Below are positions 1 through 64,000 of a stretch of 64,000 bases of DNA, piece after piece. The translations under genes and the position numbers were made by a program. The notes under the pieces were generated by a model. It was not told the DNA's origin and ran no database searches. It saw only the letters and a program-made list of their open reading frames with translations. The stretch is from Thelephora terrestris (lineage: Eukaryota > Basidiomycota > Agaricomycetes > Thelephorales > Thelephoraceae), in the NCBI GenBank assembly GCA_015956445.1, contig WIUZ02000007.1:1302001-1366000 (forward strand), given 5' to 3'. Positions within the stretch are counted from its first letter, which is position 1. Each line of letters opens with the position of its first letter.

Positions 1-110
1 GGGTGTCCGATACATCGTCCAACACTTCCATGACCTCGAGTAGCCGATACGACAAGAACCGCGGAGGCCACTCTCGGAATGGGTAGTTCACATGTTTGCG
101 AAACCCACCG
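1..110 (-). repeat. Short dispersed repeat, possibly the edge of a coding exon
   Basis: Read on the minus strand this stretch is open and contains the peptides GFRKHV and YRLLEVMEVL. A similar peptide (GFRSRV, then YRLLEVTEGL) is readable on the plus strand at about 24,376-24,465, and the two DNA stretches share an 18-base core that includes CGGCTACTCGAGGT. Protein-level conservation hints at a coding piece, but neither copy has a recognisable partner exon and this one runs off the window. Confidence 0.3.
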
Positions 111-189
111 ATCACGCCCCTTTCTTACGTTCACCAATCCACATGTACAGACTCACAGAGCGCTGGGCAGAGAGCAACACGGGATCGCC

Positions 190-917
190 CCAGGACGCTC
201 CGCGATATTGTTTCGCCTGACCTTGCCAGAACCCCTCCCGGAACAGTCATTCCTGTTCGGACGGCTCTCTTCTAATGTACTTTTCCTTATCACGGACGCT
301 TCTGACGGAATACCAGGGCAATTGCAGTAAACGTTTCCCATGGCCAAAAATCGGACCTGTGCTCTTGATCTGTTCGTTTTTTGTGCTTTGTTCGTGGAGA
401 AACTCCTTGAAGGCCGGGAACGCCCGGGTCACGGATACTGAGGTGTTCCGTACGTATAACAAGCCCTATAACATCGAAGAATAAATGTGAAAGTGAAAAC
501 AAAGCATCACATATAGCATCATGGCTGTACGTGGGCTGGAATCTTTACATGAATGGTTCCTCCAGAGGTTTATAAATGCATACTGACGTATCAGTAATCG
601 AGGATACAAACGAACGAAAATTAATGCTCGGAACATAGGGACCACTTTAAGAAGTTGTGGAATTCGAAGCCTCGCACCACAGCTCCGGTTGCCAGGAGGC
701 GTTGGAGACGTGGTGAAGCCTTACGAGGTACACACTTTCAAAGGGTACTTCGATCGGGCTCCCCTTTTGAACGCCGAGTCAGTTGAGGAGGCATTTTAGT
801 GACCTCGGTATTATCGTACCTCGAGATGTCGCTTGATGATCTTAGCGACGTCGTGTCCCAATTTTTGCCTCGTGATTGGGCCCCGATTTTTCTTGTGGTT
901 CATGGTCGGGATCTAAT
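190..917 (-). repeat. Left arm of an inverted segmental duplication (partner 21,030-21,775)
   Basis: The reverse complement of this stretch lines up base by base with 21,030-21,775. The match covers the last two exons of a TDA-family gene, its stop codon and about 450 bp of downstream DNA. The matching flank includes the string ACCCGGGCGTTCCCGGCCTT. Similarity stops at position 918, where the Plavaka element begins, and fades below about 190. Confidence 0.8.
647..917 (-). pseudogene. 3' exons of the kinase-TDA fusion gene, cut off by the Plavaka element
   Basis: On the minus strand the exon beginning at the acceptor near 915 reads IPTMNHKKNRGPITRQKLGH and continues to HLE before a GT donor. 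After an intron of about 56 bp the last exon reads GSPIEVPFESVYLVRLHHVS, then NASWQPELWCE, and ends at TAA (647-649). These are segments b and c of the TDA domain, nearly identical to the copy ending at 21,290. The matching 5' exons lie 6.4 kb away at 7,294-9,723 on the same strand, so this is the tail of one gene split inside an intron. Both exons are open. The break is the transposon insertion, so the gene could still work if the enlarged intron were spliced, though I think that unlikely. Confidence 0.75.
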
Positions 918-918
918 G
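916..918. repeat. Target-site duplication, left copy (ATG)
   Basis: ATG directly precedes the left terminal repeat, and the same ATG follows the right one at 7,294-7,296. The uninterrupted paralogue near 21,023 has a single CAT/ATG at the matching intron position. Confidence 0.7.
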
Positions 919-927
919 CAGTGTCAT
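919..927 (+). repeat. Left terminal inverted repeat of the Plavaka element
   Basis: CAGTGTCAT; the partner is 7,285-7,293 read on the minus strand as CAGTATCAT, 8 of 9 identical. Confidence 0.7.
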
Positions 928-944
928 CAGTAACAACGCATTGA

Positions 945-1035
945 ACTTATCTTGACTTTTTTTTGTTTCTCGACTTATTTGTACTTTATTTGTACTTTAT
1001 TCACAAGCGAGGAACCAGACTTATTTCGAACTTAT
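945..1035. repeat. Subterminal ACTTAT motif cluster, left end
   Basis: ACTTAT occurs at 945, 973, 1,019 and 1,030, together with a tandem pair of the 11-mer TTGTACTTTAT (979-1,000). The same motif lies near the other end at 7,135-7,140 and, inverted, at 7,187-7,192. Subterminal repeats of this kind are transposase-binding sites in CACTA elements; that role here is inference. Confidence 0.45.
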
Positions 1036-1077
1036 ATATTGTCGCATTGATGGAACGGGTAACGAGAAGGGGATACA

Positions 1078-4000
1078 TCAAAAGGCTATTTCGAACGCGT
1101 GATGATCAATGTGTTTGTTGACATAGAAGGAAGTGAAGAGGTCTAGAACGTTCATGTAATTAAGCTCCCGGTAGACAGGCACATCCGACAAGAACTTCGG
1201 GAGTAGGTGCGCCCCGCGAAAGATGGTGTCAACATGGATAACGCTCATGTGGCGTGCTCCACGACGGGTGGTCTCTGGCCGAGCAACCCAGAGGCCAGTG
1301 CTGTCGTCTGGTTCGTCGCTGGTGAGATACCACTGGACGAGGGCGCAAGGGTAGTTGATGTTGTTGTGCGAAAATCTAAAGAAAAGGTAAACCCGAGCAA
1401 CGAGGAGTGCTTTCATCCCAACAGCCTCGGAGTCACCCATGTCAACAAAGACACAGTCCCGACGTGGTCCGGGGATGTCGCCCCTGGTCCAGCGAGGTGT
1501 GGAGCGGATGACCTCACGGTACATTCCTCCGGGGCCAGACGGATTGCTCGGCGCACGAAATGTCGCTGTGGCGGAATGGTAGACAGACACCTTTGGCTCC
1601 CATAGCATTGGGCATGCTGCGAGGGCCAGTTGGTCGGGGTCAACTGTCGATGCGGGGTTGAGCTGGTAGAAGAGAAAACGGCGGGTGAGATCGAGGAGGT
1701 TGTGTTGACCTATCTTCAGACCGAGCGCGGTGAGTGATCTTGGATATTCCCGTGTTGACGCTGTGAACAATGGTGAGCTTTTGTGAGTTCAGACAGAAGG
1801 CTCTCAACTTACCTTTCCTGGCTACAAGCCGCACCTCGTTCATCAGAGGGCCTGATTCAACCGGTCCGCAGTCGTTGTCTTCGGCGTCGTCAGGAGGTGC
1901 TGCCAAGGGTTGCTGGGAGGTATCGTCGTCTAGGCCTGGAACGTGCTCATCGGTGTCACCGATTGACTCTTCGTTGGTGTTGTCGGGGGCGTCATCGAGG
2001 GCGTTGTCAAGTGCGTCGTTGAGGGTGTCATCAAGGGTGTCATTGAGGCTGTGCATGTACAGCGTGCCAGTATAGTGTAGATCGGGGATGGGGCTTTCGT
2101 CCTCGGAGCTTTCGCTCTCGGTTTCGTTGGCATCAGTGCTAGGGTCCTCATCCATGGGGCTTGCATTGGCAAGGGTGTCCTTGATGGCATGAGCGAGGCA
2201 CGAGTCTGCCAACATTCCACGGGCCGCGAAGTCAGCTTGCGCAGCAGCCAGCTTATCGAGCCTCTCATTAGTCTTGAGCATTTGCGAGAGAGCCATATGC
2301 TTGTTCGACCGACGCCATGGTCGCTTTACCGCAGTGATATGTTTGGATTCCGTGATAGACGAGCAGAGGCCATTCGGAGAACCGAAGTTCTCGATATGGT
2401 CAGCGTAGTGAACCATGGCGTGTTGTCGGGGGAGCGAGAATGCCGAAGGACCGCTTTCACGAACCGTCCCCGAAAAGACTTGGCGTGCCTCGTGAAACTC
2501 TTGTAATGCGGCTTTGAGTTGAGAGAGAGAATCATCAGAGATGACGTTGCGGCGCGCGATGTAACAGAACTCCAAAAATGCGGCGATCGTCTTGACAACC
2601 TGGGCAGGAACGAAGGCTTGGATCGCATTCATGTACACCTGTCGGATCTTGCATGTCAGACGTGACTCGGGAGTGAAACACTTATTTCAGGCACCTTCAT
2701 CAGAGCCTTTGAATCGTCGCCCGTCCACTGGCTGAAATTACGGCCTTGTTTGAACCTTCGGAGTCCGGGATAAGGGGGTGCGAGTGCAATCCTATGTTGT
2801 GGTGGTGAGGCTAAGAGGAGATGGTGATCAATGTAAAAAATACTGACCGCCGGTCAATCTCATCAATCGCACGTGCTCCACCCGCGATCCCGTGTAAGTG
2901 CTCGAGATACTTGCAAACCCAGTCCACCAGGTGGTCCTTGTATACCCCCTTGATGACTTGATGCAAAAGGTCAGGAGAGATGAGTTCATAAATGTCCGCC
3001 CTCGGAAAGTATGATGTGTATGGCTTGAATTCTTTAGCACCAGCACATTAGATGCTTCGAAATTACCTACCGTAGCACCAGGCGCAATGCCGTACACCTT
3101 CCGTAAGGTTTCATCATCATGCGATCCAACCAGAACATCGGTATGGGCTGCAGATCGGTGGCGACAGGGGGTGTCGAGAGAGTCCGGGTGACCGAAGCAT
3201 CTTGGACGAGACAAACGTAAGAGGACGTCCAAGATAAGGGAGCGGTGATAGACTCGACCTACGTTGGGCACCAGCCATAGATGAGCCAGGTGAGATAGAT
3301 CTGTTCCGGATAGTCAGATATGTGTGGTCCCAGGCCGTAAATTGCGCGGCGAAAGTATCCATCGGCACATAGTACGATATCGAAGGTCGTCATGAACGGC
3401 TTCAATGTGAGAAGGATAGTAGCTACCGATCTATGCATCAAGTCCCTTTTGAAGTTCCGGAACTCCTCGGTATTGGTATCTTTTCTCGCTCCTGTCGCGC
3501 GGAATTCAGCCACTATCGAGGGAGGGTAGAAATCAAGATTTAAAACAAACCTTTCGGTATTGGCAGGAATCCAAGTAAAACAAGCGCACCCCTGTGCGCA
3601 CGTCGGATGTGGTTTTGAATGTTTCCGATTGAAATGTATACCGGGTGGAAGTCGTTCTGGCCGGTAGCAACCGAGACAGTTGTTTTGTCGGACCCTAAGA
3701 TAACCGGGACAAACATGGAGCCGTGCGTTGAAGGGTCCCGAGCGATGGCATCCTAAATAACAAGATTTGTAAGCGGTTGACAAGGCGGCATGAGTGGTTG
3801 CGGACCGATTGACGCCATGCCCAATTTCCAGACATCAAATTGCAGTACTGTCGCTTATCTTCGCTGAATTCCTGGTACGCCATGTAGTCGATGTGGCCGT
3901 CGAAGTCCGCAGTGGCCAATATGTTCTTGATCACTTGGCGAGGGTCTCGAAACCATACCTCGTGCACCGTGGTCTTCCACTCTGGAGGCCGAGTTGTCCG

Positions 4001-4508
4001 AGGGACGGGGCCGTTGTACTTGAGCTGGGCGCTCTGCCACCGAACATCGCCAACCTCGATGGAATCAATCTGGTGGTGGAGGTCTCGGTGGTTGGCGAAG
4101 GGTGGAGTGTCGTTGTGGGGAACGAGTGTTGCGGCCCATAGCTCGAGAAGGTGATTGATTTTTCTCTGCGAAAGTTCGGCATCAGAAAACATGAATCCGG
4201 CAAGTTCGAAGCCAGCGCGGGACGAAAAAGGGGACCAATCGTTGTCGGTCTTGGCAGTTGGGACCTCTGGTGGGGTGTTTGGTGGAACAGGTGTTCCATA
4301 CCTGTTGCAGCGCCGTCCTGTGAAGAATAAGGAAAGCGTAATGAAAATAGAGACTATACGTACCATTCAGCATGGGGTGATAGTTCCTCCGTAGCTCGGT
4401 GACAGGGACGCTGAGTCCAGGGTCGTTTCGGTGGATGGAATTTTGATGTCGCCGCAGGCCGCTGAGAGTTTTGCAGATCTTGGCGCAATCGGGACACACG
4501 AGTGACAT
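1078..4508 (-). CDS. Plavaka transposase, multi-exon, apparently complete
   Basis: This is the transposase expected to cut and join the surrounding element. The start at 4,508 opens with a C2H2-like zinc finger (CPDCAKICKTLSGLRRHQNS, then IH). Family landmarks follow in order: NWAWRQ; SMFVPVILGSDKTTVSVATG; IYGLGPHISDYPEQIYLTWL, then GWCP; PRADIYELISPDLLHQVIKG; FSQWTGDDSKALMKVY; SSITESKHITAVKRPWRRSN; an acidic Asp-rich insert; a beta-rich tail ending DHHAFEIAF. I place eight GT-AG introns: 4,318-4,363; 3,753-3,805; about 39 bp near 3,535; 3,201-3,262; about 35 bp near 3,050; and three more near 2,800, 2,650 and 1,780. With these every junction keeps the frame, giving a protein of about 1,000 residues. 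The known family is large and basidiomycete-rich. I see no break. Confidence 0.88.
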
Positions 4509-4993
4509 CCCTGAAGAGGGGATGACGGGACTGAGAAGATGCTGGGGAGGTGGAGGGAGCTTCCAGAGCCAGGTTGTGAGTTATTGGCGTTGAACAGGAT
4601 GGGGAGGAGACACGTAGCGAGCTGAGCAGTGAGCGCCGGAAATCACCCGCGCGGCCTCAAATTCGCCCACGACTTGCCCACGACTCAACCTCGTGCCAGA
4701 AGACCTCACGCCCCATGGTCCACTTCCACTTCACCGAGTCTCCCTCGCTGCTTCAACGTTGCCGGATCTACGACCTCGCATGCCCAGACAACTCTGCACC
4801 TGCACACCTCATGCCCAAAGGCATTTTCCTCCAAAATCTGCACTCCATTGCAACAGCGACATCCGCCGAAATGGAGCACGCTGCGTTGCACCAGTTGGAT
4901 AAATACGGCTCAAGATTTCCCTCATTTCCCCAGCAACCTCTCATTCATAATATATTTATCACTCTCCCAATCTCAGCCACTCCCCCAGCATCC
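4509..4993. promoter_or_regulatory. Divergent promoter region inside the Plavaka element
   Basis: The 485 bp between the two start codons must hold both promoters. On the plus strand ATAAATAC (about 4,900) and TATAATATA-like sequence near 4,950 are the only TATA-like boxes, 45-95 bp before the accessory gene's ATG. A plus-strand open frame also runs through from an in-frame ATG at 4,715, so the accessory protein could start there instead. Confidence 0.5.
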
Positions 4994-6891
4994 ATGGTCA
5001 CTCGCACAAAGAACAAGTCTGCCCGCCCTGGGATCCCCGACATGACGCCATCACAGCTCGCTTCGGCTGGCCTTCTTCCCGCCCAAACCCCTCGTCGTCC
5101 ACCCAACAAGCCCAAGGCTGGCAAGAAGCTATCAATAAAGGACCAGCAAATCGCGGATTTGCAGGAGGAGCTTCGTGTTGCTCACGACACAATCGTAAGT
5201 TCGCCCCTTTCTATTGATCCATATCACGCTTAACTTACTTTCAACTATCTTCTAGGGTCATTCCCACGACGCAGAAGGCGACACTGACCCTGGAACCGAC
5301 GTTGACGAAGCCGTCGCCATTGGCACAAAGCGCAAGACCTCAGGATCTATTCGCTCAGCTCATAAGTAAGTTAGACCTTTTGTCATGCTTTGCCTTCGGG
5401 CTGATCACCCAGCACCAGATTAAAGCGATCACGAGCAATGGACCCTTTTGAGTCATCATCAATGGCACATCCTGGTGCCACGGGGCTCGCCGAAGACTGG
5501 CGAACGAGGATAGCATCACCGTTCCCACCGCTGTTCCCGCCGCCGTTCACACCGCCGTTCTCGTCATCGTTCACGTCATCGTTCGGCACTCCCTCCCCCA
5601 TGTCGTTCGATTTCTCGACCCTAGACTACAACGCGTTTCCACAGTCTTCCATCGGACCGATGTCGATGACCCCCATATCAACTGCGAGCAACTTGAGCGT
5701 AAGTCACATAAATTTCCAACTTCTACCGATGTACTGAAACCCCGTGATCTAGTTCGAGGGGACTCCAACCCTCACGTTTCTACTCCCGAGAACTGTCGGG
5801 AAAGATCGGGTTTACCCGGGGATCAAGGACCTCCCAGAGCACATCCGTGTGAACTTCCGTAACGAGTTCATTCGGTTTGTCTTCAAGTATATCGCAAATT
5901 CAACATCACCTTGGACCAATCCAGACGTCGAGGCACTTCAAGCCATATATCAGATTGTTTACCCTTTGTTCCCTGCAACGATTCGGCACAACGACGCCGT
6001 CTTCCACCCAGTAAGTTATTCTCCCACGTCTATGGCCACATGATCAAAACACTGACATAAATCAAAGACCCTCACGTCCCTCGGTGTCCTCCGCAACCGC
6101 CTGGCTGCCGCTGCAATCATTGCTGTCCAGGAGCACATGCCACTCGTCTTTCGACAGAAACGACTCAAAACGATCGAAACAAGGGCCGCATACATATCAA
6201 AGCTCTTCGAATCAGAGGATGATCACCCGATCATCTGGCGAGAGTATGTTGAAGGCGACATAAAAAACCATGCCGAGGTTGGCGGATACAAGACGGTATG
6301 TCACAAACATATTTCATTTAATCTCTCTGAACGTTGTCCGCAGGTGAGACGTGGCGTCTTCCAGTCCTACCCGATCCTTAAGACGCTTCTGAGCTACTAT
6401 TCCTCATCTGGGGTACTTGAGGCTCTCCCGACTGAAGATCCGGGGCCCGGAAACCGACCGCTGGGCGCCCTAGCCCTCGCGACCACCGCGGTATGTCACA
6501 TCACCAGCTCCCCTAGCAGCCGTTACTGATGCTGATTGTGAGCCAGGTCGACTTCGCGTACAGGATGTACGGTAGCGGTGACTTCATCAAATCTGCACAG
6601 TCGTTCAACGGAGATGATCTTGGCCCCAAGACCCTACAGTATATGGCGTACATCTCTAATGACCTCGGTGAGAGGCACTGGCAGTCGCTCTTCAATGCAC
6701 TTTCCACCTTCTCTCAGATTCTTTCTAAAGAGGAGGCCATAAAGAACCACACACCTGAAGAGCCTCGTGGACGTGTCCCACTCCCTCCCTCTGATCCTCC
6801 CTCCCCCCCCTACGATTGGACACCCCGCACCCGACAACAGGATCGTCAATCTTCTCCTCTCGCTTCACCTTTTGATTATCTCGAAGATTAG
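4994..6891 (+). CDS. Accessory gene of the Plavaka element, unknown function
   Basis: Seven exons join in frame to about 524 residues: 4,994-5,194; 5,256-5,365; 5,413-5,698; 5,753-6,010; 6,068-6,295; 6,344-6,490; 6,547-6,891. The N-terminus is basic (TRTKNKSARPG) with a short helical stretch (IADLQEELRVAHDTI) and an acidic-then-basic linker (DTDPGTD, IGTKRK). A compositionally odd Pro/Phe run (PFPPLFPPPFTPPFSSSFTS) follows. The C-terminal half is globular and helical, with STSPWTNPDVEALQAIYQIV and RRGVFQSYPILKTLLSYYSS, then a Pro-rich tail. I recall similar basidiomycete-only hypothetical proteins but cannot name a function. It lies inside the terminal repeats, head-to-head with the transposase, so a DNA-binding helper like TnpA of plant CACTA elements is a reasonable guess. 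An in-frame ATG at 4,715 is an alternative start. Confidence 0.78.
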
Positions 6892-7134
6892 CACTCTAGT
6901 TGTATGGCCGTTCCAATCTCTCACTAAATAGTCATCATTTGTCTCATGTCTCGTGTTACCGCTTTCTCGGGCCATCGGTCTCGGTCTTTGTTTACCCCCT
7001 CACCACTCTCGATCATTTTCCCTCACCTTCTCACTCACTCGTAATCACAATTACAGAACTCTCCTTCGCTTCGCCTACTCGTAGTCAGCTTTTTAATAAA
7101 AATGTTGCCCATCACTGTCGTTGCTTTAAATGCA

Positions 7135-7193
7135 ACTTATTTTTGAACTTTTCTCTCGCTTTTGAGGGCCGTCGCCCACGACTTTTATAAGTC
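7135..7193. repeat. Subterminal ACTTAT motif cluster, right end
   Basis: ACTTAT at 7,135-7,140 and its reverse complement ATAAGT at 7,187-7,192, mirroring the cluster near the left end. Confidence 0.35.
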
Positions 7194-7284
7194 AAGGACA
7201 TGGCTTCTAGAAGTTATCCCTTTTCCCATATTTTTCGCTTTTTCTAGAAAAAAGGCTGTTAAAGCGACAGAAAAGAAAATTTCC

Positions 7285-7296
7285 ATGATACTGATG
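7285..7296 (-). repeat. Right terminal inverted repeat plus right target-site duplication
   Basis: 7,285-7,293 is ATGATACTG, the inverted partner of the left end. 7,294-7,296 is ATG, the duplicated target. Confidence 0.7.
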
Positions 7297-9723
7297 GTTC
7301 AACACACAATCGGAATGCGGAGAACGTCAGAACAACAGCACCTGTCTTGCCTTTGCGAGACCAGATCGATTTCCCATGAACTGATATAAGGGAAGGACTG
7401 AGCACCAACGTGAGCCGATTCGACAGATGTATGTACCTCGATCCTCAATGACACAGAAGGCCCGACGCCCCCCTCCACGAACATTGTGTCGTCGCGGCCA
7501 TCTAGGTGACTGAAGAGCATATTCATGGCGTCGGTAAGCCTAATCCCCTCATTTCCTTGCACAATAAAATCGACGGGAGGGAGGCACCCCCAGCCTCTCA
7601 GTGTGGTTTTGCAATAGTACTTGGTTTGATACACCGCCTCAAAGTCGGGGCGTCCCAAAGGTTTGGAAGAGTCCGCCTAGAATCCCGTGGTCACCATTCA
7701 CAGACAAGCGACAGTATCTTTTGGGGTGCCTACCGGAATGTATTCCATGGTTATTGGATGCCGAAGCTTTTCCTCCCGGTTGCGTCTTTCTCTGCCTGCA
7801 GCGACCGACACGGTTCGTTGGTTCCCTTCTATTGCAGCTGGATGGGAAAGCGATCCCTCCCCTTCACCGACCTCATGAAGATGCGTGGATATCGCCCGAG
7901 CATGGTCGAAGTACACTTGGGGTTCCGTGACAGGTTCATCGACCCTGGATTGTGCTGGCGGTTGCTGTAGAATGCCCGGGCGAGGGAAGCCGTCGATACA
8001 GCCGGAGCCCTCATCCGTGCCTTCTTGAGTCGGACCACAGAATGCCTATCAACGTATTAGTCATTCCAGGAAAGATGCGCGGGTACACACGTACCTCTGA
8101 AGATGGACCCAGAGGAAAAGAAACTGGGTTTCGGGACTGGCCGAGACCCAATACTCCGGCCTCTATCTCTGGATCCCGGCCAGGAGGGGGGTAAGATGCG
8201 CCGATCGCTTGATCTTCCGATACGTCGACCAGAGTTCCCATGCTTGGGAGACATTGAGAATCTGGAATAGCTGGGGGATACTATAGGAGGATACGGTTGG
8301 TGTATCAGGAATGAATGAAAGGTGGACTCACGCTTATAGGAACGGGGCAACTCTCCTTCGCGAGGTCCATCCCAGGATAGGGTTGCACTGAAAAATTTGA
8401 ATTGGTTTTCAGACACCGCAAAACGTCTTCAACACCCGGACGCTCGTCCGCTCGAGTTTTCCAACATCGTTTCAACATCCCCCACAGATCATCTGCAAAC
8501 CCCACGCCGCGATGAGGATGTACACCTCTCAACACCTTCGCAATGGTCGCTGGTACCTTGTCTGTATGGAAAGGGCGGTTTCCACTGATAGTTTCGTATA
8601 TGACCATTCCGAGAGCATAACAGTCCGAAGACACCGTGGGGCGACTGGTCTCAAATCCATACTGCTCCGGATAGATGAGCTCCGGACTCATCCAACGGGT
8701 TGTACCACCCTGCGCCGGCGGACTTGAGTTCGCCATGTTTGATACAATCGTGAGGAGACCAAAGTCCGCCAGGAGGGCGTTGCCAGTTTGGTCGATCACT
8801 ATGTTAGCCTGCACGGATGACTAAGTAAGATAGGAAAACACCTCTCTACGTTGGTAACGTACCCCCTTTAAATCCCCGTGAATCATCCCCTGCTGATGAA
8901 TGTAGATCAATCCCTTGGCAACGCCTCCAAGCTAGCCATCCGAATGTCAACAAACTGAAAGTGAAGAGGGAGAGTAGGATTTCGAGAGAGACGCGCACCA
9001 GCTTGAGCCGGTTTATATCTGGGTTCGCTTTCACAAACTCGTTGATGTTGCCGTTATTCATCCATTCGGAGACCATGGCAAAACGACCTTTAGACGTGGT
9101 TACTCCTATCAGCGGCAGAACATGGGGGTGCTGGAGGGTCTTCCATATTACGACCTCTTTGCAGAACATCTACACAGGGAGCTGTCAGCACTCATACACG
9201 TGGAAGCAGAGCACGGTAAATCACTCGCAGCGAATAGCTTCTTTATGTCACTCTTTGAGCAGGTCCTTATGACCTTCACAGCAACATCCTTACCGCGATG
9301 TTTTCCCTTGTAAACGTCCGCATACCCACCTGAATATGTCGGGCTGCCGTTTCTGTAGTAGAAAATGGAAACCTCCAAAGATCTTGGAATAAGTTTGTGG
9401 TGGCCGCACGTTTTGTAGAGCTGTCTGAGACAACTCGCACGGGTCCTCAATGGGAGGTCGAACCGACCTAATGTCTGGCTCATCGATTGTGTTGATATAT
9501 ACTCCGCTGGTCACATTGGTGACAATGTAGAACGTACCTCATGTGCTGCATCGATAAATTCTTGCGCGTCGTCCTCGCTGAGGCAACGAATCTTGTCACT
9601 CAAATCGCTACGCTCGAAGATTGCCTCAATCAAGGGCGGGAGTTCATCAGGGGAAAAATCGGATTTGATGAAATGGCCTAAGGCTGGAAGACAAAATTCA
9701 GGAAGGAGTGATGAGTACCTCAT
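7294..9723 (-). pseudogene. 5' part of a TKL-like protein kinase fused to a TDA domain, split by the transposon
   Basis: From the ATG at 9,723 the minus strand reads a helical N-terminus (FIKSDFSPDELPPLIEAIFE), then a kinase domain: glycine loop YSGGYADVYKG, catalytic Lys in DVAVKVI, HPHVLPLIGV, catalytic loop IHGDLKGANIVID (HGD in place of HRD, as in many basidiomycete TKL-like kinases), DFG in LLADFGLLT, RWMSPELIYP and the C-lobe WKTRADERPGVEDVL. The next intron is phase 0 on both sides and joins VPIS to YPPAIPDS. It leads into a Pro-rich linker, a basic stretch (RERRNREEK) and TDA segment a (GNEGIRLTDAMN, then GPSVSLRIE). Homology stops in the following intron at 7,294, where the Plavaka element begins. 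Segments b and c are at 647-917. The lobe-joining intron seems to use a GC donor (GCGAGT), and the frame across one linker intron (near 8,000) is uncertain. Confidence 0.75.
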
Positions 9724-12703
9724 GGGATAGTTGGCGACGACGGATCCTACCGCTCTCGAACAAGGGGCTCATGGCGGCATCGCGAGAGTCAACGGGCGGT
9801 GATTCAGAGGGAGGTTGGCTCACGCCCTTGTTGCTGGGTGAGCTCAGGGCGTTGAAGGTGACGGGCATCTTTGAACCTCTGGCTTGCAACTCGTGGTTTT
9901 GAGCCGGCAGCGGGGCGGCCACGCCTCGGCCTCGAGTTTGATTTGAGAGTGAGCTCGGCGATGACCGCAACTTAAGTTACTCGGAATTTTGCGCTGGGAC
10001 ATGCCTCCCAGTGTTATTGAGCATTGGTTGAGGAGATCCGTGCTCACATGTTCAGAGTGCTCTTTTGGTTGCCGCATTCCTACTTATACGTTAGAACCGT
10101 TCCGAACCACTGACGCCGGCGCTCGCTCACATTGCTGCCAAACAGAGCACTGAGGGTTGTGCTGCGCGACAGACCGTGCAGTTGTTCGATTTTCGCATTT
10201 TTGGAGCTGAAGCTGGGCTGACCGACAAACCGGCCGGCCGCCGAGAAAGATCACCAAATATGAAGCGGAGGCCGTAGGCAATGCCGCTTATTGGCGCTGA
10301 ACCATAGAGCGCCGGAAGGGATGCGCCGCGTGTGACGGTCACATGTCGTCCATTGGCATTACCGCTCTCACCCTCCTTTGTCCCCCTTCCTTATCTTCTT
10401 AGCGTATGCAGGTGGCAAGCCCGATGAAGCCCCAGCAAGTCGTGACGTGTGACACCCCATACGAATCTGGCTCTACTTTCGTTTGTGTTTGGAAGCCGCC
10501 ACGCTCAAGGCATAGATGGCTCTCCCCCCGCACCTCGGAACGGCCAGCAACTTTTACACCGAGTTTGTGGCAAGGTGAAAATGTGTGGAAACATCGATTA
10601 TGACAATGGCTTTGTCAAGAAATGCAACGGAGACTTGGACACCACCTTGATCTCAGTGGGTTATTTCTCCCTTTTCTCATCCACTTTACTCGTGATACCA
10701 ACGCGGCGGTTCTATGGGAATAGGCTGGTTTGTCTTTCGTGGTCTCAAATAAAGGATAACTCGGATGTGGCTGGTGGCGAGGAAAGCGGCGTCGTGTCCC
10801 ATCGCGTCGGCTGGCCCACTCGTTCCCCCAAGCGTGGCGTTCACTTGTGTGTATGACCTGGCCAGAGCCGGATTCACTCCAAACATCGACCGTAAAAGAA
10901 GGTGTACTTGGCTGCTTCCCTCCCCACCGCGCTCATCGCCGCAGGCCAACAGTTGCCCAATTATTACTTGCAGGTCGGGATAGACAGCGCAAGATCAACT
11001 ATCGGATTCGAGGGGACTGGAAGTTGTGTTTCTGATACGAGTCGGTAATTGAAGACCTGGAACTGATTCATAAGCGAACGCTCAACTTTACTCCTTGACT
11101 GGAGTACATTTTTTTTGATCCCTCGGGCTATGGAATAGCTGGAGGTGGGCGCAAAGCTCATTCTAAAGAAGGACTCCGAAGGTGTACGTCAGCGATCGCG
11201 CGTTGACGCAGTGTGCCACACGGCACACGCGGTTTCCGTTGGTCTGGGGGAATTCGAAGTCAAGAGGAAGGCGAGAGATCTCGTGGCAGCTCTTAAGCCG
11301 GGGTATCGGTGATTTGTGCGTTGGTACCTGTGATTTTTCACTCACTTTTTTCGTGCGTCCATGTTTTTTCACACCTGCGTTGTTCCGCATCTGTCATCCT
11401 GTGCTTCTACATGTAGAGTTTTGTCTTTGCCTGAAGTCTTCCCTTATGATGAATCCTTCGGCATGATTCTCCCCGTATCAGAGGTATCCTCCGTTTTAAT
11501 GGCTCCCTACTACAAGATGCGGTCGGAGCAAAGACGTGCACACGCAGGCTTCCAGCCTTTCCCCCTCTTGTTGTCTCCTTTTTTTGCGATCAAGCAAAGC
11601 ATTGCCACTTGTGAGTGTCCTAAGCGACAGTCGCCCTTGCGGCACTAACAAATCCACAGTCACATCCAGTCAAACTAGCCGCATCAACCCCAAACGTGTC
11701 GCAGGGACTTGTTCATCCTAGGGACCAGCGCTCCTTCTGCTCGGGTTGATCATCGAAATCTCGCCGATTCTCTTTCCAATATCCCAATGATACATTTCCG
11801 GTTTCCGATAGTTGCAGTTCAAGGTCCCGCGGAGTCCTTTCCCACCGTCCAGCAACCCCCCTCCACCATCGGACCCCGAACTTAGGGGTGCCTGAGTCCC
11901 TGAGGTCATCTATTTTAGCGATGTCAAAGAACAGAGAGCGACATCAGTGATAAGAGATGGTGAATTGGAGCGATGTGGGACTGACGTATGTCAGTTGATG
12001 GTGGTGTTTACACCCACAGAACGCCGAGAATGAATTGCTGTCAGCGGAGACACCTAGCACCTAAGCGTCCACTGAGACCTTTTCATCATCGAGCAATTTT
12101 CTTTCGCCTCTGTTCTTCCCTCCACCCACATGGTATGATAAGACGACCCCTACCCCCACAACTGGTCTACCATGGTTGCGCTTGATGAGAACCTGATGTT
12201 GCTCGGCAATCTCGGCTGACAATCTGATATGTGCGTGCATCGATCTCTCCTTCGGAATCGCTTCCTTGGTTCCCCACAGCACAGTTGACCACGCACTTAC
12301 CACTCTCCAAGGGTTTCTTGCAATGCTTATGCTCTGTAACGTTCCAAAAGTGGGTATTCATCATCTTTGCAGAGCCCTTTGCCTGATGATGGGCTTGGGC
12401 ACATTGTTGCTCGCGAGATTGAAAGTTCCCTCTTATGTACGTTGTGGTTTGTGGTTTGTTCGTTTTCTCCTTTTGCTGAGTCCAAATTTTCAGAAACACT
12501 GGGTTTTCATCGGGAGGTGACTTGGTTTTTGGTTTCTGAAGACTGTTTGCTTTTACTATTTATTCAAAGACCAGAATCGCCACCCGCAGCTACCACGATA
12601 CGCGTTCCCCTTCCTAAGGCCCTAGCGAAAGGCCGGCTCAACCTGACCTTGCGCGAGGTCTCCGTTCTTAGTCTTTCGTTCTGATTCTTGAAGACTCACA
12701 AAC
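9724..12703. other. Intergenic, no recognised gene
   Basis: About 3 kb between two divergent TDA-family genes. Open frames are short and on both strands, and none shows a family motif or a credible intron chain. Pyrimidine-rich tracts near 11,340-11,600 and 12,470-12,560 suit the promoter side of the gene starting at 12,704. Confidence 0.5.
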
Positions 12704-14325
12704 ATGAATATTCCCGGTGCACTGGAGATGTGGTTCGATGGTCTCTGTGCTGCAGATCTTGCACAGCTACTACGAGAAGAATATATTCGCAGCCTATACC
12801 TCACTGTATGCCTGCTCCTTTCTCGTGCAAGACACGCCGATGACACCTCTATTGCAGAACTTCATCCCCTCTCCTTCCCGCGCAGGAGATCCAGCAAACC
12901 CAAGTGAACAATTCGCCAATGCGCCAGCTTTGGCCAGCTTACCGCAATATCTGAACCAATTTCCCTCGTCGCATGTACGCCCGCCTTCACGTTCGGGCAG
13001 CTGATCAGCTAACAAACTCGTAGGTCTCTCTTATTACGCCGGCGGATTACTCCTACGGCACGCGGACAGCAGAACTCGGCTATCAAGGACCAGAAGTGGA
13101 TTTTCCCCTTCATCAGCATACCACACAACCTCTGCCAGTGTCATACCTCCACAACGAGATCCATCACCATGTTGCTGGTGGGATAACCGAAAACGACCCT
13201 CCCCCGTGCAGTGACCCGTATCGCGCTGAAGGGTATCCAGCAAGCTCGAGCGCGACACTGAACAGTGACCATGAGCCTATATCGCCAAAGATCCCTGGTT
13301 TGAACCGTGGATACCCACTGTTCGTGGAGTCCTTCCAGCCGTCGGATAACACGGCATGGGCTAGTCCTACAGTCGCCCGTGACGAGGGAGCTGGAGATCC
13401 TCCGGTTTTTAGTCCCCCTGGCAGGGTGGAAAACGGGGGAGCGATCAGGCTGCCCAAGGGGTCACCGCCCTCCGTAACACACAATGTCGCACCCTGTAAT
13501 CCAAAGAAAAGGAAGCGACAGGATTCCCAGGACGATCCACGCAAAGGCAAGCGCAGCCGATCGCAGCATCACGATCAACAAATCGGAAGATCAATTCAGG
13601 TGTGCATTTTCCAAACTCAGACCCAGCCAGGAAGTTCGACTCACAGCCCGGTCATTTGTAGTCAACCCCTTCGTCCCCGCCCAGACCCTCCGAGCTCCGT
13701 ATACTAGTGCGCCAGAAGAAGTACGAAGTCCCGAATAAACAGAAGTGGGACAAGCTCGACGACATCGTTTTCACGGTCAGAGGTAGGGACGGGATAGAAT
13801 TACCCCAGGCCATGGACACATATTTCAACGGTCCTGACGACCGCGACCTGCTCATGTTCACGAATGGAGAGGTTGGGAGCTCTATCTCATGCAGAATAAA
13901 TGTACGTGCTCTCTGTGACGGCGACGCCCGTGGTTACTAAAGCAGTTCAATCAGTTCGAGGATTACGAGACAAATGGAAAGGCAGAACAGGTATGTCTAC
14001 GGTGTTTTTCAGTATTCAAATCCCGTGGAATAAACATGACCACCAGATTCCAACCTCGAATTACAAGGAAGGGAAGGGCCGAATCACAAAGAAGCGGTTA
14101 GCGGAGTATACCGCAAAGCGTATTAAGGCTTATCTGGAGAAACTGGGAGTGAGTTGGTTGTGAAATTATATCGTCCTGTGCTAATTTGGCATCCAGCTTG
14201 CCGGGACCCCTTACCCTGTCCGCTTTGAAGACATGATCCTCACCAGACTTATCCATGTCTCGAAAGGATCCTTTCAACCGGAAATCTGGTACCAAATCAC
14301 GCCTCCGAGCTCTACCAATGCCTAA
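12704..14325 (+). CDS. TDA-family protein, copy 2 (unknown function)
   Basis: Exon 1 (12,704-12,805) encodes MNIPGALEMWFDGLCAADLA and 14 further residues. Later exons follow through GT-AG introns of about 45-67 bp, all in frame. The N-terminal 200 residues are Pro/Ser/His-rich and carry a bipartite basic cluster KKRKRQDSQDDPRKGKRSR, a likely nuclear localisation signal. The TDA domain follows: segment a GRDGIELPQAMD and GSSISCRIN; a short linking exon FNQFEDYETNGKAEQ; segment b RITKKRLAEYTAKRIK; segment c FEDMILTRLIHVSKGSFQPE, then IW, with TAA at 14,323-14,325. Intron positions match those of the other copies. I do not recognise the domain. The nuclear signal suggests a nuclear role, which is inference. 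Confidence 0.75.
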
Positions 14326-15057
14326 AGGCGTTTTTTGTGGCCCACGTGCTCGCCTGTGTATACCCGACCTATTTGAACATATGCTCATTTGGTTGTACTT
14401 CTTCCGTCTTCGCTTATGTCCCGCTGTTTAAATCCTGGCGACGCTAGAACTTACTGTTCCGCACGGCCACTCTGTAATTGGATGTTCCCATGTTCTCATC
14501 GGATGAAGATGGTTATTTGCTTTTCGGTTCTCGCAACTGCATGATACGTACTTAGAATTCCCCCAAAGGTCGATTTTTGTTTTCCCTCAAGCTGATTAAG
14601 GGCCAGTTCCTTGTACTAGCTTTCGCTCCCTTGACTGTGAGTCGCTACGACCCGTTCGAAAAACGATTCTTCTGACGGTCGTGGATATCACCCTTCGTCG
14701 GTGATCATGAGGACCGCATCGTAAAAGGCTAGTTGCTGCGATCTGCCGATCTCTCAAGGCCTTGTCCTCGGGGACATATGTTATTCGCCGCGTTCGGGCC
14801 CGAGTATATGGTAGGTGGGGCTGTGCCAGGGTAGGATCAGCGAGGAATGGATTAGGAAAAATTTGACGACAAATCGAAGAAAGGGGGAGGCAGTAAATCA
14901 ATTGCTTCAATTGCTAGGAACCAGGAAACAAAGCATTTATCACGAAAGATCTATCAGAGGGTAACATAGAATGGGGCGCATGCTGGTAAACGTTTACCCA
15001 AGTGCAAAATCAGATCAAATCAAATCAACCAAACAGGGCGGGAGAACTTCCGTGCTT
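14326..15057. other. Convergent 3' flanks of TDA copies 2 and 3
   Basis: No motif or exon chain is visible. This should hold the 3' untranslated regions of both neighbours. Confidence 0.5.
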
Positions 15058-17611
15058 CTAGGGTGAATTATGACCAGGAGTGCTGACCTCGTACCAGAGA
15101 TCTGGCTGCCAGGACGACTTCGAGACGTGGCGAAGCCTGGTCAAAACTGCGTTCTCGAACGTCGCACCTCCACAGCCAGTTTGAGCCTGCGCGGTTGGGC
15201 GTTGAACAACGCACACGAGGGCACAACTCCACGCTCACCTTGATACCTTCAATGTTGCGTTTCACGAGTTTCGCAACTTCAAATGCGAGCTTCCCCTTGG
15301 TGATGGACCCTCGAGCGTTCTTAGTATTGGTCGTCAGGATCTGGTGGTCGCATCCGTTAAAGCGTCCGCAAGCAAACGTCTCATATGCCTTACCCTCCAC
15401 TTCCCAACCTCGCGACCTGAGAACTGGCAGAGGCAGAAAGATATGGAGTCACATTTACGGGGTTTGTGGGAGTCGACGCACGTTTAACCTGCATAATATT
15501 GAGCTCCCAACATCTTCGAAGTCGAAGACCTTATCGTTATGGCCAGCAAAGCCAGTGTGCTCTGAATTTTCGGCATCGGTCAAATGGAGCCATCCGAAGT
15601 CAATGGGAGGTTGCCGAATCCAGCCATCTTGTCGAACGCCACTGGCGTATGGAGTTTGTGAAATCCTCTTGAATTGCCCTGAACCACGAGTGATGATAGG
15701 CATCACCGCGTCCTGTGGAAGTTTGCGTTCAGTCTCGACACCAGGATTCACGTTCAAAAACTCACTGGCGCTGCGCCCGGACTACTCCTGCGCACACGCT
15801 TCCTAGAGGGCACGTCGATTTCTACGTCGATGGTCTCTTCCGCTTTTCTAGACCCGCGAACTCCGACTGTGTGACGGGACGGTCTTGCAAGGCTTCCACC
15901 GTCTCCTGATCCCCTATGACTGGGCCTACGAATGTCCTGGCGCTTGATATGCTCGACCGGATCGGGCCTTCCTCCGCTCTCCCCTATCTGCGGAGGGGTG
16001 TAGCCTGTCATGATAAAAGGGCTCTGGAAATGTATCAGCATCTGCGGCTGGGGATGGAACGAAATGGAACGCCTGACTCACGGGTTCGAGGCCGTCACCA
16101 CGTGGCAAGAATGGCGCTAGTGCGCCACGTCTGGATCTAGTCCGGTACTGGTGCGGTCCACCGCCCGAACTCGAGGCGTAGTTGATGAGGAGAGCTGGTG
16201 CGCCGTGCGCCTGTGATGGATTTGTGGACCTCCCATTGGTGTCAATTTGAATTTGGCGCGCGTCCACGGTGCCACTCCAGTCGTGGTGAACCGCACAATC
16301 GAGTTGGAGGTTCGCGGGAGTTAGTCGCTCACGTCCGTGGCGCAGGTTCCCAGTCATGTTGCCGTACTTGTGACTCATGTCAATTGGAGGAGATGAATGT
16401 AAAATGAGGAGTCTCACGGTAGATTCCATCACCTCTGGGGGGTACATGACTCGGGAAATTCCTTCGCTAAGACCAGCTGCGTTTTGAGGTATTCTGGGGA
16501 TGGCGTTGTGGGGATCTTGGCGACCATTCCAGGGATTTTCCTGACCATGGATCCCTACCGCGGGATGGTGGGAATGATGATGAGTCACCGGGGGAGGAGG
16601 ACGGAGCGATGTAAATCCCTGACGAGAGCCACGTCAGCAAACGGAGAGATGGAGAATTAAACCCCTACAAAGTGACTCTCATATCCGCTCCCTTCAGGAA
16701 AACCGTGGTGGACGATCCAGTTATCTCCGCTCCCTATGAAATCATGACTTGACGGGTAGTTATTTGTTGGTTGGGCAGGAGCAAGCGCTTGGATACTGTG
16801 ATCGTCGAAAAGTCCAGCATTTCGAGTTGCAGGAGGGAGGAAGACACCGTCTCTGCCTCTTCGAGGGTCATTGGGGCCTGCGGTACCGCCGCGGGGAAAC
16901 TGTGCGCGGGACATCCTTCTTCAGCATGGAGTGGTAGCAGGAAAAGAGATGGATATTGAAAAAGGGGAATCCACATACGAATCTGTGTCAATTTGACCAT
17001 CCGACAACTAAACGTGTTGCCGAAAGGGTTGCACAGCCGGGGGGGAGGGACATCTTCGGCAGTTCTGACTCACTCGCAGTTGGCATCCAACGATTCGACG
17101 AGCGTGCGAGCGGCCAGAGGGGGCTGGACCTGACTGCGCGTGGGTAGTATTCCGAAACAGGAAGAAACAACGGAGGTCCGGTGGTGCGTGCGGGTGGAAA
17201 GAAGGGAGAATGAGAAGGAGGGTAAGTGTCCTTGAGTCCGGGCAAGGTCGCTGGTGTTGCCGAAAGCTGCAGTGCCAGATAACATGTGTGGAGTGGTTTC
17301 GGATGAGAGAAATTCTGGGGGCTGATCAAGCAGTGAGATGGTGTGGGTTGGGGTGGAGGCGGAATCAACCGGTATCCTTTCGAGCGAATGCGCAAGGGGG
17401 ATGTCGGTAGAGGGGCAAAGAGAATTTCTTTTGCTACGGGATGGTGCGCCAACGACATCGAAGCATTAGAGCGCTGTATGGGTTTTGAATTCAAGGAACA
17501 GGACGTGTTGATGAGCTGTCTTATCTCGATGGAATCTGGGAACGGCAAAGAACGAGCAAACGTGCTAGGGTTATCTGTGCCACGCATATAATCTGCCACC
17601 TCGTTGTGCAT
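15058..17611 (-). CDS. TDA-family protein, copy 3 (unknown function)
   Basis: The probable start is the ATG at 17,611 (MHNEVADYMRGTDNPSTFAR). A long, low-complexity Pro/Ser/His-rich N-terminal region spread over several exons ends in a basic cluster (SRKRVRR). Segment a then reads WLHLTDAENSEH and GSSILCRLN. A short exon VARLGSGG leads to segment b (SITKGKLAFEVAKLVKRNIE) and segment c (FENAVLTRLRHVSKSSWQPD, then LWYE), with TAG at 15,058-15,060. The C-terminal splice sites are clean and in the same places as in the other copies. The exon boundaries between 16,000 and 17,600 are less sure. It is convergent with copy 2. Confidence 0.7.
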
Positions 17612-18287
17612 CACGTCCACAGAAACTGGGGTATCAAATCAGCGTTCGCTAGGCCACTACATGCGAACAATTTCAAAACGGGGGTAACACCTTTCGCTCG
17701 CGCCGATCAGCTATCAGTGTGCTAGAGCTCGATTGGGGTCAAGTGCTTGTCGGATGTGTCAGGTTTAGCCATAGCATACCAGCAATGTCAGCTGGATTTG
17801 GGGCTATCATGAGGCCCGGGCCAACGCTGCACGTGTAGACAAGGGACTAATCTCCGTCCTCCTGTAGTGCTTTCCATCACGACTGGTGCAGAGTGAGAGC
17901 TCCTTGCAGACAAACATGGTATGAGGCAGAGGCGTTTGTGGACAATTCGTCGTACCTCGCGTTCCGTAAAAACTTTACCCTCGATGCCCCCTCGATGCCA
18001 CAGAAACAAGCTGCGTGAAAGTTTTGACTGACGGCGAGAGTGCAAGGTCACAGTCGCGTACACATTGGAGTGCAAGCTCTACATACATCCTCCATCTCAC
18101 CGTGACATCCGGGCGCCGCCGAGGAAACCTGTCGAACGCAGCACAGAAAAGGTATTCCAGGAGGTCGCATTGCTTCAAGGCGTCCCCGACACCTAAATTT
18201 GGGGATAAAAGCCTTGCTGACTTTGAGCTTGCCAATGGACGTGCTGCTAAGATTTCGGATAAAGCTCTCCATCCGAAGCGCGGCAGA
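17612..18287. other. Intergenic, nothing recognised
   Basis: A minus-strand frame of about 85 residues and plus-strand frames overlap here, but none has family motifs. A plus-strand stretch near 18,060-18,185 reads PPRKPVERSTEKVFQEVALL before a stop and could be a relic exon of the fragment that follows. Confidence 0.3.
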
Positions 18288-18719
18288 AATAGGACGCCCT
18301 AGAGAAGCGGCGACCTGACAATGAGGGTACTTTTCCTGTTGGAGAACTCATTGGTGAATCCGGGTCGGGTTTGTTGGGGAAGGTTCTCGCGGAGGTACAC
18401 GGTCGCAAGCTGCGAATCCCCTTCTTCGTGAAGGAACCCGATGAATCGGAGAAGTTGACACCAAGCGGAGATGCGCGACGTTGTACCTTATCTATCTCGG
18501 CTTTAGTCAGTAACTGTCCTCGCCACAGGGGTACATCTTAGAATGAGTTAATACTAACCTATGGGCGTCACACGGTAACAGTTGGTCACGCGATTGACAG
18601 CGCGGGCCGCGCCACCCGATCATTTTTTCACGCTCGGCCACATGAAGGAGGACTCAAGAAATTCGCCCGTCTGGTGAAAAGGGAGTTGAATGAGGAAATA
18701 AGGCGGCGGCGAGGACAGT
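18288..18719 (+). CDS. Unrecognised two-exon gene fragment (3' end)
   Basis: After an AATAG acceptor the plus strand is open as DALEKRRPDNEGTFPVGELI, continuing GESGSGLLGKVLAEVHGRKL and FFVKEPDESEKLTP. A GT donor near 18,520, an ACTAAC branch site and a CAG acceptor near 18,570 join it in frame to VGHAIDSAGRATRSFFHARP and KKFARLVKRELNEEIRRRRG, then TAG. The in-frame splice with a good branch site argues for a real gene, present or past. I find no start codon or 5' exon, and I do not know the family. Confidence 0.35.
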
Positions 18720-19611
18720 AGGCTCTGGCTTACAGCAGAAGAGAACAACATTCTACACCTACACAGAGGGCCGGCCTCTCTGTGGCTCACCTTGCCATGC
18801 CTATCACCCTGGGGCCTGATGTCTGCAGCTCATTTCCTGTGGACTCGTGTTTCTCCTTCACCCACTCCTCGTCGGAAGTCGGAAACCAGAAACTGGAACC
18901 CTTCTCTAATATCTGGGGTCCTTGTTTATCACCCTCTTTAAGGGTATGGAATGATCGAGCTATCGCGTTTTATCAATATCTGGTTACATAACAACTTGCA
19001 GGTCAGACCATCGAATTCCCGCAGAAAAACCGTCACAGATTCTACTGACGCGCCAGCGGCCATAATTTCGCTTTTATCCCACCTATCATTCTTGGTGATC
19101 GCTCTTCTCGCTTCTCACTTCCTCCCCCATCCGTTTCTGCCTCCAGGGCTACTCTCGATGGCAGGGGGTATTTACAAACCGACGGAGATCCGTCCTTTAT
19201 TGATGATTTCCTGGGAATGGACCTCACGTTTTCGGATTTTAAAAACCCCTGCTCGTTGGAAAGACTTCCTCTGGCCCGAGATCGCAGCTTCCGCCGGTTT
19301 TTTTCGGTTTCTTGGGATGGTGTGCTCTGCTGACGGGTCGACCCATCTACTCGTGGTGTGCCAGCGTGTGTTTTCGTTTCTTGGTAAACGCGAGGTCGGT
19401 AAGCCACTTGCCGGTTTCTGTTTATTCCACCGTCGGTCTGCTCATTCTGAATCCTTCAAAACCCCCATTTAAGTCGTCCTCACCCCTGCAGCTTCTTCCT
19501 TCTCCAAAGACCACAAGCAAGTTTGCCCAACTGAATCCTGTGTGCGGTGCCCAGGCTTGACGTTTGGATAGCACGGATAACATACCAACAATTCTGGAAC
19601 CTTAGTCCACG
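18720..19611. other. Promoter side of TDA copy 4
   Basis: A C/T-rich plus strand (CTTCCTCCCCC, TTCTTCCTTCTCC) before the ATG at 19,612, a common promoter style in basidiomycetes. A 173-residue open frame here is compositionally odd and lacks motifs. Confidence 0.35.
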
Positions 19612-21290
19612 ATGTCCGACCATCGTTCATACAATCCCCTTCAGGCAAGCTGCGAGGATACTGGTCTTGCGAATGGGATTTGGCCCTCCCCTACAATCGT
19701 GAGTTCGCCCTCCTCCCCCACCCACGATGCAAAAATCATACTCTTCTGCAGCCCTCACCAGCTTCCCAGCACATCTCAACCCCGGAAAACCTGCTCAACA
19801 TGTGGGAAGAACAAGCAGTCAATGTACATTATCCGGCGGGCGCTTATGACTCTCCTGGCCAGAACTTAGAGATAGAGGCGGAAGCACCGGATTTTGACCA
19901 GTTACAATATTCGTATCCTCTTCCTCCGGGTATATCCTCGCGGGTACGTGTGCACCCGCACATCTTCCGTGGAATGACCTATACGTCGATAGGCATCCGT
20001 GGGTTCGGCATATCCTCAAGAGGGCACGGACGCGGGCTCCGGCTGTATCGACAGGTTCCCCCACCCGCACATTACACAACATTTTTCAGCACAGTTCAGG
20101 TTCGGGGGACTCCCTATCAGTCGAATTCTTCTAGCACAGAATGGCTCTACGACGGACGGGCTCTCTCCTGAGGACCAGCATCCGCCCCAGGGGCCGGACT
20201 ACAACCCCAACGCTTACACTGATGGGGGGGTGCAATGGTCCCCAGATCCAGAACCAACGTACCAACCCCATCCTTCTATCACGCAACCCCAAGTACACTT
20301 CGACAATGCTTGGGAAACACCAACGCACCTTCGTGAGGGCGATGAAGGGGAGGGGTCGCTTTCCCATCCAGCTGGAATAGAAGGGAACCGATCAACGGCG
20401 CCGGTCCCTATGGATTCTTCGCAGGCGGAGGCAAATCACAGCAGAAACTGGAACCGAAGCAAATCGAAGCAGAAGGCGACCCCGTACGAGAGAGGAACGG
20501 GAGGCAAAAGGAGACGCAACCGGGTAAAAAAACCTAGGGACCCTGCAACCCTGGAATACATTCCGGTATGCACCCCGAAATGTAGTGTTGCTTGTCCGTA
20601 AATGGTGACCACGTCATTTCAGGCGGACCCTTCCAAACCTTTGGGCGGGCGCCCCGGTCTCCAAGCAGTGCTTCAAACCAAGTACTATTGTGAAAGCACA
20701 CAGAAAGGACGGGAGGGGCTTCTCTCTCCGATCGATTTTACCGTCATGAAAGGAAATGAGGGGATCAAGCTAACTGACGCCCTGAATATGAACTACAGTC
20801 ACCTAGATGGCCGCGACGACCCAATGTTCGTGGAGGTGGACGCCGGGCCCTCCGTGTCATTGAGGATCGAGGCACGTAAATCTATTGAATCGGCTCACGT
20901 TGGTGCTCAGTCCTTCCCTTATATCAGTTTATGAGACATCAATCAGGTATCGAAAAGGCAAGACAGGTGCTGTTTCTCTGACGTTTCTCCGCATTCCGAT
21001 CTTGTGTTAATCGCCACATTAGATCCCGACCATGAACCATAAGAAAAATCGGGACCATATCACGAGGCAGAAATTGGGACACGATGTCGCTAAGATCATC
21101 AAGGCCCATCTCGAGCCCGCTGAGGTACGATAACACCGAGGTCACTTGAATGCTCTTCGTCTGACTCGGCGTTCAGAAGGGGGATCTTTTCCACATTTCC
21201 TTTGACAATATGTATCTTGTAAGGCTTCACCACGTCTCCCACGCGTCCTACCAGCCGGAAGTGTGGTGCGAGACCCCCGCAGCTTCTTAA
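19612..21290 (+). CDS. TDA-family protein, copy 4 (paralogue of the split kinase fusion, without the kinase)
   Basis: Exon 1 (19,612-19,698) is MSDHRSYNPLQASCEDTGLA plus nine residues. Exon 2 starts at 19,752 (PSPASQHIST). The long third exon is Pro/Gln-rich with EGEGSLSHPAGIEGN and a basic cluster KRRRNRVKK. Segment a reads KGNEGIKLTDALN and LDGRDDPMFVEVDAGPSVSL. A 20-bp exon then joins RIEARIEKARQ in frame to segment b (IPTMNHKKNRDHITRQKLGH) and segment c (FDNMYLVRLHHVSHASYQPE, then VWCE), with TAA at 21,288-21,290. From exon 2 onward it matches the split gene at 7,294-8,240 plus 647-917, in the opposite orientation, but it has no kinase exons upstream. The acceptor of exon 3 is uncertain by a few bases. 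Confidence 0.75.
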
Positions 21291-21775
21291 AGTGGTCCCT
21301 AGGTTCCGAGCGTTTATTTTCCGAGTCGTGTATCCTCGTTCACTGCTGTGCCAACCCTTCTTTCGTACTTTATGCATTCATAGACGCCGGGGGCACTATT
21401 TATGTAAATATTTCAGCCCACGTACTACATACACCCATGGTACTTTATGTTATACTATGTTTTTCACCATACTCCGATCGTGTAGGGGCGTGTTGACTGG
21501 ATTTTACGTGCGGAACATGTGGCATCCTCAGAGTATCAGTGACCCGGGCGTTCCCGGCCTTCAAGAAGTTTCTCCCCGAACAAAAAACGAACAGATCAAG
21601 AGCACAGGTCCGATTTTTGGGAAACGTTTACTGCAATTGCTCTGATATTCCGTCAGAAGCGTCCGTGATAAGGAAAAGTACATTCGAAAGGAGCCGTACG
21701 AATAGGAATGACTGGACCGGGAGGGTTTCTGGCAAGGTTAGGGGAACAATTATCGTGGAACGTCCTGGGGCGATC
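21030..21775 (+). repeat. Right arm of the inverted segmental duplication (partner 190-917)
   Basis: Covers the last exons of TDA copy 4 and about 480 bp downstream, running into the last exon of the convergent copy 5. It matches the reverse complement of 190-917 along its whole length with scattered substitutions and small gaps. Confidence 0.8.
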
Positions 21776-23779
21776 GGGATGCTGGGACAGGAACTTCATA
21801 GCAGAACACCGGTTGCCATGAGGCCTTGGCTACGCGAACCAGCTCAACAAGCACCAAATTCTGGAAAGTTATATTCGCGCAGCCGGGTCCCTCCTGGCCA
21901 AGTGGACGTCGAAAAAGGGCGGAAGAAATCAAATGATGTTCTTACCTGAATCTCCTCGATGAAATTCCAAACAAACTCAGCCACCTTGAAGGCTAGCTTC
22001 TTCTTCGTGATGTACTTTGGCGGGCTCTTACTGTTCATCGTCGGGATCTAATAATCGCGTTCAGTGAGACGTCTTAGGATCGGACATTTGTGATACCTTA
22101 CCTTCGAGGTACCGATATCGCGGCCAGCGACCTGGGAAGAGAAGAGGGGGCTGAGAAACGCGTTTGGAGCACCTGAGAAACTCGACGGACCTTTAGTCGG
22201 CATGAAATCGAGCTTCCGACGCCGTTGTAATTGAAGACCTCGTCATCAGCACCCTGGAGACTAGCATATTTTCCGTTCGCCGCATCTGTTAACTTGATGT
22301 TCCAGAATTTGATAGGTGCGCATTTCTCCCAAGCTTCTTGGCTATGAGGGCACTGGTATAACGTTATTGGAACCGAGACCAGACGGGTGGGACCACAGAT
22401 ACCGACGGAATCTTCCAAGAGCTGTGATACTTGGTTTCATTCCAGATTACCGATCTCAGTTGGTAAACACACCTTCGCGACGAAAGCGTTGAATTTTTTA
22501 CGACTCTTTCTGGGCTTAAGTTCACCGCTGAGGGTTTTCTCGGCATGGCTTGCGGTTTTCCTCGGTTCCCCGGAATTTCCGGAACGTCGAACACCTGTGG
22601 GTTGGCTGGATGGAGTCCTAGAGGAACGAGAGCCTGGCAGCACAGCCTCAAGGCGCACTTCATTTCCTACTCTCTCGTCACCGAAGCTGTGAGGGTGTGG
22701 GGGCGCAGGGTAGTAGGGTAAATCAATCTCCCCGTCGCTTTGTCGAAAAGATGCTGGAGGGCCAGGTGACTGGATTTGTTGATGGTTGGGTCTTGCGCCC
22801 GAATAGGGTTTGTAGCGGCCTCCCCTCTCCCCCCCGTGAGGCCACGCAAATATCGAGGCAGTGTGATCCACCGTCAAATAGAAAGCCTGGAATCCAGCTA
22901 AGGGCGATGGGTTTGGTAAAGATTGCTGCGCTCACCGGTCTGTCGTTGCGCACGTTCAACGAGGACGGAACCAGCCTAATTGGTCCGTTCGTCGTTTGGA
23001 ATTGACCCTGGCTTCTACCCCCTCCCGAAGCAAAGGCGCGGTTGTTGGAGCTGGACGCCGCGTCCTATGTATGTACGAAGCTAGTGAGTTTCTGTCAGAT
23101 GACAGCCGAGAGCTTGGCGTACACCTGCCCATCCACTTGGGCTCCTGTCCAGTGGAAAGGAAGGGTCTAGGCTTCTGAATGTTGAACCTTCGAGGTTGCT
23201 CCGCTGGTATTCGAATACGTGAGTGTTCTGGACGTATCAGCTAACTAGATGGGTGTGACGTTATGGAGCTCCTCACAGAGTTTCCTTCTGCCTCTTGCGG
23301 CGGTATGACGCAAGGGGGACCTTGAGGAGGGCCAGCGACAGCGTACGGCCTCAGAGTAAAACTATTGAACGGGGCATGTTGGTAGCCCAGCCCTTCTCCT
23401 TGGTTTTGAACTTCGGTCAGAAGGTAGTGCGGGTGAGGAACTGCTGGTGGGGATGAAAAGGACGGCGGAGGCTCCTGGGGTACGATGATGCGTCAATAGC
23501 TGCCGGCAACGGCTGGGTGGATAGACTCACTAGCGGCGTCACTTCGTCCCTCCTGGTGGAGTACACATACAGGCTCCTAGCAGCAGAAGAGGGAGAGAAT
23601 CTTGGGGTGTCACTCGACGCCGGACGATGAAGTGCTGGTAATCGAGGGCCCATTCCGTCCGCACCGAGCGAGGACGCGACGTGATCAGTGGAAATGGCGT
23701 CTCCTCCTGGTTGGTTGTGTGAGGCATAAAAGTTGCTCTGAAAAGGTTGGCCGCGGTCCATGGGAGTGTAACGGTCCAT
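21750..23779 (-). CDS. TDA-family protein, copy 5 (unknown function)
   Basis: The chosen ATG at 23,779 gives MDRYTPMDRGQPFQSNFYAS. A Pro/Ser-rich N-terminal region spans several exons, including EPPPSFSSPPAVPHPHYLLT and YYPAPPHPHSFGDE, and ends in the basic cluster KPRKSRKKFNAF. Segment a is NIKLTDAANGKYASLQGADD and GSSISCRLK, segment b YITKKKLAFKVAEFVWNFIE, segment c FQNLVLVELVRVAKASWQPV, then FCYE. TAA is at 21,750-21,752. Introns after SCRLK and after the segment b helix match the other copies. Exons between 22,880 and 23,400 are tentative. It is convergent with copy 4, with 459 bp between the stop codons. Confidence 0.7.
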
Positions 23780-26700
23780 GTCTAGATGGGCAGAAACAGG
23801 GATAAGCGGTGGTTGCGAAAGCCAGCGTGTATATATGTACTTTTTTACATTGCCCTGGACCTTTTCCAAGTAAACTGTTCATCGACACAGCCTGGAGGAT
23901 GTCCGTGCTTTGCTATTCGGATCCCGAAGTGAATCGTCGGTAAGCCCGAATCATTTTGGGTCGGCACATGAAAGTCCAGACAAAAACGGGTAAGGAGGTC
24001 CCCAGGATAGATGTGTAGTAGGAAGCCCGATGTCCTGTGGTAAGAAAAGGTAAGGTATCCTGGGGACAACATGACACCCAACCGCTTGCTCACCCTACCA
24101 AGGAATACAGACACCAGCATCACGTGAGTAATCTGAGACCGGGAGCGCCGTGAGATCGGGATTTGTGAAGCAGATAGTCATAGCTCATCAGACGCACGCC
24201 GATGCCGGAATCGAAGGGGGACGAAGGTTTGTCTGCTTGCAAGTCTAACGTGGCGGTGAGATTATGAAGAAGAGGAGGGGAGGGACTGGATAGCAGGTAC
24301 GCGGTTTACAAAGGCAGGGTGCCATTCCAGCGCTCTATGGATGAATGTGAGAAAGGAACGTTATTTGATGGTTTCCGCTCACGTGTGCACCACTGGTTCC
24401 AAAAGTGGGCTCCGCGGTACCTTTGGTATCGGCTACTCGAGGTTACGGAGGGATTAGAAAAATCATCGAACACCCCGATTCAGAGCGTTGACATGGTATA
24501 ATATCGACGCCTCACGTAAAGTAGTCAGTAATTTTCGATGGTGGAAGCGGAGAAGGTTAGTGGGTAGTGCCTTAGAGAAAGGCACTTGTTTCTCCCAATC
24601 TCCAGTCATCCACGGAATTACACGGTAACCCCACCGTCGATGACCAGACTGACTTGGGTGTTTCCTCCCATGGCGCATATATGGTACCCTAGGCAGTTCA
24701 ATAGCCACAGACGACGCGGGTCGTGTGCAGAATCCGGAGTAGGAGGCCACAGCGTTCAACCGGGGCCTGTCGCAACGAGGGGTGAGGCCTTGAGGGTTCA
24801 ACCAACTCGACCTGCAAGGGACAGTGGGCCACAGGTCGAGTTCGTGACGGGAAATTTTTTCCATGGAGTGGACGTTCACTCAATTGAGCCAGGAACAAAC
24901 CCCAAATCGATACATGAAGCCCGCGAGATCGGGAGCGACGTCCAGGTGGTGTGTATCCGCGAGGTAAGCGGTGACAAAAGTTTGAATGCGTACCCGCGGG
25001 CTGACGAGAGAGAATAGTTGTCTGGTTTCAGCAAATTTTTTGCGATCTGCATGCCTGTAAGAATGACATGCGTATAGGCGTTCGGTTGATGTTGCCACGC
25101 GCCTAGGCGGAAGTGAGTCGCTCCAAAGGACCAGGGCTTACGGCGTTTACTGCTTGGTGATTGTCTGGACGCGAGAGGGGGCAGATCTCCGCGGTCGCGC
25201 GGCGAAGGGTCGGACTCGTCGATCAGGACGGACCCGGTTGGTTTTTCCGAGACGTCAATCACCAGGCGATCAGATCGGCCGCATGCCGAAGCTGACCGAA
25301 GGGAGTGGGTTTGGAGCGTACCCATTCGGATCTCTTACACAGGCGCCGGATCTTAGAATTCTTTGAGCACCGCAGACTGGATGTGACTCGACCGTATCTA
25401 GAGGTCCTCAGGCATACCTTGTAGGGGCTCACTTCGATACCAGGGGCCCCCCAAAAGAACGCGAGAGAACGTCTGGGAGCACGAGCATCTCGCGATCGGA
25501 CACAGATTCCATATGGAATCTCGTCGAGCACGCGAATATGGTTTTCATCAAGAGTCAAAGAGGACGCAGATCCGGAAATGTGATGGTGTTATTGAGAGTA
25601 GACGCAAGCCTTGTGATTAAAGTAGAATCGGAGCGCGGCGACGATGCTGTCCATGCAGTGGAGAAACAAGGGTGCAGGATAGACTAGTGACAGAGCCTGT
25701 CGGTCGCTTCGAGTCCCTGGTTGTCGGACTCCTGACAAAGCGCTTTTCTAGTACTGGGCCACTGGCTAGAGCGACCATCCGCGCCTTATGTACTGAGGTA
25801 GATGAACATTATACAATACAACTTTGGGGGTGAGAACATAGCTGCATCACAGCAACGAGCGACGAATAGGGATGAAGGGTGAAAACCCTAATTGAGGCTG
25901 TTACGGAAACTATCGAGAGAAAGGGGTGACAAGAGCAGATGTCTAATATTGAGATAAAGCATGATCTTTCCGGAAGCACAGAGAAAAAAATGCCGACCTC
26001 ATTGTGTGGGGGTCCTGTTCCCCCTGGGACTCTGTGATGCTGCGATGTACTCGCGGGTTGGTTGTCTCAGTCTCGAGTTTGGCCCACAACGATGCGCACG
26101 ATTTGTCTACCCCCCAAGGAAGAAGCAATGCAGCACTTTCGCAGCAACGCACGGAAGCCCTTAACAAGGCATTGCTTCAAATCCAGATTCCGCGAGGACG
26201 CGGCGGGGTGGCGAGCGATGCAGACCGGAAGCATGACGCTTGTGACAAAAGGCAGGCCCCAGTTTTTTGTTCCCGTGTGGCATTGCGGTCCGGCACCCCG
26301 GCGTCACTTGCGGCATCAGGCAGTCACAAATTCATTTTTCCTACAGCCGTTTACAAAACGATGGGTCACAAAACCGTACTCGGGGTCTTTTGCTCCAGGC
26401 AGAGAAATGGCGCTGGCGGCACGATAAGTCATTCGAAATTCAACACCCGACCCGCAACCTAACCGATGGGTCGATGGGGCTGATCAGTAAGGCCTGTAGT
26501 AAGGCTCAATCAGTAAGAGGCGTGAGGGAAAGTTGCCTGTGGGTCTGAAGTCTGCTTTGAGGGCTCGTCCGACTGAGTGCGTGCCGAGACGTGCCGAGCT
26601 TCGTCTGAGAACGAAAAACGAGATTTCTTTTTTAAAAACGAGCCACCGGTACCGCTTTGGAAATGGCTGTATGTAAGGGGGGTGGCTATGCCAGGGGACC

Positions 26701-27564
26701 TGGCCCGGCAGTGCGTCTGGCACCGGCATCATGCCTCGTGCCAGGGTGCCGAAATACCAACTCCCACTATCAATCACAGCGCCGCCACTTTTCATAATAT
26801 TAGGCCTTTGCCTTTTGATGATACTATGCTCGACATCCTGGCGTCCAATGCCATGCGTGGGCCCCCTCTGTCCCCCGCGAAACTCCCCTCCATCATCGGT
26901 CCCCACCCGTAAAAACACCTGGCGTTGTCCACGGGTCCTTGAAGTCCCATCGAAGCTAAAACATTGGGTGGACTGCTAGTGATCTCGCGGCCTACTGGAG
27001 GCCGATGTACGAGCTGGCAGGTACCAGGGTGCCGGACCCCTATGCCATCAAAAGGTGGACAAATACTTGGGGCTCATATGTAGAACGGTTTATCAGAGTG
27101 ACACACGCTGTCATCAAAATATAAAAGCGTGGAAACATGTAGTCGCATTGAAACGCAAACATTAGAACGTATGTCTGTTTTGGTTGGACACTTTCTTCCG
27201 CTGTTCCCGATTTCTCGTTCGGCACACCCGCATCTGCCGACTCATACATTTACTCCACTTAAGCACGTCGAGCACCCATGTACAATCGCTCGACTTATGA
27301 GCACAGCGAGTTTGATGCAATTAGGGTACGGCAGCTTTTAATGACCAATGATGCCGAAATTAGCTTGCCTCAACTGAGGTCAAACCTTGTGCAGGCGAGG
27401 AGCGAGCGAGACGTGCGTCGCTGGCTCCGGACCCCAAAACGCCCGTCCTATGCAGGGGCCATCAATCGAATAAAGCCCTGCTGATCAGTCGTGAGTACTC
27501 AAATAAGAGGGCCAAAATGACCATTTCATTGAAGATATATGTAGATATGTGGGTATATGAACTG
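23780..27564. other. Gene-poor region with decayed fragments
   Basis: No complete gene recognised in 3.8 kb. On the plus strand at 24,376-24,465 lies the second copy of the YRLLEV repeat found at 1-110. On the minus strand around 24,880-25,330 a 149-residue frame has a basic cluster (SPSSKRRKP) and a C-terminal ISRAS that faintly recalls TDA segment c, but the LTDA motif is missing. At 26,870-27,060 is a repeat shared with 44,890-45,050. A 68-residue plus-strand frame (27,278-27,484) is unrecognised. Confidence 0.4.
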
Positions 27565-29590
27565 CTACGAATGATCTGCAGGTTGTTGTTCATACCAAAT
27601 CTCTGGTATCCATGAAGCCCTCGAGACGTGAACAAGCTTGATCAATACCATGTCCTCCCACCGCATGCCGACCTATCGCGAAGTATCAGCTGGGGAAGCC
27701 TCCGACCGCACGTTCGACGGACCTTGAATTCTTCGACATAGCACTTAACACGTTTGGCGACCTCAAACGCCAACCTTTTCCTAGTTCTGGGGTTACGATC
27801 CTTCTTGTGGTCAGTCGTAGTGATCTGTTCCAGGTCCCGTCAATCTATTGAGCAGAAATTAACGAGTAACACCTCCTACCTGGTACAATCGAGAAGAATA
27901 TTGCGGAAACTGATCAATCAGAGAGTTGAGTAAGGGGAGCCAGAACTTTCCGTAAGACTTGCGTACATGTATTCGACACGAGACCGAGCTCCCAGCGCCA
28001 GGGTACTGGAACATCTTGTCATCTCTTTGATCAGGACCCGAGAAGTGCGGATCGAGGGCATCCGTAAGTCTGATTCCAGGTTGTCCACCTACGAAAAACT
28101 CGACGGTGTCTTGCCGAACCCAACCGCGCTGAGAATTTCCACACTTGTAGTGCGGTTGTTCGATTTTTGTTCGGTGATGGGTAGGGGGTTCTGGTGCGGG
28201 CTGGACACGACTAGATGATCAACATCAGAATCAGAAACTCTCTCATGGACCCACCTGAGTTGGTGCGAAGTCGTCGGGTTGTGCATTTTTCCTCGCACGC
28301 GGGCGGCTTCTGGTCGTATTACCAACATCTTCGAAACCTCTTTTCCTCTTCCCCTTCCCAGGGTATGACACAGCCCCAGGCGGCTCGCCCTATCGGATAG
28401 ATGAATGCCTGTCAATCCTAAATGGTAATCGTGTAAATCATGGGCAGGGCTCACAGAAGCTGTGACTCGAGATCTTGATGGCCCAGCGACAGATGCCAAC
28501 GAGGTGTTATGTGATCCGTATTGATGCCCTAGTTCTGGGTGTCGAGAAGGCAAAAATTGGGTCCGAAATGGGGGCCCAGCGGCCTCATTGCCATGTGATA
28601 CCCCCCCATATTGATGCGGAAAGGAAGAGGTTCTACTGGGATCTTCGTTTTGCGTTCCGACTGGGGAATGTTGCACCGGTTCGAAAGGATACGTTGCTTT
28701 TATCGAAGCATCATCCCGCTGGCGGCGAGTATCATAGGGCAAAACTGATTCTGCGTTCGGATCTTCACCCGCGCCACGGAAAGGATGCGGAACAGGCATT
28801 GGGGGCGGTGTTGGAGTTTCGCGATCGTAGTGGCGGACTCTCCCGTTGTCGCTGTACACTGGTGAGAAGCCCTTGTGATCGTGGAGGGTAAGCTCAGTTG
28901 GAGTTGGTGCCTATACAAGATGGGTGGTGAGCTTTGGTGTTTAAAAAAGTGAAATAACGAACATTGAAGGCAAGCGTATCACCCTGGGACGGTGGGAGGG
29001 GGGTCCGGCTACCCCAGTCCAGTTGTTGGGCATCTGATGGCCCTCCCTGCGGAGGGTACAGATCCTGTGAATGTCAGCCTGGTATGAAATGGGGAGGGTG
29101 TCGTACGCCTTACCGGATTCGAGTCCCTAACGTAAAACGCTTCACGAGGAGGAATGAAAGGTATCCGTATAGAAGCGTGTGGGAGCTCCTCCAAAGTCAA
29201 CACTTCGGGTAGATCGCGAGGATCATGGGTTGACTGGCCCTGATCATAGGACGGACCGAAGGAATCATAGTGCGTGGATCTCTGCAAATCATCTTCAAAG
29301 ATTGATCTACACAAACATGAGGAGAAAAGTTGACCCACAGTTGACTCCGTAATCACATGCTCCCGTCCCGACGAAGGGCCTGGCTCCGATCCGTCTGCGT
29401 ACATGGAAAAAGCGTATCCAAGTTGTTGGAGTCTTGATGTGGATGATATAGGGAACTCTTCTGAGGCTAAATCTCCACCCGCAGTATCTTCGTTGTGGCC
29501 GGCAGAATTCAGGTTACATCCGGGACCGCTCTCTGTGGCGTCTTGTGGCTCTCCGCGGAGAGCGTCACGAGGGGGGATATTGTTGATCAT
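27565..29590 (-). CDS. TDA-family protein, copy 6 (unknown function)
   Basis: Start at 29,590 (MINNIPPRDALRGEPQDATE). The first exon runs to a donor near 29,110. Phase-0 introns then join RDSNP to DLYPPQGGPSDAQ and later AFN to APTPTELTLHDHKGFSPVYS. The middle is Pro/His/Ser-rich with a weak basic stretch (RGRGKEVSK). Segment a reads PGIRLTDALDPHFSGPDQRD and GSSVSCRIH, segment b PRTRKRLAFEVAKRVKCYVE, segment c RWEDMVLIKLVHVSRASWIP, then EIWYE, ending at TAG (27,565-27,567). C-terminal splice sites are canonical and match the family. Some N-terminal introns may be misplaced. Confidence 0.72.
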
Positions 29591-30518
29591 AGACGCGAAG
29601 GTACTTGGGGCGGGAAAGGAGGCTCGAGTGGCACCAAAGGAAGCCAGCAGGCCTTATGTACTCTCCCTAGTAAACGTCCCCTGCTGAGAAGTGTCCGGGA
29701 CTCTTGGCTGTACAGCCATTCAAAGAAGTGGCCGTGCATTTGTAAGCACTGGTGTCCAGTATTTGAAAAAGGAATTGTGACCCCAACATAGTACGGGTTC
29801 GCGGGAGAGGGGTTGCGGGCAAGTCACACGAAGAAATGCAAATCAGGCGGCCACTTTCCGGAAAATGGATGGTTCACCAGAGCCCGAGAAACGGGAACCA
29901 ATGGCATATGCTAGAGAAACTAGGAATGCTCACTTCGGTGGACTGCGGCACAGGCACCAAAGAACACTGGGAACAAGACGGAACAATGCGGGAGAAAATT
30001 TGGAAGTAAACCTTCAGGGTGAGTCGTGACCATTGAATTAAAGCGGGAACCGAATAATCGGATGAGTGTTCGGGGATTCGAACGTATGCATCGGCCGGTG
30101 AACAAAAGGGGACTATTCGCTTTGTGCACGGTTCCCTGCTTGGAAGCTGCCAGCGGTCTCATGCCAGACGTGGAACGTAGTTGCCTCGTTTATCCCAAAG
30201 AAGCCACCGCCCTTTCACAACACGCACACTTCGCGAGTTTCCGTGAAATCAATAGTTCACGCCCCACAGGACCACACACAGCCCCTGCAACCCTTGCCCA
30301 GCTCAACTGAGTGGGGAAATGTCCCCGGAAGGCATGTATTTCAATAACCAGAATTCGACACGACATACCGAGAGCCGACAGGAAGAGGTGTCCCGGAAAC
30401 TGACCCCATGGGATCCTTTTTTCCCGGATGACATCCCGAACTTGTGATCCGGAAACACGAGCTTGGTGGAAGCAATGCTCGAACCGTGTACAGCCTATGA
30501 TCGGGAGTCCCCACCCAA
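29591..30518. other. Intergenic between TDA copy 6 and TEL1
   Basis: Nothing recognised. It should contain the promoter of copy 6 and the TEL1 3' end. Short open frames on both strands lack motifs. Confidence 0.4.
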
Positions 30519-33500
30519 TCAAAAATGTGGCCCCCATCCTAGTTTTTTGTAGTAAATCACCGAGTCATCATGGATTTGGAGGACGCCTTACCGGAGTACA
30601 TGTGTGACAGGTTTACGGAATCCATCGCGTCAGCGACCAGCTGGTTGACAGTATACTCCACACTGAGCGACTTGTCGAGTTTCCTGCTGACGGAACTGAG
30701 AGCACGGTCTGCAGCCTCATCGGCCGTATTGCTCTCCATATCGATCCCGATACCGAGCCGGAGAGGATCAAAGACCGTTGTCGGAACATTGTGCTGAGCA
30801 TTCTTGAACTTTATCTCGCTCGCCGTCCTGTCGGGTCAGAGTTAGTAGGTTTGGAGGGGGGAGAGGCGCTCGGGAGGTCTGGAGACGCACCATGAGTGGA
30901 GAGGATCGTGTTTGAAAACCTCGAGCACAGTCATGATAACGTCGGAACCGGCTCGCAGGACTCGTAACGTCTCCTCGGCACAACGCTGGAACACTCCCTG
31001 CACTCCAGATATCCCAAGGCCGTCTTTCATGTCCCCCGTTAATCGAAATGGCACCCGTTCGGGGATAGGCAAAAGTTTACCCTAATTGCGATCGGGATGA
31101 CAAAGAACGCAGAGGAGCGGACGACGTACCTGATCAAATGCAATTCCCAAGTCTATATGCACGACCTCACCAGTGCCATTGTCCATGAGGATATTCGACG
31201 TGTGACGGTCTCCCAGTCCCAATACGTGTCCAACTATCGAAGTTGTAGCGACGCTCCGGGCGTAATTCAGTCTCATTGCGAACCAAGCAGTCGGTGCCTT
31301 GTGTAAGTGTGTAAAGTAGTGCCTCATCACTGGTTTGAACCGTTTTTGGATGTCTGCGAAAGCTTTCAGGAGTAAAGGAGTTTGGTTTCCACCCTCTTTC
31401 CGCACGGCCGAGAGGAGAGCCGACGCCTCTGTAGGCTTCATGTCTTGAGGCCGATACCTGTTGAACGCATGATGAGATGTGATTGTTCTGTTGATAGCAA
31501 CGAATGAGATTACCGGGGATGTGCCCCAGATAGCCATGCCTGCAGAGGGGTTGTGTTCTGCACAAACTCGAGTACACCAGCCTGGGAAGCGAGAGGGATG
31601 ACCTTGTAACTTCGAACGCGGAGGTTTCTCCTTTTCGTCTCTCTGTCCTTACTCAATATAACGTTGACCAGCTGGAACACTTGTTCCATGACTGCATCCT
31701 GTCGTATATCGTCGGCACCTTCTCCCTTGAACTAGTCACAATCAAAGTGAGCATATCTCCTCCCTTCGTGATAATGTCAGTTTACTCACGAGCTGCTTGT
31801 ATTTCAAGCCATCACTTCCAACACACATGGTGATCTTGGGCAAATTAACACCCCCCGCCGTTTCGAAAGTAGGTTCGAAGCGTAGAATCCACACACAGTC
31901 GGCGTACTTCAGGGTCGGGTCGAGCGGTGTGTCAAGCGTGATAACTGGGACCTTCATCGGTTTGAGATTCCTGATGGCCATCGTTTCAGGGACAGGGAAC
32001 GGCGATTTGGGTTTTTGGGAGCGGCTTCCATATTCTTGCTTGATCGGGTGTTTCGCCCATTCGAGGCAGGCATCGCTGACGCATTCCACATCGCAGACGA
32101 TACGAGTGACGGATTTATCGCTGCGGAGTTGATCGAAAATGCTGGTGGCGGCTGCCGCCCGGTCCCTTGGGGAAGATTCGTGTCTGGTGGACCGCCGTCG
32201 ATTCGTCTGGACGCCAGCGTGATCGGCCTTGAGACAATATACCTGGTATAGACTGTGGAATGGATGTTCTTTGCACATGCGCACGATCAGGGTTTGCAAA
32301 TTAACCTGGTGTTCTGGAACGGTGGCTCCCGAAGTTTTGGTGACGCGGGCGGAAAGCTGGTGTGCAAGGAATACGAGCTTCCGGGAGGGGGTTCGATTGA
32401 GGGCGACACTGATCTTTTGCTGAATCGTGGGGTTCTCGAAGTTCGCAAACCACAGAGAGCACATGCGGATCGCCCCATCATCGTCAAATGCGTCAGTAGC
32501 CTCTAGGCACTTGGAATGCATATCGATCGCCTGGTCGAGGAACGCATTGATTGCACGATTGTGTTGATCCACTAGTTCGGTATCCTGCTTGAGGAGTTTC
32601 TCGGCGCCTTTCTGCTCTTGGGCTAATATCGCGTACTCCTTTGACCCCAACTGCGTCCTCGTGATCTGAGACTTTATGCTATTGATCTGTTGGGCCTTCC
32701 TATCCACATATAACTTCCATCTAAGCGAATCGGGGGATTTGGAGATGGTATGGTATTGTTGCTCGGCAAACCTTGCACACTGGCTGTAGATGGTGGCGCG
32801 CTCGGGACCGAGAGCAGAAGAGTCGACTGTCTCCAATGAAGCAACAGCAGGTTCGAAGAAATTGGACAAGATGTCCGTAGGTTTCTCCAAGCATGCCTCG
32901 GAAACCCATTCGCCCTATCTTGTACGTGAGTGCCGCGATAATTTGATTGAATACATCCCTACCAAGCGTGCAAGGAGTAGCGCATTTCTCAATCTGGACC
33001 CTTGGCCGAGCTTATGAATATCCTTGGGTTTTGCGACGACCAAATCCTTCAAATATTGAACAGCGAGTTTTCGTTCATTATGCAGCCAGAGGACGTCCGC
33101 GTACTCTTGAGAGACTGTAGAGCTTGGTTGCTGTTCTAGCGCCTGCGCGCGGACGACAGAGTTGAGGGCCACTTGAAGGTTGAGGGATTCTCTCGCTGCT
33201 TTGGACATGGACAGGAGGCACGACCTCTCAACATCAACCAACGCCCTGACAAATGGGGTCACCAAGTTCCCAATCTGCTCCCTTTCTTCCTTCTCTCTCA
33301 CAGATCGTATCAGTGAGATTCTTGTCGCCAGTATCGATTCTTTGACTGTAAAACTGCTTTTCGTCAGCGGCAGAAGATTGGCGATGAACCAGAACTATTA
33401 CTCGAAGTCATTCGATTCTGTTCCCTCCTCCGCCCAACCTCTGAATGTCACTTGTTTGATAGCCAGGTCCTGCAGGTTCTTCTTCGTCCTCCAATGCCTA

Positions 33501-36500
33501 ACCTGGTTTAAGCACATCAGATTTTGGGCTATCTGGCGGATCTCAAACAGGTTTTCGTCTCCAAGAGCCCGAAGTTGCTCCATCTGGCCGAAACAGCACT
33601 GTCGCACCGCGTTGTCGATGGATTGGTTGTCGCGTTCCCGATAGATGGCCCGAAGCGCATGGTACAACGGCGCGCCAGAATTGCGCTCTCCAGCATTACT
33701 CGGCAAATCCCATGTCTCTGTTCGCCATCCGAGATGATAGGCCATTTCCGACGAGTAGAATGTCGCTTGAGTTGCAGACGGAGCGCTCTGGAGGGCATTC
33801 ATGGCCAAATTGTGGAACCCGAAAGCGTGCAATGACTGGAAGACACCTTCAACCTCGGATGGGACGTTGCTCCCTGCCTCCACAGCAGCTCCGTGGAAAC
33901 GGAACGACTTATCCCACTGTTTTTCGTGATGAAAGCGCTTCACGAGGAAACGGCGCAGATCTTGGGTTTTGATCCCGTAGAACCCGTCTGGTTCGTCAAT
34001 GTGGCTGTAGATATCGAACAGAATGGTTTCTTCATGTGGGTCCTCCGAGGGAGTGAGGACGTCGTGTTCCGCGGCCAGCTCGAGGAAAAGAAGAGCAGTG
34101 GTGTATGCGCCACACGTGATTGCGGTGCTCGCGAGCAGTCGGAAACTGATTTTAAGCCACTTGTCGTACGCCAGAGCATCTTTCGGGATTGCGGGTCGGA
34201 AGTGTCGCAGATGTAAAACAACATCCACTATGCACTTCAAGCAGCTCATAGAAGCGGACTCTTGGCTGAGCACGGAGGTGAAGTATTGGGAAAGGATTTG
34301 AGAGGATGTGTTTCCTTTGGATTCGTCCTGGAGGATGCTGTGAACGAGGACCGGAAGGGATTGTTCTGCGAAGCTGACGTCTGTTTCGAGCACGTGCACA
34401 AGTTGGGCGTAGAAAGGGTCTCGGGATGACAAAATATCGCTGAGGAGGGTGCACAAAGTTGTGATCCACCTGGGGAAGTCCTTGCAGAGTTCGGTGTATG
34501 AAGGTTGCTGAAGATCGGTGAGATCTCTGACCGCTCGAGTGCGTGGGGCGAAGTGATAACGTTGGAGATACTCGAGTTCTCGGGATCCTTCTGGGATCAA
34601 AGGGGGTGGGAATTCTGGCATCTTGACCGACGCAATGTACCGCAAGGTTTCGTATGCAATGTGGATTTGAGAGGGATCGTGCGACTGAAGGATTTCGTGA
34701 AGACTGAGGATGAATGGTCCCTGGACTTGGAGGTGTATATCGTCAGGTTTTTTCCTCGTGAGCCGTCGGTGCAAATCACAGATCGTCAGCCTTCCTACTT
34801 GGCCAACCTCGAAACTACTTATCTGCCCTTGCTGACAAACAAGCAATGAAGAGAAAGCGTCGATATCTTCGTCCAAAAGCTGAGAAAGTGGTGGGATGGA
34901 ATTCTTCAGTCTCCAAAAATCCGACTGCGCGAACCGCTCGATTGGAAGCTCGTTGCGAGAAGCGAAGTCGTAAAGGCGGCGCACGACACGGAACTTCGAA
35001 GAGACACGAGTGTCCCCCAGTATCTTGGACAGTTTACTGCAAGGGATGTTGTCGAGGAGAGCGGCCAGTTTTGGATTCGGGTCGCAAGGCCAAGCAGGAA
35101 GAGCTTTGAGCACCAACTCCTTCAGATCGGACCGTTTACAGAGTTCTAATGCCTGATCCTCGATCCATCGCGCAAGATCCACCCCTAGCATGGTGATGAT
35201 ATCCTCACCCCCGCTCGTCGCGTAGTCGTGTGCAGCGCAGCTGATAGCGATCAACGCATCCGGTAACCGAGCCTCTGCATAACCGGTTTTGGAATAGATC
35301 GCCAAGGCCCATTCGATCATAGACTGAGCAGCGCGGACTAGGTCGAATTGGCCCATGCAGGTGGTACACCATTGCACTAATGTGCGCAGGATCGTGCAGT
35401 CGGTGAAGTGGATGGGGTAAGAAGCGATCCAAACGGAGATCCCGTTTAACAAGCGCAATTGCTCGTTGACCAATGGGCAGTCCTGGGCCTCCGCGAACAT
35501 CCTGTGTAGAATATGGAAGGTGGTAGAGGGGCTTTCCGCGGCGGGAACTTTGCGGGCAATCCAGGCAAGGGAGCGAAGGATAGTTGCTGTGCTGAACGCC
35601 GGAAGGTTGGGTTCGTGGAATTGGAAATCATCGGAGGACCGATATCGGGAAATGGAGCAGAAATTCAAGACGGCGCGGTCTGACTCCTTCAGCATTTGCA
35701 AGCTCTGACAGATTTCGCCATCGGGATTGAAGTCCTGATCCCCAAGACCACGCAGGATCTCGACAACTATCCCGTCTACATGCCTCTCCAGTAACTGGTC
35801 CAAGTCCCCTTGCAAGTCCTTGAGTCTCGATCGTAGCTCATCCTCCAAACCGTCGTGATCGTTCGAGTCCATCGAAACGTTGATCTGGTACGCAACAATT
35901 TCGGGGAAACAAAGAGCGATCCCTTGCGCAGGGGTCTTCTGGGTTACCTTGCAATGGTTGGCGAAGAGTGCACGGCTGTTCTTGAGCTCAGCGCCTGACG
36001 CCGATTTCCGCAAGCCGCCCGATTTACCATCCGCGAAGAGGTACACCAAAGAGAAAGGGAGGAATGCAACCTCCGCATACTCTCTCAGGTTTTTATACCC
36101 AAGAAGGTGAGGGGGGAATCGGTAGGGGTCGAACCCTCCGTTGTAGATGGAGTAGGCAATCTGGCCCGAGTAGCATTCGAACAGCGTGGAGAACTTCTTG
36201 AAGCCCATGCGCGCGGCGACCGCCTTGAGGACGCACTCGATGTGGTGTGTGAATACCGGCGAGTTCATTTGAACCTCGAGAATGTGGAAGTATGCGCCGC
36301 GCCTGACCGATGAACCGATAATCATCACATTGCCCATATACAGCAGTCGGGTGAGAATTTGTTCGTATCTGTATTGATGTCAGAATCTCAATGAGACCGA
36401 GATGAAATAGGTACGCACTGGCGGAGATCTGTCGGGAGCCCTTCAATCAACTCACGGTAAACCGTGGGAGCGTCCTTGTCTGCCAAGTTTGTGGGCGAAA

Positions 36501-39500
36501 GAAGTTTGGCACTGAGAGTAGCGAGTTTGAACCTGACACGGATATCCTCATCCGAGCCTAACTGAGGGAGTAACTCCGAAGGAAGAGAGCAGTCCACTTC
36601 TGCGTCGTTCCAAGCCTTCTGCCAGGGGTCCTTGTTGAGGTAGCTACTCATGAAACAAGAGAAGGCATAGCGAACCCTCCACGATCTGACCTTCTTCCCA
36701 ACAATCATATCGGAGTAGAATTTGTAAAGGAACTGGACCTTGCACAAGGCATCCACAGCTGAGGGTTGTAACCACACCCCGATCGTCGCGTCCAAAAATC
36801 GGATTACTTCGAGGTTCATTGTCTCTCTTTTCGCGAACGCCGGATCGCGCATATGTTGGGAGAACCTGAGAAGCAGTGCATCCGTCGCGTTGACTCCTAG
36901 GTTAAACCTTCCACAGCGAACGTTCTCGGAGTACGAGGGAATCATAGACAGAAAGTCATCCCCGTCGGCATCCAATATAATCTGCAGCAGTTCCTTGTCT
37001 CGGGTGGTTTCGCCACTGGCTGATTCTAGGATTGGGACAAGGGAGAGGAAGTCGATGCAGATTCTTGCGATGTGCCGATGGGTCGAGTTGGCGTCCAGTT
37101 TCTTCTCCGCCCGATTAGTTTGCGACGTTCGTATCGGACCAAACCCATCGGCCTCGTCGACCTCGATCGTGTTGCTTTGCTTGGACGTCGGTAACCCGGC
37201 TGAGACTCTAAGAATATCCCGAAATACGCCAAAAAGGTTTTCGAAAGTGTCTTGAACCTTGAAAATTGGTTAATGTTGAACCATAGTGAGTGAGTATGAG
37301 AGAGACCCACGTCGGAACTCTGGAAGATGACCTTCTGTACGGCTCGCCTCTGTTCCTGGATCCCCTCGCGCCTCGTGGTCCCGCCTGATTTCAACGAACC
37401 AAGTACCTGTCTTCTAATTCCGGTGTAGTCCGTAGGCGCCACGATAGCCTCCCTCCAATCCTCAGACGGCATTTCCTCGTCAACGGCGATCAAGGTCTCC
37501 AACCCCAACAGCAACAAACAGCGCTCCTCGGAGGACCATGTCTTTTCCCTCAAAAGCGGAGCGAGAAGTCCGACAAGACGACAAGCCGCCTGGATCGTTC
37601 GCCGATTCGGGCGGGTCCCGTTCAGCTGAAGTACGGATTCGAAGTACAGCGTAAGGACCGCGAAATCGAGACCCTTCCTAGCACGTTCGGCTGTAATCTG
37701 TACGTCCTCGCCATTCTCCCATTCGTCCGCGAGGGCCTCGAGTGACCTCAGCAGGTAAGACGATATCCTGCGCTCACGACCAGTAGATTGGGTAAGGTCG
37801 CCATCTGTCCCCAAAGTGAGCCTATCTTGCGCGAAGGAGCTTTGAGGTCCTCCTTCCTGTGACTGGAACTGAGGTAGACGGGAATAAAGGAGGTAATCTC
37901 GGATGATGGAGGTTCGGGAGTGTTCGGCCATGACATTGGCGACCACGCCTTCCGGAAGGACGCGGCGGCACACGACATTGCTTCGCTTCGCAAGGCTACA
38001 GATAGTCTCTAGGACCAACAACACGTCGCTGACGGTATGATTGGGCATTTGAGACTTGGCCCTACCACGTTGAGCCTTGGCGCTCGCGGCTTCTTCAGCA
38101 ACCCTCCAGCTCTCGGTTAACCAGGTGATAACCTTATCTTCCAACTGCATCCGGTACAGTCGAACGTCTTGATTTGCGACCTTGAGGCAAAGCGTGATAA
38201 ACATGCAAACGGAGTCGTAGGGGAAAGTAGGTCCTTGGACATCGAGATCTTTGGCGAAGGCCTCGATCTCAGCGAGAACTCGGTGGGATGGGAGCAAAGA
38301 CGACGCGTGGACGAGTAGGACATAGGCTAAATGCGAGGCTGTGCGACAAACTGCGGAAACTGATGTCCGGCGTATAGCTTGTGTCCATATCTGTTCCCAA
38401 ACGTTGCCTGTTCGAGGGGTCTGCAAGGAGAATGTAGAGTTTTGGGTTGGAAGGGTCTGGGATTGTGAAGCACCCGATGGGGAAGAGGTGGCATTATCGT
38501 GAGCGATAGCTGCTAAACACATGGAAGCCCAAGATTGGAGGGTGGAATCATCGTGCGAGACTAGTTGAGCGAGATGGGATAGAACATCTTGTTTAAGTCC
38601 GTCGTGAAGCACGGACCAATGCCGATCAATGAAAAAGAGAAGGGTCTGTAACCGGAATACCCGGACATTTGGGTTGGGATGCTTTTGACTATCGGTTAAT
38701 AAAGAGGCGATAGGATTATCCCTGCGAATGCGTTTCCCCCCACCCTTGACGCCACTACCTGATTGGCCAGAGTGCGTCGATTCCGAGAGAACATATAACT
38801 GTAAAGTTCCGTTCAGGGACAATTCAAAAGGAACAAAGGATGACAACGACCTTCTCAGCGCAATCTGCTTGTAATTCCAACACAGCCCATGCCAACGCTT
38901 GTCCTGAATCGAAATGCCAAAAGGTTCTGAATGTCCGGGCTGTGAAAGGACTGTTGCCCGAATCGAGCGGAGCGTCTCCGGGATGTTGAATTTGTAGGCG
39001 CAAGGAATCCTGGGATAACAGTTCAACACCCCACCTACTCTCGGCTTCAGCATCGAGTGTATGCCAAAGCTTCCCGAGTCCATCTCCGTAGATACCCTCT
39101 GCAGAAGGCCTGAGCTCGTCCGACTCCGATCCAAATTTGCCGATCGAGACGTGAGGGAGGAGCGTCTTCAGAATCGCCACCAAAATTTCTTTCATGCCCC
39201 GGTTCTTCGTCGTCCATATGCCAACGAGACTGTCCCAGGACTTCCAAGCAAATTTGCTTATAAGTTCCCGACAGTTAAGTTCGAGGTGAGAAAGTGTCGC
39301 AGAAAGGGCAATCAGGTAGTCCTGATGGAGGGAGGTATCTGCCGGATAACGAACCAAGAACTCCTGTAAACCGTTCAAGATGGCACTGGGGAGGTAATCG
39401 TGTTCTGGATGGAGTAGCGGGGCAGAAGATGATTGTAGGAGGGTAGCGAGTAGACCGGTGAACTCGATTTGTACAAGCGAAACGGGTTGCAAGGTGCGGT

Positions 39501-40200
39501 TGGAAGGGGTTTTCGTAACCCGAGGAGGTGGTGAGCTAGATTCTGCCCTTCTACGTTTCTTCGTGGACCTCGGCGTCGAGGGACCCGGCTCTTCGTCCAT
39601 GTACAGGTCTGCATCGTCAGGATTCGACGAAGTCGATGTCCTATCATATTCGTCTTCCTCCTCCATGGGGTCATCCAGGAAAGTGGTGATGCTGCGTCCA
39701 AGGATAACGTTCAAGGACAATTTAAGGAGATCGATCCACATTAAATCGTCCATATGTGCGAGATGTGGAGGGTACCCAACCAGGCAACGAAGGGCTTTGA
39801 CATAATTGAGGACCACCGGTTCAAAGAGCCTTCCGGAGCGAACCATGGTCTGGGTGAGGTGATTCAATAGCGCGTTCCTGGCGCCCTTCGAGAGCCTCTC
39901 AACACTCCTCTCCGTCAACCATCTCACAACCGAAGTGGCCTCCTCCAATCTCTTCGTCACGGCGGCCGTAGGTCCAGAGCTCTTCGATAGCGCCTTTTCG
40001 TACGCAGCTTTCTCCAACCTCACCGTGACGAACAACGCCTGGAATAAGGCCAGCCATCCCGATCCTTTCGTTTTATCTTCTTCGTGGCGTGCGACAACTG
40101 AGTCTCGTTGAAAGATGCGTCGGATCGTCACGAGGGCCTCTTGCCGCTCGCGAGACTTTGTACTCTGAAGTTGATCGCGAACTTCTTCTAGGGTGCTCAT
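30519..40200 (-). CDS. TEL1: TEL1/ATM-type PI3K-like protein kinase, complete
   Basis: A giant Ser/Thr kinase of the DNA double-strand-break and telomere-maintenance pathway, normally recruited by the MRN complex. At the N-terminus (ATG 40,200) EEVRDQLQSTKSRERQEALV fits the TAN motif specific to Tel1/ATM. A long HEAT-repeat region follows, then a FAT region (for example WVSEACLEKPTDILSNFFEP). The kinase domain has FKGEGADDIRQDAVMEQVFQ, the catalytic loop LGLGDRHTSNIL and activation segment HIDLGIAFDQG. The FATC tail ends NLSHMYSGWGPHF, whose last residues come from a tiny terminal exon (30,519-30,538). I place ten introns of about 45-65 bp, including 38,799-38,850, 37,258-37,310, 36,369-36,418, 33,357-33,401, 32,915-32,962 and 30,539-30,591; all keep frame. 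The protein is about 3,050 residues, slightly long for fungal Tel1. No break is seen. Confidence 0.93.
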
Positions 40201-40363
40201 TGCTGAGCGGATGAAAGGTGGGAGGGCTGTGACTTGTGCCGAGTTTGACGCGACCCATCCGACCAAAGGTTCTTTCGGATGATGCCGAAATTTCTCGATT
40301 CAATTGATCAGAGCAAGTCAGATAAACCCTCTGGGTGACCGCCACCTCACATTCTGACTCACA

Positions 40364-40816
40364 ATGACTGCCAACACTCCAACTCGAGGAGACCTCCTCA
40401 AATCCGCAGAGTCCTTCTGCAACTCCTTCGCAAATAAAAAACCCATCGAAGAAATCCTATCTCACTTCTCCACAACTCACGCAACGTGCTGCTTCGAGCA
40501 TGGGCTACCCGCCCTCGCACCGTTCCTCGGCCGTACATTCACAAATCCCGCAGATTATCTCGAGGTCATTTCTAAATGCTTGACCTACGAAAACGCAAAA
40601 TACTTCGCGTATATGGTCGATGCGGAAACCCGTAAAGTCAACGTTCAGGGGAGTGCACGTTTCACGTGGATCGAAAGCAAGGAATGCTGGGACGAAATCT
40701 TCACATACGTGCTCGACTTTGATCACGAAGCAAAGATCACGGATTGGAAGGTGTGGGCTGACTCAGGGGCCGCCTACCTGGCCAAGGAGGGGAAGTTGAA
40801 GGATCTTCGGCAGTAA
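40364..40816 (+). CDS. Small NTF2-like / SnoaL-like fold protein, 150 aa
   Basis: A single uninterrupted exon. The pattern is that of the NTF2-like superfamily: an N-terminal helix pair (LLKSAESFCNSFANKKPIEE), then ILSHFSTTHATCCFEHG, and a curved sheet ending WDEIFTYVLDFDHEAKITDW and KVWADSGAAYLA. Fungal proteins of this length and layout are common and mostly uncharacterised. They may be enzymes or binding proteins, and no catalytic set can be assigned from sequence alone. It is divergent from TEL1 with 163 bp between the start codons, so a shared promoter is likely. Confidence 0.7.
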   Translation: MTANTPTRGDLLKSAESFCNSFANKKPIEEILSHFSTTHATCCFEHGLPALAPFLGRTFTNPADYLEVISKCLTYENAKYFAYMVDAETRKVNVQGSARFTWIESKECWDEIFTYVLDFDHEAKITDWKVWADSGAAYLAKEGKLKDLRQ

Positions 40817-40990
40817 ACTAAAAGATCTGTTGTACAGCATTCCATCGTGGGTGGTGTTCTCCTAGTAGGTCGTACAGCGTACAACACAATACAACGCTTA
40901 CGTACCCCTGGGCACTGATGTCAACTCCCGAACCATCATTGAACTTTCCCGAGCACTTACCTTTGCCATATGAGTAAAATATAATCCAGC

Positions 40991-42857
40991 TTAAACATCG
41001 AACCGCCTGAGCTCGACTTCTGCTCCTCTAACAGTTGCAATCTTCCTCTCATCAAATGCCACCGAACCTCTACCCTTCCACACCGTGTCATCGCCAATCT
41101 CAACCTGGGCACCCTCCAGCCACGTTAATTCCTTGGAATCTTTCGTCCCTCGCGGCCGCTCCTCCAAGTCCCAAACCCAAATGCTGCCATCAACGCTCAG
41201 GCTAACACACCGCCCATCAGCTACCCAAATCTTCTCGATATCACTCTCAGGTCCATACAAGTACCGCACAAACACCAGTTTCGGGGTGCCAGCCGAGGGT
41301 GTGGAAGGTAGGGTCAACCTGTATTGTTGTAATGCATTGGAGAACGCGGTGTATCGATTCATCCTAGGGGAAGATGAAGAGGCCGACGCTGAGAGAGGTG
41401 CTAAAACGACCCATTTGCCGTCGGTCTGGGTGTCAACGACCTTCTCAACCTTCCTCCCCCATTGTTCTTGTGCGGTTTTGAATTGTTCCTCATCGATCCA
41501 CCCGAGGGGGAGGTCGTGGGCCCTGACGGTGCGGGTTGAGATCAAGGTGGGTGGAGTGAAAGTACCACCGACGTCCTCCCCAAGCTTGATGAGAAGTTCC
41601 GTCACACCAACGCTCCAATGTCGCGGATACACGGGGACAGAGAACACCAGCACCACCTTCAAGACATCCCGCGCTCCGTGGGAGGGCGAAATGATGATCG
41701 AAGCGGGAGGGTATGAAGTGAACGATGACAACGTTTGTGTGTGTTTCACTTTGCCATGTTCAGAGAGGTCGTAGATGCATAGGGTGAACGTCGCGGAAAG
41801 TGTTAGCAGAACGGGATGGTGGTATGCGGCTTGGGTCACGGGTACAGTCCTTTCAATTCTATGCGAGGGAATGTAGGCGAGGACACGAGAGGAAGCCGTC
41901 AATGACTGTTGGTCGACGGAAAATATTGAGAATTCCCCCGTAGAAAGGAATGACGCAAGGCGAATGTGCCGCGAGTGCGAGCACGGAGTGGATTGATCGA
42001 GAGCAAAGGCGGTAATCCGTGCATGACCCTCGGAGCCGCATGAAGTTGCGCGGATTGTGTGCGGTTGTCGCCCAAGCGCTAGGAATCGTACCGTTGGTGA
42101 TGACGGCTCGATGGGTGAATGTACGATGATATCGCCCATGAGGATAAGACCTGGTCCGCGGTCCTCTGAAACGTGCCCCCTTCCATTCAGCAATACTGTA
42201 GGAGGCCACAGGCCGCAGGGGCCTACCTTCAGAACTCGTAGGATCCATGTCTCCGGTGACCGCGCATGCAGTTGGGCCAGGCTCAAATGTTTGGACGGTG
42301 CACCTGCCTGGTGATTGTTGTCAGTGATTTAGCATGCGAAAGATAGAGGACCCGCGTACCGTTGCGCCAGTTCTCCCCTAGCTTGAAGAGCACCTTCCAA
42401 TTGACAGCCTCCTCCTGCTTGCCCCGCTCAATCACCCCCTGCGCTCTCGTAGGCAGCGGCTTAATAACCCGACTCTTTTGACCGACAGGAGGGGCCAGGG
42501 GGCTCCGCATCATTCGGACCCGCACTCGGCCATACTCGGCCAGATACAAAGCCTTCCAAAGCTGCAACGACGGAAACCAGAAGGGATGCCTTCGTGTTAA
42601 TCCTCGTCAAGATCATCAACGTCTCGGTTTTAATGCACCTGATTGTCTTGTGAGAGCCTGGCCCAGTTCTTGTTCGTGGGCTGGACTGTGCAGAGGTCCC
42701 CAGCGGAGAGGCAGGAAAAGATCACAAGGATAAGTTCATCGTAGAACACCTCGTCGAACGAGAGGCTCCGCCGGCGACCGAAACTTGTATCTGAAGTTTG
42801 AGACGAGTGCTGAACCTTGGTAGGTGGGAGTGACGAGGGTGAATGAGCTCGTTTCAT
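40991..42857 (-). CDS. F-box protein with a C-terminal WD40/beta-propeller-like region
   Basis: Three exons (42,857-42,639; 42,561-42,360; 42,303-40,991) join in frame to about 577 residues. The N-terminal F-box reads DEVFYDELILVIFSCLSAGD, then LCTVQPTNKNWARLSQDNQL and WKALYL, the usual Skp1-binding pattern, so this should be the substrate adaptor of an SCF ubiquitin ligase. The last 430 residues are beta-rich and propeller-like, with blades such as RHIRLASFLSTGEFSIFSVD and ADGRCVSLSVDGSIWVWDLE. Strict WD repeats are few. A second, truncated copy of exon 1 lies at 43,998-44,122. The substrate is unknown. Confidence 0.8.
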
Positions 42858-43166
42858 TGTCACTTTCGGAGGGTGTGCGGAGGGGTGATGTTTTCGCCCA
42901 ACCAGCGCTAGGCAAATCCCGGATACACCCTGCCGACTCAAGTCTGCCAACCTGACCAACTCGACACACAATGTTGCACTGAAGAGCTGTAGCGATTGAA
43001 TTCGAGGCAATTTATGTTTCCTCGGTAAGTGCCTACATCCAGCGCCCTGCCCCTATTGAACCTGCCATCCCAGTAGCATGTCACTGGATTTAAGGCGCAA
43101 GAACTTCAACGGTGTTGGGAAACTGCGACTGCGAGCGCTGATGTACTTCACACGAATTCTAGCCGG
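42858..43166. other. Short intergenic stretch before the decayed SUR2 copy
   Basis: Upstream region of the F-box gene. No motif recognised. Confidence 0.3.
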
Positions 43167-43530
43167 ATGAAAGGGAGACCCCTGGAGCACTATCCACCAC
43201 AACACGACACCAGCAACTACGACAGCTATTTTCCAAAATACGATCTTCCCTCTCACAGGATCTCACGTCCTACATCTCTACCACTCACCCATGGTACTAC
43301 AACCCTAACCCGCAGCTTTGGAGAGGTATGTCAGACTACCTGCTGTCCCTCTCGGACTTGTTGCCGCATTTCGGGTGCTCTGCAGCTTCTTCGAAATTCT
43401 CAACGGGGGGAATTGGGAGCCTGTGAATATTCCCCGAATGGAATCCTTTGCGCCACTCATCTCTCATTCCTTGTTTACTTGCACTCGCCCAAGTTCTCTC
43501 CGGATTGTGAGCACCACTATCCATGAATAG
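43167..43530 (+). pseudogene. Decayed partial copy of the SUR2 5' region
   Basis: Matches the start of the intact SUR2 gene: the upstream CACCACAACACGACACCAGC, then ACTCACCCATGGTACTACAA, which encodes THPWYYN in both. The frame is lost soon after. The match then jumps from about codon 65 to the segment around ATTCCCCGAATGGA (intact: ATTCTCCGAATGGA) and on to the first exon's donor region (CTCTCCGGATTGTGAG against CTCTTCGGATTGTAAG). A large internal deletion and several frame breaks make it a pseudogene. The second and third SUR2 exons are absent. Confidence 0.75.
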
Positions 43531-43849
43531 TACGCAATTGCGGAAACATCGGGAAATCTGCGACTGTAATGGGATTCATCCACCAAGCGCTGTGTTCTGA
43601 CGTCCTGAGGTCCGCCACTTGTTGGCTCTATAGATCTGTGCTGTTACACTTGGACATATGAGATGAACGTGAACTCGACTGTCGGTGTCCTCCGCGTTTC
43701 CTTTCCGGTGGCCGTTCTGTTAGTCTTTAGATCGAGGCCCACTGCAACATCGATCACAATCTGAGGGGAGCGCGAGCTTCGTCGTTATCTTCTGAGAGTT
43801 GCCCGGCCCACGGATTCAGCAGGTACTTGAACATGACCGGGACCAACTA

Positions 43850-43995
43850 CAGACATACGGATGAAACGATTTCTCACTGCAATCTACAGGCAGTTGGAAA
43901 ACCACGGACGCTGGGCACGGTACAGTAAATCGGCCCTATCTTCCTGATCGTGTGGGAGTGCCTGGCCTCATTTGAAATCTGGATTTGTCGGATTG
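43850..43995 (-). pseudogene. Decayed fragment of LSM2
   Basis: The minus strand shows IQISNEARHSHT, matching IQISDEVRHPHM of intact LSM2 exon 3, and the following exon matches at DNA level (TTTCATCCGTATGTCTGTAG against TTTCATCCGTGGCTCTGTGG) with lost frame. It keeps the order and orientation seen at the intact SUR2-LSM2 pair. Confidence 0.7.
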
Positions 43996-43997
43996 GA

Positions 43998-44122
43998 ACA
44001 CACTTTTGAGAGCCTGGCCCAGGTCTTTTATGGGGGCTGAGCCGTGCAGACATCCCCAGCGGAGAGGCAGGATAAAGACACAAGATAAGTTCATCGTAGA
44101 ACGATCATCTTGTTGAATGAGC
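43998..44122 (-). pseudogene. Truncated copy of F-box gene exon 1
   Basis: About 115 bp closely match 42,650-42,765, for example CCCCAGCGGAGAGGCAGGA and GATAAGTTCATCGTAGAAC, in the same orientation as the parent. It directly follows the LSM2 fragment, so the two mark a tandem-duplication junction. No upstream exon sequence continues beyond the hAT insertion. Confidence 0.75.
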
Positions 44123-44130
44123 GGCCTCAT

Positions 44131-44612
44131 CAGGGGGGGCGCGGCAGCGCACCCAGGGACACCTAACTATCAAAGCCCCGATAGGACCCCGGAAGTATCG
44201 TTCACTACCCAAATTTGGGTGAACCCCCTTAAGCGCACCCGTATATGGTAGTAAACGCCAAACAAACACAAATACAGACGTAATATGAGCTCGGCTAATG
44301 AGCAACGGGGACCATACGCGATCACTGAAGTTGGCAGGGGGAGGTTACCCATCCATTTTAGGTTATGCGTATTCTAACTTTATTGGAAGATCCGTTCTTC
44401 ATTTTCTGTTGGCTCAGAGGGATATTTTGTTCCATGTAGTAATGGCTACAGCTTTGTGTGCGAGTGGTTTGCAAGAAAATGCGCCCGCCCCATAGGAGTC
44501 GATGATTAAGTGTTTTGGGAGAAATCACCCAGATCGAGGACCCCGGAAGTATAGTTCAGACCCACCGGGGTGACAGTCGCGTGTCGCTCGGTGCGCTGCC
44601 GCGCCCCCCCTG
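44131..44612. mobile_element. hAT-type MITE, 482 bp
   Basis: The ends are inverted repeats, perfect over 23 bp, starting CAGGGGGGGCGCGGCAGC on both sides and weaker beyond. The 8-bp sequence GGCCTCAT lies directly outside each end (44,123-44,130 and 44,613-44,620). An 8-bp duplication with CAGGG termini is the signature of the hAT superfamily. There is no transposase frame, so it is non-autonomous. The related strings CCCCGGAAGTATCGTTCA and CCCCGGAAGTATAGTTCA occur in the same orientation near each end. Confidence 0.85.
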
Positions 44613-44620
44613 GGCCTCAT

Positions 44621-45213
44621 CAAACGTCGCAACCCGCACCCGAGGCCCCAGACAAGTTCTGAGCATTGGCGGATTGAGCCGGAGGAGGTGAATGGCTTTG
44701 TCTCATTCTCTCTTTCGAGCCATGTGCGAATGAGTGACTTACCCAAGAGACTGCTTACAGCAGTTTTCAGAATGATAGACCGTTTTCCGTACTTGTTTCG
44801 TCCGTTTTGTTTATCTTTTGATGGTAAGTTAAGGATTCAATGGCCCGGGGCTCGGCACCCCGGCATGACGCACAGTGCTGGGCCAAGTCCCTCAGCCTCG
44901 CCCCCGGAAAGACTACAAACACCCCTGGCATTAGCCACGGGAAACTGGCGACCCTGAGGACCGAGAGTTGGGGGAACTGTGTGAATCTGCGGGCCTATTG
45001 GAGGCCAATGTACAAATCCGCCGGTGGCGTGATGCCGGGCTCAATAAGTAAACAAAAACTCTGCGCAGTATGACGGACGAATGACGGAAGTCAGTCTATC
45101 GTTTTTGAACGGAGGCGGAGCCCTCAGGGCAGTTCCAGAGCGCTCGATCTCCGCGCAAGACTTGGTCTTGTGCCACCACCCACCGCCACACGACACCAGC
45201 AACGACAACAATC
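44621..45213. other. Upstream region of SUR2 with a dispersed repeat
   Basis: Contains at 44,890-45,050 a stretch resembling 26,870-27,060 (shared core CCTA-TTGGAGGCC-ATGTAC). The last 40 bp before the SUR2 ATG match the decayed copy at 43,190-43,240. No coding gene recognised. Confidence 0.4.
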
Positions 45214-46297
45214 ATGTCCTCAAATTCGACCTTCCCCTTAACAGGATTTCGCAAATCCTACCTCGCTTCCACTCACCCATGGTACTACAACCCTAACCCG
45301 CAACTTTGGAGCGTCATGTCAGACTACCTGCTTTCAATCCTCGGACCTGTCGCCGCATATTGGCTGCTCTCCAGCTTCTTCGAAATTCTCGACAGGGGGG
45401 ACTGGGAGTGGTTGCGGAAGTACAAAATTCACGAGAGTTCGGAGGTCACATCTCGGAATAGGGTCACAAAGAGGCAGGTGGTCACCGCGGTCATCCTCCA
45501 GCAAGCCATACAAATCACGTTGGGATACTTTTGGATGGACCCCACAACGAAGACCGGAGGACCTATTTCTACGCACATTCTCCGAATGGAGACACTTGCA
45601 CCAACCATATTTCGTTCCCTCGAAGCTTTGGTCGGCCGCCGTGCCGCGGCGTTCCTATGGCTTCACAAAGCTGAAGAACTCGTTTACTATGTTTACTGGT
45701 GGGCAATCCCACTCGCGCAACTTCTCTTCGGATTGTAAGTATCCCCATTCATTGCTCTGCTTTTTACCGACCGCACCGGACAGCTTCCTGATCGACACCT
45801 GGCAATACTTTCTCCATCGCGCCATGCACATGAACACGTTTCTATACAAGACTTTCCACTCTTGGCATCACCGGCTATATGTACCGTACTCTTATGGTGC
45901 ATTGTACAACCACCCCGCTGAAGGCTTCATCCTTGACTCGTGCGGCGCTGTAATTGCCGAGTGGTTGTCGGGGATGTCCTTGCGTCAAGCCACGCTTCTG
46001 TTCACAATCGCTACCTTCAAGACTGTCGATGACCACTGCGGATACTCTCTCCCATTTGACCCTCTACAATGGTTCACCGGCAACAGCTCTGACTACCATG
46101 ACATTCACCACCAGGTATGTACCCTATGGTCCTTTCAGTGTATCACGTACTAAACTGAACCATAGGTTATCGGAATTAAGTCCAACTTCTCACAACCGTT
46201 CTTCGTGCATTGGGACGTCCTGCTCGGGACGCGGATGACGAGACAGGACATTGAAGCCCGAAAAAAGCTCAAGCCTGCTGAGACGAAGTCTTCGTGA
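45214..46297 (+). CDS. SUR2: Sphinganine C4-monooxygenase (sphingolipid 4-hydroxylase)
   Basis: A membrane di-iron enzyme of the fatty-acid-hydroxylase/sterol-desaturase superfamily. In the ER it hydroxylates C4 of dihydrosphingosine or dihydroceramide to give phytosphingosine. Three exons (45,214-45,734; 45,784-46,114; 46,166-46,297) give 327 residues. The histidine boxes are present in order: FLHRAMH, TFHSWHHRLYVPY and SSDYHDIHHQ, and DTWQYFLHRAMHMNTFLYKT is nearly invariant in Sur2 proteins. N-terminal hydrophobic segments include the stretch around YLLSILGPVAAYWLLSSFF. It is convergent with LSM2, with 235 bp between the stops. A dead partial copy lies 2 kb upstream. Confidence 0.93.
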
Positions 46298-46532
46298 CGC
46301 TAAACTGCTCAAGTCTGACGATGCATATAGCACCCACCTCCTACCCCCAGTTATTTCGTGGATTTAATTCGACAGCCTCTCCATTGTACAACCTTCTCTA
46401 GCTCGGTGAGCCGACTGTAATGTTTATTGTCTCCTCGTATTGTCCCCTTCAATACATGTTCGGATCCGACGCACGTACAAAGACACGACCGTAGCCGTTG
46501 TTCAGTAGAATTGGGTTCTTGTTAAGGTCGCT

Positions 46533-47059
46533 TTACCGTTTTATTTGGTTCAGGGCCTCTGCAACATAGTTTTAATCAGGAAATTTCGGACACCGTTTGT
46601 AACAAAAGCGCGAACCTCGTCGTGTGGCATCCTCCAAGAGTTGCGTGTCCACAGCATCGGCAGGTATTTGAACGTAGCGTACCACAGAGCCACGGATGAA
46701 ACAGTTTTTCACTGCGATCTGCGCGTGTTTGAGCGACCACTGACGCGACGACAATCAATCGACACCGTTTTTCTTACCATGTGGGGGTGCCTGACTTCAT
46801 CTGAGATCTGAATGTTGTCCAGTCGGATGTTCAAAAACCTGTTCCAAAATCCACGTTTAGGGTGGGGGAGGGGGCGGCGAAGATCACGATGCCGATACTG
46901 ACTGGTCAACGGATTTGAGCACGCCGGTGATCAGGAGGTCGTTCTTGAGTTCGACGATGACCGTTTGGTCTGTGAGGGTTTTGAAGACCGAGAAGATCAG
47001 CTGCCGGTGACGCTCAGGATTGAGAAACGGTCGTGGGAGAGGTGGCGAGGACTGACCAT
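46533..47059 (-). CDS. LSM2: U6 snRNA-associated Sm-like protein LSm2
   Basis: A subunit of the Lsm2-8 ring on U6 snRNA (splicing) and the Lsm1-7 ring (mRNA decay). The frame needs four introns. The first exon supplies only the start codon (47,057-47,059). Exon 2 reads LIFSVFKTLTDQTVIVELKN, then DLLITGVLKSVDQ (Sm1), exon 3 FLNIRLDNIQISDEVRHPHM, exon 4 IAVKNCFIRGSVVRYVQIPA (Sm2) and DAVDTQLLEDATRR, and exon 5 EALNQIKR with TAA at 46,533-46,535. The joined protein aligns end to end with human LSM2 (start MLFYSFFK, end ARKEALQQKQ), which supports every splice site. Length is about 95 residues, as in the family. Confidence 0.9.
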
Positions 47060-48496
47060 CGTGGCGGTGGTGCAGGAGGGAGATGCCAAGGCTCTCGATC
47101 ACTCTTCCAAGCCTTGGCGAAAGACCACCATCTCGCAGTAACCTCTCCGTTACAATTCATTTGCGTCTCTGGTTCATCCGGTCATAGGCCTTCGTTCGTT
47201 TATCCAGCAGATCTCTCGTTGAATTTGGTCACGACCGGAGATTTGTTCTGTGGACAGTTCATCTGTGACATCTACTACACCGTCGCCGATGGATATTTTA
47301 CTACGGCGGATTCCGTCGGTCATGCGTGGATCCTGCGACTCACCCTATGCGGAACTGGCCCCCGTGACTGCTCAATATCAATCCCGGAGCATACCTGGTC
47401 GATCTCCATGATGCCCCTAGTCCAACTGTCTCCCTACAACCGCTCCACTGGCATGGGCATCTGAGGTTACGGGAACTCGGTTTTGGTTCTGGGACTGTAC
47501 AGGTGTTGGCGCGGGACTCCGTACGGTGTAACTCTAACCCTACTACCCCACAATCAGGGACTCCGGAGGTGGTGACCTGCCGAGGCCATACCACGATCAA
47601 AGCATGACCTTGCGTCATTAATTGAATTTTTCCCGATGCTTGGCGGGCATGTTACCATTACCGTCGCGGTCAACCGACCGCAATAACCAACTCCAACACC
47701 CGCATCTGAGGTTCTGACAACTCTCTCCTGGTTTCGGGACTCGGTGGCTTGCTCTACTGTCAATTGGACCGAAAATTCTATCGTGTATCAGGAATCTCTG
47801 GGCACTTTCGACGTCACTTATCCCGTCAAGCTCGATTAGAGACACCAGAGAGGGCAGTCTCGGACGAGGGAAGGCCTAGATTCTCTCCGAGCGACGAAGG
47901 TGGCCCGCCACGACCAAGACCGCCAAGAAGGCAACAAACCCGATCTTCCAACCCAGACAAGTGAACCTAGGAAAATCCAGGCTGACTCTTTGATGGCTCG
48001 ATTCATATTTCAATGAGCCTAACAGATCGTTCCCATTCACTGAGGATAAGGGCATGAAGGCCGGCATCTATCAGTGATCCGACCAGCACCAATTTCAGTC
48101 GGTTCATGGCGACGCGACTCAGGCATTGAATATTGAATGCACGCGGCCCCCATGCCATCACGACGCTAGGTCTGGGTCAAAGTATAAATCCCATTCCTTC
48201 GCCCCTTCGGCTTTCCAGACCGGTGGCCGACCGTTGGACGAAGACGAGACTCATGTCGTCAGAATAACGGGTCAATCAATATCTATCACAGACGCAGGGT
48301 GTCGGATGGGTGATTTGGACAAGGAACAGAACATTCTACCGACGGCGAAGTGACGTACATATTCACATGCTGAAAACTTCTCAAATCGTCGTGAATCAGC
48401 ATCGGATTTGAAGGATGGAATTGGCTATGGAAGTTCACACACCCCGACTCCCGGGGATTCCAAGGCAAACAAAACGGCCAATGAAACCGTTCCGGC
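47060..48496. other. Left flank of the DUF4436 array, repeated spacer DNA
   Basis: From about 47,450 rightward this matches the spacers at 53,170-53,500 and 53,780-54,180, for example TGGTTTCGGGACT next to GGCTTGCTCTACTGTCAATT. The part nearest the first DUF4436 gene (48,160-48,490) is the repeated 3' flank with CAGACCGGTGGCCGACCG. No gene is recognised. Short plus-strand peptides such as EVLTTL are shared between spacers but stay in no long common frame. Confidence 0.5.
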
Positions 48497-49901
48497 CTAA
48501 CATTGAACATCCTCTTTCCCATGGGGGGTGCTTTCGCCACGGATGGACTGCACCACAAAACCACACAAAACCACGATGGTGCAGACGACCACGGTCAACA
48601 TTTGTGGGAAGAACCCTACCACATCTAACAGGCGACGTCAGTCGTTGGAAGGGGGTGGCACGAGTTTCCGATGCCTACCGAGATGGATGCCATACGGCGG
48701 TGAACCCACGTAAAGGCTTCGGATGGCCGGGATAGTCAAAATGACCGTAATAGGGAGAAGCGCCACCGAATCTTTTATCCCTCTACGCCGGTTGAACATG
48801 ACCGAGGTTGTGATTATCGAGAAAAAAGTCAATATCCAATTGATCATAAACATGGAATAAGTGATCGCCCGTGCACGCAGAGAACGTCTGATTGCGACGT
48901 AGATGTGATAGGCTTGGACCCACTCCGCAGTCGGACCGCTCCCAGCATCGTATACGATCTTGAGGCTGGCCTCCTGCATGAAAGATTCCGTGGAAAAGTC
49001 TCCGGGCCCGAAACTACCGAGCTCGAGGTCGATGATTGGTACGGATTTGTTCGTGGCCTCGTCGAGGACGAAAATCATCGCTCCGAAGAGACACCCATCT
49101 TCTGGGAAGTAATACTGATCGCTGTTTAGTGCGTCCAGTTCCATATTAAAGGGTGGGACATATGTGCCTCTGAAAAGGTAAGGCGTGTGAAATTCATCAG
49201 AGTCGGGTCTGTTGAAAATCTCACCTCAGGTCTTCACCTCCCTGAGGGGCGTAATACGTGGTATTGATTGGAGCATAATGAAACACTGGGTCAGATGCTC
49301 TGCCACGGGTATCTTTCGCTCAGTAAGGTTCAAATATGGAAAGAAGCAGATCTATGACCCACTTATCAACATAGATATACGCAGCGTTCCAAGTATGGGT
49401 ATCGTTGGCAGGTACCTCATCTGGTGGTAGCGACGGGGTCCTCTGGGGGTACCACAACACGGATAGCTTTTGTGTGTCCGACCAATTAAACCCGAAAATA
49501 TTTCCCATCATCAACATCTGGGGATGTCAATTAGTTGGGCGATCCTCATCGGTTGCATTCAGAGAACCCACGCCATCCGTAGTAGCATTGGGGACTTGCG
49601 TACCGGATGTGACTCCGCTGTAGGCCATCCCGTCGGCGGGACTCGAATTGGAGAGGAGAGCGGGGCAAAAAGACAGGATCGCAACGATGATCAAGGCGAT
49701 GAACACCTTGACCGAGGGCCTGGAAATCCAATGCCGCACCCGTTGGCGCAAAATTTTCTGGCGCTGAGGGAAACCATCAGGGTGCGTGTGGGGGACAATC
49801 GCTGATTCGGTCGTATGTTCCAAGGAATCCGCTTCCTGAAGCAGCGGTTGTGCTTGATCAGGGACGGAGGGTGGGGTAGCTTCGGCCGACTCTTGGTACA
49901 T
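48497..49901 (-). CDS. DUF4436-type membrane protein, tandem copy 1
   Basis: ATG at 49,901 (MYQESAEATPPSVPDQAQPL). About 390 residues over five exons, with the same intron positions as the three paralogues to the right. A cytosolic acidic/Pro tail is followed by a basic patch and TM1 (VKVFIALIIVAILSFCPALL). A lumenal or outside beta-domain follows with N-glycosylation sites and the YYFPEDG, AMIFVLDEATNKSVPI pattern. TM2 is near AITYSMFMINWILTFFSIIT, then a basic loop (FNRRRG), TM3 (ALLPITVILTIPAIRSLYVG) leading into SPPYGIHL, and TM4 (GFFPQMLTVVVCTIVVLCGF). The PAIRS-x-GSPPYG-DVVGFF end recalls the LPALR-PGAPPIG-DF end of DUF4436, which is the basis of the call. Function unknown. Confidence 0.75.
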
Positions 49902-50718
49902 GTGGGAGCTACCGTGTATTGACAACACTGATGAAAACAAGATCAGAAACGAATGGACAACGCTTGGGTTGTTGGATAAGAGAGAGCGATAGAAAAGGCA
50001 GGATGTCCTTTACGGTCCTCTCGTCGGACTATATATACTATTTACACCCTCGAACCAAGATCCATAATAGAAAATGAACTTCTTCTTTTGGTTGTCTCCG
50101 AGTACGAAGCCTCCTAGGGTGGATGGATCGATGTCTCCGACGAGGGCTCTCAATTACCAGGCAACCACACAACCACAACGTTAACGTAACCTGCCAAACG
50201 GTACTTCCCTGTATGTTTCATTCACTCAAAGCTTGTTGGCACCCACACCCCAGCAACGTTTGAGCTTGTAGTCAAGCATACTTGACTTCCAGCGACTCCC
50301 GCGCGGCGTAGCCGTCGGGCAATCTCGGACGAGGGAGGACCTGGAATTCTTCCGAACCGTGATGGAAATGGTGGTTCACCACGACCAAGACTGCCACGAG
50401 TCTATCTCGACGGCTTTGAATGCGCCTCTGAGTCTATGCCATCACAATGATAGGTCTGGGTCATTCCATCTCTTCGATTTTCTAGCTTTCCAGACCGGTG
50501 GCCGACCGCCGGATGAAGATGAGAATGAAATGTTCAGAACAACTAGACCTTTATTATACACCACAGACGCAGGGTAGTAATCTGGACAAGGAACCGAACA
50601 CTCTAACAACGGCGAAACGATGTAAAGTCGCCATTCACATGCTGGAAAAATCATTTTGAATCAGCTGAGTCGGATATGGAGGATCGAATTACCACCACAC
50701 ACCTCAAAACCGTTTCAG
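49902..50718. other. Spacer between DUF4436 copies 1 and 2
   Basis: About 0.8 kb, shorter than the other spacers. It holds the promoter of copy 1 (CTATATATAC-like sequence near 50,030) and the conserved 3' flank of copy 2 with CAGACCGGTGGCCGACCG at 50,492-50,509. Relative to the 2-kb spacers about 1.2 kb is missing. Confidence 0.5.
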
Positions 50719-52131
50719 CTAACATTGAACGTCCTCTTTCCCAGGGGGAGCACTTTCGCTACGGATGGACTGCATGGCAATACCGGACAATACCACAACG
50801 GTGCAGGCAACCACGGTCAACATCTGTGGGAAGAACCCTACCACATCTGAAAGACGACGTCATTCGCTGGAAGGGGGGTGCATACGAGTACCCGCCGATG
50901 CTTACCGAGAAAGATGCCATACGGCGGTGAGCCCACATAGAGGCTTCGGATTACCGGGATAGTCAAAATTACCGTAATGGGGAGAAGCGCGACCATGTCT
51001 TTTCCCTCTCCCCGCCGATTAAACATGACAGATGTTGTGATCATCGAGCTCAAAGTCAAGATCCAGTTGATCGTAAACATGGAATAAGTGATTGCCCGTG
51101 CGCGCTGAGAATGTTTGATTTCGACGGTGAGGTACGTGGCTTGGACCCACTCCGCGGTCGGTCCGCCCCCAGCATCATGTACGATCTTGAGGCTGATCCC
51201 GGGCCCATTTCCGTTATTTTCTGTGTCAAAGTCTCCGGGCCCGGAGCTAACGAGCGAGAGGTCGCTGATTGGCACAGAACTGTTCGTAGCCTCGTCGAGG
51301 ACGAAGATGATTGCTGCGAAAATACACTCATCCTCTGGGAAGTAATACTGATTGCTGAACCGCAAGTCCAGCTTTGTTTCAAAGGGTGGGACATATGCGC
51401 CACTAAGGAGGAGGTGAGGCGTGTTATATTCATCAAAGTCAGGTCTGTCGAGAATCTCACTTTTGTTCACTTCCATCAGAGGTGGCCAACGTGACGTTGC
51501 TTGGAGCATAATGAAACACTGGGTTCGATGCGCTGCCACAGCCTTTTGTTGAGTAACGTTCAGATATGGAAGTAAGAAGACTTTTGGCCCACTTGTCAAT
51601 GTAGATATACGCAGCGTTCCACCAATGGGTATCGTTGAAGGGCACCTCTACTGATGGATAGAACGGAACCCTATAGGCGTTCCACAACACGGACAGTGTG
51701 CGTGTGCCCGACCAATCAAAATCAAAGATAATGCCGTCCATATACATCTGGGGATGTCAATCAGTTGAGCGATCTTGATCGGTTGCGTTCAGAGGACCTA
51801 CGCCATCCGTAGTAACATTCAATGGGGCTTTCGTGATCGCGCTGTGGTCCGTCTTGTCGGCGGGACTCGAGTTGGAGACGAGAGCTGGGCAAAAAGACAA
51901 CACTGCAACGATGATCAAGGCGATGAACATCTTAACCGAGCGCCTGGAAATCCAGCGCCGCACTCGTTGGCGGAATTTCCTCTGGTGCTGGAGGAAACCC
52001 TTCGAGGGTTTCGGGAGGACAATCGTTGATTCGCTCGTATACGCCAAGGAATCTGTCTCATCATCATGAAGCAGCGGCTGTTCTTGATCAAGAATGGAGG
52101 GCGGGGTGACTTCGACCGGCTCTTGGGACAT
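50719..52131 (-). CDS. DUF4436-type membrane protein, tandem copy 2
   Basis: ATG at 52,131 (MSQEPVEVTPPSILDQEQPL). Exon 1 ends at NVTTDG, and a 55-bp intron leads to MYMDGIIFDFDWSGTRTLSV. A 60-bp intron then joins YIYIDN to ASNPVFHYAPSNVTLATSDG, a third joins EQN to GAYVPPFETKLDLRFSNQYY, and the fourth joins GIFL to DVVGFFPQMLTVVACTVVVL. The four TM segments are in the same places as in copy 1. Stop TAG at 50,719-50,721. The promoter has TAAATAAAAGG about 70 bp upstream of the ATG, shared with copy 3. The N-terminal half is closest to copy 3, pointing to a recent duplication of that pair. Confidence 0.75.
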
Positions 52132-54179
52132 GTTAGAGGTGTCTCTGTGTTGGGTTATGGAGGGGAGTGAGATGGCGTTCACTCTAGTTCGCACCAGCCT
52201 TTTATTTACCTGTAGTGGGGCGGTCGGTTCTCACGAAGCCACTTGCGACAGAAAAAATCCGAGGGCTCTCAATTACCAGGCGACCGCGCAGCTCCAACAT
52301 GGCCTAATATGCAGCGCTTCACTGTATGTTTTTCATTCACTCAAAGGTGGTTAGCAACCACAGCCCCGCGATCGCCCGCGAGGTACGTACACGCTGACGC
52401 TGGGTCGACTTACGGGATTTCTCTTTAGGACCATCCGGATATAGTGTACACAGCCCTCGGTTCTTTATACCATTCATAGAGTAGGCTGGCGCCGGTCGAA
52501 GGGGGGGTTTATAGACATACACAAGTTTTCAGGATGAGCAGCTCCTTCCGAGTTGTAATATTGTGCCACATCGTGGGAAGCGTGCACATGAGAGGGGTTA
52601 TATCAAGGTTGGGGGCAGTGGCAGCCCGCTGGCGTCGTGCCCAGGCTGGCAATTGACGAATGCGAGGGGGGATTAGCCGGGCGAGCGCTCCCTCGGATAT
52701 GTCGGACTATGGGACTTATGTTTATCTTCGACTCCGAGACGCATACGCCCCAGATGGCGGGCGGTGAAAACCTCGGACGGGTCCACTCATGAAAACGGGG
52801 AGAAGCATCCCCCGACGAACAGACACCAAAGGAAATGCAACCACCGATCGCCAGATCGAGTCTGCATCATTATTGAACTCCACGAGCTGATGTGCACTCT
52901 ACATCTCTCCGAACACTATGATCGTCCCAACTCGCCTGAACGTGTTCGAACAGAGAAGGGTACAGTGACTCGCAATTGCGAGGGAGGAACAGATGATCCA
53001 CGATGGGGTCTGCAAACATCCTACGTATACATAGGTTCTGTAGGTGGATCGGCATGCAAATATCTGCGTGGGCTCGAGGCAAGAATATCCCAGAGACACG
53101 CATCAGATCCAGAAAATTGACAGTATATCTGGTTGCAGGACCGATAGTACGCGGGGTGACCGCATTCTCACTGGGCGCCACCGATCGAATTTTTCCTGAT
53201 GTTGGCATTTCATTCGCGGTCACTATCGCCGCCACCATTGGATATCTCACGAATACAACCAACCGCCCTGAGGTTTTGACAACCCTGTTCTGGTTTCGGG
53301 ACTTGGCAGCTTGCTCTGCTGTCAATTTGACCGAAATGGTGGTACCGGAATCTTTGGACTCTTCACGACGCTAATACTGTCGATGTCACTTACCCTGTGA
53401 GAAAGCAATCTCGGACGAGGGAAGACCTGGATTTCCTCTGAACGGCAATGGTGGTCCACCACGACCAAGACTGCCACGAGTCGATCTCGACGGTTTTGTA
53501 CTCGTCGTTCGAAGGCCATCAGCAAACCGTGGAAAGTCTGGTGATCGGGGTACTTCCCCGACAAGGGCTTATAACCCATTATAACGCGTTATAACTCGCT
53601 ATAACTCCTTCCGGCGACCCTTAGCGCCCACACATATAACGGGATACAACGCATTATAACGTCGTGAGCCGTTCTCACGGAGTTATAACTAATTATCAGA
53701 CTTTCCACAATTTGCTGATGCCTCAAATTGACCGACTAGACCCGGATTTATACGACCATCGCCTCCGATGTCTTTTCGCTGTGGTAAAAATCTGATAGTC
53801 TAAGGGCGAAGGAAATCCCTCGGAGAATCCAACCACACCACTAAGGATAAGGGCGTAGAATCCGACATTCGTTGGCGAGCCGACCAGCATCCAGCGTCAG
53901 CTGAGTTCATGGGGACGCGACCTAGGCATTGAACGCATGCGCCTCCGATGCCACCACTACAATAGGTCTGGGTCAAAGTATAAATTCCATCTCTTCGATC
54001 TTCCAGCTCCCCAGACCGGTGGCCGACCGCTGGATGAAGATGAGAATGACATGTTGAGAACAACGAGACCATTATCATACACCACAGACGCAGGGTACCG
54101 AATGGGTAATTTGGACAAGGAACCGAACACTCTAACGATGGCGAAACGATGTAAAGTCACCATTCACATGCTGGAAAAA
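52132..54179. other. Spacer between DUF4436 copies 2 and 3
   Basis: About 2 kb. The first kilobase is nearly the same as 55,580-56,500 (for example ATGCAGCGCTTCACTGTATG and GAAGCATCCCCCGACGAACA). A MITE-like insertion lies at 53,517-53,721. The end is the repeated 3' flank of the array genes. No gene recognised: open frames differ between the spacer copies. Confidence 0.5.
53517..53721. mobile_element. Possible MITE, about 205 bp, with TATAAC motifs
   Basis: The ends are imperfect inverted repeats: the left arm has ATCAGCAAACCGTGGAAAG and the right arm, reversed, ATCAGCAAATTGTGGAAAG, both followed by TCTG. The interior has seven TATAAC motifs in about 130 bp. I did not find this block in the other spacers, consistent with an insertion. 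I cannot define a target duplication, so the superfamily is open. Confidence 0.45.
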
Positions 54180-55578
54180 TCATTCCTCTTTCCCGTGGGG
54201 AGTACTTTCACTATGGATGGACTGCAACGCAAAACCAGACAATACTGCAACGGCGCAGGCAGCCACAATCAACAGCTGTGGGAAGAACCCTACCATGTCT
54301 GAACGACGACGTCAGTCGTTGGAAGAGGGGTGGCACGAGTACCCGATGCTTACCGAGAAGGATGCCATACGGCGGTGAGCCCGCATAGAGGCTTCGGATG
54401 ACCGGAATAGTCAAAATTACCGTAATGGGGAGAAGCGCGACCGTGTCCTTTCCCACTCCCCGCCGGTGAAAGATGACAGATACGGTTGTGATTGTCGAGC
54501 TCAAAGTCAAGATCCAGTTGATTACAAACATGGAATAAGTGATCGCCCGTGCGCGTGGACCATGTTTGATTGTGGCAATCATGTAAGAGGCTTGGATCCA
54601 CTCCGCGGTCGGTCCGCCCACAGTATCATATACGATCTTGAGGCTGACCTCCTGTAAGTCATGTTCTGTGTCAAAGTCTAGCCCGCTGCTACTGAACGAG
54701 AATCCGGTGATCGGCACGGATTTGTTCGTCGCCTCGTCGAGGACGAAGATTATCGCTTCGAAAACACACTCGTCTTCTGGGAAGTAAAACTGATCGCTGT
54801 ATATCGCGTTCAGTCTCGTTTCAAAGGGGGAGACATATACGTTACTGAGGAGAAGGTGAGGTGGGTTAATTCATTAGAGTCAGGTCTGTCGAGAATCTCA
54901 CTTCTGTGGACTTTCATCAGGGGTAACAAATGTGGTGTTGATTGGAGCATAATGGTACACTGGGTCCGATACGCTGCCACGGCTTTTTGTTGAGTAACGT
55001 TCACATATGGAAGAAAGAAAACTTTTGGCCCACTTGTTAATGTAGATATGCGCAGCGTTCCACGTATGGGTATCGTTGGAGGGCACCTCCTCAGGTGGCT
55101 CGAGCGGAGTCCTGAAGGGGCTCCACACCAAGGATAGTGTTTGTGTGCCTGACCAATCAAAATCAGAAATAACGCCGTTCATATATATCTGGGGATGTCA
55201 ATCAGTTGAGAGATCCTGATCGGTTGCATTCAGAGGACCAACGCAATTAGATTCATCCGGTGGGGCTTGCGTAGTGGGTATCAACCCGAAGGATAATGTC
55301 GTCAGATCCTTGCCACTGGAGAGGAGACTGGGGCCCAAAGACAACACTGCAACGATGAACAAGGCGATGAACACCTTGACCGAGGGCCTGGAAATCCAAC
55401 GCCACACTCGTTGGCGTAGGGTCTTCTGGTGCTGGGGGAAACCCTCGGAGGGTTTCGGGAGGACAACGATTGATTCGCTCGTATACGCCAAGGAACCTGT
55501 TTCATCATCCTCAAGCAACGGTCCTTGTTCTTGATCAAGAATGGAGGGCGGGGTGACTTCGACCGGCTCTTGGGACAT
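54180..55578 (-). CDS. DUF4436-type membrane protein, tandem copy 3
   Basis: ATG at 55,578 (MSQEPVEVTPPSILDQEQGP). Exon order is as in copy 2: TM1 around VKVFIALFIVAVLSLGPSLL, then a GTTGGT donor where the others have GTAGGT. Next come IYMNGVISDFDWSGTQTLSL, VSDPVYHYAPINTTFVTPDE, NVYVSPFETRLNAIYSDQFY and FPEDECVFEAIIFVLDEATN. TM2 is at AITYSMFVINWILTLSSTIT, TM3 at ALLPITVILTIPVIRSLYAG, TM4 at GFFPQLLIVAACAVAVLSGF, with TGA at 54,180-54,182. The loop after TM2 reads IFHRRGVG instead of MFNRRG-. All junctions keep frame. Confidence 0.75.
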
Positions 55579-57533
55579 GTTAGAGGTGTCTCTGTGTGGG
55601 GTTATGGAGGGGAGTGAGATAGCGTTCACTTTGATTCCCACTAGCCTTTTATTTACCTCTACTTTGGGGTGGTTAGTTCTCACACCGCCACTCGCGAGAG
55701 GAAAAATCCGAGGGGTCTCAATTACCAGGCGACCGCGCAGCTCCAACATGGCCTAATATGCAGCGCTTCACTGTATGTTTTTCATTCACTCGAAGGTGGT
55801 TAGCAACCACAGCCCCGCGATCGCCCGCGAGGTACGTACACGCTGACGCTGGGTCAACTTACGGGATTTCTCTTTAGGACCATCTGAATATAGTGTACAC
55901 AGCCCTCGGTTCTTTATACCATTCATAGTGTAGGCTGGCACCGGTCGAAGGGGGGGTTTATAGACATACACAAGTTTTCAGGATAAGCAGCTCCTTCCGA
56001 GTTGTAATGTTGCGCCGCATCGTGGGAAGCGTCAGCCCGCCGGTGTCGTGCCCCGGCTGGCAATTGACAAATGCGAGAGGGGGGATTAGCAGGGCGAGCG
56101 CCCCCTCGGATATGTCGGACCATAGGAATTACGTTTATCTTCGACTCCGTGACGCATACGCCCCAGATGGCGGGTGGTCAAAACCTCGAACGGTTTCACT
56201 CATGAAAACGGGGAGAAGCATCCCCCGACGAACAGGCACCAAAGGAAATGCAACCACCGATCGCCGGATCATCATAATCGAGCTCCGCGAGCTTCGGAGG
56301 TGCACTCCAAACAGTGAACACCATCCCAACGCGCCGGAACATGTTCGAACAGAGAAGGGCACAGTGACTCGCAATCGCGAGGGAGGAACATCCGATCCAC
56401 GATGGGATCCGCAAACAACCTAAGCTCTGTGCAGATAGATCGCCATGCAAATAGCTGCCGCGTGGGCTCGAGGCCAGAATATCCCAGAGACGCGCAAAAT
56501 CGAGAGCATATCTGGTGGCAGGACCGATCGTAGCCTACACGGGTCGGATCTCGTCGGATATGATCAGAAGTAGCGGATCCACCCCGAGGAGAAACACTTG
56601 TCATCCTTGAGCGCGAATCAGACGTAGGGGGGGGGGTTCCAACGGGGAGAACTGAGGGTGTGTCCAAGCATCCCGTCGAGATCATCAATGCATCACGAAA
56701 CTCTGGAATCTGACCAGGACATCCGATATTATCAAAGAATGTTATCCGATCGGCGTGGGCGCCAAGGGCACACCCACAGAGTAAACCATCACGGAAAAAC
56801 AGCCAAAAAAACAGGAGTCGGAGCTTGTCGCGCTGTGCGATGTGCAGCGACAAAATATGGCCAGCTTCGTCATGTTTGGTAAGTGAACCGGGAAAATTTG
56901 GGTCGACTCTTTGACAGCTCGATTCCCTTTTCAATGAGCCTAATAGATCCCATTTACTGAGGATGAGGGCGTGAATTCGACGTCTACCAATGAGCCGACT
57001 AGTACGCACCCAGTCTCAGCCCAGTTCACGGCGACGCGATTCAGGCATTGAATCATGCATGTGGCACCATGCCATCACGACGCTAGGTCTGGGTCAGAGT
57101 ACGAATCTCATTCTTTCGTCCTTCCTGTTAAATTCTGTCTCAGGCAAGTTAATGTCTAGAAGAACTGGGTCCTCGCAGGACGTGGAGAAGAACCGCGCGT
57201 GTAGAGCGCGAGGGTGAAAACTTATCTACTCGAAAGGACACGTGACTAAATGATCGGTGGCTACGGAACGACGGAACGAAAGTGGAATATTATAACACTT
57301 CCGACTTTCCAGGCCGGTGGCCGACCGTTGGATGAAGATGAAACTTTCGGTTGCAGAAACAATGGGTACATTATTAATATATTACAGACGCAGAGTAGGG
57401 GGTGGGTAATGTAGACAAGGAAGGGAACCATACAACGATGCACGTGCTGAAAAATCTCTAATAATTGCGAATCAGCTCTGGATTTGAAGGGATAAATTGA
57501 CATCCACACACCTCAAAACCGTTTCAGCTGACA
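55579..57533. other. Spacer between DUF4436 copies 3 and 4
   Basis: About 2 kb. 55,600-56,530 repeats the spacer right of copy 2, including the promoter element TAAATAAAAGG. 57,290-57,450 is the conserved 3' flank of copy 4 (CAGGCCGGTGGCCGACCG). A minus-strand frame of 245 codons (56,272-57,009) is not kept in the sister spacers, so I do not call it a gene. Confidence 0.5.
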
Positions 57534-58972
57534 TTAAACATCCTCATTCTCATGGGAAATACTTCCACCACGTCTGGACTTGATCGCAAAACCAGACAAT
57601 ACTACAACGGTGCAGGCAACCACGGTCAACATTTGTGGGAAGAACCCTACCACATCTGAAATGCGACGTCAGCCGTTGAAAGGGGGGTGACACAAGTTTC
57701 TGATGCTTACCGAGATAAACGCCGTACGGCGGTGAGCCCACATAAAGACTCCGGATGGCCGGGATAGTCAAAATTACTGTGATGGGGACGAGCGCCACCG
57801 AATCTTTTACCTCTCCCCGCCGGTTAAACATAACTGACGTTGTGATTATCGAGCAAAAAGTCAAGATCCAATTGATCATGAACATGGAATAAGTAATAGC
57901 CCGTGCGCGCAGAGAACGTATGATGTTGACGTCGATGTAAAAGGCTTGGACCCACTCCGCGGTCGGACTGCTCCCAGCATCGTTTACGATCTTGAGGCTG
58001 ACGTTGGAGAAGGTAGATTCCGTGGAATAGTCTCCAGGCCCGGAGCTTTCGACCGAGAGGTGGATGATCGGTACGGAATTGTTCGTCGCCTTGTCGAGGA
58101 CAAAAATCATCGCTCCGAAGTCACACTCATCTTCCGGGAAGTAATACTGGTCGCTGTATAGTACGTCCAGTTCCGTATTGAAGGGGGGGATATATGTTCC
58201 GCTGAGAAGGTAAGGCGTGTTAAATTCATCAGAGTCGGGTCTGTTGAAAATCTCACCTGTCTTCACCTCCCTGAGGGTCATAGTACGTGGTGTTGACTGG
58301 AGCATAATAAAACACTGGGTCCGACACTCTGCCACGGGTACTTGTCGCTCAGTAACTTTCACATATGGAAAGAAACGGATTTATGACCCACTTATTAATG
58401 TAAATATACGCAGCGTTCCACGTATGGGTATCGTTGGAGGGCACATCCTCTGGTGGGAACAACGGAGACCTCAGGGTGTACCACAACACGGACAGCTTTT
58501 GTGTGCCTGACCAACCGAACCCGAAAATAGTGCCGGTCATATACATCTGGGGATGACAATCAGTTGAGCGATCTCAATGGGATGCATTCAGAGAACCTAC
58601 GCCATCCGTAACATCAGGGCCTAGCGTGTTGGATTTAAGCCCACTGTAATCCATCTTGTCGGCGGGACCCGAGTTAGAGAGGAGAGCGGGACAAAACGAC
58701 AACACTCCAACGATGATCAAGGCGATGAACATCCTGACCGAGGTCCTGGAAATCCAACGCCGTGCCAGTCGGCGAAATTGTTTCTGGTACTTGGAGAAAC
58801 CCTCAGGGTCCGTGGGGATACCCTCAGGGTCAGTGGGGATACCCTCAGGGTCAGTGGGGAGAACAATCGCTGATTCGGTCATGTGCCCCAAGCGATCTGC
58901 TTCCTGGAGCAGCGGTTGTGCTTGATCGGGAATGGAGGGTAGGGTAACAAGTTCGACAGACTCTTGGGACAT
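57534..58972 (-). CDS. DUF4436-type membrane protein, tandem copy 4
   Basis: ATG at 58,972 (MSQESVELVTLPSIPDQAQP). The N-terminal tail has three near-identical heptads (TDPEGIP, TDPEGIP, TDPEGFS) encoded by a 21-bp minisatellite. TM1 is VRMFIALIIVGVLSFCPALL. After the first intron come MYMTGTIFGFGWSGTQKLSV, VSDPVFYYAPVNTTYYDPQG, GTYIPPFNTELDVLYSDQYY, and then the AMIFVLDKATNNSVPI strand, TM2 (AITYSMFMINWILTFCSIIT), TM3 and TM4 (GFFPQMLTVVACTVVVLSGF). TAA at 57,534-57,536. A TATAAAAG box lies at 59,035-59,042, about 65 bp before the ATG. The middle and C-terminal parts resemble copy 1 most. Confidence 0.75.
58800..58860 (-). repeat. 21-bp minisatellite, three units, inside DUF4436 copy 4
   Basis: On the plus strand the unit CCCTCAGGGT(C/A)(C/A)GTGGGGATA occurs at 58,800, 58,821 and 58,842. 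It keeps frame and encodes TDPEGIP repeats. Copies 1-3 have only one unit at this place. Confidence 0.85.
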
Positions 58973-60091
58973 GGTAGGAATGACCTTGTGAGAGAGGAGG
59001 GGGAGAGCAAAGGGGGATTTCCCTTTGAGCGACCCTTTTATATTTTTCAGCGTAACCAAGCCCGAAAGAGTTCAAGCCCTAGTGTTCCGTTGTCAGCCTT
59101 ATTTCGTGTCACAATGGTCTCCTAGGGAGCGTACTCTTCACTACCCTGCGGAGCTGCGCACTCGCTGTGGTGCTCAGTATCCGTGGTCTTTCTTTGAAGG
59201 TGAAAGGAAGCGAGTTGCCATCGCTCCCCAACTTGACGACCTGGGTACCACTGATATGTCATAGTCATCCTTCCCTTGAGAGGGTCAGGGATGTGTCGGG
59301 TGCGAGGTAGCTGAAATAGGGTTCCAAAGACCACTGAGTCGAACGAGGTAGGTTGTCCGAAGAAGCATCCCCCCGACGAACAGGCAACAAAGGCGCCAGA
59401 GACCATAATCGAACGTACCGCGAGCTAAAATACACACTACATGTCTATGTCTCCGAACAATGGTATGATTATCCCAACGCGCCTGAACGTGTTCGGACAG
59501 ACAAGGGACTCGCAATCGCGAGGGAGGAACAGACGATCCACGAGGGGGTCTGCAAACAACCTAGGCTCTGCAGATAGACCGACATGCAAATAGTCACTTG
59601 CGTGGGCTCGAGGCCAGAATATCCCAGAGATGCGCACAAGATCCAGTAAATTGACAGCATATCTGGGGATCTCGTCAGAAAAATACAAATCGGAGCTCAT
59701 CATGTCTCAGATAAGATAATCTCATACCGACATTCACCAGTGGGCTCAAACGAAAAGCACGGAGACTCGGATTCAACATCGCTAGGGAACTTCGTGGGGG
59801 AGACCCAGTTTCATTGATCGCGTATGAAATTCGTCAGGGGGGCAGGTACTATTAGAGATACACATAAGTAGTACGGCCTAATCAATAGGAATGGGAAGCA
59901 CCACTTTGACCTCCTCAGTTTTCAAATGGGGGACACCACATCAAAAAAACCGAGGAAGAAGAGTCGAAAGACACGAAGGAAAAAAAGAGGACGAAGATAC
60001 GGAAGGAATATTACAAACACGAGAATGAGGGGCTCTCGACCGTGTTCGCCAGGTTTTCAAAACGCTCGTGATCGTTTGTTTCGTGAGAAAT
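58973..60091. other. Right flank of the DUF4436 array and 3' flank of the transporter
   Basis: 59,340-59,660 repeats the spacer unit (TGGGCTCGAGGCCAGAATAT is shared with 56,460-56,480). Further right is a purine-rich stretch (59,940-60,005) that belongs to the transporter's 3' side. No gene recognised. Confidence 0.45.
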
Positions 60092-61850
60092 TTAAACCTT
60101 CTCCCTGTGATCGGAAGCAGAGTCGTGCTTTTGGTGTCCACCTCCGAGCGAGAGTTCGACACCGTCGCGCTTGAGTTGTTCACGGTAGGAGACCGACAAC
60201 ATCGGGGTGGTGTTCTGGTACAGGAGGTCAATCTGTTCGAGAGACAATCCCTTGGTCTAAAAAAAGGTGGGAGTGTAAGCTTCTCGCCGAAAATCAGGAA
60301 CGGGTGATCAAAGACTGACCTCAGGAACGCAGAAGTAGGTGAACAAGAGACATCCGGCGCAGGTGGATCCCCAGATGAAGAACACCTTCACCTCAAGACC
60401 AGCAGAACCCGGCTGCTTGTTGACCAAGTAGGGGGTAGCGTAGCCGATACCAAAGTTCCAGAGCCAGTTAGAAGCGGTGGAGAGGGACATGCCCTTGGCA
60501 CGAATGTTGAGAGGGAAAATCTCGCCGGTGATGACCCAAGCGACGGGACCCCAAGTGGAGGCGAAAAAGGCGATGTAGATGCAGACGAACGCGATCAAAA
60601 CCTTCTGTCCAACGATGTTCGAGGTAGAGATCGTGACACCGACGATGGCGACGAGGAACTCGCAAATACACATGCCGGCGGCACCGACCAAGAGCAACCT
60701 CCTACGGCCAAACCTTTCCACACCCCACATGCCGGGGAGAGTCATGAAGACGTTGATGATGTTGGTGGCGATGGTGATCAAGAAGGGGTCAGAAATACCA
60801 GAGTTCTTGAAGAAAACGGTGCCGTAGTAAAAGATGAAGTTGATGCCGGTGAGTTGTTGCCATGCCTGGATGAAGATACCGGTGAGAGTACGGAGAAGGA
60901 TCTTGTTGTGGTTGTTGCGGAAACAGTCGGCATAAGAGGACTCGCCCAAATCGACCTCCTGCTGGTAGGAAAGACGGATCTGATCGAGTTCGGCCTGAAG
61001 CTCAGGGTGGTCTGGTGGGAGAGAAATGAGACGGGAGAGGGCACCGGCAGCATCGGCGTCGCGTCCCTTCTTGACGAGCCATCGGGGAGACTCGGGGAGG
61101 AGGATCATGCCGATAGAGAGAATGGCACCCCAAATAAACTGAAGGGTGATGGGGATCCGCCACGCACTGTGATCGGCCCTGTCCTTGGTGGCATTGTTGA
61201 CGACGGCGGCGATGAGGAGACCGATGGTGATTGCCCATTGGTAGCCGGAAACGACCGCGCCACTAGGTTTGATGTGAGTGATCGGGGAAGATAAGATGAG
61301 AGGCGAAATGGAACGTACCGAATCCACTTGGGAGAACACTCGGATTGGTACATGGGAATGGCCATCGAAACCATTCCGACACCCCAGCCGGCAAAGACAC
61401 GACCGACGACGAAGAGGGGAAGGGCAGTAGCGGCGGTTTGCATGGCGACACCAACTGAGAAGATGGCTACGGCAAGGACGACACAGTATCGCCTACCGAG
61501 GAAATCGGCAGTGGGTGCGGCGAAGAGAGCACCGAAGAAAGTTCCAGCGGACAAGATGGAGACGACGAGGGACTGTTGGGACGAGGTGATGCTGCAAAGG
61601 CCGGTTGAGGCGCTGCGTTTTCCGAAAGTGCACAACCAATCGTCCATGGTTTGAATACCGGAGATGACACCGGTATCATAGCCAAAGAGGATACCACCAA
61701 AGGCGGCGAAGAGGGTCTGACCAGCTGTGGGTTAGAAGACAGGCGACGGAGGGGATAAGAAGGGAGACGCACAGAGAGAATACCCGCCCAGACATTCCTG
61801 GGAGCGTCAGCACCAATGCCGTCGCCGGTAGCAATTGCTCCTCCAGCCAT
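60092..61850 (-). CDS. MFS sugar (hexose) transporter, 12 TM
   Basis: Plasma-membrane monosaccharide:H+ symporter or facilitator of the fungal sugar-porter family. Four exons (introns near 61,725-61,783, 61,263-61,318 and 60,257-60,319) give about 526 residues. Family signatures are all present: FAAFGGILFGYDTGVISG in TM1, the ADFLGRRY loop, AGWGVGMVSMAIPMYQSECS, PESPRWLVKKGR, QQLTGINFIFYYGTVFF in TM7, GVERFGRRRLLLVGAAG, and GEIFPLNIRAKG followed by CVPETKGLSLEQID. The QQLTGINF and PESPRWL motifs favour hexose over disaccharide use. Codon use is strongly C/G-ending, as in highly expressed fungal genes. Confidence 0.9.
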
Positions 61851-63666
61851 GTGAGTACTAGTGGTTGTTCGAGGACGACTTGTACTTTGGGGGGGAGGGA
61901 GTGGAGGGAATTGGAAGGTGCTGGAACGAAGGGCCTGAGAAGAGAAGTTGGTTCATCTTTATATATGAGCACAAGTCAGGAACAGAAGTCGATATGGTGA
62001 ACGAAAGAAGCGGAGGGATCAAACTGGTCACTTTCACCTCTCAGACGGCCATCCGTTCTCCCGTGGGGGTCGACCCACTTTCCGCCCTCGTCCATTTGTC
62101 CGTCGATTCGCGCTCTCACTCTCTTCCTCTCCTACCCTTTCGCAGGGCTGGGTAGAAAGTGACGAGAGATATTTCAACTGAATGGTGCGATTCTTCTGGC
62201 TTCTCAATCCATAGAAGCTTGATGGCAGAAGGGGTCACGCTCTCCAAACCAGGTCACGTGGAACCCTCCCAGCTCTCCCCCTCGACCTCGCGCTCTTCTC
62301 GCAAGCTAAGCAGATGATCCGAGGACCTGGAGGATCTCACCAAGAGTGCGGGCATGTGGAGGGAGCCGAGCCAGAAATCGGCGAGATCCTTCTCCCGAGA
62401 TTCAATATGAATTGGCTGTGACATTTCTCCACTTTCCGAAACGCTCGTGGGCTCCCATTTCCGGTCATGTGCATCCCACGGATATAGAGCCATATGGACC
62501 ATCTGTCCTCCCCAGATCTCTCTCCGCCCTCGCTCCCATGGCTAATCAAGATACCCGGTCGCCTTGAAACAAAAATCAATCACTCACTCTTTTTTTTTTG
62601 CTACCGGTCTAAAATCGGCAGAACTCCATTCTCGATCACTTCCCTCTTTGGGTCAGATGGCAGCTATTTCTCGCTCTCCCTCCACGAATTTGGACTCCCG
62701 TCTCTGTTTTTTGCGAAACATCCACCCAACCCAAGCACCCGATTTGGAATATATTTGAATATGTCCGCTCCCAGGGGGCCATCGCATGGATCCCACCCAC
62801 CAGGTCCAGGGGTAAAAACGCAAAGCCCGTGATGAATCGATCTTCCCGTTGCCGTCGCCTACGAGTATTTTTGTTCTCGTAGACCGAAGAGCGGACCTTT
62901 TCCGGGGAATGGTGTGCGGTCCGGAACCCCAGTGAGTGGGGGCGGGGGCGTTACGGTGAGTACGGGGAATGGAAGTAAGACCTTCTCGGATTCTCCATTT
63001 GCGACGACAAGTGTAACGTCCAGGCTTCTTATTCACTGCGCACGAGCCAACACGGTGGAGACTCGCGAAGATCTCAGAAGAAGGCGTTTGCGAGGTACCC
63101 ACCCCATCAGCAGACTCTCCCGAGGTGAGACCTGGGGGCGGGTTGTCAAGTCGGACGTGGTCACCTGTTGATCAGCTCGTAGCTTGCCAGATGAGGGTAG
63201 ATCCGCGACCTGTAGGAAAAACCGTTGTCCCCTCCATGCAGATCCTTGGCTATCCTTGGGTACCTGCAAGGCCATCAGACAAAATCTAGACCCGGTAACT
63301 AGACAATGCTTATATTATCCCAACGAAACGAAACCATCATCGTTATTCGCCGGCTGGTCCAGTGGGAGATATAACATACAAGCGATGCAAGCGATGGATA
63401 AACAAACTCACGCCGAACGATTTCGAACGGCAGCAGATGATACTAGATGTAAGTATGTACTTGAATGAATATGATGATCGCCTTATCCTTCTCCATCAAG
63501 CACCTCCTCCTTTCAAAGCCGTACCACCTCGGTGTCTCCAGCCACCTCAGAGTTCTCCAAGATCGAGATGTTCGTGTCTACTCATAGAATACGGATACAG
63601 TGGGATAATAAAACAGCGCCATTGGCACATCAAACGTATACCGATGCCAACAGATCAGCACCACCG
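61851..63666. other. Long upstream region of the hexose transporter
   Basis: About 1.8 kb without a recognised gene. Nearest the ATG is a C-rich (minus strand) tract with CCCTCCCCCCCAAAG at 61,890-61,904, which could bind a CreA/Mig1-type repressor (inference). The rest holds short open frames on both strands without motifs or credible splice chains. Confidence 0.45.
61958..61965 (-). promoter_or_regulatory. TATA box of the hexose transporter
   Basis: TATATAAA on the minus strand, about 110 bp upstream of the ATG at 61,850, a usual distance in fungal genes. Confidence 0.6.
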
Positions 63667-64000
63667 TCATGTAGGCAAGAATTGCGCTGGATGACCAAAC
63701 GGGATCAACCACCCTACAAAAAGGAAGAGAGAGCGGATCTGTGACGTACCAGCTTCGTAGCGCATCTGGTCGGGCGTCCGTTTAAATACGGCAATTCCAA
63801 GCAAGATGAACGCGATCAAGACACCGGTCTCGAATAGTATCCAAAATATAGCCCATACTGATTTAAGAATAAAGTCGGAAAAGAAGAGAAGTCAGGAACT
63901 TGGTTCTCTCTCCGGATCGAATCCAAAGACTCGTCTCACTCACCGTGGGCCGGTATCGAAGGAAACATGAGGCCGAACTGCGTAGCATCCGAGTCATTAA
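63667..64000 (-). CDS. 3' end of a membrane-protein gene, cut by the window edge
   Basis: The minus strand enters open as DSDATQFGLMFPSIPAH. An 86-bp intron (63,858-63,943) leads to VWAIFWILFETGVLIAFILL, continuing GIAVFKRTPDQMRYEAG, which has one clear transmembrane helix flanked by a basic cytosolic stretch. A 36-bp intron could lead to a short end WLIPFGHPAQFLPT with TGA at 63,667-63,669. Other acceptors are possible, so the end is tentative. The family cannot be named from this fragment. Confidence 0.5.

Follow-up and report, generated by a model that had tools for sequence, protein, structure and literature searches.

The Pfam domain PF20526 (DUF6741, presumably IPR046629 in InterPro) is catalogued as a domain of unknown function. 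In the genome of Thelephora terrestris, a scan of all six frames with the DUF6741 model retrieved the loci C9 and C1:2135 only, and no copy of the family described below, with three candidates scored; the same search also gave a signal below the cut-off in one of 14 control genomes. The C9 gene exceeds the Pfam cut-off of 27 bits (best piece, 62.2 bits). Like the genes studied here, it stops shortly behind the (S/T)WQP strand; ahead of the domain it encodes an Arg/Ser-rich stretch. Two further described systems are met next to or within family copies, protein kinases of the PF07714 type and Plavaka DNA transposons (PF18759). The literature search returned no paper with any of five variants of the HVSxxSWQP motif, 'DUF6741', 'PF20526' or 'IPR046629'. 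Among the papers listed for kinases and expansion, none dealt with the window family in its title or in the opening of its abstract. A search of viral contigs, which is sensitive to close relatives only, gave no match to copy C6.

The window, the whole 64-kb stretch of DNA that was analysed, harbours six gene copies (C1 to C6), one of them split by a transposon, with a common colinear C-terminal domain of about 130 residues in four exons. Labels such as C9, C12:1108 and C1:2135 denote loci elsewhere in the genome. Copies C2 (13719-14325) and C4 (20677-21290) lie on the plus strand, and C3 (15058-15655), C5 (21750-22364) and C6 (27565-28152) on the minus strand. Copy C1, also on the minus strand, is found in two parts, exons 1-2 at 7342-7625 and exons 3-4 at 647-912. 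The features of the window are:

647..763, minus, C1 domain exon 4 to stop (HVSNASWQPELWCE)
820..912, minus, C1 domain exon 3 (ITRQKLGHDVAK)
925..7296, minus, Plavaka DNA transposon of 6372 bp in C1 intron 2, from inverted ends and Pfam
7342..7380, minus, C1 domain exon 2 (39 nt)
7437..7625, minus, C1 domain exon 1 (TKYY..SLRIE)
8305..9318, minus (as C1), protein kinase gene pieces upstream of C1, from PF07714 and a DNA match
13719..13901, plus, C2 domain exon 1
13955..13990, plus, C2 domain exon 2
14047..14148, plus, C2 domain exon 3
14197..14325, plus, C2 domain exon 4 to stop
15058..15186, minus, C3 domain exon 4 to stop
15239..15340, minus, C3 domain exon 3
15394..15423, minus, C3 domain exon 2
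15482..15655, minus, C3 domain exon 1 (Y type)
20677..20871, plus, C4 domain exon 1, then GC donor
20928..20966, plus, C4 domain exon 2
21023..21124, plus, C4 domain exon 3
21177..21290, plus, C4 domain exon 4 to stop
21750..21893, minus, C5 domain exon 4 to stop
21946..22047, minus, C5 domain exon 3
22102..22131, minus, C5 domain exon 2
22191..22364, minus, C5 domain exon 1 (Y type)
27565..27672, minus, C6 domain exon 4 to stop
27723..27824, minus, C6 domain exon 3
27880..27909, minus, C6 domain exon 2
27967..28152, minus, C6 domain exon 1
28153..29590, minus, C6 N-terminal region, two open frames with 22% Pro+Ser, end taken from the preliminary description

The models of C2, C3, C5 and C6 come from an automatic chain builder. 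For C1 this program yielded no chain and for C4 an incorrect one, so these two were pieced together manually from anchors. All modelled exon joins are in phase 0, which the builder requires. In these predicted models, exon 2 measures 30-39 nt across the six copies and exon 3 measures 102 nt except in C1, where it has 93 nt, and the introns are all GT-AG except for one GC donor, in C4. Gaps in multiples of three within the exons were discarded as support, because the chain builder imposes them. A stop codon in exon 2 of C4 was also rejected, as the frame FMRHQSGIEKARQ is open. The preliminary description had reported six loci with three shared sequence blocks, and the blocks were found at the positions it gave. 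Its account of a family of paralogs that have a C-terminal domain and intron sites in common but diverged N-termini was upheld. The blocks themselves are present, but no copy among the six carries the third exactly as it had been written (HVS-x-ASWQPE-x-WYE).

The spliced domain was compared with chance using leave-one-out profiles and 25 shuffles of the downstream DNA per copy, in a set of five copies, of which C6, C2, C3 and C5 belong to the window and the fifth to C23. Spliced chains scored 124-202 bits, exon 1 alone 34-81 bits, and chains with shuffled downstream DNA at most 87 bits. In all five copies exons 2-4 were recovered far above shuffled DNA, the observed score being matched by 0/25 shuffles in each. 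The unconvincing chain at C16:271 was excluded from these profiles, from the second profile and from the tree.

The family extends well beyond the window. A single query revealed 81 pieces, which fall into 48 grouped places of the genome, with C1 entering twice; 36 of these hold at least two pieces or reach E<=0.01. The family had been described as six-membered, which is too small a count. The longest matches are 81-90% identical and speak for segmental duplication. Three places, C56:62, C1:3626 and C58:1334 (the last a 9-bit hit), stayed outside chain building. The six genes are likely members of a large paralogous family with fast turnover in T. terrestris, a remote and expanded branch of DUF6741. 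Copies would arise by segmental duplication and would be lost through decay and transposon insertion.

An insertion of this kind is present in C1. The Plavaka element has inverted ends (CATCAGTA/TACTGATG) and a 2-bp AC duplication, read by eye, and gave Pfam Plavaka matches of 1.2e-28 and 1.9e-19. The site is uninterrupted in five paralogs; the element is an insertion and no part of the gene family.

The preliminary description knew of no named family with this pattern. This no longer holds at the level of profiles, where the window domain is very probably a homolog of PF20526, as judged from profile comparison and intron sites, though it stays below the Pfam cut-off. Comparison by hhalign of a 14-sequence family profile with the C9 protein gave 96.7% and a score of 60.7 over 113 columns, colinear from end to end, with an E of 3.9e-10 that is valid for one comparison; the best of 200 shuffles of the C9 protein reached 20.4. 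The second DUF6741 protein, C1:2135, scored 37.2 against the same profile, and its 200 shuffles at most 22.9. Blocks of the C9 protein, G-V-x-L-T-E-A-L, x-R-I, W-x-G-Y-P, I-S-x-x-x-L..VA and V-T-S-G-T-W-Q-P, are colinear with the window family, and the domain is C-terminal in both. The comparison of gene structure covers one DUF6741 gene, C9, whose intron 1 agrees with intron 1 of the family in alignment column and in phase. The second intron of C9 has the phase of family intron 3. Its column is that of copies with a 93-nt exon 3 (such as C1), and it sits three residues before intron 3 of copies with a 102-nt exon 3. Two features set the window family apart: it is strongly multiplied, and one more intron separates the mini-exon from the IxT..ITR exon.

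These results have to be weighed against a truly new family, with a convergent or spurious likeness to DUF6741. Single copies do fall short of the curated cut-off, with 18.1 bits for C2 (from a model with a shorter exon 4) and 14.8 bits for C6. The Pfam scan gave a DUF6741 match at E<=1 in four of 14 members (best 2.9e-4; by comparison with the C2 and C6 scores, under 27 bits) and none in the other ten. Nevertheless, the distance between 60.7 and the shuffled maximum, the end-to-end colinearity with the C9 protein and the agreement of the phase-0 introns with those of the C9 gene make a new family very unlikely. Every other Pfam family has a match in at most one of the 14 members. Because single copies match the Pfam model weakly, the window family is placed, by sequence comparison, as a divergent and expanded branch of DUF6741-like proteins whose genes carry one more intron. 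In the family tree, the DUF6741 rows form very long branches; the tree used the best chains, including those for L066 and L068, for which lower-ranked chains (third and second, respectively) were supplied in one alignment, and it holds the C58:1370 fragment twice under two names. An expanded, unnamed fungal family is now tied to a catalogued domain, and its alignment, exon models and intron frame could widen the Pfam entry, although the link to DUF6741 does not by itself show a function.

Within this branch, most copies could instead be decaying, functionless duplicates that segmental duplication has carried along in a region bearing transposons. Besides the insert in C1 and the GC donor in C4, the copy at C58:1370 has a TAA stop, and C16:603 and C56:1696 kept exon 1 while their best downstream chains add nothing credible. 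A young pair of copies is diverged alike in exons (19/429) and introns (8/164). The dN/dS ratio is 0.33-0.96 in 15 of 20 pairs; the pairs C6/C2, C6/C4 and C3/C5 are uninformative because they are saturated. On both counts, constraint on the family copies is weak, and the earlier view that the kept frames argue for selection was overstated. Against general decay stand six of the 17 pairs for which a ratio was obtained, at 0.33-0.49, including C5 with its C16 relative (0.33). In the predicted models, C2, C3, C5 and C6 also keep the domain open along its whole length, with canonical splice sites, and general decay is unlikely compared with a family in fast turnover. Positive selection in the young pair (1.5 synonymous and 19.5 non-synonymous differences) was dropped, with a Fisher p of 0.19 and equally diverged introns. 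That the family is a signalling module joined to kinases in certain members, such as C12:1108, is a more doubtful proposal still. PF07714-type kinases lie upstream of three family copies on the same strand (C12:1108, C58:1284 and C1), but a single duplicated segment accounts for two of these cases. The kinase upstream of C1 matches PF07714 at 8308-8820 (9e-15) and 8849-9169 (2.9e-8), and its DNA matches the C12 kinase over 8570-9318. The C12:1108 copy lies about 0.4 kb downstream of its kinase match, and a phase-0 GT-AG intron can connect them; the two are adjacent frames, and one protein with the domain is a candidate reading. At C23:1143, however, the kinase is downstream on the opposite strand, and none was found beside C2-C6 among the matches listed. 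Some kinase neighbours are expected by chance, because such kinases are numerous in the genome (869 first-look candidates, of which 150 were scored).

The C-terminal domain of this DUF6741-like family may be a small alpha/beta interaction module, perhaps strand-strand-helix-strand-strand. A role in protein-protein interaction is a tentative suggestion from the sequence pattern, and rather unlikely. AlphaFold gave a pLDDT of 37.8 for the contiguous unspliced frame of the C1:2135 gene, and the PDB sequence search returned nothing convincing (best E 0.85 with one copy and 0.15 with the profile). The variable N-terminus, with a basic stretch in some copies, may set location or partner. Basic clusters beyond shuffled composition are clear in C1 and C4 only (the observed maximum was reached in 3/1000 and 1/1000 shuffles) and marginal in one further copy; the counts were 59/1000 for C5, 148/1000 for C2, 585/1000 for C3, and 888 and 942/1000 for C6. 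The clusters had been taken as a sign of nuclear proteins, which finds weak support, from two of the six copies and marginally from a third; a nuclear location of the family is possible but on balance doubtful.

Copies C3, C5, C16:269, C16:562 and C58:1370 form a sub-clade, the Y type. Among the 22 typed members (about half of the 48 places are untyped), all five Y copies stand tail-to-tail with a second member of the family, at a distance of about 1 kb. A Y gene and its partner might form a co-inherited two-gene module, duplicated as a pair into several places, with products that are perhaps an obligate pair, but we consider this a long shot. If true, the products could be a heterodimer, or an activity and its counterpart, with copies retained and moved together. 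The many recent copies make the family suited to testing both turnover and pairing.

The six copies of the family in the window (positions 1302001-1366000 of contig C58), named C1 to C6, possess a C-terminal domain that is in each copy spread over four exons, with all joins in phase 0.

7342-7625 and 647-912, minus strand: copy C1
13719-14325, plus strand: copy C2
15058-15655, minus strand: copy C3
20677-21290, plus strand: copy C4
21750-22364, minus strand: copy C5
27565-28152, minus strand: copy C6
925-7296: Plavaka DNA transposon of 6372 bp that interrupts intron 2 of C1; its ends are inverted (CATCAGTA/TACTGATG), and it shows a 2-bp AC duplication

Domain exon 1 reads S(I/V)(S/L)(C/L)R(I/L)x at its 3' end, and exon 2, a mini-exon, measures 30-39 nt. 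The helix TR/TK..L...(V/T)A is encoded by exon 3 (93 nt in C1, 102 nt in C2-C6); exon 4 encodes the strand (H/R)V(S/A).(A/G/S)S(W/Y/F).P, with the stop shortly after. The exon models of C1 and C4 were hand-assembled, and C4 uses a GC donor. The preliminary description, made from raw sequence, had recognised a real family and placed its introns correctly. Its three blocks were found at the positions given there and are a fair average of the copies, but block c as written (HVS-x-ASWQPE-x-WYE) is exact in none of the six.

Because a chain builder combining splice sites can overfit, chains were scored with leave-one-out profiles, from which the tested copy and its near duplicates were removed, and were rebuilt on downstream DNA shuffled by dinucleotide-keeping segment swaps. 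Scores were 169.9 for C6 (shuffled maximum 83.4), 153.4 for C2 (65.0), 124.7 for C3 (37.1), 123.9 for C5 (59.0) and 202.4 for the locus C23:1000 on another contig (87.0); for each copy, none of the 25 shuffles came up to the score of the real DNA.

In Pfam scans of single copies, DUF6741 (PF20526) gave only a weak match, with four of 14 members at E<=1 (lowest E 2.9e-4); every other Pfam family matched at most one of the 14. The early splice version of C2 scored 18.1 bits (E 0.0031) and C6 14.8 bits against a cut-off of 27, which places the family outside strict DUF6741 membership by Pfam's own cut-off. Two loci in the genome (40.6 Mb, 60 contigs) exceed this cut-off, at 824 kb on contig C9 and 2135 kb on contig C1. 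The 14-member profile aligned 113 columns of the spliced C9 protein (96.7%, E 3.9e-10) with a score of 60.7, compared with a maximum of 20.4 among 200 shuffles of that protein; a profile of four window sequences alone gave 86.7% (E 4.4e-6). The contig C1 protein, spliced by eye, scored 37.2 (maximum of 200 shuffles, 22.9). Within its domain, the C9 gene is interrupted by two phase-0 introns, which follow MRIV and HFVQ. The former lies in the same alignment column as intron 1 of the window family; the latter shares the phase of intron 3, and in the profile alignment it coincides with the end of the 93-nt exon 3 (as in copy C1), while exon 3 of the 102-nt copies runs three residues further. Judged by eye, the contig C1 gene reads through what is probably an intron, placed directly before WEGYP at the site of intron 1. 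Common ancestry with DUF6741 is well supported, and the window family is best classified as an expanded, divergent branch with a relationship to this known domain of unknown function.

A search with C6 as single query (E<=10) revealed at least 81 family pieces in the genome, although isolated weak ones could be chance matches. Clustering by contig, strand and a distance of 900 bp gives 48 places, with C1 entered twice because it is split; 25 places have at least two pieces, and 36 have at least two pieces or E<=0.01. These counts are lower bounds. Thirteen of 24 exon-1 matches in the loci examined gave chains of more than 120 bits and 125 residues, one of which (C16:271) was dropped as unconvincing. 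Five further chains, from loci L065-L068, show the identical four-exon frame.

The tree (25 rows, 24 different, including two DUF6741 rows on very long branches) groups C3 and C5 with their duplicates (100/99), and C4 and C1 with relatives (100/98); the placement of C2 and C6 is not resolved. Segments surrounding C2/C3 and C4/C5 recur on contigs C16 and C58, with longest matches 81-90% identical. Duplicated segments repeatedly contain two family types arranged tail to tail (window 13719-15655 and 20677-22364; C16:269-271k, C16:561-563k and C58:1370-1372k). Among nine neighbouring pairs less than 4 kb apart, six are convergent, three tandem and none divergent. Since five of the six convergent pairs come from two segment types and the sixth (C23:2220/2223) consists of sister copies, few independent events are represented. 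All five copies of the Y type (the sub-clade of C3 and C5) typed in the tree are in convergent pairs, 22 family members, from about half of the places, having been typed.

Fifteen of 20 dN/dS values were 0.33-0.96 and three were saturated; a near-identical C3 pair gave 0.67. The young pair C16:560 / C58:1371 gave 3.8, but its exons (19/429 differences) and introns (8/164) diverge alike, and it is therefore read as close to neutral. The C58:1370 copy has a TAA within exon 1. The uninterrupted site of the Plavaka insertion in C1 is visible in five paralogs. The other half of this element holds plus-strand frames (4580-6891); the one scanned with Pfam matched no family.

Beyond the demonstrated exon frame, homology, multiplicity and decay of some copies, the proteins may carry a compact domain for interactions, preceded by a variable tail. 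The sequence pattern suggests a strand-strand-helix-strand-strand order, which also appears in a predicted model of low, untrustworthy confidence. Proline and serine make up 15% (C1) to 25% (C2) of the N-terminal frames. The nuclear role suggested earlier from basic clusters is weakly supported: basic stretches exceed composition in C1 and C4, and marginally in C5, but not in C2, C3 and C6 by the same test, although C2 possesses a PKKRKR string. Mushroom genomes commonly encode unannotated proteins of a similar kind.

The short introns, the Plavaka element and the genes present appear typical of a basidiomycete. Beside the family cluster, large minus-strand frames (33401-40299) containing a TAN motif together with an M-HEAT region of ATR type likely correspond to a Tel1/ATM-like gene. 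Several related units, with longest DNA matches 74-83% identical, occupy 47700-59670, where the three minus-strand frames scanned had no Pfam match at E<=0.01. Three family copies (C1, C58:1284 and C12:1108) have a kinase upstream in the same orientation, and C23:1143 has one downstream on the opposite strand. At C12:1106936-1108840 (L018), the family domain follows the kinase frame by about 0.4 kb on the same strand, and a phase-0 GT-AG intron could join both as an unproven candidate fusion. Kinases resembling the neighbour of C1 are very numerous in the genome, with 869 first-look candidates, 150 of which were scored and gave 180 matches at E<=1e-10.
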